Shown here: positions 1 to 46,513 of the stretch, piece after piece
Layout: every line of letters begins with the position of its first letter
Position numbering within the stretch: the stretch's first letter is position 1
NCBI GenBank assembly: GCA_903895845.1
Contig: CAITVK010000057.1
Span: forward strand, 1-46,513
Direction of reading: 5' to 3'
DNA: 46,513 nt
DNA from: an uncultured Chitinophagaceae bacterium
Lineage (GTDB): Bacteria; Bacteroidota; Bacteroidia; Chitinophagales; Chitinophagaceae
Notes under the pieces: model-generated
Told to the model about the DNA's origin: nothing
The model's input: the letters and a program-made list of their open reading frames with translations, nothing else
Databases searched by the model: none
Made by a program: the position numbers and the translations under genes

Positions 1-95
1 AAGGCTTAAATAACTTCTTTTATACGCTGAATAAGTTCTTTTAGGTCTTGAATAAGTTCTTTTAAGCTTCAAATAAGTTCTTTTAAGAGCTGAAA
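1..95. repeat. 21-bp tandem repeat array A1 (cut by window edge)
   Basis: About four head-to-tail units of 21 bp, each with the core AATAAGTTCTTTT (first copy AATAACTTCTTTT) followed by a variable linker of about 8 bases. The same core and period return at about 15370-15590, so the two are copies of one repeat family. No spacers separate the units, which excludes a CRISPR array. The array may continue left of the window. The rest of the gap up to the gene at 273 shows no recognisable feature. Confidence 0.85.
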
Positions 96-272
96 GAAGC
101 CCGAAATAGTTAGGTTTTCGATTACTTAGATACAAAAAAATCGGACTCCGGCAAAAAAGGTTCAACGAGGTAAGGTTATACGGTGCCGATAGCCAACGCA
201 ATTGCCTTTAAACAGTTGAATTAATCTTTACAAGACAAGCACTTATTTTTTCACGGATTAATAGGAAACAAT

Positions 273-965
273 ATGGAAAAAAAGTTTTATCTGCCCGATG
301 GTGACAATGAAAGGGAAGTGTGGTTGACCAATTTTCAGACTGAATTTGCTGCTTTGGCATTGATAACGGCTTGGGGAATTACTGCCCCACAACTGCTTTC
401 GGTGTCGAACGATGCAAATGCCTTTAGGTATAGCCTTGTGTTTTTGGAAGCTGCAAAAGCTTTTGCTAAAACAAGTACCACCACGAAGGATGTGCTGAAT
501 GATGGCGCTTCAACAACTATACCTCAAGCTTTTCCTGTGTTTACACCTCCTGCTGGTGCGCCAACGCCTGTGCCGCCAGGTATTTTTCAGAGAATAACCC
601 TTTTGGTGGGTCAAATCAAGAAGAATGCCTTGTACACAGAAACAGTTGGTAAAGCTTTGAAGATTATCGGTTCGGACATTGTAATCGATTTCTCTACGGC
701 ACAACCAGTGTTGACCCTTGGGTTTGAAGGTGGTCATGTTCATGTTAAATACATAAGAGGTCATGCAGATGGACTCTTGTTGTATAGTATGCGCGGCACA
801 GAAACGGTGTTTACACTTTTGGCTACAGTTACAAAAACCACTTTTATTGATACCCGCCCCAACGAAGTAGTTGGGCAAGCCGAAAAAAGGCAATACCGGG
901 CATTCTTTATGGTGGCTGATGTGATGGTAGGCATAGAAAGCGCTGTATTTAGCATTACTTGCTAA
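273..965 (+). CDS. Hypothetical protein with Fn3-like C-terminus
   Basis: A 230-residue protein that I cannot assign to a named family. It has no signal peptide or membrane segment. Residues 1-130 look helical with a Pro/Thr/Ala-rich stretch near 85-105 (PVFTPPAGAPTPVPPG). The last 100 residues read like a fibronectin type III fold: alternating beta segments, then a TTFIDTR turn, a YRAFF strand and a closing AVFSIT strand. The layout resembles the protein at 44390-45001, so the two may be distant paralogues. The ATG at 273 is the only sensible start. It stands alone, with repeat array A1 upstream and a strong terminator directly downstream. Function unknown; a structural or binding role is only a guess. 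Confidence 0.75.
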   Translation: MEKKFYLPDGDNEREVWLTNFQTEFAALALITAWGITAPQLLSVSNDANAFRYSLVFLEAAKAFAKTSTTTKDVLNDGASTTIPQAFPVFTPPAGAPTPVPPGIFQRITLLVGQIKKNALYTETVGKALKIIGSDIVIDFSTAQPVLTLGFEGGHVHVKYIRGHADGLLLYSMRGTETVFTLLATVTKTTFIDTRPNEVVGQAEKRQYRAFFMVADVMVGIESAVFSITC

Positions 966-984
966 TGGAAATTGATTGAAGTTG

Positions 985-1024
985 AATGGGCAGCAACCTT
1001 AAAAAAGTTGCTGCCCATTTTTTT
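985..1024 (+). terminator. Rho-independent terminator
   Basis: A 13-bp perfect stem (AATGGGCAGCAAC with GTTGCTGCCCATT) around a short A-rich loop, followed by a run of T. It begins 19 bases after the stop codon of the gene ending at 965 and also separates it from the convergent gene ending at 1038. Confidence 0.85.
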
Positions 1025-1037
1025 GATAAGAGCCAAA

Positions 1038-1979
1038 CTATTTTGCCATTTTAAACAATTCCGTCATCTCAGACATCATCTTGGGCAGTACCTTCTGCAT
1101 GGCAATCATCGATAACTCGGTTATTTTTTGCTGTACTATTTTCGTTTCAGGGTCGCGGTGATAAGCAACCAGATAGTCAAGCTCAGCATCGGTAAGGGTT
1201 TTATCATATCTAACCTCCATCCGAAGACTGACTTTCTTAAATATCTCCTGCATAGTTGTTGCAAAAGAAGAGTCGTTGGAAAATTTCTTCATGGTAGAAT
1301 CAAAAATATGCTGCATTTTGTTTCTTTCGGCAGTGTCTTTTATTTGGGTGGGTATAGTATTGCTTGCAAGTGCAGGAATACTCTTTGCAATGGTCTTCAA
1401 CATATCTTTAGTCATCATCAAACTCACCAACGTATCCAACTTTTCTTTCCTTTTTGGATTGAAAACATAAGACTTATAAGATGTATCCTTAAAAGTTTCC
1501 TCTAAACTTCCTTTCGACATTAAATCCCCAGAACTAGTCGTAATCTTTTTATAGGCACTCGATTTTTGATAAGTCAATTGTCTATCAATCTGTGCCTCGG
1601 TAAAGGCGGAATCATATAAAGGCACCGCCTGTTTCTTCATATTATTTATCATGTCCATCATGATTCTTTTGTACTCCACTCTGGCTCTTTGCATCTTATT
1701 ATAAGTGGCAGTATCTTCAAAAGGCTGTACATCTACTGGCTGCAATGTGTTCCCAGTCAATGGCTTACTAACAGAATCTGTGTTGGTTTTCTTTTTATTT
1801 TTTTGCATATTGGCTATTGTCCGATCAAATGCTTTATCAAAACCATCCATCATTCTATTGCTTGTTTGAGTATTGATAGTAAACAACTCTTCTATCTTTT
1901 CTTTTTTTGTTTGAGCAAACATCGATAGGCTTACAACAAGGGAAAGCAGGGTGGCAAGGGAAATCTTTTTCATGAACAT
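1038..1979 (-). CDS. Secreted DUF2059-type protein
   Basis: A 313-residue protein with an N-terminal signal peptide (MKKISLATLLSLVVSLSMFAQ), so it is exported to the periplasm or beyond. The C-terminal region (about 230-300) carries the DUF2059 pattern TDAELDYLVAYHRDPETKIVQQK, where a helical pair ends near a conserved Tyr/His. The middle is charged and helical (Lys/Met-rich). DUF2059 proteins have no established biochemical function. Two in-frame ATGs lie close together, at 1979 and 1973; the second gives a more typical Met-Lys-Lys signal peptide. It converges with the gene ending at 965 and faces away from mrdA, so it is probably monocistronic. Confidence 0.8.
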   Translation of the reverse strand: MFMKKISLATLLSLVVSLSMFAQTKKEKIEELFTINTQTSNRMMDGFDKAFDRTIANMQKNKKKTNTDSVSKPLTGNTLQPVDVQPFEDTATYNKMQRARVEYKRIMMDMINNMKKQAVPLYDSAFTEAQIDRQLTYQKSSAYKKITTSSGDLMSKGSLEETFKDTSYKSYVFNPKRKEKLDTLVSLMMTKDMLKTIAKSIPALASNTIPTQIKDTAERNKMQHIFDSTMKKFSNDSSFATTMQEIFKKVSLRMEVRYDKTLTDAELDYLVAYHRDPETKIVQQKITELSMIAMQKVLPKMMSEMTELFKMAK

Positions 1980-2387
1980 TGTTTTTAATCGTTTGGGGCG
2001 ATTGGTTAATAAATTAATTACGAGACAAATATATTGGGAAAGTAAAGTTGTTTTTATGCTGATTGAAGAATTTATTTGGTTACCCGTCGCTGTTTTGTAA
2101 GTTAAATAGAACTCAGCCTTATCCTAAAATCTTAATTATTTCTTCCCAACAAAACATTTATTCACTATCCAACACTTTGACAGGCATCAGCACAACAAAC
2201 AACTTACATTTGTTTGTGTCGACTTCTTTTTTACTAAAACATTTAAAACAGAAGTCGGCAATGGCGGTAGAAAGGGAAAAGTTACTAGCAGATTGATACA
2301 CATAAAACAATAACAGTCTGTTGATAACTGATTACCGATTACTATTTGCCGTTGGCTATTTTTACGCATTCTTTCACGTGGCAACTT
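1980..2387. other. Intergenic region before mrdA
   Basis: About 400 AT-rich bases between divergent genes. It must hold promoters for both, but I see no clear TAnnTTTG box, hairpin or RNA. Short open frames here have no family signature and are not convincing. Confidence 0.4.
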
Positions 2388-4505
2388 ATGTCTGTATTCA
2401 ATCAAAGTCGTAGTGGCATCATACAAATAGCGTTTGGGTTCGTGTTTCTGGTCATTATCGGGCAGTTGGTGAACCTTCAGGTGTTCTCTGCCAAGTATAA
2501 ACTGGCAGCAGAAAACAACGCCATCTATCGGAAAATAATTTATCCCGACAGGGGCATCATCTACGACAGAAATGGGAAAAGTATTCTCGAAAACACCATC
2601 ATGTACGACTTGGTGGTAACGCCTGTAGAAGCAAAGGGCGTGGATACGCTTAGCCTTTGTAACCTGATGGAGATTGATACTGTTGAGTTTAAACGCCGGA
2701 TGAAAGAAATTGGCTATAAGAACGGCACCGTGAGGCCAAGCGTGTTCGAACCATTGCTCTCTCCCGAAATGTATGCACGCCTGAACGAGAATATGTACAA
2801 GTTTCCAGGCTTTGTATTGAGCGAACGATCGGCCAGAACCTATCCGTACAGCGTTGCAGCCAATGTACTGGGTTATATTGCTGAAGTAGACTCTAGTTTT
2901 CTACGGAAACATGCCGATGAGGGCTATGAAAACGGGGACTATGCGGGCATCACAGGTTTGGAACGTACTTATGAAAAAGTATTGATGGGAGAACGCGGTG
3001 TGAAACGTTTTATTCGTGACAACAAGAGCCGGATTCAAGGCCCTTTCGAAAACGGCAACTACGATACCGCAGCTGTTGCTGGTAGAAACCTTCACCTTAG
3101 CCTCGATGTAGAACTACAGAAGCTTGGGGAGAAACTGATGACCAACAAAGTAGGTAGTATTGTGGCTATCGACCCCAAAACGGGCGGCATCTTGTGCATG
3201 GTGAGTGCCCCCACCTACGACCCCAACTACCTTACCGGGGGACAACGTCGCAAGCACTATGGTGAATTGGCCCTAGACCCCAGATTGCCTCTTATCAATA
3301 GAACAGTAAGCAGTAAATATTCTCCTGGTTCTACTTTTAAAACCATTGTTGGTATCATTGGCCTTACGGAAGGAGTCATCAATGCCCATACCCGTATTGG
3401 TTGTTCGGGCGCTTTCTATGGTTGTGGCAATGGCAAACCAAAATGTTTGGATCCGGGCTATTTCGATTTTAAAGAGGGCATCGCCCACAGCTGCAACACC
3501 TTCTTTGCAACCGTTTATAAAAGAACCCTCGACCAAGAGAAGCTTGGTGGGGCAGATAGTGGATTGAAGAACTTTAATGAGTATGCTTCTTCTTTTGGCT
3601 TGGGGAAAAGATTGGGTGTGGATGTACCGTCCGAAAAGAATGGGAATCTGCCAGTTTCGTCTTATTACCGAAAAATATTTGGTCGCAACTGGAACTCTTG
3701 CAATATCATCTCCAACTCTATTGGTCAGGGCGAAGTTCAGACAACCATCGTGCAGTTGGCCAACGTGATGGCTACCATTGCCAACAGGGGTTACTATTAT
3801 ACACCGCATCTGGTAGACTCTATTGAAGGCGGCGATGATGATGGTATATTGGATACTTTCAAAGTAAAACACTATACAAAGGATGTACCCGATAGCGTTT
3901 TCCAAGTAGTGCAAGATGGGATGCAGGCGGTGATGGAGTTTGGTACGGGAGCTGCTGCGCAAGTGCCAGGCATTGTTGTTTGTGGAAAAACGGGTACGGT
4001 ACAGAACTCTGCTAAAGTAAATGGAGTGATGACCAAACAAAAAGACCATGCTTTCTTTGGGGCATTTGCACCTAGGGACAATCCGAAGATTGCGATTGCC
4101 ATGATCTGTGAGAATGCAGGCTTTGGTGCGGAATCTTCTGCCCCAATTGCGAGCTTGTTGATTGAAAAATACCTGAAGGATTCCATTGTGGAGCCAGACA
4201 GAAAGGCACGTGTGGAAGAACTGGCAAAGAAGAATCTGATTCCTCCGATGATGCGACAAGCAATGGCAAGGATGGACTCCATTAAACAAGCAAAGCAATT
4301 GTTGTTGCAACAGAAGGAAAAAGAGGATGAAGACACGATTGAAGAAGAGATAAAGATAGATACGACCAGTGAGGATACGGCGCCTAAGCAACTGAAACAC
4401 AAGCCAGCAAAAGACTCAGGCAGAAAGGCGTTAGCTTATTCCAATGCGGCTATCCTTACGGATGAAAGAAAAAATATACCTAACAAGAAACCAACAAAGG
4501 GATAA
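2388..4505 (+). CDS. mrdA: Penicillin-binding protein 2 (cell elongation transpeptidase)
   Basis: Class B penicillin-binding protein of 705 residues that cross-links peptidoglycan during lateral wall growth together with RodA. An N-terminal membrane segment (IIQIAFGFVFLVIIGQLVNLQV) anchors it in the inner membrane, followed by the dimerisation domain beginning at DRGIIYDRNG. All three transpeptidase motifs are present: the catalytic STFK with Ser315, SNS at 442-444 and KTG at 534-536. A charged tail of roughly 100 residues (Lys/Glu/Asp-rich, ending in KKPTKG) extends beyond the domain. The frame opens at a TTG at 2346, but the ATG at 2388 directly precedes the membrane anchor and is preferred. 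rodA follows after 6 bases. mreBCD, often upstream in Bacteroidota, are not in this window. Confidence 0.95.
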   Translation: MSVFNQSRSGIIQIAFGFVFLVIIGQLVNLQVFSAKYKLAAENNAIYRKIIYPDRGIIYDRNGKSILENTIMYDLVVTPVEAKGVDTLSLCNLMEIDTVEFKRRMKEIGYKNGTVRPSVFEPLLSPEMYARLNENMYKFPGFVLSERSARTYPYSVAANVLGYIAEVDSSFLRKHADEGYENGDYAGITGLERTYEKVLMGERGVKRFIRDNKSRIQGPFENGNYDTAAVAGRNLHLSLDVELQKLGEKLMTNKVGSIVAIDPKTGGILCMVSAPTYDPNYLTGGQRRKHYGELALDPRLPLINRTVSSKYSPGSTFKTIVGIIGLTEGVINAHTRIGCSGAFYGCGNGKPKCLDPGYFDFKEGIAHSCNTFFATVYKRTLDQEKLGGADSGLKNFNEYASSFGLGKRLGVDVPSEKNGNLPVSSYYRKIFGRNWNSCNIISNSIGQGEVQTTIVQLANVMATIANRGYYYTPHLVDSIEGGDDDGILDTFKVKHYTKDVPDSVFQVVQDGMQAVMEFGTGAAAQVPGIVVCGKTGTVQNSAKVNGVMTKQKDHAFFGAFAPRDNPKIAIAMICENAGFGAESSAPIASLLIEKYLKDSIVEPDRKARVEELAKKNLIPPMMRQAMARMDSIKQAKQLLLQQKEKEDEDTIEEEIKIDTTSEDTAPKQLKHKPAKDSGRKALAYSNAAILTDERKNIPNKKPTKG

Positions 4506-4511
4506 TCCACT

Positions 4512-5870
4512 ATGGCTACAAGTACACATAGAAATAATAATCAGATTTCTCCCGGTATAGATTGGGTTATCGTATGGGTTTATGCCGCATTGGTTGCTAT
4601 TGGCGTATTGTGTATTTTCATGGTAGAGTACAAGCCTGGTATCAATATCCTGCAATCCTTTTTGGGGGGCAAAACAAATTATAGTAAGCAATTGATGTTT
4701 AGCAGCATCTGTGTGGTGATGGCGATGTTTATCCTGCTTGCGGACAGTAAGCTCTTTACTGCATTTGCCAATCTGATGTACACCTTTGGTATCTTTCTGA
4801 TGCTCGCTACATTTGTAATTGGTAAAAGCATCAATGGTTCCAAGAGTTGGATACCCCTTGGGGGAGGCTTTAACCTGCAACCAGCAGAGATTTGTAAGAT
4901 ATTTACTTCCTTGGCATTGGCTAAGTTCTTATCCCGACAGGAAACTGATTTCAGCAAGCTTCGTTCTCAAATAATTGGAGGCTGTATCTCTTTGGCACCA
5001 GCGGTTTTGTCTGTTTTTCAGAATGAAACAGGTTTGGCGTTGGTGTACTTTTCCTTCTTTATTGTGATGTATCGCGAAGGGTTGCCTCCCGGCTTATTGA
5101 TTATGGGCTTCTCTTTTGCAGCATTGGTTATTGCTACGTTGGTTGTAGAACCCAATACCCTGGCCATTGCATTGACTGTGATTGCGGGTGCTACCATCTA
5201 TTTCACCCGAAGGGCAAGAAAGAGAAACAGGAACCTGCTGGCAACAATTTTGGTTGTGTGGGCGCTTTGTGTGGGGGTTCAGCGTTTTGCAGTACCGTAT
5301 ATCTTCAATAACGTTTTTCAGTGTTACCAAAGCACACGTATCTTTAGTATGGTGGGCAAGGATTATGATTGCAGCCAGAACAGAAGTGCCATGCGAAGGG
5401 TTGCCGACAAAGAGAAGGCCGCCAAAAAGCCGGATGATTACAACGTACGCCAAAGTAAAATAGCCATCGGTTCGGGCGGATTGGTTGGTAAGGGCTTCCT
5501 GAAAGGCACACAGACAAGAGGTAAATATGTTCCCGAGCAGCATACCGACTTTATTTTTACCAGTATTGGCGAGGCATTTGGTTTGGCAGGCTGTGGGGTG
5601 TTCCTTGGGTTGTATCTGTTTTTACTACTTCGTATCATCAACACTGCCGAGAAACAGCGAAGTACATTTAGTAGGGTATATGCCTATTGTGTAGCCTGTA
5701 TCCTGTTCTTTCATATCGTGGTGAATGTGTGTATGACCATTGGGCTGTTCCCCATCATTGGTATCACGCTGCCGCTCATCAGCTATGGGGGGTCTTCACT
5801 TTTAAGCTTCACTATTTTGCTTTTTATCTTAATCAGATTAGATGCCGACAGGCAGATGGTATTGCGTTAA
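4512..5870 (+). CDS. rodA: RodA, SEDS-family peptidoglycan glycosyltransferase
   Basis: A 452-residue polytopic membrane protein of the RodA/FtsW/SpoVE (SEDS) family, which polymerises glycan strands from lipid II with PBP2 as partner. About ten hydrophobic segments are visible. The diagnostic C-terminal block (MTIGLFPIIGITLPLISYGG, then SS) is intact, as is the IGSGGLVGKGF...EQHTDFIFTSIGEAFGLAG region of the large extracellular loop. That loop is longer than in proteobacterial RodA and contains a Lys/Asp-rich stretch (KEKAAKKPDDYN). RodA rather than FtsW is inferred from the mrdA neighbour six bases upstream; the two are surely co-transcribed. Confidence 0.94.
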   Translation: MATSTHRNNNQISPGIDWVIVWVYAALVAIGVLCIFMVEYKPGINILQSFLGGKTNYSKQLMFSSICVVMAMFILLADSKLFTAFANLMYTFGIFLMLATFVIGKSINGSKSWIPLGGGFNLQPAEICKIFTSLALAKFLSRQETDFSKLRSQIIGGCISLAPAVLSVFQNETGLALVYFSFFIVMYREGLPPGLLIMGFSFAALVIATLVVEPNTLAIALTVIAGATIYFTRRARKRNRNLLATILVVWALCVGVQRFAVPYIFNNVFQCYQSTRIFSMVGKDYDCSQNRSAMRRVADKEKAAKKPDDYNVRQSKIAIGSGGLVGKGFLKGTQTRGKYVPEQHTDFIFTSIGEAFGLAGCGVFLGLYLFLLLRIINTAEKQRSTFSRVYAYCVACILFFHIVVNVCMTIGLFPIIGITLPLISYGGSSLLSFTILLFILIRLDADRQMVLR

Positions 5871-6005
5871 GCCTTCCTCAGCAACAATACCGAACACATT
5901 TATAAACATCATTACAGGTATTTAATTTTAAGAATTAGTCTTTAGTATAAATACTTTATGAAAGTTTTAAGGTGAAAGTAAAATGTATCTCGTATTTTTA
6001 TCGAT

Positions 6006-6746
6006 ATGGTAACGATAGCATTTTATAACCTAAAGGGCGGCGTTGGCAAAACAACTTCTGCAATCAATCTTGCTTATCTGGCAGCCCAAGAGGGATACAA
6101 GACATTAATCTGGGATTTAGACCCGCAAGGCTCTACTTCCTTTTACTTGGGCGTAAGCACTACGGTAAAGAATGAATCGAAAAAAGTACTGAAAGGTGAT
6201 CTGGATTTAGCAGAAACCATACAGCCAACCCTATACAAGAACTTATACGTAATTCCTTCCGACTTGTCTGCTCGTCACGCAGATGTATTGCTCAGCGAAG
6301 GGAAGCAAAGCAAAAAGAGATTGCTGTCACTCCTCTCCTCCCTGAAAGATGCTTTCTATCTGGTTATTATAGATTCTCCTCCCGGAATATCCCTTTTGCA
6401 CGATAATATCTTTAACGCCGTCAACTGGATATTGTTGCCAAATATTCCTACCACACTCTCCATCCGTTCTTATGAAACTGTAGCAAATTATTTTACAGAA
6501 CATGAGTTTGATAAGAACAAAATAAGATGTTTCTTCAACATGGTCGACAGCAGGAAGAACCTGCATCACGAAACAATGGGATTTTTTTTCCAGAACACAC
6601 AGTTCTTTAAAAACTTTATTCCTTACCTCAGCGATATAGAAAAAATGGGGATGAATGAAGCTCCATTGGAAACTTTTGCCAAAAGCAGTTATGCCGCCAA
6701 ATGCTATCGAGACTTGTGGGCCGAAATAAAGAAATGCTGTTTGTAG
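6006..6746 (+). CDS. ParA/MinD-family ATPase, orphan
   Basis: A 246-residue P-loop ATPase of the ParA/Soj family. The deviant Walker A motif KGGVGKTT is at residues 10-17, followed by the WDLDPQGS (A-prime) segment and VIIDSPPG (Walker B). Such proteins dimerise on ATP, bind DNA or membrane, and position cargo such as chromosome origins, plasmids or protein clusters. No ParB gene or obvious parS-like palindrome lies nearby, so this is an orphan ParA and its cargo cannot be told from the sequence. The start ATG at 6006 places the Walker motif at the usual distance. It is co-oriented with rodA but separated by 135 bases. Confidence 0.88.
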   Translation: MVTIAFYNLKGGVGKTTSAINLAYLAAQEGYKTLIWDLDPQGSTSFYLGVSTTVKNESKKVLKGDLDLAETIQPTLYKNLYVIPSDLSARHADVLLSEGKQSKKRLLSLLSSLKDAFYLVIIDSPPGISLLHDNIFNAVNWILLPNIPTTLSIRSYETVANYFTEHEFDKNKIRCFFNMVDSRKNLHHETMGFFFQNTQFFKNFIPYLSDIEKMGMNEAPLETFAKSSYAAKCYRDLWAEIKKCCL

Positions 6747-6857
6747 TATAATCTTGACCCCATCAATCGGCTTGTTTACCGATAAATTTTAGTGAACAAA
6801 CAGCGGAAGAAGAAATCAGACTATCATTGAATGTACTTTATATTCATTCTCTAATAC

Positions 6858-9593
6858 ATGAAAAAACTTATTGTCCTCACTATATTATCGTTATTACTTA
6901 CCAAAAACTCCTGGGCAAAGCACGAAAAAGGTGGATATATTACTTATCAATATATTGGCCCTGCGACTGACACAACGCAATCTATTTATAAAATTACGGT
7001 AACTGTTTTTTTTAGTTGCTCAGTATCAGGTCCAAAAGATTTGACGCTTAGTATCTATGATGCCAAACAGTTATCATCTACGTACACCTATCTATTTACC
7101 GGACAGGATCATGAAAATGAGACTATTAAAACTACATATAGCCCCTGTGTCGACAATCCCCCATCAGTTGATGAAAATGGCATTTGCTATCGTATAGATA
7201 CTTACACTAAGCAAGTTACTTTGCCAAACAATCCAAATGGCTATATAATTGGTGTTATTACTGCTGGAATTGGCCCTCCCGGACATAGGGTAAATGGCAT
7301 TGTCAACATTTACGATCAAGGTGGATGTCCTTGTACAGGGGATAAAGAAGAACTGCAATGTTATAGTTCTTGCGGCACAGAACTAGCTTTGTGGGCGAAG
7401 ATTCCTGGGGTAATAGGTGGGCTGGATTATCATAAGAACAGTACACCTACTTTTCAATTTAAGGATACTGTTCTCATCTGTTACGGACAAAAATTCGAAT
7501 ATCAATTCGATGCGATTGACACATTAGACCACGACTCTATTTCTTATAGCTTTGGTCCAGCTCAAGATGGAGCAATAATCACCTCCCCGCCATATCCATC
7601 TGTAATTTATGCTTCAGGTTATTCTGGAACATCCCCTCTTGGAAGTAAAGTAACAATAAACCCTTCCACTGGATTAATTTCGGGTATTGCCCCTACCACA
7701 ACGGGTCAATACATTGTAGACGTTTTTGCAATAGAGTGGCGCAATGGCGTTGTATTGGATTCGCTAAAAAAAGAGTTGCAGGTTAATGTAAACAACTGTA
7801 ACCTTCTCAGCGCCAATCTCAACCAGGTTTATAGAAACTGTGATAGTCTGATCTTATCTTTTCAGAATCAATCCACGGCGTCAAATATCAATCAGTATAT
7901 CTGGACTTTTGGGGATACGGCTAGCGGCCTTGCTGATACAAGCACCTCACCAACAGTTACCCATAAATATACCAAGCCCGGCGATTATACCCTAAGTCTC
8001 TACGTGTCCGACACTGTAAATGGATGTAACAATACCGCCACTGCCCAAGTAAAGGTTTATCCTGGCTTCAAACCCAAGTTTACTTATACGGGCAGTTGCT
8101 ATCTCACCCCCTTCAACTTTATGGATGTAAGCACCACCAACAGTCTAGACTCTATAACTAGCTGGAACTGGAACTTTGGTGACCCTACATTTTCTAATAA
8201 TACGGCTACCACCTCAACTACTTCTCACACGTATTCAAAGCCTGATACTTTATCAGCCATTCTACAAGTAACAAGCTATCAGGGTTGTTCGGGCAGCGAT
8301 ACCTTGCCTGTTTATGTAACCGACAAACCTTACATCTTTCAACCTTTTACCGATACGCTTATCTGCGATATAGATACCCTGCCTTTGTTGGTAAAAACCA
8401 GTGCTCCTAAGTTTAACTGGACCCGTACTGCGGATATGATTTATCCCGATTCTATCAATCCATTGGTTCATCCATCAGATACTACCATCTATACTTTTAC
8501 TGCTTATCAAAATGGCTGTCAGGCATCTGTATACGATACCGTGAATGTATTGAAATTCATTAGTGTAAAATTTGATCCAGACACTATGCATGCTTGCAAA
8601 ACGGACAATGTGCTATTGAATCCTGTTACCCAGGCTCTCAGCTTTCTCTGGAGGGAATCGGATGGTTTAAATACACTGAACAGTTACTCGATAAAAAATC
8701 CAACTGCTCTTCCCATTAACAATGCTACTACCTATTATGTAACGGCAAATCTTGGACATTGTGCAGACAGTTCCAAAGTAACTGTATATGTTTCTCCCTA
8801 TCCAAAGGTTGCAATCATTCAGCCTGCTACCGATACTGCTACTATCTGTTATGGAGATTCTATTAAGCTGAATGCTACTAAAACAGGTGCATATATTGCT
8901 TGGTCGCCCATTAACGGATTGAGTAACAGCAATACCACTTCGCTCTATGCAAAGCCCGATTCAACCACCACTTATGTTGTGTCGGTCCGAGATACTTTCT
9001 ATTGCGCAAAGTCCGTCACGGATACCGTCACCATCAATGTAGTTCCGCCATTTTCTATAAATGCCGGGGACGATACGTCTGTTGTAGTCACAGAAAAGTT
9101 GCCATTATATGCCCATATTGCAGACACTTCCTTTCCTTTCAGCGTTAGTTACCAATGGTCTCCAGCAACTTATCTGGACAATATTTACGCGCAGAATCCT
9201 TTGCTAACGCCTGATATAATATACAAAGACAACATTACATATACTGTAACTGCAACCACAACAGACGCGGCACATTGTAAGGGAACGGGGTCTCTCAAAG
9301 TAACTTTCTACACCACCAAGCCAAACATATTTGTCCCTACCGTCTTCACGCCAAATGGTACCGACTATCGGACACTTCTTCCTATTTGTGTCGGGATATC
9401 CCAATTCAATTATTTTAGAGTATTTAATAGAGATGGGCAGCAGGTGTACAGTACAAACCAGATAGGAAAAGGATGGAATGGACAGTATAATGGAATGCTG
9501 GCCGATGTGGGTACGTATGTTTTTGAAGTAAGTGGCATAGATTACAATGGTAATCCTATTTATCATAAAGGGACTTTAGTATTGCTTAGGTAG
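6858..9593 (+). CDS. Large secreted PKD-domain protein with T9SS type B sorting domain
   Basis: A 911-residue exported protein. The signal peptide is MKKLIVLTILSLLLTKNSWA. Residues about 20-300 form an N-terminal region with many Cys. From about 340 there are PKD-like beta-sandwich repeats (YIWTFGDT...VTHKYTKPGDYTLSLYV and SWNWNFGDP...HTYSKPDTLSAIL), followed by several Ig-like repeats with the pattern TTYxVTA. The last 85 residues match the gliding motility-associated C-terminal domain (FVPTVFTPNGTDYR...RVFNRDGQQVYST...WNGQYNG...GTYVFEVSG), the type B signal recognised by the type IX secretion system. It is therefore likely attached to or released from the cell surface as an adhesin-like protein; the ligand is unknown. 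Array B begins 27 bases after its stop. Confidence 0.9.
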   Translation: MKKLIVLTILSLLLTKNSWAKHEKGGYITYQYIGPATDTTQSIYKITVTVFFSCSVSGPKDLTLSIYDAKQLSSTYTYLFTGQDHENETIKTTYSPCVDNPPSVDENGICYRIDTYTKQVTLPNNPNGYIIGVITAGIGPPGHRVNGIVNIYDQGGCPCTGDKEELQCYSSCGTELALWAKIPGVIGGLDYHKNSTPTFQFKDTVLICYGQKFEYQFDAIDTLDHDSISYSFGPAQDGAIITSPPYPSVIYASGYSGTSPLGSKVTINPSTGLISGIAPTTTGQYIVDVFAIEWRNGVVLDSLKKELQVNVNNCNLLSANLNQVYRNCDSLILSFQNQSTASNINQYIWTFGDTASGLADTSTSPTVTHKYTKPGDYTLSLYVSDTVNGCNNTATAQVKVYPGFKPKFTYTGSCYLTPFNFMDVSTTNSLDSITSWNWNFGDPTFSNNTATTSTTSHTYSKPDTLSAILQVTSYQGCSGSDTLPVYVTDKPYIFQPFTDTLICDIDTLPLLVKTSAPKFNWTRTADMIYPDSINPLVHPSDTTIYTFTAYQNGCQASVYDTVNVLKFISVKFDPDTMHACKTDNVLLNPVTQALSFLWRESDGLNTLNSYSIKNPTALPINNATTYYVTANLGHCADSSKVTVYVSPYPKVAIIQPATDTATICYGDSIKLNATKTGAYIAWSPINGLSNSNTTSLYAKPDSTTTYVVSVRDTFYCAKSVTDTVTINVVPPFSINAGDDTSVVVTEKLPLYAHIADTSFPFSVSYQWSPATYLDNIYAQNPLLTPDIIYKDNITYTVTATTTDAAHCKGTGSLKVTFYTTKPNIFVPTVFTPNGTDYRTLLPICVGISQFNYFRVFNRDGQQVYSTNQIGKGWNGQYNGMLADVGTYVFEVSGIDYNGNPIYHKGTLVLLR

Positions 9594-9620
9594 GAATATG
9601 ATTAAACAAATGTTGTATCA

Positions 9621-9790
9621 GCTTAAGCAGATGCGACAAAAGCTTTGACAGATGCCGTAAAAGCTTAAGCTTTTGCAACGGAAGCTTAAGCAGATGCGAC
9701 AAAAGCTTTGACAAATGCCGTAAAAGCTTAAGCTTTTGTAACGGAAGCTTAAGCAGATGCGGCAAAAGCTTTGATATAAGGAATAAAAGG
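9621..9790. repeat. 21-bp tandem repeat array B
   Basis: Seven contiguous units of exactly 21 bp starting at 9621, 9642, 9663, 9684, 9705, 9726 and 9747, then a degenerate eighth. Three unit types alternate (starting GCTTAAGCAGATGCG, GCTTTGACAGATGCC and GCTTAAGCTTTTGCA), giving a 63-bp higher-order repeat present just over twice. All units begin with GCTT and end in AAAA or GGAA. The GCTTAAGC and AAGCTT parts are palindromic. The sequence is unrelated to arrays A and C, but the period is the same. It fills most of the gap between the PKD protein and engB. Confidence 0.9.
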
Positions 9791-9908
9791 GAAAGCTTTT
9801 ATAGCGTTAGTTATGAAAATCTACCATGACTGCTTGATAAATCCTACAAAAAATACCTTCTTTTTATTCATTTATAGCTCATAACCTGCTACCCGCTATC
9901 TTTACACG

Positions 9909-10550
9909 ATGCAAATTATATCAGCTAATTACGTTATTTCCTCCGCAGATGTTGCCCAATGTCCTCCGCCAGACCGGCCAGAGTATGCCTTTATTGGGCG
10001 TAGTAATGTGGGCAAATCATCTCTCATCAACTCTATTTGCAAGCAACGCAGTCTTGCCAAAACATCTTCAAATCCTGGTAAGACCCAGTTGATAAATCAT
10101 TTTGCAATAGAAAGTACCTCTGGCACAAAAGGGCCTAGGTCTAAATGGAACTTGGTGGATTTGCCAGGTTATGGATATGCTGTTATTGCACAAAGTACCC
10201 GTCGTAGATGGGAACAGATGATTGAGAATTATTTGCGCAAGCGCGAAAACCTGATCAATGTTTTTGTACTGATTGATAGTCGCCACAGTCCTCAAAAGAT
10301 AGATTTAGAGTTCTTGACACAACTAGCTAAATGGGAAATTCCTTTTACCTTGGCTTTCACTAAGTCAGACAAAGAAAAACCTGGGGCGGTAGAACGTAAT
10401 GTAAAAGCATTTTTGGATGCTATGCGCGAAACTTGGCAATTTCTACCGCAAAGCTTTGTAACAAGTGCTACCAAAAACCAAGGAAGAGAAGAGATACTAG
10501 ACTTTATAGAGAAATATAATCAGGAATGGGACGAAGCAAAGAAGTTATGA
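9909..10550 (+). CDS. engB: Ribosome biogenesis GTPase YsxC/EngB
   Basis: A 213-residue TRAFAC-class GTPase needed for assembly of the large ribosomal subunit. The G motifs occur in order: G1 GRSNVGKSS (about 29-37), G2 in NPGKTQLINHF, G3 DLPGYGYA, G4 TKSDK and G5-like TSATKNQG. Length and the absence of extra domains match EngB exactly. The ATG at 9909 is preceded by TATCTTTA at 9897-9904, a near match to the Bacteroidota -7 box TAnnTTTG, so the transcript may have almost no leader. It is the only gene on its transcript: array B lies upstream and a convergent gene downstream. Confidence 0.95.
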   Translation: MQIISANYVISSADVAQCPPPDRPEYAFIGRSNVGKSSLINSICKQRSLAKTSSNPGKTQLINHFAIESTSGTKGPRSKWNLVDLPGYGYAVIAQSTRRRWEQMIENYLRKRENLINVFVLIDSRHSPQKIDLEFLTQLAKWEIPFTLAFTKSDKEKPGAVERNVKAFLDAMRETWQFLPQSFVTSATKNQGREEILDFIEKYNQEWDEAKKL

Positions 10551-10678
10551 GTGATGAGTAAACACCAAAGCAAAGTATCTTAATTGGAAAATATAGGGGA
10601 GTGTATGCCACAGACAGAGGTTATCTCCATCAAAAACTAATATGCAATGTGTGGGATTAATAACTAATCACTCATAAC
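10544..10678. repeat. Inverted repeat between convergent genes
   Basis: GTTATGAGTGAT at 10544-10555 (overlapping the engB stop) is the exact reverse complement of ATCACTCATAAC at 10667-10678. The arms flank about 110 bases. It lies between the convergent genes engB and the ykuK-like gene and belongs to a wider set of AGTGATTAG-like intergenic inverted repeats in this window. Confidence 0.6.
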
Positions 10679-10681
10679 TAG

Positions 10682-11155
10682 CTAATTCACCATTTTATCG
10701 GCGCAGCAGCTACTTGCAAAAGCTTCTGGTTTCGCTTTAAATGCAAATCCCATCCCGAGGATATAGCCCATCGCTTCCTTCAGTGCATCATTACTTTTAA
10801 AAGCAGGATTTGTATTGATGTCTGCATGCACTTCCATGTCTACCTTAAATTCAATAAACAAATCGCAAAGGGCATACGCAACTTCAATACTTTTTGCTAC
10901 CTCACTCAGCATTCTTTCTTTTAAGTGGAATTTTTGCTTTGACTTTTCATTGTGAATGTACATGAATCCACCGGCGTGTTCCCTCAAAAAAACAATAACT
11001 GTGGCAAATTCAGTTTCAGCACCCTTCACTTGGCTGTCAGTGCCAATGCACACTTTTAGCTTGGTACCTTTGGCTACTTCCGACCTAATTGCATCTGCAA
11101 CTGCCTCCTTAATAGGGAGGTTAATAGTTTCTCCGTTAAACTTTCTCCATTTCAT
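10682..11155 (-). CDS. YkuK-family RNase H-like protein
   Basis: A 157-residue cytosolic protein that matches the DUF458/YkuK family, which has a predicted RNase H-like fold. Visible family features are the central strand and motif KVCIGTDSQVKG with a conserved Asp, the following ATVIVFLRE strand, and a C-terminal segment with HADINTNP and an Asn/Asp pair. The family is often called a putative nuclease, but no activity has been shown to my knowledge. The ATG at 11155 gives the usual length. It is separated from tatD by about 150 bases that carry another short inverted repeat. Confidence 0.8.
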   Translation of the reverse strand: MKWRKFNGETINLPIKEAVADAIRSEVAKGTKLKVCIGTDSQVKGAETEFATVIVFLREHAGGFMYIHNEKSKQKFHLKERMLSEVAKSIEVAYALCDLFIEFKVDMEVHADINTNPAFKSNDALKEAMGYILGMGFAFKAKPEAFASSCCADKMVN

Positions 11156-11257
11156 ATAAATAAGTTTTGGGAAAGTTACGAGTTAATTGATGCCATCAAA
11201 CATTTTAGACATTAAGAAATTATTAACAAGTGGGGATGACAAAGAAAATGGTTTCAG

Positions 11258-11309
11258 GATACTGGTTTCAGTTACTAGTACTAGCAACTTGTACCAGTAA
11301 CTTGTATCT
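11258..11309. repeat. Short intergenic inverted repeat
   Basis: Contains the near-perfect palindrome GTTACTAGTACTAGCAAC at 11271-11288, flanked by ACTGGT (11261) and ACCAGT (about 11293). It lies directly downstream of tatD and could form a hairpin in the tatD transcript, but no U-run follows. Confidence 0.45.
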
Positions 11310-12072
11310 ATTTAAACAACTTCTCTGCATTTGCTGATGTGATAGCCGCAAGTTCTAAAATGGAGAGTTTCTTTACATCTGCAAGTTTTTCTAAAATATA
11401 TCTCAAGTAACTGCTTTCATTCCTTTTTCCTCTAAAAGGAACTGGTGTGAGGTAAGGCGCATCGGTTTCCAACACCAAATACTCAACTGGTATATTCTCT
11501 AAAGCTTCAGGCAGTCCAGCATTCTTATAAGTAATAACACCCCCAATGCCTAGCAAAAAGTCCATATCTACTATCTGTTTGGCACTTTCATAACTACCGC
11601 TAAAACAATGAAAGATGCCTTTTAGACCTTTCGCTGCAAAAGGTTTTACCATCTCAAGAGTTTCTTGCATGGCGTTTCGGGTATGTATTACAATGGGAAG
11701 TTGTTTATCCAACGCCCATTGCATTTGTTGCGCAAAAGCCTCGTGCTGTTGTGCGGTGAATGTTTTGTCCCAATAAAAGTCCAGCCCTATTTCACCTACC
11801 GCAGCAAAAGAACGTGCTGCTAATTGAGCTTCCACAATAGCTAACTCTTCCTTGTAATTTTCTTTTACATAACAAGGATGCAAGCCCATCATGGCAATAC
11901 ATTCATTGGGATATTTTTCTTCCAGCAACAACATAGCTTCCATGGAAGAACTATCTATTGCAGGTAAAAAAAACTTTGTTACGCCTTCTGCTTTTGCGCG
12001 GTTAATAACGGCATCTATATCACCCTCAAATTCCTCTGAATACAAGTGGCAATGGGTATCTATCAAATTCAT
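11308..12072 (-). CDS. tatD: TatD-family metal-dependent hydrolase/DNase
   Basis: A 254-residue TIM-barrel metallohydrolase of the TatD family, which has DNase activity in several bacteria. The metal ligands are visible in order: DTHCHLY (HxH) at the N-terminus, GEIGLDFYWDK with the bridging Glu, VIHTRNA with His, IFHCFSGS with His, and LETDAPYLTP with the final Asp. The PFRGKRNE segment after it is typical. Length is standard. Leftward orientation, with 245 bases of intergenic sequence upstream that contain no gene. The paralogue could equally be called ycfH/yabD; the family call is firm, the exact substrate is not. Confidence 0.92.
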   Translation of the reverse strand: MNLIDTHCHLYSEEFEGDIDAVINRAKAEGVTKFFLPAIDSSSMEAMLLLEEKYPNECIAMMGLHPCYVKENYKEELAIVEAQLAARSFAAVGEIGLDFYWDKTFTAQQHEAFAQQMQWALDKQLPIVIHTRNAMQETLEMVKPFAAKGLKGIFHCFSGSYESAKQIVDMDFLLGIGGVITYKNAGLPEALENIPVEYLVLETDAPYLTPVPFRGKRNESSYLRYILEKLADVKKLSILELAAITSANAEKLFK

Positions 12073-12317
12073 GCTGCAAATTTTAAAATATTTTATGCCT
12101 TCGACACAATAAAAAATATTTAACCGATAGAAAATAAAAGAACAATAGTACCCGTTTAGTAAAAGCTACCGAAATAGTAGTCGAAAACATTGAGGAATTA
12201 CTGGTTTAAATAGATTGAAGATTGTTTTCATAGGGTACGGATTATAACAGGCTAAGGTTTCTACCTCTGCCTTCTTTTTTAACCCCTCCGCCCCTGAAGG
12301 GGAACTAGCATAGAAGA

Positions 12318-12935
12318 TTATAATGCTTTAAATTGAAATCCTTTTTCAGTAAAATGTTCCAACACTTTTGGTAAGGCATATTGCAACCTGTCCCAAGCTT
12401 TGGCACTATCGTGAAACACCACAATGCTTCCTTCTTCTGAATGTTTCAAAACATTCTTCAAACACTTTTCCCCATTAATACTCGTATCGAAATCACCACT
12501 TAGTACCGACCACATGACAATTTTCATTGGCGAATCTACATCTTGCAACTTCTTTATCTGTGATCGTTTTATTCTACCATAAGGAGGGCGAAAAAGGTTA
12601 GAATCAATTAATTGTCCTGCTATTGAAATATCCTTTAGATAGTTATAATCTTTAGTTTTCCAACCTTTCATGTGGTGTTCTGTGTGATTACCCACTGAAT
12701 GTCCTTCTTCGAGAATTCGTTTATATATTTCTTTGTGCTTGCGTACATTGTTCCCAATACAAAAAAAGGTTGCCTTGGCATTATACTTTTTCAACTCATC
12801 CAATACAAAAGGAGTAGCTGTTTCGTGGGGGCCATCATCAAACGTCAGGTAAATATTTTTCTCCAACGTCTCAACCTTCCAACATAATGTTGGGTATAAT
12901 CTTCTAAGCCACCAAGGTGTAGATACTAAATACAT
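12318..12935 (-). CDS. Polysaccharide deacetylase (NodB domain)
   Basis: A 205-residue carbohydrate esterase family 4 protein. The NodB motifs are present: TFDDGPHE (catalytic base Asp and metal Asp), GHSVGNHTEHH (metal His residues four apart), FRPPYGR, and VVMWSVLSGD. These enzymes remove N-acetyl groups from peptidoglycan or other GlcNAc polymers. A tryptophan-rich N-terminus (STPWWLRRLYPTLCW) precedes the domain. There is no clear cleavable signal peptide, so location is uncertain: the short N-terminal segment may be only membrane-associated. It is co-oriented with the secreted gene at 13018-13959, about 80 bases away across an inverted repeat. Confidence 0.88.
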   Translation of the reverse strand: MYLVSTPWWLRRLYPTLCWKVETLEKNIYLTFDDGPHETATPFVLDELKKYNAKATFFCIGNNVRKHKEIYKRILEEGHSVGNHTEHHMKGWKTKDYNYLKDISIAGQLIDSNLFRPPYGRIKRSQIKKLQDVDSPMKIVMWSVLSGDFDTSINGEKCLKNVLKHSEEGSIVVFHDSAKAWDRLQYALPKVLEHFTEKGFQFKAL

Positions 12936-12951
12936 ACTATAATTTAAAACC

Positions 12952-13012
12952 AGTCGTAAGCAAAAAATGACTTCTGTTTAATCTGCTTACTTACAACTTA
13001 TCACTTACGACT
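12952..13012. repeat. Intergenic inverted repeat
   Basis: AGTCGTAAG at 12952-12960 and its exact complement CTTACGACT at 13004-13012 flank 43 bases that contain more CTTAC/ACTTA steps. It lies between two co-oriented leftward genes. Confidence 0.5.
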
Positions 13013-13017
13013 TTTCC

Positions 13018-13959
13018 TCATCCGTGTGCCACTATGTGAAACACTTTCTTCTCACAAAGAAAAGCCTTGCCGTGTTTCTGTAGAAAAATTTTCTGTTTCT
13101 CTTCATTTTCAAAGAGGGCATCGGTAAATATTTTTAGTCTTTTGTAAGGCATATCAGGTGCCTTGCCATTCTGCAATGCACTACTTATCCATCCTTGTAG
13201 CATACTATTGTAGCTAGCCATTGCGAGGGTAGTTGTAGCAAATACTTCACAACTAATTACTGATGTATCGGTGATGGCAATGAACCCAGCAAACATACTG
13301 TCGCTCGCTTGCATCTTTCGGGTAAAGAAATTCGTGTATGCGGTATCTTCTTTTTCGTGGTTGTTGTGCAGTTCCAGATAAGCAGCGGTTTTACTTACCT
13401 GTCCATTTATAAATAATCGCCTGTCTATTTCTTTCCAGATAAACTGCTGTTGGTTGCTCTGATCCATTATCCTTTTCAGGTCGACATCCGCATCGCCGGC
13501 GTACTTAAATGGCTTCGGTTTCTTATCCCAACGATTCTGTTCTATACAAAAAACATCTATAAACTGATCTTTTTGATTGGGATAAATAATCTTCGATTCT
13601 GCAAGCATCCTGTCCTGCTTGCCGCCCGTAATCATTTCGCCATCTTGAAGTAACACGAAGTCATTACTTATATTTTCTACTGTTAGCAGCCTCACAGAAG
13701 CGTCTTTCTCAAAATAAAACTCCTTGAATTTTATTTTCCCGCTTTGCATGGCTTCCCGCAAAGAAATTAATTTGGTAGGGAAATAAAACAAAGGGTAACC
13801 GTCTACTTTAAACCTGATGGGAATGAGTGTGAGATTCTTATAAGTCCAACCACTATCATATTCTATCCTGATAGTTTGATAAGTGAGTTGCGCCTTGGTT
13901 TTTGTAGGGAAGAAACAATAGAAACACAATAAAACAATTACCAACCGCTTGCGAAACAT
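13018..13959 (-). CDS. Secreted ARPP-1-like (DUF6569-type) protein
   Basis: A 313-residue exported protein. The frame extends to a TTG at 13968, but the ATG at 13959 starts a good signal peptide (MFRKRLVIVLLCFYCFFPTK, cleaved near TKAQ). The core resembles the ARPP-1 domain: LLQDGEMITGGKQDRML, then the strand with IIYPN, then VFCIEQNRWD, which corresponds to the family GxKQxR and CxExxRW motifs. ARPP-1 proteins are widespread but have no known activity; the family name comes from association with rhodanese and phosphatase proteins. The start faces the glycosyltransferase gene at 14210, so the two share a divergent promoter region. Confidence 0.7.
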   Translation of the reverse strand: MFRKRLVIVLLCFYCFFPTKTKAQLTYQTIRIEYDSGWTYKNLTLIPIRFKVDGYPLFYFPTKLISLREAMQSGKIKFKEFYFEKDASVRLLTVENISNDFVLLQDGEMITGGKQDRMLAESKIIYPNQKDQFIDVFCIEQNRWDKKPKPFKYAGDADVDLKRIMDQSNQQQFIWKEIDRRLFINGQVSKTAAYLELHNNHEKEDTAYTNFFTRKMQASDSMFAGFIAITDTSVISCEVFATTTLAMASYNSMLQGWISSALQNGKAPDMPYKRLKIFTDALFENEEKQKIFLQKHGKAFLCEKKVFHIVAHG

Positions 13960-14048
13960 AGGGCTCAATTATGGGTGTAAAGGTAACTGATATGGTGGTT
14001 TTGGAAAATCGTCGTATAGAATAGTCAATAAAAAGCTCTTTCAACAGC

Positions 14049-14089
14049 ATTAATCTCGCAAATCGGACGACTTTTCCCGTGAGATTAAT
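14049..14089. promoter_or_regulatory. Inverted repeat in a divergent promoter region
   Basis: ATTAATCTC at 14049-14057 and GAGATTAAT at 14081-14089 form perfect 9-bp arms separated by 23 bases. The site sits between two divergent genes (starts 13959 and 14210), where an operator would be expected. No matching regulator gene is adjacent. Confidence 0.35.
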
Positions 14090-14209
14090 CATAAAATCTG
14101 ATGTACTCTTTAGCAATAAAAGCTATTTTACAACTGTTTTGACATTTTAGTAGCAAGTAAATTGAGCCATTCTAAAGTAAAAGTAAAATCCAACTTACAT
14201 TTACAGCGT

Positions 14210-15334
14210 ATGCACATTGTAGTAAATAGTATCTATCTGCACGGCTCGCAACCAGAAAATGCCTCTTTCATCGAAGAACTTTTTGAGCATCTCTGCACTA
14301 AATCTTCAGAACATCATTTCTATTTTCTGGTCAATAAATCAACCAACCATCACTATCCTGCTGCTGCTAATGCAACCATTATACCTGTAGAATATACCGT
14401 CAAAAACTTTGCTTCGCTTAAAATATGGGAGAGCATAAAGCTGCCTTTTATTCTTAAAAAGCTACAGGCGACTGTTTTGTTGCAGCCTTTTGGACTATGT
14501 AGCATCACGACAAAGGTGCCGCAGGTGTTGTTTGTTTCAGATCTGTTCTGGCTTCATCAGCCACAATTGCTTCCTGCTTCAATCCGGTTATACCATCGTT
14601 TGTTTGGTAAAAAGGGCATCCATAAAGCAGCGCGGATGGTTACTTTTTCGCAAAGCATTCAACAACAATTAATTAGTCAATATCCCAATATTTCCAATAA
14701 GATTACTGCAATTGGCGGTGCAGTTTCAGCTTTGTTCCAGCCCGCTTCGTACGAGCAAAAACAACAGACAAAAGATGGCTATGCCGATGGTAGAAATTAT
14801 TTTTTATTTGTGGGAGGAAATAATCCCTCCAAAAATTTAGTAGGTGTATTAAAGGCTTTCTCCTCATTTAAAAGATGGCAGAAAAGCAATATGAAGTTGT
14901 TGATTGTAGGAACAATGACACCTCAAAAGAATGATGTACTGAAAAAAATAGGCAGTTATAAATACAAGGATGATGTTGTGGTTTTGCAGGTACTCGCACC
15001 CGAACAACTAGCTTCAATTACCGCTGCTGCTTTTGCAGTTATTGCGCCTTATTTGTATGAAGAAACTGCCTTGCCCATGCTTGCTGCCATGCAAAGCGGC
15101 GTTCCGGTGGTTGCCAGTAATTTTCCGGCTATGGAGGAACTGGGTGGCGATGCTTGCCTGTATGCTTCGCCTAATGAAGTGGATGAAATTGCAAACCATT
15201 TGAAGCAGTTGTACCGAGATGAGCAACTTCAAGCATCCTTGAAAGCGAAAGGGCTGGAGCAAGCAGCAAAATACAATTGTGAAAGAACAACCAACGCTTT
15301 TTGGGAGGTATTGGTGCAAGCAACAACCAGTTAA
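14210..15334 (+). CDS. Glycosyltransferase family 4/1 (GT-B)
   Basis: A 374-residue GT-B glycosyltransferase. The C-terminal nucleotide-sugar domain is recognisable: YFLFVGGNNPSKNL (GGxxxxKN loop), and ALPMLAAMQSGVPVVASNFP followed by AMEELGGDACLY, which is the E-x7-E-like region of GT4 enzymes. The N-terminal acceptor domain opens with MHIVVNSIYLHGSQ. The frame extends up to a TTG at 14162, but the ATG at 14210 begins exactly at the first beta strand and is preferred. It is probably cytosolic or peripheral at the membrane, acting in surface polysaccharide or glycolipid synthesis; donor and acceptor are unknown. No polysaccharide gene cluster surrounds it. Confidence 0.85.
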   Translation: MHIVVNSIYLHGSQPENASFIEELFEHLCTKSSEHHFYFLVNKSTNHHYPAAANATIIPVEYTVKNFASLKIWESIKLPFILKKLQATVLLQPFGLCSITTKVPQVLFVSDLFWLHQPQLLPASIRLYHRLFGKKGIHKAARMVTFSQSIQQQLISQYPNISNKITAIGGAVSALFQPASYEQKQQTKDGYADGRNYFLFVGGNNPSKNLVGVLKAFSSFKRWQKSNMKLLIVGTMTPQKNDVLKKIGSYKYKDDVVVLQVLAPEQLASITAAAFAVIAPYLYEETALPMLAAMQSGVPVVASNFPAMEELGGDACLYASPNEVDEIANHLKQLYRDEQLQASLKAKGLEQAAKYNCERTTNAFWEVLVQATTS

Positions 15335-15369
15335 TGATAGCTATTTGTGGATTCTTTACTTGTTACACC

Positions 15370-15590
15370 GATTGTTTCAGTCAGTAAACCAGTTGTTTCG
15401 GAGCTTAAATAATTTCTTTTGAGTCGCAAATAAGTTCTTTCAAGGCTCAAATAAGTTGTTTTAGAGCGCAAATAAGTTCTTTCATGACGTAAATAACTTC
15501 TTTCAAGACGTAAATAACTTCTTTTAAGACTCAAATAAGTTCTTTTAAGACTAGAATAAGTTCTTTTGCGGTGTAAAAGAACTTATTTGA
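15370..15590. repeat. 21-bp tandem repeat array A2
   Basis: About eight well-kept 21-bp units plus two degenerate ones at the left. Each has the core AATAAGTTCTTTT or a one- or two-base variant (AATAACTTCTTTC, AATAAGTTGTTTT), then a variable linker such as AAGACTCA or AGAGCGCA. The final unit is inverted: AATAAGTTCTTTT at 15555-15567 faces AAAAGAACTTATT at 15575-15587, making a 13-bp hairpin with a 7-base loop. It is the same family as array A1 at the left edge of the window. The array starts about 35 bases after the glycosyltransferase stop. Read on the minus strand it yields an open frame of heptads (TYLRLER-like), which I take as an artefact of the period. Confidence 0.9.
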
Positions 15591-15667
15591 AAGGTAAAAC
15601 AACTGATTCAATCGCCCAGCAAGGCCTTTCATCCACCAAGTCTGCATACTATAAGGGCTTAAATCCG

Positions 15668-15675
15668 TACTTTTG
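15668..15675 (+). promoter_or_regulatory. Candidate -7 promoter box of gldC
   Basis: TACTTTTG matches the Bacteroidota -7 consensus TAnnTTTG exactly and ends 22 bases before the gldC ATG. No good TTTG -33 element is at the usual spacing, so support is partial. Confidence 0.4.
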
Positions 15676-15697
15676 ACCACTTCAAAATTTAGAATAA

Positions 15698-16039
15698 ATG
15701 AAATCAACAATTACGGTAGAGGTGAGTCTGAACGAAGACAAAGTGCCTGAGAAGATATTGTGGACTGCTACTGACAGCACCGCAGATATGATGCAAAAAG
15801 CAAAAGCAACCATGCTTTCTTTTTGGGATGGAGAGGACAAAAGTGCTTTGCGCATTGACTTGTGGACGAATGAAATGATGGTAGATGAAATGGCTGATTT
15901 CTATTACCAAACGTTTATGGGAATGGCTGATACGTTTGACAGAGCCACACACATGCACCCATTAGTAGCTGATATGAAGACCTTTGCAAAGGAGTTCTAT
16001 GCAAAATTCAGGGCTACCCAAGTGAAGGAAAACAAGTAA
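15698..16039 (+). CDS. gldC: Gliding motility protein GldC
   Basis: A 113-residue cytosolic protein matching GldC throughout: an N-terminal beta strand with STITVEVSLNEDKVPEKILW, the central MLSFWDGEDKSALRIDLWT, and the helical VDEMADFYYQTFMGMADTF. GldC is restricted to Bacteroidota and is needed for efficient gliding in Flavobacterium; it has no known enzymatic activity and also occurs in non-gliding members. The start ATG follows a TAnnTTTG box. It is first in a rightward run with the yqeY-like gene (78 bases downstream) and may be co-transcribed with it. Confidence 0.9.
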   Translation: MKSTITVEVSLNEDKVPEKILWTATDSTADMMQKAKATMLSFWDGEDKSALRIDLWTNEMMVDEMADFYYQTFMGMADTFDRATHMHPLVADMKTFAKEFYAKFRATQVKENK

Positions 16040-16049
16040 CCTATTTTAA

Positions 16050-16095
16050 GTTTTAAATTTTGAATTGTAAGTTACAAGGATTCAAAATTTAAAAC
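16050..16095. repeat. AT-rich intergenic inverted repeat
   Basis: GTTTTAAATTTTGAAT at 16050-16065 pairs perfectly with ATTCAAAATTTAAAAC at 16080-16095 (16 bp, 14-base loop). Sequence beyond the arms is also partly complementary. It lies between gldC and the yqeY-like gene, just before the latter's start. No clean U-run follows, so it is not a standard terminator. Confidence 0.6.
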
Positions 16096-16117
16096 ACAAA
16101 ATTTAAAATAATAAAAA

Positions 16118-16570
16118 ATGAGTTTAGAATTAAAGGTAATGACCGAGTTGAAGGAAGCGATGAAAGCAAAAGATGATGCTGCATTGCGTGGACTGAGGGC
16201 AATAAAAGCCGAGATAATAAAAGCAAAAACAGAACCTGGTGCAGGTGGAGAAATATCTGAGGAAGGTGAGTTGAAGCTGTTGCAGAAAATAGTAAAACAA
16301 CGTAAGGATAGTCTGGAAATCTTCAAACAACAAAACAGGGAAGACCTTGCAACGAAAGAAGCAGAGGAAATTGCCATCATAGAAAAGTTCTTGCCAAAGC
16401 AATTGACAGAGGCAGAACTGAAGGAAGCAATTGCACCAATCATTGCTCAAGTTGGTGCGACATCTGTTGCCGATTTGGGAAAAGTAATGGGCATTGCCTC
16501 CAAACAACTAGCAGGAAAAGCAGACGGAAAGGCAATATCAGCAGTTGTAAAAGAGTTATTAAGTAAATAA
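16118..16570 (+). CDS. GatB/YqeY domain-containing protein
   Basis: A 150-residue, all-helical cytosolic protein of the YqeY family, related to the C-terminal tRNA-binding domain of GatB (Asp/Glu-tRNA amidotransferase). The YqeY pattern is clear: LKEAMKAKDDAALRGLRAIKAEI, then LLQKIVKQRKDSLEIFKQQNR, EIAIIEKFLPKQLTEAEL, and a final VMGIASKQLAGKADGKAIS. Stand-alone YqeY proteins are common and have no proven role, although tRNA-related function is presumed from homology. The length is typical. gldC lies upstream and a CvpA-like gene downstream, each separated by an intergenic inverted repeat. Confidence 0.9.
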   Translation: MSLELKVMTELKEAMKAKDDAALRGLRAIKAEIIKAKTEPGAGGEISEEGELKLLQKIVKQRKDSLEIFKQQNREDLATKEAEEIAIIEKFLPKQLTEAELKEAIAPIIAQVGATSVADLGKVMGIASKQLAGKADGKAISAVVKELLSK

Positions 16571-16572
16571 CT

Positions 16573-16654
16573 AGTGATTAACGATTAGTGTTTAGTGATT
16601 AGTTTTTGACAGACGTTGCTTACACTAATTACTAAACACTAACCACTAATCACT
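16573..16654. repeat. 31-bp imperfect inverted repeat (AGTGATTAG type)
   Basis: The left arm 16573-16603 and right arm 16624-16654 are complementary at 27 of 31 positions, with a 20-base loop. Each arm is itself built of AGTGATTAG/TTAGTGTTTAGT steps. It fills nearly the whole gap between the yqeY-like and cvpA-like genes. Confidence 0.7.
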
Positions 16655-16660
16655 GTTGCA

Positions 16661-17194
16661 ATGTTCATAGACATTCCCTATTTTATCATGTTGTTGCTTG
16701 CTGCCTACAAGGGCTATAACAAGGGGTTGATTGTAGCCGTTTTTTCATTTGTAGGAATGATTGTTGGATTGGCTGCCGCAATAAAACTATCTGCTTTTGT
16801 AGGAAACTGGTTGCACACAAATACACATATCAGTGCCACTTGGTTACCCGTATTATCCTTTATAGTTGTTTTTATTGGGTTTGTGATACTGATAAGATTA
16901 ATTGCAGGGATTTTGCGAAAGAGTGTTCAGTTTATGCTGATGGGCTGGGCAGACAAACTAGGAGGGGTGTTGTTGTATGCCGCTTTGTACACAATGATTT
17001 TTAGCGTTGTTCTTTTTTATGCACTGCAATTGAAAGTGCTTACCGAGGAATCAATTGCCACTTCAAAATGCTATGGCTTTGTTAAACCTTGGGCCTCCTT
17101 TGTAATGAATAGCTTAGGAAAAGTATTCCCCATTTTCAAGGGGTTGTTCACACAATTGGAGAATTATTTTCAAACTTCAGCTAGTAAATTATAG
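16661..17194 (+). CDS. CvpA-family membrane protein
   Basis: A 177-residue inner-membrane protein with four hydrophobic segments, matching the CvpA family (named for colicin V production in Escherichia coli). The opening IDIPYFIMLLLAAYKGYNKGLIVAVFSFVG is characteristic, with the conserved GxxKG turn between the first two segments. A C-terminal helical tail (FKGLFTQLENYFQ) faces the cytoplasm or periplasm. In other bacteria CvpA proteins affect envelope integrity, but no molecular activity is established. The ATG at 16661 lies seven bases after an inverted repeat, so upstream transcription may or may not pass through. Confidence 0.85.
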   Translation: MFIDIPYFIMLLLAAYKGYNKGLIVAVFSFVGMIVGLAAAIKLSAFVGNWLHTNTHISATWLPVLSFIVVFIGFVILIRLIAGILRKSVQFMLMGWADKLGGVLLYAALYTMIFSVVLFYALQLKVLTEESIATSKCYGFVKPWASFVMNSLGKVFPIFKGLFTQLENYFQTSASKL

Positions 17195-17344
17195 TTTGTA
17201 GATGGCTTTATATCCACTAGAAACTTACAATGACAACAGTAGATTGTCTTGCACAATCTTTTAAAGGTGTTACAATTGCACTAATTTACGTTTATTTGTG
17301 GCTATTCAACGGAATATAAACTGCCTTATTAAGAAAAAAAGTAC

Positions 17345-18106
17345 ATGGACTATAAGATTAAACAACAGGATAAATACAAGTTTATAGAAGAAGGTGAGGG
17401 CGAACCTCTACTTCTGCTACATGGTTTATTTGGCGCACTAAGTAATTTTAGTGAGCAGATTAATTACTTCAAAAAGAACTTTAAAGTAATTATCCCTCTG
17501 TTGCCTTTATTGGAGTTGGATATTTTTCACACCACCGTTAGCGGTCTGGAGAAGCACGTGCAAGGATTTATTGAGGCAAGAGGGTATAAGAACATCCATT
17601 TGATGGGCAACTCTCTTGGTGGTCACATCGCATTGACACATATTTTGAAGCATCCAAGTAATATCAAGACTTTAATACTAACTGGTAGTTCAGGCTTGTT
17701 TGAAAACGGAATGGGAGATAGTTATCCAAAGCGTGGAGACTACGAATACATTAAAAAGAAAGCGGAGATTACTTTCTATGATCCCAATATAGCGACCAAA
17801 GAACTGGTAGACGAGTTGTTTGAGATTACTAATAACCGGCTGAAAGTGATTAAGATTATTTCTTTGGCTAAAAGTGCCATCAGAAGTAACCTGAACGAAG
17901 AGTTGAATCAGATAAAGCAACCAACTCTACTCATCTGGGGAAATAATGACATCATAACGCCACCATTTGTTGGGAGAGAATTTAATAAGTTGATACCAAA
18001 CAGCGAGTTATTCTTTATAGACAAATGCGGACATGCCCCTATGATGGAAGTTCCTGGTGAGTTTAATGATATACTGAATAATTTTTTATTGAAACACAAA
18101 GCATAA
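17345..18106 (+). CDS. Alpha/beta hydrolase
   Basis: A 253-residue alpha/beta-hydrolase-fold enzyme with a complete triad: the nucleophile elbow GNSLGG (Ser), the acid in LIWGNNDIITP (Asp), and the base in DKCGHAPMMEVP (His). The oxyanion-hole motif LLLHGLFGALSN is at the N-terminus. There is no signal peptide, so it is cytosolic. Sequence similarity to MhpC/BphD-like hydrolases is visible, but the substrate cannot be read from the sequence. The CBS gene starts 13 bases downstream, indicating an operon with it and probably with the outer membrane protein and NAD kinase that follow. Confidence 0.88.
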   Translation: MDYKIKQQDKYKFIEEGEGEPLLLLHGLFGALSNFSEQINYFKKNFKVIIPLLPLLELDIFHTTVSGLEKHVQGFIEARGYKNIHLMGNSLGGHIALTHILKHPSNIKTLILTGSSGLFENGMGDSYPKRGDYEYIKKKAEITFYDPNIATKELVDELFEITNNRLKVIKIISLAKSAIRSNLNEELNQIKQPTLLIWGNNDIITPPFVGREFNKLIPNSELFFIDKCGHAPMMEVPGEFNDILNNFLLKHKA

Positions 18107-18119
18107 GATTCTACTGCCG

Positions 18120-18779
18120 ATGTTAGTTGCACAATTATTACAAACGGATTATCCTACGCTGCAATTGTCAGATAAGGTGGCGTTTGCGTTGCAATTAATG
18201 GAGGATTATGAAGTGCAGGATTTACCGGTTGTAATTGGTGAGGCATTCTCTGGTTGCATTACTAAAGATGATTTATTGGATGCAGACGAGGAAGCTACCA
18301 TCGCTACTTTGCAAGATCAGTTTATTAATAGCACTGTTAAGCGTGATGAATATTTTTTAGCTGCGTTGAAGCTTTTAGTAGAAAACAATACTACACTAAT
18401 TGCTGTTGCCAATGACTCAAAGGAATATCTTGGAGTAGTTACCTCCTCTTCTTTATTAGAGCAACTTTCTATTTATGTGGGAGCTGGTGAACCTGGTGGC
18501 GTTATAGTTCTGGAGATAGATAGGCGTAATTACTCTTTTGGGGAAATAAGCAGACTTGTAGAAACAAATGACGCATACATTACACAGCTAAATTCTTATA
18601 CCGAGGCTAGTACAGGTTTAGCAATTGTGTCTTTAAAAGTAAATAAAGTAGAAATAAGTGACATTATTGCTACTTTTCATCGATATGAATATGTGGTAAG
18701 GTATTATTTTGGAGAAGAACAATATACCAACGAGCTCAAAGACAACTACAACCACCTGATGGCCTATTTAAACATCTAA
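18120..18779 (+). CDS. CBS-domain protein with possible ACT-like tail
   Basis: A 219-residue cytosolic protein with two CBS motifs in residues 1-125 (LQLSDKVAFALQLMEDYEVQDLPVV...GCITKDDLL and DEYFLAALKLLVENNTTLIAV...YLGVVTSSSLLEQL). Such pairs bind adenine nucleotides and act as energy sensors. The remaining 90 residues (GGVIVLEIDRRNYSFGEISRLV, then a second beta-alpha-beta unit) look like a small ferredoxin/ACT-like regulatory domain. There is no catalytic domain, so it probably regulates a partner. It is 13 bases after the hydrolase and 37 before the outer membrane protein; nearby nadK makes an adenylate or NAD link tempting but unproven. Confidence 0.85.
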   Translation: MLVAQLLQTDYPTLQLSDKVAFALQLMEDYEVQDLPVVIGEAFSGCITKDDLLDADEEATIATLQDQFINSTVKRDEYFLAALKLLVENNTTLIAVANDSKEYLGVVTSSSLLEQLSIYVGAGEPGGVIVLEIDRRNYSFGEISRLVETNDAYITQLNSYTEASTGLAIVSLKVNKVEISDIIATFHRYEYVVRYYFGEEQYTNELKDNYNHLMAYLNI

Positions 18780-18816
18780 TGCCTCAACTTAATTAGTACC
18801 CTAACAAACACTCTTG

Positions 18817-20226
18817 ATGCAATATTTGCTAAGTGTATTACTATTACTTTCTGTAAGTGTTACTTCTGTTGTAGCGCAGAAAGACAGTGTGGGTAACATA
18901 AACGCAAAAGGCGACACTGTAAAGAGTGGGAACGTTTTAATCTCTGATGTATTAATTGAAGGAAATAGACGGACTAAGGCTTATATAATCCTTAGAGAGA
19001 TGACCCTTAAAACAGGTGATATAATTGCCTCAAAAGACCTTCAAGAGCAAATTGAAAAAAGCAGAAACCAAGTATACAATACCTCACTTTTCATAGATGT
19101 AAAGATTACCACATCAGACAAAATGGGGGATATTGTCACCATTAAGGTTGAGGTAAAGGAGCGATGGTATTTATTTCCTGTTCCCTATTTTACTTTGATT
19201 GATAGAAATTTTAATCAATGGTGGGTTACTGAGAAGAGAGATTTGAGCAGGGTTAACTATGGAATTCAATTTACACAATACAATCTTACAGGTCATAACG
19301 ATGCCTTGAATGTCTGGCTGATTGATGGATATAATAAGCAGGTAAGTTTGCGCTACAATCTTCCTTTCATAAATAAGTCTCTAAAGCATGGCTTTAATGT
19401 TGGCTATACCTTCTCTACACAGAAGCAGTTGAATGATTCTACAAGTTTTAATAAGCAGGTTTTTATTACTAGTAACAATTATTTAATTTCTTCAAGTCGT
19501 GCAGATATATCCTACTCATTCAGACCAGATCAAAAGTGGAGGCATGCTTTCACGGTATCTTACACCAATGCCTCTGTGAGAGATACTGTATTGATTGCCA
19601 ATCCTACCTATTTTCCAAATGGAAAGACAAATATCCAATATGTTAGTTTTAATTACAGGTTCAGATACCTGAATCTTGATTACAATCGTTATCCAACAAA
19701 AGGATACGCTATAGATGGATATATTGACAAAAGGGGGCTTGATAAGGAAACGAATCTATGGCAGTTTGGGCTGAGTGGATTGTATGCCCATCCCATTACC
19801 AACAAAAGTTTTATTAGGTTATCAGCCACAGCGACAGTCAAGACGCCAAGTAGTAATTCTTTTTTAAATCAACAGTTGTTTGGCTACAACAATTTTGTGT
19901 TGAGAGGGCTTGAGTACTATGTAATAGATGGCGATGCAGCAGTGCTTGCTCAAGCTACCTTGTGCAGGCAAATAGGAAAATATACCCTCAATACGCACCT
20001 GAAAAGCAAAAATTACAACCAGATTCCTTTTAGGTATTTTTTGAAATTATATTGCGATGCTGGTTATGCAAACAACAAGTATCCAGGTAATAGTTTTTTG
20101 AATAATAAGATTCTGTATACTGGTGGAATTGGTTTGGATGTGGTTACAATATACGATGTAGTACTAAGATTCGAGTTCAGCTACAACCAATTGGGAAAAG
20201 GAGGGCTATATTTACACGGTCATTAG
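18817..20226 (+). CDS. POTRA/beta-barrel outer membrane protein (BamA/TamA-like)
   Basis: A 469-residue exported protein. A TTG at 18814 precedes the ATG at 18817 directly; the ATG is preferred. The signal peptide (MQYLLSVLLLLSVSVTSVVAQ) is followed by a single POTRA-like domain at about 40-110 (VLISDVLIEGNRRTKAYIILREM...YNTSLFIDVKITT...IKVEVKERW) and then a barrel of amphipathic strands up to a C-terminal region rich in aromatic residues (FEFSYNQLGKGGLYLHGH). It is shorter than BamA, which has five POTRA domains, so it resembles TamA-like or surface-antigen family proteins. A role in outer membrane protein insertion or export is likely but unproven. Confidence 0.82.
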   Translation: MQYLLSVLLLLSVSVTSVVAQKDSVGNINAKGDTVKSGNVLISDVLIEGNRRTKAYIILREMTLKTGDIIASKDLQEQIEKSRNQVYNTSLFIDVKITTSDKMGDIVTIKVEVKERWYLFPVPYFTLIDRNFNQWWVTEKRDLSRVNYGIQFTQYNLTGHNDALNVWLIDGYNKQVSLRYNLPFINKSLKHGFNVGYTFSTQKQLNDSTSFNKQVFITSNNYLISSSRADISYSFRPDQKWRHAFTVSYTNASVRDTVLIANPTYFPNGKTNIQYVSFNYRFRYLNLDYNRYPTKGYAIDGYIDKRGLDKETNLWQFGLSGLYAHPITNKSFIRLSATATVKTPSSNSFLNQQLFGYNNFVLRGLEYYVIDGDAAVLAQATLCRQIGKYTLNTHLKSKNYNQIPFRYFLKLYCDAGYANNKYPGNSFLNNKILYTGGIGLDVVTIYDVVLRFEFSYNQLGKGGLYLHGH

Positions 20227-20270
20227 TGTAATAACTAAAGACTATCACTCCAATAAAAGAATTAAAAATT

Positions 20271-21149
20271 ATGAAAGTTGCGATATACAGTAGAGGATTA
20301 GATCATGAGCAAGAAGCTCCATTACTGATTCTACTCGAAGAGCTAGCTAAGCACAAAATTTCGGTTTTGATGTACCGGACATTGCTGACAGCTTACAACT
20401 TGCCCATACCATTATTAGAAAATGTTACCCCTTTTGATGGCTATGGGGATTTGGATAATCAGATAGATTGTTTTATTACGCTTGGAGGCGATGGGACAAT
20501 ATTGGATGCTACAACTATTGTAAGGGAGAAAATGATCCCCTTGTTAGGAATAAATTTTGGGAGACTGGGCTTTCTTGCCAACATCAGTAAAGATGAACTC
20601 AGCTTAGCTGTTGATGCCATTGTAAACCATACTTTTATTTCGGACAAAAGAAGTCTCATTCACTTGGATTCTAATATTGACTTGTTTGATGACAGCCCCT
20701 TTGCTTTAAATGAGTTTGCAATACACAAAAGAGATACCGCCCCTATGATAAAGATTCATACCTACTTAAATGGCGAATTTTTAAATACTTTTTGGGCAGA
20801 TGGGTTGATAGTAGCAACTCCTACTGGCTCTACGGGCTACAGTCTTAGTTGTACGGGGCCAATCGTTTTTCCGGATTCTAGAAACTTTGTCATCACGCCT
20901 GTTGCTCCGCACAACTTAAATGTAAGGAGTATTGTGGTGGCAGACTCTAGTATTATTTCTTTTGAAATTGAAAGCCGTTCAGACCAGTTTATTTGTGCAT
21001 TGGATGCTAGAAGAGAAATTGTAGATAAAAACATACAACTAGCAGTCAGGAAGGAGGTTTTTGATGCAAATTTAATTAAGCTAAATGAAAATTCTTTCCT
21101 CTCAACTCTGAGAGAAAAGCTTACTTGGGGAATGGACAAAAGAAACTAA
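20271..21149 (+). CDS. nadK: NAD kinase
   Basis: A 292-residue NAD+ kinase that makes NADP+ from NAD+ with ATP or polyphosphate. The signature GGDGTILDA lies at about residue 72, followed by the conserved GINFGRLGFLANI, a DGLIVATPTGSTGYSLSCTGPI block (nucleotide-binding and active site) and TPVAPHNLNVRSIVV. Length and domain order are typical of bacterial PpnK. The start ATG at 20271 is the first good one. It is the last gene in the hydrolase-CBS-POTRA run and is followed by a convergent small gene. Confidence 0.96.
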   Translation: MKVAIYSRGLDHEQEAPLLILLEELAKHKISVLMYRTLLTAYNLPIPLLENVTPFDGYGDLDNQIDCFITLGGDGTILDATTIVREKMIPLLGINFGRLGFLANISKDELSLAVDAIVNHTFISDKRSLIHLDSNIDLFDDSPFALNEFAIHKRDTAPMIKIHTYLNGEFLNTFWADGLIVATPTGSTGYSLSCTGPIVFPDSRNFVITPVAPHNLNVRSIVVADSSIISFEIESRSDQFICALDARREIVDKNIQLAVRKEVFDANLIKLNENSFLSTLREKLTWGMDKRN

Positions 21150-21209
21150 TTTCTCAAAAAGAGTGAAAATTACGGTTCAGTAACGATAAAATCATTTGCG
21201 ATGACCAAT

Positions 21210-21506
21210 TTAGAAAGCTAGAACTTTCTTTTGCATTAGGAACATTATCAATGATAAGACACTAACCAAAACAGAAATGTAAAGTGCTATGCTCAAAGGA
21301 TTGTTGATAGTAATAAATATCTTCCATCTCGATGGCTTATCGTCTCTTTTATCAAACCTACTATAATACCTAAAGAAATTTGAGAACGCATAACTAGGTC
21401 TATGAGGCTTATACCAAAAAAGAACTAAGAATTTGGCAATCACAATGCCGAGAATAATGTAGAATCTGTATTGGATGAAGAACTTGATAAGTAAATCTAT
21501 TATCAT
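21210..21506 (-). CDS. Small hypothetical membrane protein
   Basis: A 98-residue protein with two clear hydrophobic segments (about 5-30 and 70-92) joined by a strongly basic loop (KPHRPSYAFSNFFRYYSRFDKRDDKPSRWK). I do not recognise the family. By the positive-inside rule the loop would be cytoplasmic. It converges with nadK, starts at an ATG, and lies in an otherwise empty region. Coding-like amino acid composition favours a real gene, but a homology search is needed to be sure. Confidence 0.55.
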   Translation of the reverse strand: MIIDLLIKFFIQYRFYIILGIVIAKFLVLFWYKPHRPSYAFSNFFRYYSRFDKRDDKPSRWKIFITINNPLSIALYISVLVSVLSLIMFLMQKKVLAF

Positions 21507-21801
21507 AATTGTTTGTGGGGTTGACGTAAGTTATAAAGCACAATATTACAGTTTATTAATTTAATTTACCATCTAAATTGGCTTAAACTTTTTCCTTATT
21601 TGAATATACAGTTACTTAAGGTAGCAAATTTATCGTTAATTAGTAATTAGTACCCACTAATTTTAAATAAGCCTCCCTTAAATCTAAACAAACAGTTTTT
21701 TTATTGAATTGTTTATAAAAATGCCATCCCCCTATTCTCTCTTTTCTGAATAAAAAACTTTTATTTCTGATAGTGGTAAACTATAAAATAGAATAACCAC
21801 C
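21507..21801. other. Intergenic region with no recognisable gene
   Basis: An AT-rich gap between the small membrane protein and the mdh terminator. I see only short AATTAGTAATTAGT-like steps near 21635 and no ORF, RNA or clear promoter box. Confidence 0.4.
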
Positions 21802-21802
21802 A

Positions 21803-21840
21803 AAAAAAGCCCCAAGAAAACAAATCCTTGGGGCTTTTCT
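21803..21840 (-). terminator. Terminator of mdh
   Basis: AAAAGCCCCAAG (21805-21816) pairs with CTTGGGGCTTTT (21828-21839). On the minus strand the stem is followed by a T-run. It lies 24 bases after the mdh stop and could work in both directions. Confidence 0.85.
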
Positions 21841-21863
21841 ATTGAAACCAACTATCTTAAAAA

Positions 21864-22793
21864 CTATAAAGTCTTCAATACGTCGTTCATACTTCTTACA
21901 GCAGCAGCACTCTTATCAAAAGCAGCTTGTTCTGTTGCATTCAATTTATAATCAATAATCTTCTCAACACCATTCTTACCAATGATAACCGGAACACCTA
22001 AGCAAATATCGCTTTGTCCATATTCACCATCAAGTGCAACGCAGCAGGAGAACAATTTCTTCTCGTCACGTACTATTGCTTCTACCAATGCAGCACCTGC
22101 AGCACCTGGCGCATACCATGCAGAAGTACCAATCAGCTTAGTCAAAGTAGCACCACCAACCATTGTGTCCGCAACAATCTTTTGTTGTTCTTCTTCAGTT
22201 AAGAAATCAGTAACTGGGGCACTGTTCCAAGTAGCATAACGAATCAAAGGAATCATAGTAGTATCACCGTGACCACCAACTACAATAGCATTCAAATCAG
22301 AAGGATTAGCACCTAAAGTAGCACTCAAATAGCATTTAAAACGAGCGCTATCCAAGATGCCACCCATACCAATAATCTTATTCTTCGGTAAACCTGTGCT
22401 TTGCAAAGCAAGGTAAGTCATGGTATCCATTGGGTTTGAAATAACCACAATGATTGCTTCTGGAGAATATTTTAATATGTTTTCAGCAACGCTCTTCACA
22501 ATGCCTGCGTTTACGCCAATCAATTCTTCACGAGTCATACCTGGTTTACGAGGTAAGCCTGAAGTAATCACTACCACATCGCTGCCAGCAGTCTTTGAAT
22601 AATCATTTGTTGAACCTGTTATTTTAGTGTCGAAACCTAAAAGGGCAGCTGTTTGGGTCATATCCAAAGCCTTGCCTTCTGCAAAACCTTCACGGATATC
22701 AAGCAATACTAATTCTGTCGCTAACTCTTTGCGGGCAATATTATCGGCGCATGTTGCACCCACTGCACCCGCGCCTACTACTGTAACTTTCAT
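21864..22793 (-). CDS. mdh: Malate dehydrogenase (LDH-like)
   Basis: A 309-residue NAD-dependent malate dehydrogenase of the LDH-like group, which interconverts malate and oxaloacetate in the TCA cycle. The Rossmann glycine motif GAGAVGATCA is at residues 7-16, with an Asp after the second strand (LLDIREG) that sets NAD preference. The substrate loop GLPRKPGMTREELIGVN carries the Arg pair typical of malate rather than lactate specificity. The catalytic Asp-His pair appears in GILDSARFK and GGHGDTTMIPL. A TACATTTG box (22834-22841) and a strong terminator suggest a single-gene transcript, although the thioredoxin-like gene lies 56 bases upstream. Confidence 0.96.
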   Translation of the reverse strand: MKVTVVGAGAVGATCADNIARKELATELVLLDIREGFAEGKALDMTQTAALLGFDTKITGSTNDYSKTAGSDVVVITSGLPRKPGMTREELIGVNAGIVKSVAENILKYSPEAIIVVISNPMDTMTYLALQSTGLPKNKIIGMGGILDSARFKCYLSATLGANPSDLNAIVVGGHGDTTMIPLIRYATWNSAPVTDFLTEEEQQKIVADTMVGGATLTKLIGTSAWYAPGAAGAALVEAIVRDEKKLFSCCVALDGEYGQSDICLGVPVIIGKNGVEKIIDYKLNATEQAAFDKSAAAVRSMNDVLKTL

Positions 22794-22833
22794 AACGCAA
22801 ATTTTATTTAATGATAATTTAATTTTTTCGCCG

Positions 22834-22841
22834 CAAATGTA
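22834..22841 (-). promoter_or_regulatory. Candidate -7 promoter box of mdh
   Basis: On the minus strand this reads TACATTTG, an exact TAnnTTTG match, 40 bases before the mdh ATG and within the 56-base gap to the upstream gene. A -33 TTTG element is not evident. Confidence 0.45.
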
Positions 22842-22849
22842 ACCCTCAT

Positions 22850-23458
22850 TTACTTGGTAATATGCTTTTTTTTGCTTTTTTTGTCGATTACTTTTTCAGT
22901 AGAGAGCTTTGCAATCAGCAGATTTAGTTCGTGCATATCAGCTCCTTGGTCATAAGATTTTACATATTGCTTTTTGGAATCATAAACTGCCATAAAAGGA
23001 GTGAATTTTATATCAAAAAATACAGGTATATAATAGCTTGCCTCCTTTCCAAACACCATATTGGGATAAATGCTTGTATTGTATTTCTTCTCAAAATTTT
23101 TGATAGAGTCAACTGGAAAGCGACTTACAAAAACAAAGAAGGCGTTCTTCAGGCTATCCATATTCTTTTCTATCTCCTTCATTTCATGCTGGCAATGTCC
23201 ACACTCAGGACTAAAATAAATGATAACAATCGGTTTATTGGCCGGCAAGTTGGCATTCGTAAACAAAGTAGTGTCTTGTTTGCCATCTTTAGTTTTTATA
23301 TCCGCATATAACTTTATTACGGGCAAATCCTTTGTTCTCAAATAAGCAGGTAACTTGCTACTGTCTACTTTTGAAGCACTATCAGCAGGTTTTTTATTCT
23401 GACAAAAGGTTAAGAAGTTGAAGCTTAGAAGAAGCGATGCTAAGAGTATTTTTTTCAT
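22850..23458 (-). CDS. Secreted thioredoxin-like protein
   Basis: A 202-residue protein with an N-terminal signal peptide (MKKILLASLLLSFNFLTFCQ) and a thioredoxin-like fold. The redox motif CGHC sits in IIYFSPECGHCQHEMKEIEK, in the TlpA/AhpC-TSA style. The signal ends near a Cys (LTFCQ), but a poor lipobox makes lipoprotein status doubtful. A periplasmic thiol-disulfide role such as reduction of client proteins is likely; the partner is unknown. A basic tail (KKSKKKHITK) ends the protein. It lies upstream of mdh in the same direction. Confidence 0.82.
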   Translation of the reverse strand: MKKILLASLLLSFNFLTFCQNKKPADSASKVDSSKLPAYLRTKDLPVIKLYADIKTKDGKQDTTLFTNANLPANKPIVIIYFSPECGHCQHEMKEIEKNMDSLKNAFFVFVSRFPVDSIKNFEKKYNTSIYPNMVFGKEASYYIPVFFDIKFTPFMAVYDSKKQYVKSYDQGADMHELNLLIAKLSTEKVIDKKSKKKHITK

Positions 23459-23646
23459 ACGGTAAAATTAAAAGAATTGAATGTTAATAGGGGCTAAAAA
23501 TTTTACAAAGTTGAGTAGAGAATTATTTTAATCGCCAATCCATCATTCAATAAAAATATTGTATGAATAAACAGATAGGAAAGCTTGGCAAGGCATTTAT
23601 ATAAAGTTATCAAAAGAGTCCTTGCATATTTTTTCTAGTAAAGCTA

Positions 23647-24348
23647 TTACCATCCCAAGAAAACCATTCCGGCACCGCATACAAATAGGGTCAAGCCGCC
23701 CATAGCGTGCATATAGCGTTCCCACTTATCAGCTTTTACAAATGCCAATCCATAATATCCCAATACCACCATTGTGACCATTGTAACCAACGTAAATACT
23801 GTATAAACAAGGATTAATAACAACATCCCATACAATGAATTCTTCGCTGCGGGATAAAACAATAAAGGAATCATTGGTTCGCAAGGTCCTAAAACGAAGA
23901 TGATAAACATTACCCAAGGGGTTACTTTATGGCGTTCGCTGGCTTGCACTGCCGCACCGTGTTTGTGTTCGTACACATAAATATTGCCGTCCTCATAAGT
24001 ATCAAAGTGTTTGTGTGGTTTGTTTTGGTAGGCTCTCCACAAGCCCCAAAGGCCATAAACCAACCCAAATGCCAATAAAGCCCAGCCTGCAATACCTCCT
24101 CTCACATTTTCCAAGAACTTTACTTTTGCCAAACTCCATCCCAAAGCAGCACCACCCAACCCTAATAAAACAGAACTCCATACATGCCCACAGCCGCATA
24201 CGATTGTCCACAATAGTGTTTTGCTAAACTTCCATCCCCTTGATTTCGAGAGTGCGATGAATGGCAAATAATGGTCAGGCCCCATTGCAGTATGCAAACA
24301 GGCAACGGTAATAGCCGCTAATATGAGTATTTGTAGCTCTGTATGCAT
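23647..24348 (-). CDS. UreH/NicO-type nickel permease
   Basis: A 233-residue inner-membrane protein with about six hydrophobic segments. The first segment carries HTAMGPDHYLPF, comparable to the HAxxPDH metal-binding motif of NicO/UreH permeases. A His-rich loop (HKHFDTYEDGNIYVYEHKH) lies between segments three and four, and LGPCEPMIPLLFYPA is the second conserved helix. It starts 3 bases after ureD ends, so it is the last gene of the urease operon. Nickel import for urease is the natural role, inferred from motif and position. TauE/SafE or HupE-like labels are possible alternatives. Confidence 0.82.
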   Translation of the reverse strand: MHTELQILILAAITVACLHTAMGPDHYLPFIALSKSRGWKFSKTLLWTIVCGCGHVWSSVLLGLGGAALGWSLAKVKFLENVRGGIAGWALLAFGLVYGLWGLWRAYQNKPHKHFDTYEDGNIYVYEHKHGAAVQASERHKVTPWVMFIIFVLGPCEPMIPLLFYPAAKNSLYGMLLLILVYTVFTLVTMVTMVVLGYYGLAFVKADKWERYMHAMGGLTLFVCGAGMVFLGW

Positions 24349-24351
24349 TTA

Positions 24352-25131
24352 CTAATTATATGTTTGTAACAATGAGTGAATATCTTTTAAGCATTCATGC
24401 AATTGCTCTGCTTTATATCCTAAAAGCCTTACTATAATTCCATTGGATGGTGTTGCAGATACACCAAAGTTAATAGCTTCTTTATCAGCAAGAAAGTCAG
24501 CAATAGCGTCACAAAGCTCATCTGCATTAAGGTTTTCATTCAAATAAATAAAACTCGCTTGATGTGTAAAGCCTTCCATTTGTCCCATCAGATTGGGATT
24601 GATTAAGGATGGTTGCATCAACAGATTTTCTTTAATGATTAGTTTCTTACTGATAAATATCTCAGTATCGTTATGATATTTTGTAAACTGAAAAACTTCG
24701 CCATTTAATTTTCTGCCACAAGTTAAAACCTCTCCCCAAACTAAGCTGCAATGATTGCCCAGATAGACTTTATTAGTTGCCTTAAAACTTGCATTCTCGT
24801 GTGGTACAGAAGGATGAGGCAAATAGACGAAGGAGGAATTGTCTTGCAGATAGATTTCCATCAGTTGTCTTGCACCAGTCTTCATATTAAACAAACGCTG
24901 ATAAGATTGCGTATGCAACTGCATAGTACAACCCTCTTCCAATGATACTTTTAGTTGATAATCATCGCCATCCAATATGCCAGGAGAAGCACTCATGATG
25001 GCTATCTGTAGATTGTTAGCTGTCTTGTCCTCAGTGATATTCGCCACCTTTAGCGGAGGTGTAAAGTAGGCTTCCTTTAAATAAGAAATGCCATTGCGAA
25101 GAGCTACTGTTATTTGCAATGCCGCTATCAT
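24352..25131 (-). CDS. ureD: Urease accessory protein UreD
   Basis: A UreD (UreH) scaffold protein of 259 residues that binds urease apoenzyme and, with UreF and UreG, delivers nickel. The family pattern is visible: PPLKVANI, then [10 protein letters not shown] near the middle, [13 protein letters not shown], and [19 protein letters not shown]. The open frame begins at a GTG at 25137, but the ATG at 25131 overlaps the ureG stop as ATGA, the classic coupled arrangement, so I prefer it. Sequence divergence is high, as usual for UreD. The nickel permease follows after 3 bases. Confidence 0.9.
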
Positions 25132-25766
25132 CTCCACAGTTTTGGCTCTTCCACCTCTTCAAGTAATGCATATTTCTTTATCCAACCAATTACATCTTCT
25201 AATCCTTTCAAGGTCATTAAATTGGTAAATACAAACGGATTGCCGTTACGCATCTTTCGTGCATCACGTTCCATTACGGCTAAATCTGCATGAACATAAG
25301 GTGCCAAGTCTATTTTATTAATCACCAACAAGTCACTCCTTGTAATGCCGGGACCACCCTTTCGCGGAATCTTATCCCCTTCTGCAACATCAATAACAAA
25401 GATGGTTACATCTGCCAAATCGGGACTAAATGTTGCCGACAGATTATCACCGCCACTTTCAATAAAAATGATAGCAATGTCTGGTATGCGTTGCACCATT
25501 TCATCCACTGCTTCCAAGTTCATACTTGCATCTTCCCGGATGGCAGTGTGCGGGCAGCCACCTGTTTCCACACCAATAATTCTATCTCTTGGCAACAAAC
25601 TATTCTGTGTCAGGAACTCTGCATCTTCTTTGGTGTAGATGTCATTGGTAATTACCCCAAGGCTGTATTCGCCTGCCAGCCTGCGACTTAACCTTTCTAT
25701 CAATGCAGTCTTACCAGAACCAACCGGACCTGCAACGCCAATCTTTATAAAACTTCTTTCGCTCAT
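25128..25766 (-). CDS. ureG: Urease accessory GTPase UreG
   Basis: A 212-residue SIMIBI-class GTPase that powers nickel insertion into urease. The P-loop [14 protein letters not shown] is near residue 14, followed by [12 protein letters not shown], the metal-binding CPH motif in [28 protein letters not shown] (switch/Walker B) and the guanine-specificity motif NKIDLAPYV. No His-rich N-terminal extension is present, as in most UreG proteins. It overlaps ureD by four bases and lies 63 bases after ureF. Confidence 0.96.
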
Positions 25767-25829
25767 AATTTTAAACTTAAGATAAGCTATTGCTAACTTA
25801 TAAACCTACAACTTAATACGTAAAACTTA

Positions 25830-26516
25830 CTAACTCATGTACAACCTCGAATATAACCTTTCATGCTGCATTGAATGAATGTCAAATGCAGTGGAACATA
25901 GGCCAATCATTTCTTCATCTGGCTGTATGTTTTCAATTGCTAACTCATTAATTAATGAATGTAGGGAAAACAAAATGGCTTGTCCCGATTGCTGACTCAA
26001 GGGAATCAATTTCACGCAATTGGTCACAAATCCAACCGCCGCATTATAATAAAAGCCTGTCAAGGTATCCTGCTTAGAAACTTGGAGGGCATTCGCCAAT
26101 AACCCAAATGCAATACAATAATGCCCAACAACCTGTTGCGTTTTAATGGCATCAGCATACTGATGAATACATTGATTGTCCGAAAGAGGCTGGAATATCT
26201 TTAACAAACGCAGACCTAATTTATTGCTAGCCATCCGCATTTCTTTCGGAAGCTTCACTGCATTACAATAATCATCCAACTCCATTATTCTTGTCTGATT
26301 GTTGGTTGTTGCTGCATCATAAGTCAATGAAACAAAGGCAGCATCGGTATAATGAATGTTCTTAGAGAGCATCTCTATAATAAAAGCCTTCGCACTCTCT
26401 GTGTCTTTTACTATTCCCTTCTGCACATACGTTTCCAACCCTGCTGAATGAGAAAACCCACCAATCGGTAAGGTTGGGTCTGTTAAGTGCAACAAGTTCA
26501 ATAATGAGTTATTCAT
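25830..26516 (-). CDS. ureF: Urease accessory protein UreF
   Basis: A 228-residue all-helical protein that bridges UreD and UreG in the urease activation complex. The family hallmark LPIGGFSHSAGLETYVQKGIV is at the N-terminus, and GHYCIAFGLLANAL plus YYNAAVGFVTNCVKLIPLSQ are recognisable in the C-terminal half. Length is standard. It overlaps the end of ureE by eight bases, so translation of the two is coupled. Confidence 0.93.
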   Translation of the reverse strand: MNNSLLNLLHLTDPTLPIGGFSHSAGLETYVQKGIVKDTESAKAFIIEMLSKNIHYTDAAFVSLTYDAATTNNQTRIMELDDYCNAVKLPKEMRMASNKLGLRLLKIFQPLSDNQCIHQYADAIKTQQVVGHYCIAFGLLANALQVSKQDTLTGFYYNAAVGFVTNCVKLIPLSQQSGQAILFSLHSLINELAIENIQPDEEMIGLCSTAFDIHSMQHERLYSRLYMS

Positions 26517-27003
26517 TGGCAGTCAGCTTCATTATTTTAGTAAATAAGGTCTCATTTCCGTGAGGTGACACAGTTGTTCGCAACGGCTGTATCAGTTTAC
26601 GATCCTCTTGTTTAATATGATATCCCTGGGCAGTCAGTAGTCGCGACAAAGGCATTTCGAAGGGAACCAATACCTCCTCATTATCAAAGAATAATGGCAA
26701 GTGCTTATTGCCAATTTCATAGCAGACAGATGCCATTTCGAACATATTCTTAGGACTAATTACGATACAACTACACGCCAATACCTCTACAGCAATGATA
26801 GTGGTTTCATCTTCAAACAATACGTCACCTTGCGTAAGTGCAGGGTTTTCTTGCATGAATTTCAAAGAAACATCCCTGCCTGATGCCGTACGTTTTCTTT
26901 GTATGCGTTTATTGGTCTCAAACCACTCCAACGCCAACCAGTCAATGCTTTTATGAGGGATGGGATAGGTATTGATATTCCCAATTTTATGTTGAATGAG
27001 CAT
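26509..27003 (-). CDS. ureE: Urease accessory nickel chaperone UreE
   Basis: A 164-residue UreE nickel metallochaperone. The N-terminal peptide-binding domain and the C-terminal metal domain are both present; the conserved interface His is in GNKHLPLFF, and YEIGNKHLP fits the family GNRHxP motif. The C-terminus (SPHGNETLFTKIMKLTANE) has only one His, so the His-rich tail of Klebsiella-type UreE is absent. Nickel binding would then rest on the dimer-interface His. The ATG at 27003 lies 132 bases after ureC, a gap filled by an inverted repeat. Confidence 0.9.
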   Translation of the reverse strand: MLIQHKIGNINTYPIPHKSIDWLALEWFETNKRIQRKRTASGRDVSLKFMQENPALTQGDVLFEDETTIIAVEVLACSCIVISPKNMFEMASVCYEIGNKHLPLFFDNEEVLVPFEMPLSRLLTAQGYHIKQEDRKLIQPLRTTVSPHGNETLFTKIMKLTANE

Positions 27004-27045
27004 GAAGCAAATTGATAATTAATAATTGACAATTGATACAAGCAC

Positions 27046-27112
27046 TTGCCACTAATTGCACCAATAACCACGAATGTATTTTATTAGTGCTTATTTGTGC
27101 AATTCGTGGCAA
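27046..27112. repeat. Inverted repeat inside the urease operon (ureC-ureE gap)
   Basis: Arms 27046-27076 and 27082-27112 are complementary at about 26 of 31 positions around a 5-base loop. The arms contain spaced copies of CACNAAT-like steps (GCCACTAATTGCAC and CACGAATG). A related repeat lies in the ureB-ureC gap. An AATTGATAATTAATAATTG stretch precedes it at about 27010. Confidence 0.75.
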
Positions 27113-27135
27113 AATAACCGAGATGGCTTCTCAAT

Positions 27136-28851
27136 TTAAAACAAGAAATATCGTTGCGCTAAAGGCAATACCGCCATCGGTTCGCAGGTAATCACTTCGC
27201 CATCAACCTTCACTTCATAGTTCTCCGGATTCACTTCTATGTTGGGGGTAGCGTCATTATGAATCAAATCTTTCTTGCCAATATTCCTGCAGTTCTTCAC
27301 GGGCAATACCATTTTACTCAATCCATAACCTTCTACTACCTTATTATCCAAAGACAATTGCGATACAAATGTGGCACAAGTACTAAACAATGCCTTTCCA
27401 TAAGACCCAAACATGTGTCTATAAATAACAGGTTGTGGCGTAGGGATAGACGCATTCGGATCACCCATTCTTGCCGCTATTATCATCCCACCCTTCAGCA
27501 TCATCTCTGGTTTTACACCAAACATAGATGGTTTCCACAATACAATATCAGCTAGTTTACCTACTTCCAACGAACCTACATATTCTGAGATACCGTGAGA
27601 GATTGCTGGGTTAATCGTGTATTTAGAAACAAATCTTTTCACCCTAAAGTTATCATTATCCTTGCCTTCATCTTCTGGCAATGCACCACGTTGCACCTTC
27701 ATTTTATGTGCCGTTTGCCATGTGCGGGTAATTACTTCACTCACCCTGCCCATCGCTTGCGAATCGCTACTCATCATACTAAACACACCCATATCGTGCA
27801 ATATATCTTCGGCAGCTATCGTTTCTGGACGAATGCGGCTATCTGCAAACGATACATCTTCGGGAACAGTTTTATCCAAGTGGTGACAAACCATCAACAT
27901 ATCCAAGTGTTCATCAATGGTATTCACCGTATAAGGACGCGTTGGATTGGTGGACGACGGCAACACATAAGGATACATCGACGCCTTAATGATGTCTGGT
28001 GCGTGACCGCCACCTGCTCCTTCCGTATGGAAAGTATGTATCACACGCCCATCTATTGCCTTGATGGTATCTTCCAAAAAGCCTCCTTCATTCAATGTAT
28101 CCGTGTGGATGGCCACTTGTACATCATACTTATCCGCTATTTTCAACGAAGCATCTATCACCGCAGGGGTACTGCCCCAATCTTCGTGTATCTTCAAGCC
28201 TAAAGCACCTGCTGCAATTTGTTCTTCCAATGGTTCTAGGCTAGCACAGTTGCCTTTGCCAAAGAAGCCAAGGTTCATCGGAAAAGCATCTGCCGCTTCC
28301 AGCATCTTTTGAATATTCCAGGCACCCGGCGTTACTGTTGTTGCATTGGTACCATCTGCAGGACCAGTTCCTCCACCAATCATGGTAGTGATGCCACTAA
28401 ACAACGCATGGTCAATTTGCTGCGGACAAATGAAATGTATATGCGTATCAATACCTCCAGCAGTTGCTATCAATCCAAAACCTCCATGCACTTCGGTGCT
28501 TGCACCAATCACCATATTAGGCGTGATGCCTTCCATCGTGTCGGGATTGCCAGCCTTGCCAATGCCCGCTATCTTACCATCTTTAATGCCGATATCTGCT
28601 TTCACAATACCCCAATGATCTATAATCATCACGCCAGTAATCACAAAATCGAGTACACCATCTGCACGCTTTGCAGTAGCCGATTGCGCCATACCATCAC
28701 GAATGGTTTTGCCGCCGCCAAACTTGGCTTCATCGCCATAAACGGTATAGTCTCTTTCTATTTCAATAAACAATTCCGTATCGCCCAAGCGCACTTTATC
28801 GCCTGTTGTGGGACCATACATGTTGGCATATTTTGTTCTACTGATGTTCAT
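27136..28851 (-). CDS. ureC: Urease subunit alpha
   Basis: The 571-residue catalytic subunit of urease, which hydrolyses urea to ammonia and carbamate. The nickel ligands are all in place: HTHIHF (two His), GLKIHEDWG with the carbamylated Lys220 and the next His, the His of [19 protein letters not shown], and the Asp of [11 protein letters not shown]. The flap carries the catalytic His in MVCHHLDK. The start [25 protein letters not shown] is diagnostic. It sits 94 bases after ureB and 132 before ureE. Separate alpha, beta and gamma genes are the usual bacterial form. Confidence 0.98.
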
Positions 28852-28878
28852 TTTTGATGTTTTAAGTTTTGAATATTA

Positions 28879-28941
28879 GCCACCAATAGCTCTAATAATC
28901 ACGAATGTTTTTTACTATTGTTAATTAGTGATATTCGTGGC
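28879..28941. repeat. Inverted repeat inside the urease operon (ureB-ureC gap)
   Basis: The left arm 28879-28907 and right arm 28915-28941 are imperfectly complementary. Both ends carry the same steps as the repeat at 27046-27112: GCCACCAAT at the outer left, CACGAATG at the inner left and ATTCGTGGCA at the outer right. Confidence 0.65.
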
Positions 28942-28945
28942 AGTT

Positions 28946-29299
28946 CTAAAAGCTTGAAACGGCTTCCAACGCTTTCTCCTTCACGCCCGCATCATCGATG
29001 GCGCCATCCACAAGGTTATTAAAGCCTACAATTGTCTTGTTGCCTGCAAATTCCACCAACTCAATATCCTTCTCTTCACCGGGTTCAAAACGAACTGCTG
29101 TGCCTGCCGCAATGTTCAAACGCATCCCATAAGCCAATGGCCTATCAAACTTCATCTGCCTATTCACCTCAAAGAAATGAAAATGCGAGCCTATCTGCAC
29201 AGGCCTGTCACCCGTATTCACCACCGTCAACTTCACCGTTGCCCTACCCACATTACATTCAATGTCGCCCTTTGCCAGTATATATTCTCCAGGAATCAT
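28946..29299 (-). CDS. ureB: Urease subunit beta
   Basis: A 117-residue urease beta subunit that packs on the alpha subunit and supports the active-site flap. The conserved core is intact: [57 protein letters not shown] and the closing [13 protein letters not shown]. It lies 29 bases after ureA and starts at an ATG. Confidence 0.97.
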
Positions 29300-29328
29300 G
29301 TTTGTTGTTTTAAGTTATCAGTTTAAAA

Positions 29329-29631
29329 TTATCTTATGGGATCATGCACCGTTACCAGTTTCGTTCCATCGGGGAAGGTGGCTTCTATTTGTACATCGTG
29401 AATCATTTCGGCTATTCCTTCCATTACATCGTCCCGAGTAAGGATTGTTGCGCCAAACTGCATGAGTTCTGCAACCGATTTTCCATCACGTGCTGCCTCT
29501 TGCAAACGCGAACTTATCAATGCAATTGACTCTGGATAATTCAGTTTCAAGCCCCTTGCCTTTCTTTTCTCAGCCAATTCCCCAGCAAGGAATAATAATA
29601 ATTTTTCTGTTTCTCGTGGTGAGAGGTGCAT
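29329..29631 (-). CDS. ureA: Urease subunit gamma
   Basis: A 100-residue urease gamma subunit, all helical with a short C-terminal sheet. The family markers are clear: [38 protein letters not shown], and [33 protein letters not shown]. As the first gene of the leftward operon it marks the promoter side, where about 600 bases without coding sequence separate it from the next gene. No exact TAnnTTTG box stands out upstream. Confidence 0.97.
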
Positions 29632-29929
29632 ATATCAAATAATTTATCTAGATAAAAGAAATGTAAAGGAGGCAAAATAGTTATTATTCTGCAATAATTA
29701 AAATTAAGTACATATATTTCTATAAATTTTATACGTGTACTGATTAAAAAAGAAAAATGCAAAGCTAATTTTCAATCATCTCTCAGTATTATCTATCGCG
29801 CGTAATTTCTTTTCTCAATCCGCTACAAACAAACAACAGGAATCAATTAAAAAAATAATCATCATTTCAATGGTTTATTAAGTTGTTTTCTATATTTTTA
29901 CTCGGTAAGAAGGAGATAGTGTCAAAAAG
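29632..29929. other. Intergenic region upstream of ureA
   Basis: About 300 AT-rich bases that must hold the urease promoter. I find no clean operator palindrome and no NikR-like site that I would defend. Confidence 0.4.
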
Positions 29930-30111
29930 AATTCTTTTAGACGCCCTTTAGCAATCAAGAATGTAAGATTCAGCGATATACTAGGGCGAATAGTTCAGAA
30001 AACGAGCCGAGAGGATACATAGCCTCAAATTAATTTGATAGTGACTTATAACGAATGCTGCTATATTCAGAATTATATTCTGGCAGATTGGTTATAAGTC
30101 ACTATTTTTTT
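29930..30111 (+). ncRNA. Candidate structured non-coding RNA or leader
   Basis: Successive hairpins are visible on the plus strand: CGCCCT (29942-29947) with AGGGCG (29983-29988), GAGG (30011-30014) with CCTC (30023-30026), and a long rod from 30038 to 30105. The rod has a perfect 15-bp outer stem and inner stems CTGC/GCAG and CAGAAT/ATTCTG, and is followed by a T-run. This is either an independent small RNA of about 180 bases, divergent from ureA, or an attenuated leader of the gene at 30228. I cannot match it to a known RNA family. Confidence 0.35.
30038..30111 (+). terminator. Long hairpin with T-run
   Basis: ATAGTGACTTATAAC (30038-30052) pairs perfectly with GTTATAAGTCACTAT (30091-30105), then TTTTTT. 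The loop holds a further nested stem. GTCACTAT occurs again right after the T-run (30112-30119), so the left arm has an alternative partner. Confidence 0.65.
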
Positions 30112-30227
30112 GTCACTATAGCTTTTTATTTCCAAGATCGACAGTTGTAGTGTTGGCTTCAATCGGTTCAATCAGTCTGATATTGCTATCCCTTTATTTT
30201 TATTAATTAGTAACTAACCTTAGAAAG

Positions 30228-30725
30228 ATGAACCCACTTTTAACAAACACACTTTGTGTACTGATTTTGACATTAACCCTTGCACAAGCAGGCTATTCTC
30301 AGAGAAATAGCCCTTGGAAAAAACAACCTTATGAGATTGTCTCAGGTGTATATGTGTGTGTTGGCATGCACAAATATAGCCTTACACTCGGCCAAGGGTT
30401 TTCGGTTTATCTGAGAAATATAAACAGAAAACCAGTTGTTGTAACAGGCACACTAAAGGCTATTACTGTTTGTGACAGTGTAATAACAACCACATTTGTA
30501 ACAAAACTTGCACCCGGACAAATAAGATCTGGGGGCAATATGAAATTCACGAACGGCAATAGCCAGACAGGTGTAGTTACGCCCCTGGACTGTGCCGGAG
30601 TAACTTTTTATGATCCTAAAACGAAGCACAAATTTGTAAATAGAATAAAGCAAGTTGCTCTAGAAGATTTGATGGTGAAGAACGCTGCTACTACACGAAA
30701 TGAGACCATTGCAAAAGTTAAATAG
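30228..30725 (+). CDS. Hypothetical secreted protein
   Basis: A 165-residue protein with a signal peptide (MNPLLTNTLCVLILTLTLAQAG, cleaved near GYSQ). The mature part looks like a small beta-rich domain (VSGVYVCVGMHKYSLTL, GFSVYLRNI, KPVVVTGTLKAI) with four Cys that could form disulfides, and a short charged tail. I do not recognise a family. The ATG at 30228 follows the candidate RNA by about 115 bases. It is followed by nested inverted repeats and a terminator-like hairpin, so it is probably a single-gene transcript. Confidence 0.65.
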   Translation: MNPLLTNTLCVLILTLTLAQAGYSQRNSPWKKQPYEIVSGVYVCVGMHKYSLTLGQGFSVYLRNINRKPVVVTGTLKAITVCDSVITTTFVTKLAPGQIRSGGNMKFTNGNSQTGVVTPLDCAGVTFYDPKTKHKFVNRIKQVALEDLMVKNAATTRNETIAKVK

Positions 30726-30792
30726 GGCAATAAAGAGATTTCAATGCATCTACCATTAGCAATCTTTATTTATTTAAACCTTAGTAACTGCC

Positions 30793-30837
30793 AGCCCATG
30801 ACAGGAGTCATGAGCTAGGCCCCGACATTCATGGGCT
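30793..30837. repeat. Nested competing inverted repeats
   Basis: AGCCCATGA (30793-30801) pairs with TCATGGGCT (30829-30837), while CATGAC (30798-30803) can instead pair with GTCATG (30807-30812). GAGCTAGG and GGGCTAGG also occur as direct repeats. The structures are mutually exclusive. Confidence 0.5.
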
Positions 30838-30847
30838 AGGTGAGCGG

Positions 30848-30882
30848 AGGGTCAACAACCTTTTGAAGGTTGTTGACCCTTT
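30848..30882 (+). terminator. Terminator-like hairpin
   Basis: AGGGTCAACAACCTT (30848-30862) and AAGGTTGTTGACCCT (30866-30880) form a perfect 15-bp stem with a 3-base loop. Only a short T-run follows. It lies between the convergent genes ending at 30725 and 30910 and may serve either strand. Confidence 0.6.
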
Positions 30883-30909
30883 GTAGATTGGGCCAGATGG
30901 TGTAAATTA

Positions 30910-31530
30910 CTATTTCATTTTTTCTTCCGTCATTCTTATGAGTGTAATTATTTTATTCGCTTCTTCAAACATGTAGCTAAGTTTTGAAGTATGATTGTAA
31001 ATATTCTCCATTTTATCCTTAATAGTATATTTCCCTTTAGTGGTAAGTAAATATAGCTTCACTATCCCCTTTTCTGAAGTAAGCGCTGTATCAACTTTAT
31101 CTGCCGATGGAATAAATGTTTCTGCTTTTTTAATAAACTCTTGACCAGCTTGTTTTACATTATCATGCTGACCAGCTCCGATTATGCCAGTACCTGTACT
31201 GAAATAAAGGCTTACATCTCCGGTTTTGAAGGATACGAGTGTAATAATGGCCTTGCCTTCATAATCCCAATCCATTAGAGCTCCATACAAAACTTCTTTG
31301 TCGCCAACATTGGGCAAGTTTAATTGATTGTAATGAATGGAATAAGCTAATTTTTTTAAACCTTCATAAGGATTTTGGTCAAGCCTTGTTTCTTTCGGTC
31401 TTGCTGTATCTTCTGAAATTTGCATCGAAACAGGGTCATTTCTTTTTGCCTTGTCTTTCCTTTTAATCGAAAAAGCAACCAAAAGCCCGATTAAAACAAT
31501 TGCAACTGCCATAATGTAAGTCATCTTCAT
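30910..31530 (-). CDS. Hypothetical membrane-anchored protein
   Basis: A 206-residue protein with one N-terminal hydrophobic segment (YIMAVAIVLIGLLVAFSI) followed by a basic stop (KRKDKAKR), so it is anchored in the inner membrane, or it may be an uncleaved signal. The rest is soluble: a conserved-looking YGALMDWDYEGKAIITLVSFKTGDVSLYFSTGTGIIGAG block, then a helical C-terminus. This block resembles small Bacteroidota proteins of unknown function that sit near stress or secretion genes, but I cannot name the family. Repeat array C lies upstream. Confidence 0.6.
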   Translation of the reverse strand: MKMTYIMAVAIVLIGLLVAFSIKRKDKAKRNDPVSMQISEDTARPKETRLDQNPYEGLKKLAYSIHYNQLNLPNVGDKEVLYGALMDWDYEGKAIITLVSFKTGDVSLYFSTGTGIIGAGQHDNVKQAGQEFIKKAETFIPSADKVDTALTSEKGIVKLYLLTTKGKYTIKDKMENIYNHTSKLSYMFEEANKIITLIRMTEEKMK

Positions 31531-31702
31531 AGTTTAGTTTTAATTACCATTTTTAGATTACCGAAAGCATTCCCCATTCCAGTTTCCCTTCAAACATTTT
31601 CACACCGCTTACCAAAGATGAGGGATAATTGATAAATAAATGAATATTTTATAACTATAAAGAAAGGATTCTCTACAAAAGCCCTCTATAACCTCATTTA
31701 TT

Positions 31703-32045
31703 GGCTCACTTTGTTATAAGTGAGCCTTACAATGCTCATAGTAAGCCTCACAATGAACGAGTGAGTGATTTATTGACAGAATGAACGATTTATTGACCGA
31801 GTGAGCCTTACAATGCTCATAGTAAGCCTTACAATGAACGAGTGAGCGATTTATTGACAGAATGAACGATTTATTGACCAAGTGAGCCTTACAATGCTCA
31901 TAGTAAGCCTTACAATGAACGAGTGAGTGATTTATTGACAGAATGAACGATTTATTGACCGAGTGAGCCTTACAATGCTCATAGTGAGCCTTACAATGAA
32001 CGAGTGAGCCTTACAATGAACGAGTGAGTGATTTATTGACAGAAT
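31703..32045. repeat. 20-21-bp tandem repeat array C with 81-bp superunit
   Basis: Units of 20 or 21 bases run without spacers from 31720. Two unit kinds alternate: GTGAGCCTTACAATG-type and GTGAGTGATTTATTG-type. Four units make an 81-bp superunit that starts at 31720, 31801, 31882 and 31963, with exact 81-base spacing; the fourth is rearranged, with extra GTGAGCC units. An inverted GGCTCACT (31703-31710) opens the array and pairs with AGTGAGCC (31719-31726). It lies between the metalloprotease terminator and the gene at 30910. The remainder of this gap (31531-31702) shows nothing else. Confidence 0.92.
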
Positions 32046-32082
32046 AGGAGTCTTTGTCTTCCGAGAGATAGTTTCATCAAAC

Positions 32083-32123
32083 AAAAAAGCTGTTGAAACA
32101 CATCAGGTATCAACAGCTTTTTT
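32083..32123 (-). terminator. Terminator of the metalloprotease gene
   Basis: AAAAAAGCTGTTGA (32083-32096) pairs with TCAACAGCTTTTTT (32110-32123). On the minus strand it ends in a T-run 16 bases after the stop codon at 32139. It works in both directions by symmetry. Confidence 0.85.
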
Positions 32124-32138
32124 ATCTTCTTCAAATCC

Positions 32139-34694
32139 TTACTTAGGATCCAATGTTCTTTTTATCTTTTCTTGCAAGTCTTGCAAATGAAGTTTACTTA
32201 GCTTATCGGTAGTTAAAGGTATCGCTGCAATCAATTGACTGCGCAACTGTACCAACTGTCCTCTCGCTATCGCTGGCAAATCGCTGCGTGAGGTATTGCT
32301 TCCAAACGAAAACAACGGATCACCAAAGTTGATGGTAGGTATAGCAGGAGCAGGGGGATTGATGATAGCTGCCAACTTATCTACATAACTCTTCTGAAGC
32401 ATCCTTCTATATATGTCTACCGGTTTATGGGTCAGCAATTCAGTAAACAACCCACCTTGTACATCAGTCAACAACTCAATTGCATTGTAGGCTTTGTCGG
32501 CACCAAACCTTTCCACGCAAGCCTGCATCCTTGTCAATCTATCAGCATTCAACAGGCTAGACAACGCACTTTCCTGAAGGGCAATCACAGGATCTCCGCC
32601 TGAAGGATTATTTATTTTATCTAAAATGTCCTTTTGCAACAACCATCTTGGCGTAGTAAACACCTGCTTATTCAAGAAGGCAGCCGCACTCTTTTGCTTT
32701 TCTTTTGGTGTAATCTCATACACAGCCCCGGGTTGCTCCACACTTTTAAAGGTCTCATACACGCCACCTATATTGCGGGTTACATGACCAATATACCTGC
32801 GGAACTGCCCAACCAACTGGCCATATATATCGGATAAGTTATCATTCAAATCTGCTTCTTCTTTGGTCCAGGTAGGCAGCTGTGGCAATATCCGTTGCAA
32901 ATTCTTAATGCCATACTCACTTGCCTTTACAGCATCATCACCCAAATCTTCACTTTGTGTTCTAGGGTCAGACATATTTCCGCCCTCAAAACTACCAAAC
33001 CAATTGCGTGGGTTTTCTTTCAATGCCGCAATAATCATCTTGTTACTAGCTTTCTTTTGCTCTTCTTCATTTGCTCCAGGAATGTGACAATATCCCCATT
33101 TGATAGCCCAATAGTCATAGTCGCCAATGCGCGGATACAAGCCCATTTTGCCAATACTATCCTCGGGTTGTGCCACATAATTGAAGCGGGCATAATCCAT
33201 AATGGAAGCCGTATGACCATGTGCTTCTACCCAAGCTTTATTTCGCAATAGTTCCACAGGTGTTTTGCTGCTACTACCCATATTGTGCCTCAACCCGAGG
33301 GTATGCCCTACCTCGTGAGAAGAAACAAAACGAATCAGATCGCCCATCAATGCCTCATCAAACTTCATCTTTCTGGCACGTGGGTCTACTGCCCCTGCTT
33401 GTATCATATACCAGTCGTGTACCAGCTTCATCACATTGTGATACCAACCTATATGACTTTCCAATATCTCTCCACTTCTAGGATCGTGCACATTGGGGCC
33501 ATACGCATTTTCTACATCAGAGGCAAAGTACCGCAACACCGAGAAACGGGCATCTTCCAGACTCATGGTCGTATCGTTTTCAGGCCACTCCTTCCCTATT
33601 ATCGCATTCTTGAAGCCTGCTTTCTCAAAAGCTTTCTGCCAGTCGTTGATGCCAGCTATCAGATAAGGCCTCCATTGCTTTGGGGTAGCCGGATCTATAT
33701 AATATATTATGGGCTTCTTGGGTTCTACCAATTCGCCTCGCATCCACTTAAACACATCACTATCATTGGGTTCCAGCCGCCAACGAGTTGCAAATTCTTT
33801 GGTATCAACGTGTTGCTGGTCATCACTATACTGTGTATATTCTTCCGTAAAATAACCAACCCTTTTATCTGCAATCCTTTTTTCCATTGGCACTTTGGGC
33901 AATAGAAGCAACGAGGTATTTAGCTCCAGCGTAACAGCCCCTGCTGCATTGGCGGCAGGCAAAGACGAAGAGGGTATGCCCGGAAAAGAAAACCCGCCAC
34001 CACCTGCTGAGAAGGTTTTTACAGTACGAATTTCTGTATTGATTTCATAGGTATTGATAGATTCGATATAAGACCTATCTGGGGATTCCCCACTGAAACT
34101 ATACCTCTTTTTAACGGCACTGCCCAGACTTACCGGTTGATTGTCGCCCTTAAAAAATTCGGTAACATCTATGATGCTACTCGGGTGCAAACTATCTTTT
34201 CCCTTAGCAGCAATATTGAACGAACTGGCAATACTATTTACGTTGCTATTGGAAACCGCTTTGTAGATGGCTTGTGAGGAATCGGCCGTATTCACCAAAG
34301 TTATCACCCGCAGGAAGATAGAATTATTAGGCCCTTTCTCGAAGGTAAGTGTATTCTGATTGGCAATCTCTCCGCCATAGCCTGCACCGGTAGGCACTTT
34401 GGCAAAGCGGACGACAGCCAATATCTCACGACCCAAAAGAGCATCAGGAATTTCGAAATAATATTTGTCTTCTACTTTATGAACAGTGAAAAGCCCTTTT
34501 TTGGTGATGGCTTTATCGGTAATCACTTCTTTGTAAGGCTTTGGGCCATCAGACGATTTGCCGCTCATGAATGCAGCTAAGTCGGCAAATCCCCCCATCC
34601 CTTTGTGTCTTGTTGAATCGGGAATGGGGTTTTTCTTTTGAGCTATAGAACAAATACTCAGCAAAAGCGTAAACCCAACAAATAGTTTCTTCAT
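32139..34694 (-). CDS. Zinc-dependent metalloprotease (DUF5117/met-zincin type)
   Basis: An 851-residue exported protease. The signal peptide (MKKLFVGFTLLLSICSIAQ) is followed by an N-terminal DUF5118/DUF5117-like region (GKGLFTVHKVEDKYYFEIPDALLGREILAVVRF-type block) and then a metzincin catalytic domain. The zinc site HEVGHTLGLRH has ligands His460, His464 and His470 with catalytic Glu461, followed by NMGSSS; a Met-turn-like SIMDYARFNY comes after about 30 residues. The C-terminal 250 residues (DILDKINNPSGGD..., helical) belong to the same family. Periplasmic or surface location is expected; the substrate is unknown. It has its own terminator. Confidence 0.9.
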   Translation of the reverse strand: MKKLFVGFTLLLSICSIAQKKNPIPDSTRHKGMGGFADLAAFMSGKSSDGPKPYKEVITDKAITKKGLFTVHKVEDKYYFEIPDALLGREILAVVRFAKVPTGAGYGGEIANQNTLTFEKGPNNSIFLRVITLVNTADSSQAIYKAVSNSNVNSIASSFNIAAKGKDSLHPSSIIDVTEFFKGDNQPVSLGSAVKKRYSFSGESPDRSYIESINTYEINTEIRTVKTFSAGGGGFSFPGIPSSSLPAANAAGAVTLELNTSLLLLPKVPMEKRIADKRVGYFTEEYTQYSDDQQHVDTKEFATRWRLEPNDSDVFKWMRGELVEPKKPIIYYIDPATPKQWRPYLIAGINDWQKAFEKAGFKNAIIGKEWPENDTTMSLEDARFSVLRYFASDVENAYGPNVHDPRSGEILESHIGWYHNVMKLVHDWYMIQAGAVDPRARKMKFDEALMGDLIRFVSSHEVGHTLGLRHNMGSSSKTPVELLRNKAWVEAHGHTASIMDYARFNYVAQPEDSIGKMGLYPRIGDYDYWAIKWGYCHIPGANEEEQKKASNKMIIAALKENPRNWFGSFEGGNMSDPRTQSEDLGDDAVKASEYGIKNLQRILPQLPTWTKEEADLNDNLSDIYGQLVGQFRRYIGHVTRNIGGVYETFKSVEQPGAVYEITPKEKQKSAAAFLNKQVFTTPRWLLQKDILDKINNPSGGDPVIALQESALSSLLNADRLTRMQACVERFGADKAYNAIELLTDVQGGLFTELLTHKPVDIYRRMLQKSYVDKLAAIINPPAPAIPTINFGDPLFSFGSNTSRSDLPAIARGQLVQLRSQLIAAIPLTTDKLSKLHLQDLQEKIKRTLDPK

Positions 34695-34867
34695 ACTCAG
34701 ATTATCTTTTTAGTGATGACTTGGCGTTAAAGATAGGTTTACGATTGATATAGAAAAATTGGATAGATGAAGCAGGTGGTTATTTATACATACTGATTGG
34801 GTATTGCCGAAAAACTAATATAGGAACACTACTACAAAACAGGTATTTTTACTGAAAATTAGGAGTT

Positions 34868-35455
34868 ATGATCACAGACATCAATCAACTTGACTTCAAC
34901 AAACAATATACGTATGCCGATTACCTTACCTGGCAGTTTGAGGAAAGAGTAGAGTTGATAAGAGGATGGATAAGTAGAATGAGTCCGGCACCAATGCGTA
35001 GGCATCAGGAGATTTCTGGCAACTTACACTTTCAAATTTTCTCCTACTTTGTAAACCACTCTTGTAAAGTATATATAGCCCCGTTTGACGTGAGGTTAAT
35101 CAATAAAAGAAAAAAAGCAGAGGATCAAGCCATTTTATCTGTAGTGCAACCCGATATATCAGTGATTTGTGATCTGGAGAAATTAGATGACCGTGGCTGC
35201 CTAGGTAGTCCCGATTGGATTATAGAGATCCTTAGCCCCGGTAATACACGAAAAGAAATGAAAGAGAAGTATGCCCTATACGAAGAAAATGGGGTGAGGG
35301 AATATTGGATAGTATCTCCAGAACATCGCTTTGTACAGGTTTATCAATTAAAAGAAGAGAAGTTTGTACTGACAGATACTTACTTTGAAGGAGATAACAT
35401 ACCTGTAGGCATTTTTGAGGGATTTGCAATCGACTCGCAAAAGATGTTTGCATAG
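34868..35455 (+). CDS. Uma2-family (DUF820) putative nuclease
   Basis: A 195-residue cytosolic protein of the Uma2/DUF820 family, a PD-(D/E)XK nuclease-like fold often annotated as restriction endonuclease. The core motif is complete: QPDISVICDLEKLDDRGCLGSPDWIIEILSPGNTRKEMKEKYALYEENGVREYWIV, where the Asp after Pro, the Glu of IEILS and the Lys of KEKYALY match the catalytic pattern. No methyltransferase or partner gene is adjacent, so this is not a classical restriction system. Such genes often occur in many copies in a genome. Confidence 0.87.
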   Translation: MITDINQLDFNKQYTYADYLTWQFEERVELIRGWISRMSPAPMRRHQEISGNLHFQIFSYFVNHSCKVYIAPFDVRLINKRKKAEDQAILSVVQPDISVICDLEKLDDRGCLGSPDWIIEILSPGNTRKEMKEKYALYEENGVREYWIVSPEHRFVQVYQLKEEKFVLTDTYFEGDNIPVGIFEGFAIDSQKMFA

Positions 35456-35544
35456 GTTTATTTCAATATTTATACAGTTGATAATTAATGAATAGCCACA
35501 GTAAGCTGATACTGTTTTAAAGAAAAAGCTCGACATTTGCCACT

Positions 35545-36201
35545 ATGTTTAATCCTGTTTTATTTTATTGTTACGATGCTTATTGTGGATGGTGCTATGG
35601 TTTTAGTAATGTGATACAACAAATAGATGCCGAATATAGCAAGTATGTACCCATTGAAGTATTAAGTGGGGGTATGATTTTGCCAGAGAAACCAGTGCAT
35701 ATTGGCGTAACAGCAAGCTTTATTGAAGGTGCCTACAAAACAGTAGAAGAATATACAGGCGTAACCTTTGGCGAAGATTATCTGTGGCATATAAAGCATC
35801 CGGATAGTAGTGACTGGTATCCCAACAGTGAGAAGCCTGCAATTGCAATGTGTATTTTGAAAGAGTATTATCCCGAAAAACAAGTAGCGTTTGCAGCAGA
35901 TCTACAATATGCACTTCATTATGAGGGTAGGGATTTGACGGATAATGAAAGCTATCGTCACCTGATAGATAAATATGGCATTCAGGCAGAAGCTTTCTAC
36001 ACCAAACTGGAAAGTGAAGAATATAAAGAGAGGGCTTACTACGAATTTCAACTCTGCAAGCAACTGCAAGTGAAAGGATACCCTTGTTTGTTGTTGCAGA
36101 CAGGAGAAAGCAAGTTTTATCTGGTATCAAGTGGTTATGCCAACTTTGAAACGGTGAATACCCGCCTGATAAATATATTGAGAGAGGTAACCGGAAAGTA
36201 A
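35545..36201 (+). CDS. DsbA-family oxidoreductase (FrnE-like)
   Basis: A 218-residue DsbA/FrnE-type thioredoxin-fold protein. The redox motif CGWC sits in FYCYDAYCGWCYGFSNVI at the N-terminus, followed by the helical insertion typical of the family, a cis-Pro segment in KGYPCLLLQTGE and a closing strand. There is no signal peptide, so it is cytosolic, as FrnE-like proteins commonly are. Function may be thiol isomerisation or redox defence. It is 89 bases after the Uma2-like gene and converges tightly (three bases) with the DUF983 gene. Confidence 0.85.
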   Translation: MFNPVLFYCYDAYCGWCYGFSNVIQQIDAEYSKYVPIEVLSGGMILPEKPVHIGVTASFIEGAYKTVEEYTGVTFGEDYLWHIKHPDSSDWYPNSEKPAIAMCILKEYYPEKQVAFAADLQYALHYEGRDLTDNESYRHLIDKYGIQAEAFYTKLESEEYKERAYYEFQLCKQLQVKGYPCLLLQTGESKFYLVSSGYANFETVNTRLINILREVTGK

Positions 36202-36204
36202 TTG

Positions 36205-36666
36205 TTACCAGTTATTCATTTGTTCTGGCACTATACGCTCTACATTTTTGGGTTGTGATTCTTTCCAGTTGGGGTCATAGTTTACAAACCAGCTAATCCA
36301 CATACTTCTACTTATCCGCATGAAAAGGGGTTGCAAAAGGAGCAATACAAGTGCATTGAGTCCCAACCACCAAAAGAGTCTGTTATCTTCTAGCCCGAAA
36401 CCAATTGTTACAAACCAAAGTGCAAATGAAAGACCAGAGAAGGCAACTGTAAGGCCATAGCTAACGTAACTGGTGCCGTAATAAAAGCCAACCTCAATCT
36501 CGGTTGGTTGCCCACAAGAGGGACATTTGTCATACATCTTCACATTCTTTCCGCCTTTGAGGCTATAGGGTTCGTTAGAAAGAAATAAATCACCCTCACG
36601 ACATCTTGGACACTTGTTTTTTATTAAACTAACGATGTAAGAAGGTGCTTTTGTATTGCTTTGCAT
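36205..36666 (-). CDS. DUF983 membrane protein
   Basis: A 153-residue membrane protein of the DUF983 family. Two CxxC knuckles (CPRCREG and CPSCGQP) in the N-terminal 55 residues look like a zinc ribbon. Two hydrophobic segments follow (YGLTVAFSGLSFALWFVTIG and FWWLGLNALVLLLLQPLFM). The family has no established role. It is 70 bases from murF in the same direction and may share its transcript. Confidence 0.85.
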   Translation of the reverse strand: MQSNTKAPSYIVSLIKNKCPRCREGDLFLSNEPYSLKGGKNVKMYDKCPSCGQPTEIEVGFYYGTSYVSYGLTVAFSGLSFALWFVTIGFGLEDNRLFWWLGLNALVLLLLQPLFMRISRSMWISWFVNYDPNWKESQPKNVERIVPEQMNNW

Positions 36667-36736
36667 AATGAAGAGATTAACTTAAGGCCTGCAAGGTAAC
36701 CAATAACAACAAGAGGTGCTTTAAAATTGCTACTGC

Positions 36737-38026
36737 CTATTGAAGAACCTTCTCCATTTGCATACTTCTAGAACCCTTTATCAATAGATGGGTGCTTTCA
36801 AAGTGTTGATTTTTAAACCATTCACCAGCTTCGTTAGCAGCATTAAAGTACACAAAATGATGTTGGACTTTACTGAAATCACCGCCAACCAATACTACCT
36901 GTTCCCATTTATATTTATCTATCAGATTTACCAGTGCCTGATGTTCGGCAATACTCTCAGTACCTAATTCCATCATACCACCAATAAATATCACTTTTTT
37001 ACTGGCATCCAACTGAGCAAAGTTTTCGATAGCTGCTTTCATACTGGTAGGATTGGCGTTGTAAGCATCCAGAATAATTGTATTGGTATCCTGTTTTATT
37101 AATTGCGAGCGACTGTTTGTTGGGGAGTACGCCTCTATAGCCACTTTTATCTTATTGGCAGGAACACCAAAATATTTTCCAACAGCAACAGCACACAATA
37201 CATTAGGCAAATTATAATCACCAACCAATTGTGTTTCTATGACAGATAATTCATTTTCATTCTTGAGTGATACCGTTAAAAAAGGATCACTAGAAAGAAC
37301 ATCACCAATTACCCCTCCTTCTTTTGTCCCATATTTAGTTATATGATTGATGCCCGCACTCATTGTTTGCAGATAATCATAGTCCCAATATATAAAAGCA
37401 GTACCATCGTGTACTCTCAAAAAGTCATACAGCTCTCCCTTTCCTTTTCTTACACCTTCAATACCACCAAATCCTTCCAGATGCGCTTTCCCACAGTTTG
37501 TTATCAGCCCATGAGTTGGCAGTGTATACTGGCAATATCCTTCAATCTCTTTCTGATGGTTTGCCCCCATTTCTATTACGGCTATCTGTGCATTACTTTT
37601 AATGCTCAACAGTGTGAGCGGCACACCAATATGATTATTTAAATTGCCTTGAGTGGTATAAGTAATAAAGTGAGTAGCCAATACATTGCTTACCAGTTCT
37701 TTTGTAGTTGTTTTCCCATTACTACCTGTGATGGCAATCACAGGTATATTTAATTGTTGGCGATGATGCTTTGCTAAAGCCTGCAAACACAACAGTGTAT
37801 CGTCTACCCTTATGATTCGCTCATCAGTTACATCAATTTCCTGATCGACTACTGCGTAGGAAGCTCCTAATTCTATTGCTTTCTTTGCAAACTGATTACC
37901 ATTGAAATTAGGTCCAGACAATGCAAAGAAAATATCTCCTTCTTTTAGCTTTCGAGTATCTGTTTGTATTGAAGAATTGTTTAAAAATAGCTTGTATAAG
38001 TTTTCTATTTGCGTTGAGGTATCCAT
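36737..38026 (-). CDS. murF: UDP-N-acetylmuramoyl-tripeptide--D-alanyl-D-alanine ligase MurF
   Basis: A 429-residue ATP-dependent ligase that adds D-Ala-D-Ala in the last cytosolic step of peptidoglycan precursor synthesis. The Mur ligase ATP loop ITGSNGKTTTKELV is near residue 100, preceded by the N-terminal substrate domain with SIQTDTRKLKEGDIFFAL. The central GQLNNHIGVPLTLL-like block, EMGANHQKEI and the C-terminal YNANPTSMKAAIENF are all diagnostic of MurF rather than MurE or MurC. gldJ is directly upstream in the same direction, a neighbourhood also known from Flavobacterium. Confidence 0.95.
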   Translation of the reverse strand: MDTSTQIENLYKLFLNNSSIQTDTRKLKEGDIFFALSGPNFNGNQFAKKAIELGASYAVVDQEIDVTDERIIRVDDTLLCLQALAKHHRQQLNIPVIAITGSNGKTTTKELVSNVLATHFITYTTQGNLNNHIGVPLTLLSIKSNAQIAVIEMGANHQKEIEGYCQYTLPTHGLITNCGKAHLEGFGGIEGVRKGKGELYDFLRVHDGTAFIYWDYDYLQTMSAGINHITKYGTKEGGVIGDVLSSDPFLTVSLKNENELSVIETQLVGDYNLPNVLCAVAVGKYFGVPANKIKVAIEAYSPTNSRSQLIKQDTNTIILDAYNANPTSMKAAIENFAQLDASKKVIFIGGMMELGTESIAEHQALVNLIDKYKWEQVVLVGGDFSKVQHHFVYFNAANEAGEWFKNQHFESTHLLIKGSRSMQMEKVLQ

Positions 38027-38060
38027 TTGTTACTGTATAAAAAGGATGAAATTTGACTAT

Positions 38061-38094
38061 AAAAAAAGCCACTTACTTTACTAAGTGGCTTTTT
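38061..38094 (-). terminator. Terminator downstream of gldJ
   Basis: AAAAAGCCACTTA (38063-38075) pairs with TAAGTGGCTTTTT (38082-38094). On the minus strand it is followed by a T-run and starts 26 bases after the gldJ stop. It separates gldJ from murF, so murF may have its own promoter or depend on readthrough. Confidence 0.8.
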
Positions 38095-38119
38095 ACCTTA
38101 ATTATATAGAATATATCAA

Positions 38120-39673
38120 TTATCGACGAGGTTTTCTGTCAGGGAAAATATTACCAGTCTTGGTACTTCCTTTCAGATTTTCTGGAGAACCATAATGTGT
38201 CATAGCGCAACGGAAACCGATTGTAGAGCTACTTTGATCTTCTTCCATAAACCTTCTTGTACCAGGGCTTAACCAATAAGGCATGTCATTCCAGCTTCCA
38301 CCTTTCACAACACGTGATTTATCAGAGATAAGAGTAGTAACGCCGTAACCATAGCTTACACCACTCGTGCTATCTCCATCAGCATAATCAATTGCATAAG
38401 CTTTTTGATAATTTCTTCTATCTCTAAGTGTGGAATCAGATTCGTTAACCCATTTGATGCGACCAACGCTATCTCTTAAGTTACCAATTCCAGCACTCAT
38501 ATCTACTTTCTTGAATACGTTACCACGAATTGGGTTAAAGTCATCAGCTTCGATACTAGTAAGTGGTCTGTAAACATCGGCTACCCACTCGCTTACGTTA
38601 CCACACATATTGTACAAACCATATCCATTTGGACGGAAAGAAGTTACCTCAGCTGTAATTGCAGCGTTATCATTCAAACCGCCTGCAACACCCATGTAGT
38701 CACCGTTTCCACGTTTGAAGTTTGCTAGGAAGGCACCTTGATAACCACCTTCATCAGTAGAACGTAGGCTAGAGAAACCATCATTCCTCCAAGCATATAC
38801 TTGTTTGTTTTGAATATTTTCTTCCCCACGTTGATTTTTGGAAGGCTTTCTTTGTGGATTTTCAGTAATATATCCATAAGCAGCATATTCCCACTCAGCT
38901 TCTGTTGGAAGCCTGTAATCTGCATACATAATACCATCTTCGAATCGAGGGTTCCTTGGTTTACCATTTTCATCCTTCAAAGGGTTTTTAGTAGACTTAG
39001 TCAACTTACCAGCCTTAGCTTGATATTCACCCAATAAATAACTCTTTGTGTTGAAGTTATTGTCATTCTGACCAAATTGGCTTTTCGCACTTTGTTTATT
39101 GTCTATGTAACCGCTTTTCTTGAGTTCATATTCATTCACCCTATCCGTACGCCAGATACAGAAATCGTAAGCTTGTCTCCAACTAACACCTACAACCGGA
39201 TAGTAGTTGTAAGAAGGGTGACGGAAGTAATATTCTACATAAGGCTCATTGTAAGACAAATTCTTTCTCCAAACTAATGAATCCGGACGTGCACCATTTA
39301 ATAAGTTGTTATACTTAGGAGTGTCAGTAAACATGTGTTCCAACCAATACAGATATTCACGGTAGTTAACATTAGAAACTTCTGTTTTATCCATAAAGAA
39401 GGAGTTTACTGTAACTCTTCTTTGAACATTGTTCCAATCAGCCATAACATCCTCTTCCGTTGCTCCCATCGTAAAAGTACCACCTTGAATAAACACAAGG
39501 CCCGGTGCAACTTTCGTATCCTTTGGCTTGGCAACAGAGAAACCTCCGTATTGCTTATCATTGTAAGTCATACCAGTAGCGGTTGACTTTTCCTTTTGGG
39601 GTTTACAAGAATACAAGCCGCCAATGGTTGCTGTGATTAAAATAAAGTTCCTAAAACCTAATCTTAGTTGCAT
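38120..39673 (-). CDS. gldJ: Gliding motility/T9SS lipoprotein GldJ
   Basis: A 517-residue outer-membrane-associated lipoprotein. The signal peptide ends in a lipobox LYSC with Cys23. The body is a formylglycine-generating-enzyme (sulfatase-modifying) fold: GLVFIQGGTFTMGATEEDVMADWNN, FFMDKTEVSNVNYREYLYWL, HPSYNYYPVVGVSWRQAYDFC and WRTDRVNEYEL, ending in SRVVKGGSWNDMPYWL...GFRCAM. The DVMADWNN and WRTDRVNE blocks fit GldJ better than GldK. In Flavobacterium GldJ is required for gliding and stabilises the T9SS component GldK. Catalytic Cys residues of true formylglycine enzymes are not expected. GldKLMN are not in this window. Confidence 0.9.
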   Translation of the reverse strand: MQLRLGFRNFILITATIGGLYSCKPQKEKSTATGMTYNDKQYGGFSVAKPKDTKVAPGLVFIQGGTFTMGATEEDVMADWNNVQRRVTVNSFFMDKTEVSNVNYREYLYWLEHMFTDTPKYNNLLNGARPDSLVWRKNLSYNEPYVEYYFRHPSYNYYPVVGVSWRQAYDFCIWRTDRVNEYELKKSGYIDNKQSAKSQFGQNDNNFNTKSYLLGEYQAKAGKLTKSTKNPLKDENGKPRNPRFEDGIMYADYRLPTEAEWEYAAYGYITENPQRKPSKNQRGEENIQNKQVYAWRNDGFSSLRSTDEGGYQGAFLANFKRGNGDYMGVAGGLNDNAAITAEVTSFRPNGYGLYNMCGNVSEWVADVYRPLTSIEADDFNPIRGNVFKKVDMSAGIGNLRDSVGRIKWVNESDSTLRDRRNYQKAYAIDYADGDSTSGVSYGYGVTTLISDKSRVVKGGSWNDMPYWLSPGTRRFMEEDQSSSTIGFRCAMTHYGSPENLKGSTKTGNIFPDRKPRR

Positions 39674-39863
39674 GTTTAATTAATTAAATCGATTAATTTA
39701 TTGTGCGAATATAGGAGAAATTGTATAAAAATTTTAATTTCTTAGCATGACAGAACTATATTTTTGGTTAGTCGGGATGCTTATTAAGATTTTTTTTAGA
39801 AATTTTCACTTACTAATGAGCTAACACAATAAAGTTTTGACAATAAAGTAGCCATTTGCTGAT

Positions 39864-40934
39864 TCAAAAAGGGGCAGATTCAAGGAACTGATTTATAAAC
39901 TTAGGGAACGCTAACTTGCCCAAATCCGCTGTTGGCAACCATTGGTGATGCTTTAAATTATTGGGTATGGCATCTATTTTTACACTGATAAACTGCCCTC
40001 TTATTTGCTGATGAGTCAACTGTTGCTTTTGAGTGGGTGAAATAGAGATCACTTCGGCTTTCTCGACCCCAAGTTGTTGATTCAACCATTCTTTTACTGA
40101 ACTTTCTTCCCAATCCATCTGCTCACCTGATTCCAATAAATAAAACTCAAAGAGGTTTTCCCAGATATCCTTTGCTATTCTTTTTTCAACCAATACCTCA
40201 TTGTCGTGCTGTATAATAAAATAATAGAACCATCTGTTCTTTTTGAGCAAAATTTTCTCTTTTATCGGAAGCCTGTTGACAACTCCCTCTAGGTAAGCCT
40301 TACAAACAGTCTGCAACTGGCAACTATTGCATTGTGGATTGACGGGCATACAGACTGTTGCACCAAAATCCATGATAGCCTGATTGTACAAAGCAGGGTT
40401 ATCCTTATCCAGTATTTCCTGTGCAAGGGTTGCAAACTGTTGTTTTCCTTCATTGCTATCAATTGGGGTTGCAATTGCAAACAACCTGGAAAGCACTCTA
40501 AAAACATTGCCATCAACCACTGCAAATGGCTTGTTGAATGCAAACGAAGCAATGGCCGCCGCGGTGTAGGGTCCAACCCCCTTTAGTGCTAGTATCTCTT
40601 CATATTTATCCGGGAATTTTCCAGCGAAATTATTTACTACAATACGTGCAGTGTACAATAAATTCTTACACCTATTATAATACCCCAATCCTTCCCAAAG
40701 CTTAAAAACGTCTTCGTCCTTGGCAACAGCTAGGTCGTTGATAGTAGGGAAGTTAAGAACAAACTTTTCATAATATGCCATCCCTTGATCAACCCTTGTT
40801 TGCTGTAGAATAACCTCACTCAACCAGATTTTATAAGGATCTTTTTCGCCTTTCCAAGGCATTTCGCGGTTATTGATATTCAAATGCCAGTCCATCAATA
40901 AAGTCGTAACAGTCTTTTTCATTTCAGAATACAT
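39864..40934 (-). CDS. mutY: A/G-specific adenine glycosylase MutY
   Basis: A 356-residue base-excision repair enzyme that removes adenine mispaired with 8-oxoguanine. The helix carrying the catalytic Glu is WLSEVILQQTRVDQG; the helix-hairpin-helix is LKGVGPYTAAAIASFAF, followed by the catalytic Asp in VVDGNVFRV. The iron-sulfur ligands are spaced C-x6-C-x2-C-x5-C in CMPVNPQCNSCQLQTVC. The C-terminal domain (about 230-356) is the NUDIX-like 8-oxoG recognition domain. A second ATG at 40922 would give a start at MKKT; either fits. It diverges from the HU gene. Confidence 0.96.
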   Translation of the reverse strand: MYSEMKKTVTTLLMDWHLNINNREMPWKGEKDPYKIWLSEVILQQTRVDQGMAYYEKFVLNFPTINDLAVAKDEDVFKLWEGLGYYNRCKNLLYTARIVVNNFAGKFPDKYEEILALKGVGPYTAAAIASFAFNKPFAVVDGNVFRVLSRLFAIATPIDSNEGKQQFATLAQEILDKDNPALYNQAIMDFGATVCMPVNPQCNSCQLQTVCKAYLEGVVNRLPIKEKILLKKNRWFYYFIIQHDNEVLVEKRIAKDIWENLFEFYLLESGEQMDWEESSVKEWLNQQLGVEKAEVISISPTQKQQLTHQQIRGQFISVKIDAIPNNLKHHQWLPTADLGKLAFPKFINQFLESAPF

Positions 40935-41064
40935 TTTTTATTGTTTCAGCTTTTGGGGCAAATTGATTAAAACCAGTGCTCAAAAAAAATATCATCTAAT
41001 TTATAAATATATATGAATTACACTTATTTTTATCCCGTTATTATTCATTTTCAAATAAATAGCT

Positions 41065-41358
41065 ATGCGCAAGTCAGACATTATAACAGTAATAGGTGAT
41101 AAAACTGGTATCCCAAAAGTAGATGTATTGATAGTAGTAGAGTCTCTTTTTAAGGAAATAAAGAATAGTGTTATAGAAGGAGAGCCTGTTTTTTTGCGTG
41201 GCTTCGGAACTTTTTTCCCAAAGAAAAGAGCGGCTAAAGTTGGTAGGGTTGTAAAAAGGAATATTGCAATAAATATACCAGCCATGTACATAGCTGGCTT
41301 CAAACCAGGTAAGGAGTTTGGTAAAGATGTAAAAACTAAATGCAAAAAACCATTGTAA
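41065..41358 (+). CDS. HU/IHF-family DNA-binding protein
   Basis: A 97-residue histone-like protein that bends DNA as a dimer. The family layout is complete: MRKSDIITVIGDKTGIPKVDV (helix 1), helix 2 with ESLFKEIKNSVIEG, the saddle strands GEPVFLRGFGTFFPKKRAAKVGR, the DNA-binding arm with NIAINIPAMYIAGFKPG and the final helix. The arm has Ile-Pro where DNA intercalation occurs. HU and IHF subunits cannot be told apart from the sequence alone. It heads a rightward cluster with the TPR, ribosomal and rng genes. Confidence 0.95.
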   Translation: MRKSDIITVIGDKTGIPKVDVLIVVESLFKEIKNSVIEGEPVFLRGFGTFFPKKRAAKVGRVVKRNIAINIPAMYIAGFKPGKEFGKDVKTKCKKPL

Positions 41359-41388
41359 GGGTTAATTTCGCCCGAAACTTTTTATATA

Positions 41389-42234
41389 GTGAATCGTAAG
41401 CAAGTTATTTTAGCCATCTCTGGCCTATTGTTGGTATTGGTTCTGTTTTTATTTGGCAATACTATTCCTCCCAAAAAGGAGATGCCTCCTGCTATGGCGG
41501 CGGCCAATACTAAACCAACCATTCAATTCAAGGATTTATTGGTAAAAGCTAAGCAGAGACTAACTCCTGAGCAATCTGGAAGGGTTCTTAGCATGGAAAA
41601 TAGTGTTTCGCGTGGCGATGTAAAACAGCAACAAATAAACGCTTACAAACAGCTTGCAAGCTTCTGGAAAGACACCATGCACCTTTTCGAACCGTATGCA
41701 TATTATAACGGAGAAGCATCAAAGTTGGAAAGTTCGGAAAAAAGTCTCACATTTGCCGCCCAACAATTTTTAGAGAGGTTATTGATAGAAGGAGACCCGG
41801 CTATGCAAAACTGGCTGGCATCCAACGCAAAAGTTCTTTTAGAGCAGGCTTTACAGATTAATCCTGCAAATGATAGCAGCAAAATAGGCTTGGGTGCCTG
41901 TTATATTCTAGGTAATATATCCGACAACCCAATGCAGGGTATTTTGCCAGTACGAGAGATTGCTCAGACTAATCCTCACAATATGTATGCACAATATATA
42001 TTGGCATTGGGAGGAAAAAAGAGTGGTCAGTTTGATAAAGCAATAGAACGATTTTTAATTATTTCTAATGCAGAACCAAACAACCTCGAGATATCATTGC
42101 ATCTGGCTGAATGTTATGACATGAAGGGAGACAAACCCAACGCGATTAAATGGTACACAAAAGTGAAAGGAAAAGTAAAGAATCCCGGAGCTTTGAAAGA
42201 ACTGACAGACAGGATAAATATATTAAAACAATAG
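41389..42234 (+). CDS. TPR-repeat protein with N-terminal membrane anchor
   Basis: A 281-residue protein starting at a GTG, 30 bases after the HU gene. One N-terminal hydrophobic segment (VILAISGLLLVLVLFLFG) anchors it; there is no Cys after it, so it is not a lipoprotein. The C-terminal half has tetratricopeptide-type helix pairs (ALQINPANDSSKIGLGACYILG, QTNPHNMYAQYILALGG, NAEPNNLEISLHLAECYDMKGD). It is likely a scaffold in the envelope; the partner is unknown. An ATG upstream is absent, which supports the GTG start. Confidence 0.83.
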   Translation: MNRKQVILAISGLLLVLVLFLFGNTIPPKKEMPPAMAAANTKPTIQFKDLLVKAKQRLTPEQSGRVLSMENSVSRGDVKQQQINAYKQLASFWKDTMHLFEPYAYYNGEASKLESSEKSLTFAAQQFLERLLIEGDPAMQNWLASNAKVLLEQALQINPANDSSKIGLGACYILGNISDNPMQGILPVREIAQTNPHNMYAQYILALGGKKSGQFDKAIERFLIISNAEPNNLEISLHLAECYDMKGDKPNAIKWYTKVKGKVKNPGALKELTDRINILKQ

Positions 42235-42292
42235 CCGAAAGCTATTTTTCAATAAACAAACAATTATTTTTAACTAATAAAAAAAGCTAGGT

Positions 42293-42382
42293 ATGCCTTG
42301 TGGTAAAAAGAGAAAACGTCATAAAATTGCAACACACAAAAGAAAGAAACGCTTAAGAAAGAATCGTCATAAAAAGAAATAG
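42293..42382 (+). CDS. Tiny basic ribosomal protein (AURKAIP1/COX24 domain, bS22/mS38-like)
   Basis: A 29-residue ORF that begins MPCGKKRKRHKIATHKRKKR and ends NRHKKK; 17 of 29 residues are Lys or Arg and 3 more are His. It matches the very short Bacteroidota proteins annotated with an AURKAIP1/COX24 domain, the family of mitochondrial small-subunit protein mS38. A ribosomal location is therefore likely, although the exact site in this organism is inferred. It lies 58 bases after the TPR gene and is followed within 24 bases by a terminator. It is well below usual gene-finder cutoffs. Confidence 0.85.
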   Translation: MPCGKKRKRHKIATHKRKKRLRKNRHKKK

Positions 42383-42405
42383 TCCCCTATTGATTTTTAA
42401 AAGAG

Positions 42406-42443
42406 CTGCAATTGCTTGTTAACTAAAGCAATTGCAGTTTTTT
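42406..42443 (+). terminator. Rho-independent terminator
   Basis: CTGCAATTGCTT (42406-42417) pairs with AAGCAATTGCAG (42426-42437), followed by six T. It closes the HU-TPR-ribosomal protein transcript. Confidence 0.85.
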
Positions 42444-42603
42444 CTGTCATTACTTGTTGCCTTTTACTACTTCCATCAATCAATAGCAACTTTACCTTTC
42501 TTCATTCTGAAACACACAAAAGGGTAACAAGATAATTGATGTAGGTTTTAATAATTCATCCCTAGAGGGTGCTTTTGTTGTTTAATATAAAGTTGCGAAT
42601 TTT

Positions 42604-44154
42604 GTGAACAAAGAATTAATCATAAATTCCACGATCAATGGCGTGGAGATTGCCTTATTGGAAGATAAGAAGCTGGTAGAGCTGCATACGGAAAGTAACA
42701 ATGCAAGTTTTGCGGTAGGTGATTTGTATTTGGGTAAGGTGAAGAAATTAATTCCTGGTTTGAATGCTGCTTTCGTGGATGTTGGCTTCGAAAAAGATGC
42801 CTTTCTTCATTACACGGATCTCTCGCCCTATGTACGTTCACTCCTGAAGTTTACTCAAATGGCCGTTCATGATAAAAGTGAAAATGGGTTTGACCTTTCC
42901 TCTTTTACCATTGAGCCAGAGATTGTAAAAACAGGAAAGATCAATGAAGTATTGAATGGCAAGCCTAGCATTTTAGTTCAGATTTTAAAGGAACCTATTG
43001 CTGCCAAAGGACCACGACTTAGTTGTGAACTGAGTTTACCAGGCCGCTTTGTAGTCATTACCCCGTTCAATGAGGTCGTTGCCGTATCAAAAAAAATACA
43101 TTCTGGCGATGAGCGAAAAAGATTACACAAAATCATTGAAGCTATCAAGCCGAAAGGTTTTGGCGTAATCGTACGTACAGCTGCAGAGGGAAAAAGTACC
43201 GAAGAACTTCACCAGGATTTATTGTCTTTGGTGGAAACCTGGAGGTCTATCCAAACAAGTTTGAAGGGAGCCGAGGCACCTATCAAGATATTGAGTGAGC
43301 AAAACAAAACGACCAGTATACTACGCGATTTGTTGAGTGCCGACTTTAATAAAATTGTCATTAACGACAAGAATACTTACACCGATACAAAAAATTATCT
43401 TCAACGCATTGCTCCAGAAAAAGTAGATATTGTAAGCTTCTACAACAATGGCAGTCCCCTGTTTGACACCTACAATATAACCAAACAGGTAAAGAGTGCA
43501 TTTGGTAAAACGGTAAACTTGCCTAGTGGTGCTTATCTTGTTATTGAACATACTGAGGCACTACATGTGATTGATGTAAACAGTGGCTACAAAAGTGTAA
43601 GTAACAGTCAGGAGGAGAATGCACTGCAAACTAATCTGGAAGCAGCCGAAGAAATTGCTAGACAACTACGATTGCGCGATATTGGGGGAATAATAGTGAT
43701 TGATTTCATAGACATGAAATTGCCTGATAACAAAAAGAAGCTTCAAGAGGCAATGGAAGGTTTCATGGAAGGCGACAGGGCAAAACATGCAGTGCTTCCT
43801 ATATCTAAGTTTGGATTACTACAGGTAACCAGACAACGGATGAAACCCGAAATGAACATCAACACATCCGAAGAGTGTCCTGTTTGTCACGGTACCGGTA
43901 AGATAACAGCTAGCTTATTGTTGGAAGACGAAATAGAAAAGCGGCTGAATTATCTGGTGAGTCATTCCCACAAAAACCTGACACTTATAGTACATCCAAT
44001 TGTTTATTCGCATCTCACAAAAGGCTTTTTCACATCCATCAGCAAGCGTTGGAAACGTACTTACAAAACCAAACTAAAGATTAAGGAGAATAATAGTTTC
44101 CACCTGGTAGAGTTCAGGTTCTATGGCGAACACGATGAAGAGATTAAGTTCTAA
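42604..44154 (+). CDS. rng: Ribonuclease G/E family endoribonuclease
   Basis: A 516-residue RNase G-like enzyme that cuts single-stranded RNA in rRNA processing and mRNA decay. The GTG at 42604 gives the correct start. The N-terminal S1 domain (SFAVGDLYLGKVKKLIPGLNAAFVDVGFEKDAFLHYTDL) is complete. The catalytic Asp residues are in HVIDVNSGYKSV and VIDFIDMKL. The zinc-link CPVCHGTG comes at about 425. The C-terminus lacks the long degradosome scaffold of RNase E, so Rng fits. A terminator follows 64 bases after its stop. Confidence 0.95.
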   Translation: MNKELIINSTINGVEIALLEDKKLVELHTESNNASFAVGDLYLGKVKKLIPGLNAAFVDVGFEKDAFLHYTDLSPYVRSLLKFTQMAVHDKSENGFDLSSFTIEPEIVKTGKINEVLNGKPSILVQILKEPIAAKGPRLSCELSLPGRFVVITPFNEVVAVSKKIHSGDERKRLHKIIEAIKPKGFGVIVRTAAEGKSTEELHQDLLSLVETWRSIQTSLKGAEAPIKILSEQNKTTSILRDLLSADFNKIVINDKNTYTDTKNYLQRIAPEKVDIVSFYNNGSPLFDTYNITKQVKSAFGKTVNLPSGAYLVIEHTEALHVIDVNSGYKSVSNSQEENALQTNLEAAEEIARQLRLRDIGGIIVIDFIDMKLPDNKKKLQEAMEGFMEGDRAKHAVLPISKFGLLQVTRQRMKPEMNINTSEECPVCHGTGKITASLLLEDEIEKRLNYLVSHSHKNLTLIVHPIVYSHLTKGFFTSISKRWKRTYKTKLKIKENNSFHLVEFRFYGEHDEEIKF

Positions 44155-44217
44155 AATCAATCAACTTTCACAGTTGCATCAACTTATTAAATTGCAATAT
44201 AACTATTGCGATTATAG

Positions 44218-44250
44218 AGCGGCTTTTAAGTAATTAAAAGTCGCTTTTTT
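44218..44250 (+). terminator. Terminator of rng
   Basis: AGCGGCTTTTAA (44218-44229) pairs with TTAAAAGTCGCT (44234-44245) with one G-U pair and a 4-base loop, followed by a T-run. Confidence 0.85.
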
Positions 44251-44292
44251 ATTTGCATCTTACTCTGGGCTATATGGTCATTAATAAAATTA

Positions 44293-44332
44293 AAGAAGGG
44301 AACAATGTTTTTAAATCCATTGTTCCCTTCTT
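44293..44332 (-). terminator. Terminator of the Fn3-like gene
   Basis: AAGAAGGGAACAATG (44293-44307) and CATTGTTCCCTTCTT (44318-44332) form a perfect 15-bp stem. On the minus strand a T-rich tail follows. It is 58 bases after the stop at 44390. Confidence 0.75.
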
Positions 44333-44389
44333 ATTCTTTGGCGCAATGCCAAACGCTACTATTAAACATCAATTTCTCAATGCCAATAT

Positions 44390-45001
44390 TTATTTTGCAA
44401 CTACCCGCACAGGGTCACTGTTGGGACCTAAGCCTACTACATTTCCTGCTGCCACTCTATAAAAGCTAGCTGTTTCGGATACCAAGCCAGTAATAATGAC
44501 TGTTGCCATTGTAACTGGTTCTCCTTGGCTTGCCCAACCTGTTAGCCCGTCGGCACTTTTTTGAATGTAATAATACTTCATCCCTCGCATTGACTTCCAT
44601 TTAAGGATTACAGTGCCCGGGAAGTTACCTGTAACCCCTCTCAAACCAACTACTTGCCCTGCTACACCTGCATAAGTAGGTGGCTGAACGATATCCAAGG
44701 TAGTGCTTCCAATCTTAATTGCGTCGCCACCACTTGTTACCATTACATACGCTGCAAATGAATTCATTAAAGACATTACTACTTTACTCTGAACGTTTCT
44801 GGTTTTTGTTGCTAATGGCCCCCCGTTCTTCAATGCCAACTGGTCTGCTTCCAATTGGTTCACTGCCGTAGTAATGCTGGCTAGCGTTGGAGACGGGGTA
44901 ACATAAACTGAATTGCCTGTGGTGGCAATTACTATCTGGCGAATCCTTAATATCCGTCCGCCGATAGATAATTTACTAAAATTCAATGCTGGCTTTGCCA
45001 T
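44390..45001 (-). CDS. Hypothetical protein with fibronectin type III-like domain
   Basis: A 203-residue protein without a signal peptide. Residues 1-110 are helical with a KTRNVQSKVVMSLMNSFAAYV stretch. The C-terminal 85 residues look like an Fn3 domain: LKWKSMRGMKYYYIQKSADG, a TVIITGL turn, ASFYRVAAGN and a closing SDPVRVVAK. The general plan recalls the gene at 273-965: a helical N-terminus, then an Fn3-like end with a YR-A strand. I have no function for either. It is a single-gene transcript with a strong terminator, facing an 800-base gap upstream. Confidence 0.75.
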   Translation of the reverse strand: MAKPALNFSKLSIGGRILRIRQIVIATTGNSVYVTPSPTLASITTAVNQLEADQLALKNGGPLATKTRNVQSKVVMSLMNSFAAYVMVTSGGDAIKIGSTTLDIVQPPTYAGVAGQVVGLRGVTGNFPGTVILKWKSMRGMKYYYIQKSADGLTGWASQGEPVTMATVIITGLVSETASFYRVAAGNVVGLGPNSDPVRVVAK

Positions 45002-45411
45002 TATTGTATATTTTAATAGTGAAAAAATGGATTACTGTCCACTCCCGTACCGTGTTCCCATAAAGTAATCGTTAAGAAGAACAAGGAAAAAATATACAAC
45101 CAGATATAGCTAATTCATTAGCGAGAATTTAAATAAACAAATTTCGATTTCGTTGTTTTACAGGCTGCCTAATTGTCAAAAAAAGGTGTTTTTCGTCTCA
45201 GAAAAGTCTCTTTTCCGATGCACTTTGTATCATTACTGTACTGATATGCACCTGAACTGATGGCTTATACCCTTTTGTCGTTCCTTTTTTTCATCTTCTC
45301 GTTCCAACCCAGTGGTTTTGTTACTACACATTGCCCGTTTGGTTGTGCAAGAAGAAGGAGTATTGCAGTCATTTACTGCTTTATTGACAGGTATTTACCC
45401 TTTTTGATATT

Positions 45412-45466
45412 TTTTACTGTTTTTCGGAGCGGAAAAGACCCTTTTCCGATCGGAAAAACAGTAAAA
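45412..45466. repeat. Near-perfect 55-base hairpin
   Basis: Arms 45412-45437 and 45441-45466 pair at 24 of 26 positions with a 3-base loop. The outer 14 bp (TTTTACTGTTTTTC with GAAAAACAGTAAAA) and the inner 8 bp (CGGAAAAG with CTTTTCCG) are perfect. No T-run follows on either strand, so it is not a standard terminator. The inner part recurs at 45201-45219 as GAAAAGTCTCTTTTCCGAT. Confidence 0.8.
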
Positions 45467-45763
45467 GCAACCGCATAATACAAAGAACTCATTGAAAACT
45501 AGGTAAACGAAACTAAGCTTGCTATTGCTTACGCTGTTTTACAAAACAAAAGTAGACTATTATAATGAATATTATCTAATAAGAAAATATATTTTTAGAA
45601 TTTATCAAAATAAATGTCTCATTTTTAAATTTTATCAATTTTAGTTGTAGAATAAGAATTTATTTTTGAAAACATGTGAATTTGTAGGATGAGCTTTTAT
45701 CTACCAAGTTCAGTATCTCACAAATCTACTTTTAGCTTCCTCTACACACAATAGCCAAAGCGC

Positions 45764-45795
45764 AAAAAAGGGGAAACATTTTTGTTTCCCCTTTT
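45764..45795 (-). terminator. Terminator of the HigBA pair
   Basis: AAAAGGGGAAAC (45766-45777) pairs with GTTTCCCCTTTT (45784-45795). On the minus strand a T-run follows. It lies about 25 bases after the stop at 45821. Confidence 0.85.
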
Positions 45796-45820
45796 ATTTT
45801 ATTAAAAAAGTACATTGCCA

Positions 45821-46186
45821 TTAAATACGCTCTAATATAAAATTGCCATCTATTCCCAACTTTTGATGAACAGCTTTTAAGAAAGTAAGGTCTGGCTTTC
45901 TTTTTCCATTCATTATTTGTGATAGTTTCGGGGCATCAATCCCCAGCATAGATGCTAGCCCCGCTCTGTTTATTTTCTTCTCAAACATCTTCACCTCAAC
46001 CATATCAGCAATGGTTTTAGGCATAGGAAAAGGATAATGTACTTTTTCATAAGACTGAATCATACTGGCAAGATTTGAAATACTTTCAGCATCCTTATCA
46101 GTTATGTTGTACTCGCCTTTTTTCATTAATAAATGAACTTTGTCTAGTGCATTGCCATACTCAATTTCATTTGATATTTTTTCCAT
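45821..46186 (-). CDS. higA: HigA-type antitoxin (XRE helix-turn-helix)
   Basis: A 121-residue cytosolic antitoxin. The C-terminal half is an XRE/Cro helix-turn-helix: MVEVKMFEKKINRAGLASMLGIDAPKLSQIMNGKRKPDLTFLKAVHQKLGI, in which the recognition helix is PKLSQIMNGKR. The N-terminal part is helical and probably binds the toxin. HigA neutralises HigB and represses its own operon. It starts 11 bases after the toxin gene, the toxin-first order typical of higBA. It has its own downstream terminator. Confidence 0.9.
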   Translation of the reverse strand: MEKISNEIEYGNALDKVHLLMKKGEYNITDKDAESISNLASMIQSYEKVHYPFPMPKTIADMVEVKMFEKKINRAGLASMLGIDAPKLSQIMNGKRKPDLTFLKAVHQKLGIDGNFILERI

Positions 46187-46197
46187 CTTTTTACTTT

Positions 46198-46491
46198 TTA
46201 TAATGAAGCAATATTTATCAAATCATATTCTTTGTGTGAACCTACAAATCTTATAAAGACGGTTCGCGTTCTAAATATAATTCTTGCAATCAGTCGGCAA
46301 TCATTTCCTTTGATGTTAAATACAAATAAGCCATCACCAACAGCATCAACCGAATTAAACTGCACTTTAATATCATTAAATCCTCTCCAATCCGCATTTT
46401 CAGTAATGCTATACCAACGTTCTAAAGCAGTTGATAGTTCTGGCTGCTGTTTTGCAAACTCCCTTATGGCTTTGTGAGATATAATTACCAT
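46198..46491 (-). CDS. higB: HigB-type toxin (ribosome-dependent mRNA interferase)
   Basis: A 97-residue RelE/HigB-superfamily toxin that cleaves mRNA on the ribosome. The HigB pattern is clear: MVIISHKAIREFAKQQPELSTALERWYSITENADWRGFNDIKVQFNSVDAVGD, then the strand FNIKGNDCRLIARIIF and the C-terminal VFIRFVGSHKEYDLI, in which the His-Lys-Glu-Tyr-Asp segment carries the active-site residues. It lies just upstream of its antitoxin. The ATG at 46491 is 23 bases from the window edge, so its promoter is only partly in view. Confidence 0.92.
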   Translation of the reverse strand: MVIISHKAIREFAKQQPELSTALERWYSITENADWRGFNDIKVQFNSVDAVGDGLFVFNIKGNDCRLIARIIFRTRTVFIRFVGSHKEYDLINIASL

Positions 46492-46513
46492 TATTGCAAA
46501 TATATTTATAAAT

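What the first reader, a model, noticed from the sequence alone, without database searches (positions are those of the whole stretch)
1..32045. Four intergenic arrays share a 20-21-bp period but not a sequence
Arrays at 1-95, 9621-9790, 15370-15590 and 31703-32045 all use contiguous units of 20 or 21 bp. Arrays A1 and A2 are one family (core AATAAGTTCTTTT); B (GCTTAAGC type) and C (GTGAGCCTTACAATG type) are unrelated to it and to each other. B has a 63-bp and C an 81-bp superunit. B and A2 begin about 30 bases after a stop codon, and C lies just beyond a terminator. A period near two helical turns would place a repeated site on one face of the DNA. Unrelated sequences with a shared period suggest a common generating or selecting mechanism rather than one transposed element. 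I know of no named system of this kind.
Basis: partly seen in the sequence, partly recalled or inferred. Interest (0 to 1): 0.75.

Follow-up and report, generated by a model that had tools for sequence, protein, structure and literature searches.

The report
Evenly spaced 21-bp repeat arrays chromosome-wide
This uncultured bacterium carries, about every 11,000 bases, a short stretch of noncoding DNA built from 21-letter repeats whose spelling differs from place to place while repeat length, array size and spacing stay alike, which suggests that the geometry of the DNA rather than its sequence is what matters.

Summary
The four arrays exist, and A, B and C are multi-site families. In 1.45 Mb of the genome (36%) I find 110 arrays of 70 bp or more in 62 sequence clusters; 92 of 110 have an effective period of exactly 21.0 bp. 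Density is 74/Mb here and 31-106/Mb in small samples of six congeners, but 2 in 1.30 Mb from 76 other loci of related bacteria. This is the known, unexplained 'constant repeat size, variable sequence' class (20-21 nt) of Subirana & Messeguer, so 'no named system' is wrong. The 3-prime placement is not supported. New here: regular spacing (60 intervals, CV 0.55 vs 0.85 expected, none below 3 kb vs about 10 expected); unrelated arrays at some orthologous sites; units with a conserved core and variable spacer; 40 of 80 arrays fold better than column-permuted controls. Best explanation: chromosome-architecture elements selected for phase (two helical turns), length and spacing. The function is inferred, and no protein partner was found.

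The parts
1..95 (+). Array A1, 21-bp units, core AATAAGTTCTTTT; cut by the contig edge
   Evidence: TRF 9-87; the same array starts contigs C28, C34 and C51
9620..9774 (+). Array B, 21-bp units in a 63-bp superunit, palindromic AGCTTAAGCT
   Evidence: TRF; related arrays at C114:22668, C119:25977, C42:18943, C62:9558, C95:19375
15391..15567 (+). Array A2, 21-bp units, in the gap between a glycosyltransferase and a gldC-like gene
   Evidence: TRF; Pfam of the neighbours; unrelated arrays in the same gap in G004 and G002, no array in G010, G003, G005, G012
15554..15588 (+). Inverted unit at the right end of A2 (AAATAAGTTCTTTT, 7-nt loop, AAAAGAACTTATTT; the last A2 unit differs at the first base)
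   Evidence: sequence; inverted-unit test, score 17
31703..31726 (+). Inverted piece at the left end of C (GGCTCACTT, 6-nt loop, AAGTGAGCC)
   Evidence: sequence; scores only 9, below the cut of 12
31719..32045 (+). Array C, 20-21-bp units in an 81-bp superunit
   Evidence: TRF 31719-32028; related arrays at C114:67476, C92:4213, C87:41, C135 start

Best explanation
The four arrays belong to a chromosome-wide set (by extrapolation some 300-380 in the 4-Mb genome) of noncoding architecture elements. SHOWN in the sample: period 21.0 bp in most arrays, length about 180 bp (8-9 units), nearly always one per intergenic gap, spaced about every 11 kb, unrelated unit sequences, units with a conserved core and a variable spacer of fixed length, foldable dyads in about half, near absence outside the genus, and turnover of unit sequence at some fixed positions. 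INFERRED: each array puts 8-9 copies of its core on one face of the helix, so that a cooperatively binding protein, helped by DNA that is curved because its repeat is exactly two turns, forms a stiff or bent node; the nodes act as boundaries or plectoneme anchors of supercoil domains of about 10 kb. Phase, length and spacing are selected; the letters drift, are homogenised within an array, and differ between arrays, perhaps also because identical arrays would recombine.
For: Period exactly 21.0 in 92 of 110. Spacing: arrays of 130 bp or more, 60 intervals on ten contigs, CV 0.551 vs 0.85 +- 0.09, none below 3 kb vs about 10, 45 within 6-17 kb vs about 23.6, p=2.5e-4 in three nulls with at most one array per gap; a TRF-independent scan fills holes; similar spacing in 80 kb of a congener. 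Length narrow, median 181 bp for period 21. Core and spacer: p=1e-11, n=75. Same gap, unrelated units, similar length in other species; synteny p=0.004. Model curvature 0.72 deg/bp vs 0.27 for random genome pieces, about 0.3 at period 20 or 22. 10-kb supercoil domains: abstract of PMC3420936 in the listing.
Against: No protein found: HU, ParB, SbcD and Y1 transposase do not track the arrays. Cores differ between about 48-62 clusters, which one sequence-specific protein cannot read; yet conserved cores argue against a purely sequence-free shape. Arrays of period 20 or 22 exist and lose the curvature. The nearest species lacks A2. With the sensitive scan 6 of 86 intervals are below 3 kb and 3 above 20 kb, and no placement null was run on that set. 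Six of the ten synteny comparisons are one gap. No Hi-C, RNA or binding data.
Confidence: 0.45

Rival explanations
1. Non-adaptive satellites: slippage, template switching at hairpins and unequal exchange generate and homogenise arrays; 21 bp reflects the replication or repair machinery of this genus, and the arrays have no function.
For: Superunits of 42, 63 and 84 bp and lag-42 identity above lag-21 show ongoing expansion; one-unit difference between the near-identical arrays of C28 and C34; inverted end units in 24 of 119 arrays of own and congeners vs 0 of 119 controls; compensated arms could arise by hairpin templating.
Against: Does not predict regular spacing, the narrow length, the fixed spacer length with free spacer sequence or arrays at the same sites in other species with unrelated units. 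SbcD loss does not track the arrays.
Confidence: 0.25
2. Purely DNA-shape elements: any 21.0-bp repeat is curved whatever its sequence and pins plectoneme tips; no dedicated protein reads the cores.
For: Curvature follows mostly from the period (0.61 for column-shuffled periodic arrays vs 0.72 real vs 0.31 dinucleotide-shuffled); no shared motif.
Against: Conserved cores beside variable spacers; no 10.5-bp A/T harmonic; wedge parameters are recalled.
Confidence: 0.12
3. Nonautonomous mobile elements kept apart by target immunity or by site preference.
For: Families A, B and C recur at several sites; arrays present or absent at orthologous gaps.
Against: Neighbours are of different clusters in 82 of 84 pairs and still keep apart, so sequence-specific immunity cannot do it; period and length agree among unrelated units; Y1 transposase copy number does not track the arrays; ends and target duplications could not be resolved.
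Confidence: 0.1
4. RNA-level elements (3-prime UTR hairpins, terminators, small RNAs).
For: 40 of 80 arrays fold better than column-permuted controls; PMC8161180 proposes small RNAs for the class.
Against: No sense/antisense difference in 53 tandem arrays (p=0.16); no gap-type preference; the window has no Rfam match at the arrays.
Confidence: 0.06
5. Coding heptapeptide repeats (21 = 7 codons).
For: Slightly more open frames than column-permuted arrays (1.96 vs 1.49 of 6, p=7e-4).
Against: 94 of 110 arrays fall in gaps when excised, eight in an ORF; periods 20, 20.5 and 22 exist; the long repeats inside large ORFs here have periods of 126-153 bp.
Confidence: 0.02

Closest known systems
Constant-size, variable-sequence bacterial tandem repeats ('satellites') of 20-21 nt (Subirana & Messeguer, PMC8161180; abstract, sections 3.3 and 4 and passages seen; the J Bacteriol 2020 paper is not held)
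   Same: Noncoding, 20-21 nt, several unrelated families per genome, species-specific, conserved short motif per unit, function unknown
   Different: Density: 29 such arrays in 4.36 Mb of B. weihaiensis (table passage; other criteria) against 74/Mb here; regular spacing, unit replacement at orthologous sites and dyads are not reported in what I saw
REP/BIME elements with RAYT transposases (PMC2817692, abstract and passages)
   Same: Extragenic, palindromic, tandem modules, proposed chromosome role (gyrase, IHF)
   Different: REPs share one sequence per cognate RAYT; here 62 clusters and no link with Y1 transposase
ParR/parC plasmid centromeres (PMC5016525, passages) and plasmid iterons (recalled: 19-22-bp direct repeats)
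   Same: Tandem repeats read by a protein that wraps the DNA; repeat sequences differ between plasmids
   Different: One locus beside its own par or rep gene (par: passage); here on the order of hundreds of sites and no known protein
Intergenic tandem repeats behind deletions in lake Planctomycetota (PMC9426551, passages)
   Same: Intergenic tandem repeats in uncultured lake bacteria
   Different: Another phylum; period not given in the passages seen

Membership tests
Constant-size variable-sequence satellites, 20-21 nt | Repeat length constant at 20-21 nt | tested here: met
   92 of 110 at 21.0, 13 at 20.0-20.67, 5 at 21.25-22
Constant-size variable-sequence satellites, 20-21 nt | Several families per genome with unrelated sequences | tested here: met
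   62 clusters among 110 arrays
Constant-size variable-sequence satellites, 20-21 nt | Not coding | tested here: met
   94 of 110 in gaps after excision
[quoted passage not shown]
   core/spacer test, p=1e-11 over 75 arrays; singly p<0.05 in 21 of 75
Constant-size variable-sequence satellites, 20-21 nt | Species-specific families | tested here: inconclusive
   about 1-2 in 1.30 Mb outside the genus; inside the genus six of the 21 multi-member clusters hold arrays of more than one species
REP/BIME | One shared palindromic sequence in high copy with a cognate RAYT | tested here: not met
   62 clusters; Y1_Tnp 2 matches in this genome and no pattern across relatives
Supercoil-domain boundary elements | Spacing on the scale of 10 kb, more regular than chance | tested here: met
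Supercoil-domain boundary elements | Block supercoil diffusion or mark domain borders in vivo | not testable with these tools
   needs crosslinking, contact maps or a diffusion assay
ParR/parC-like centromere | Cognate binding protein encoded next to the repeats | not tested
   neighbours of the window arrays are a PKD/T9SS protein, a GTPase, a glycosyltransferase, a GldC-like protein and a Met-zincin; other sites not examined

The most novel reading that the evidence does not exclude
A bacterial chromosome is scaffolded by some hundreds of evenly spaced nodes defined by geometry alone: 8-9 repeats of exactly two helical turns, about one node per 11 kb, with selection on phase, length and spacing while the sequence of each node is free to be replaced. 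This would be a sequence-independent, satellite-like system of chromosome domains in bacteria.
Probability: 0.33. Interest if true: 0.92.

Novelty: new variant of a known kind. Interest (0 to 1): 0.74.

Why it matters
The 20-21-nt bacterial satellites have been an unexplained oddity. Regular spacing, together with arrays that persist at a site while their units are replaced, points to selection on geometry and makes the nucleoid hypothesis testable with period-shifted arrays and contact maps. If right, domains of a bacterial chromosome could be read from sequence alone, and satellite-like DNA would have a structural role outside eukaryotes.

Tried and rejected
A 3-prime or terminator role as a rule: arrays follow gap length, not gap type. 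RNA strand signature: none. A 10.5-bp A/T harmonic: none. Descent from heptamer repeats: no excess at lags 7 or 14. A motif shared by the arrays: the best 5-mer is in 7 of 48 clusters, control maximum 5.4 +- 1.0. SbcD, Y1 transposase, HU and ParB: none tracks the arrays. Simple target immunity: unrelated neighbours also keep apart. Insertion ends or target duplications: flanks in congeners too diverged. The first dyad test (62 of 144 at p<0.05) has a weak null for superunits, so I rely. The first spacing null let several arrays fall in one gap; I rely. Synteny by DNA flanks gave 2 of 7 vs 0 of 17, p=0.08; gene-pair synteny 3 of 10 vs 2 of 111, p=0.004, with six of the ten being the A2 gap in different congeners and both of the two being heptamer-rich versions of the window gap 16570-16661. 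Rows dropped: arrays under 70 bp and long 126-bp ones; contigs with fewer than 3 arrays in the spacing tests (14 contigs kept at 70 bp, 10 at 130 bp).
Full report
WHAT THE WINDOW IS. The window is one whole contig (C57) of a 4.01-Mb, 138-contig, 99.3% complete genome. Its nearest named relatives are MAGs labelled Chitinophagaceae; contigs of the congeners G010 and G007 agree in number and length with CAISCV010000038.1 and CANCPA010000014.1.

THE FOUR ARRAYS. TRF confirms A1 9-87, B 9620-9774, A2 15391-15567 and C 31719-32028, periods 21, 21/63, 21/63 and 20/81. A1 is cut by the contig edge: contigs C28, C34, C51 and C57 begin in nearly the same array, so the assembly broke there. C-type units likewise stand at the starts of C87 and C135. 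All three families recur elsewhere in the genome.

GENOME-WIDE. I read 1.45 Mb (36%) of the genome in 36 contigs. Part of these contigs had come up through array-pattern hits, so I give two less biased densities too: 45 arrays in 583 kb on six contigs that came up through hits outside arrays (77/Mb), and 8 in 168 kb on contigs taken by number (48/Mb). Of 121 TRF arrays of 80 bp or more, 107 have a top period of k x 20-22 bp (three of these are 126-bp repeats in large ORFs of C74). The working set is 110 arrays of 70 bp or more, the long 126-bp ones dropped. Effective period: 21.0 in 92, 20.0-20.67 in 13, 21.25-22 in 5. A scan that does not use TRF (identity at lags 21 and 42 against lags 18, 24, 39 and 45) finds 102 peaks; four control lag pairs find 0-3 each. 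There is no excess at lags 7, 10, 11 or 14, so the unit is not built from smaller ones. By BLAST the 110 arrays fall into 62 clusters, 43 of them single arrays; a looser cut gives 48 clusters for 101 arrays, one of them with 19, and no k-mer is widely shared beyond the control.

WHO HAS THEM. Samples of six congeners (38-204 kb each) give 31-106 arrays/Mb; 76 other loci of related bacteria, 1.30 Mb, give 2 by the TRF criterion and 1 by the lag scan. Among what I sampled, the burst is confined to this genus.

WHERE THEY LIE. When arrays are cut out and genes are called, 94 of 110 fall in intergenic gaps and eight in an ORF: tandem 54 (54.2 expected from gap length), divergent 30 (26.5), convergent 10 (13.2). 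In tandem gaps they avoid the last 40 bp before a start codon (3 vs 11.8) and are not enriched within 40 bp of the stop (14 vs 11.8 of 52), though they lie on average nearer the stop (mean 0.42 of the gap, KS p=0.005). Two gaps hold two or more, 90 hold one.

SPACING. This is the main new result. Arrays of 130 bp or more (60 intervals on ten contigs) have an interval CV of 0.551 against 0.85 +- 0.09 when arrays are put at random in the real gaps, at most one per gap; no interval is below 3 kb (about 10 expected) and 45 lie within 6-17 kb (about 23.6 expected). Three weightings of the gaps agree, p=2.5e-4 each, the limit of 4000 draws. With all arrays of 70 bp or more (79 intervals, 14 contigs) CV is again 0.551 vs 0.85-0.86, with 4 below 3 kb vs about 15. 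With the sensitive scan added (118 sites, 13 new) 86 intervals have mean 10.5 kb and CV 0.49; a 23-kb hole of C114 gets a site that splits it into 12.5 and 10.8 kb. Against this: that set has 6 intervals below 3 kb and 3 above 20 kb, a 31-kb hole in C28 stays, and I compared it only with an exponential expectation. In one congener, 80 kb of G006:C4 hold arrays at 16.6, 32.0, 40.9, 46.0 and 57.5 kb and two weaker signals near 77-78 kb. Adjacent arrays are of different clusters in 82 of 84 pairs. By extrapolation the genome has some 300-380 arrays.

ANATOMY. Arrays of period 21 and 95 bp or more have median length 181 bp (n=85), the 16 others 294 bp (p=2e-4). Units have a conserved core and a variable spacer of fixed length: the variability of neighbouring columns is correlated (0.18 vs -0.05 permuted, p=1e-11, n=75; singly p<0.05 in 21 of 75). 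In family A the core is about AAAAGAACTTATT, in C114:38054 about ATATGTTTTC. Forty of 80 arrays fold better than arrays with permuted columns at p<0.05. Examples of dyads: AAAAGCTTAAGCTTTT+GTGAC in the B family (C95) and CCTGTTCACGTGAACAGG in C12. An inverted unit stands within 60 bp of an end in 24 of 119 arrays (own and congeners) vs 0 of 119 controls, A2 among them. RNA folding shows no strand bias (53 tandem arrays, p=0.16).

TURNOVER AT FIXED SITES. In the glycosyltransferase|gldC gap the window has A2 (177 bp), G004 an unrelated 21-bp array of 177 bp and G002 an unrelated one of 192 bp; G010 (nearest), G003, G005 and G012 have none. C121:78580 and C51:11689 face differing 21/42-bp arrays at the same sites in G006. 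C12:5117 keeps period 41 in G010 with fewer units, and its palindrome reads there CCAGTTAACGTTAACAG and CCTCGTCACGTGACGAGG: arms changed, dyad kept. Inside the genome, places with similar flanks carry arrays of different clusters (C111:38690 and C119:25977; C28:21148 and C28:25424); C114:67476 shares its right flank with C121:21381 and part of it with C42:55718, all of period 20. In gene-pair synteny 3 of 10 gaps with an own site are periodic in the congener vs 2 of 111 without (p=0.004); the sample is small and six of the ten are the A2 gap. By DNA flanks it is 2 of 7 vs 0 of 17 (p=0.08).

MECHANISM. Shown: geometry (21.0 bp, about 180 bp, about 11 kb) is kept while letters change. Inferred: selection on geometry. 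A repeat of exactly two turns puts every core on one face, and it also makes any sequence curved: model curvature is 0.72 deg/bp vs 0.27 for random 180-bp genome pieces and about 0.3 if the same units are given period 20 or 22; column-shuffled periodic arrays reach 0.61, so the curve comes mostly from the period (wedge parameters recalled, so indicative only). Conserved cores argue that more than curvature is at stake, most simply cooperative protein binding. The spacing is close to the 10-kb supercoil domains named in the abstract of PMC3420936 (listing). No candidate protein was found.

KNOWN OR NEW. PMC8161180 (abstract, sections 3.3 and 4, and passages) describes 20-21-nt noncoding tandem repeats of constant size and variable sequence in many bacterial groups, with species-specific families, a conserved short motif per unit and no known function; it notes two helical turns and suggests a nucleoid protein or small RNA. 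The arrays meet four of its features and one is inconclusive, so I file them there, as a dense variant. I found no report of regular spacing or of unit replacement at orthologous sites: searches, and word searches inside PMC8161180. The J Bacteriol 2020 paper on the class is not held and may contain more; strain comparisons in PMC8161180 do report partial conservation of 52-nt repeats.

Noticed in passing
window 16572-16654: Two facing heptamer-type arrays (TAGTGTTTAACGAT, then ACACTAACCACTAA) downstream of a YqeY-like ORF (name recalled); 25 arrays of period 7 or 14 in the own sample, others in congeners
   Followed up: partly
window 28407-28705: Rfam match to 5_ureB_sRNA (RF02514, 44.9 bits) on + opposite the ORF 27136-28851 on -; may only reflect a conserved gene
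   Followed up: no
window 41065-41331: One of the two HU-family genes (PF00216) of this genome
   Followed up: no
C74:36493-45919, C28:106827-107590, C95:24-2227: Large ORFs with coding tandem repeats of 126-153 bp, related sequences in congeners
   Followed up: no
window 1-336 and C51:1-336: After the array, the two contigs share about 135 identical bases and then run on with similar sequence into similar ORF starts: a duplicated locus that carries the array
   Followed up: partly
C57:31566, C114:67324, C92:4147: C-family arrays share sequence left of the array (about 82% over 154 bp between C57 and C114), so the copied piece is longer than the array
   Followed up: partly
G000-G012: SbcD (TIGR00619) reaches its cut-off in only 4 of 13 genomes of the genus (G007, G008, G009, G011)
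   Followed up: partly
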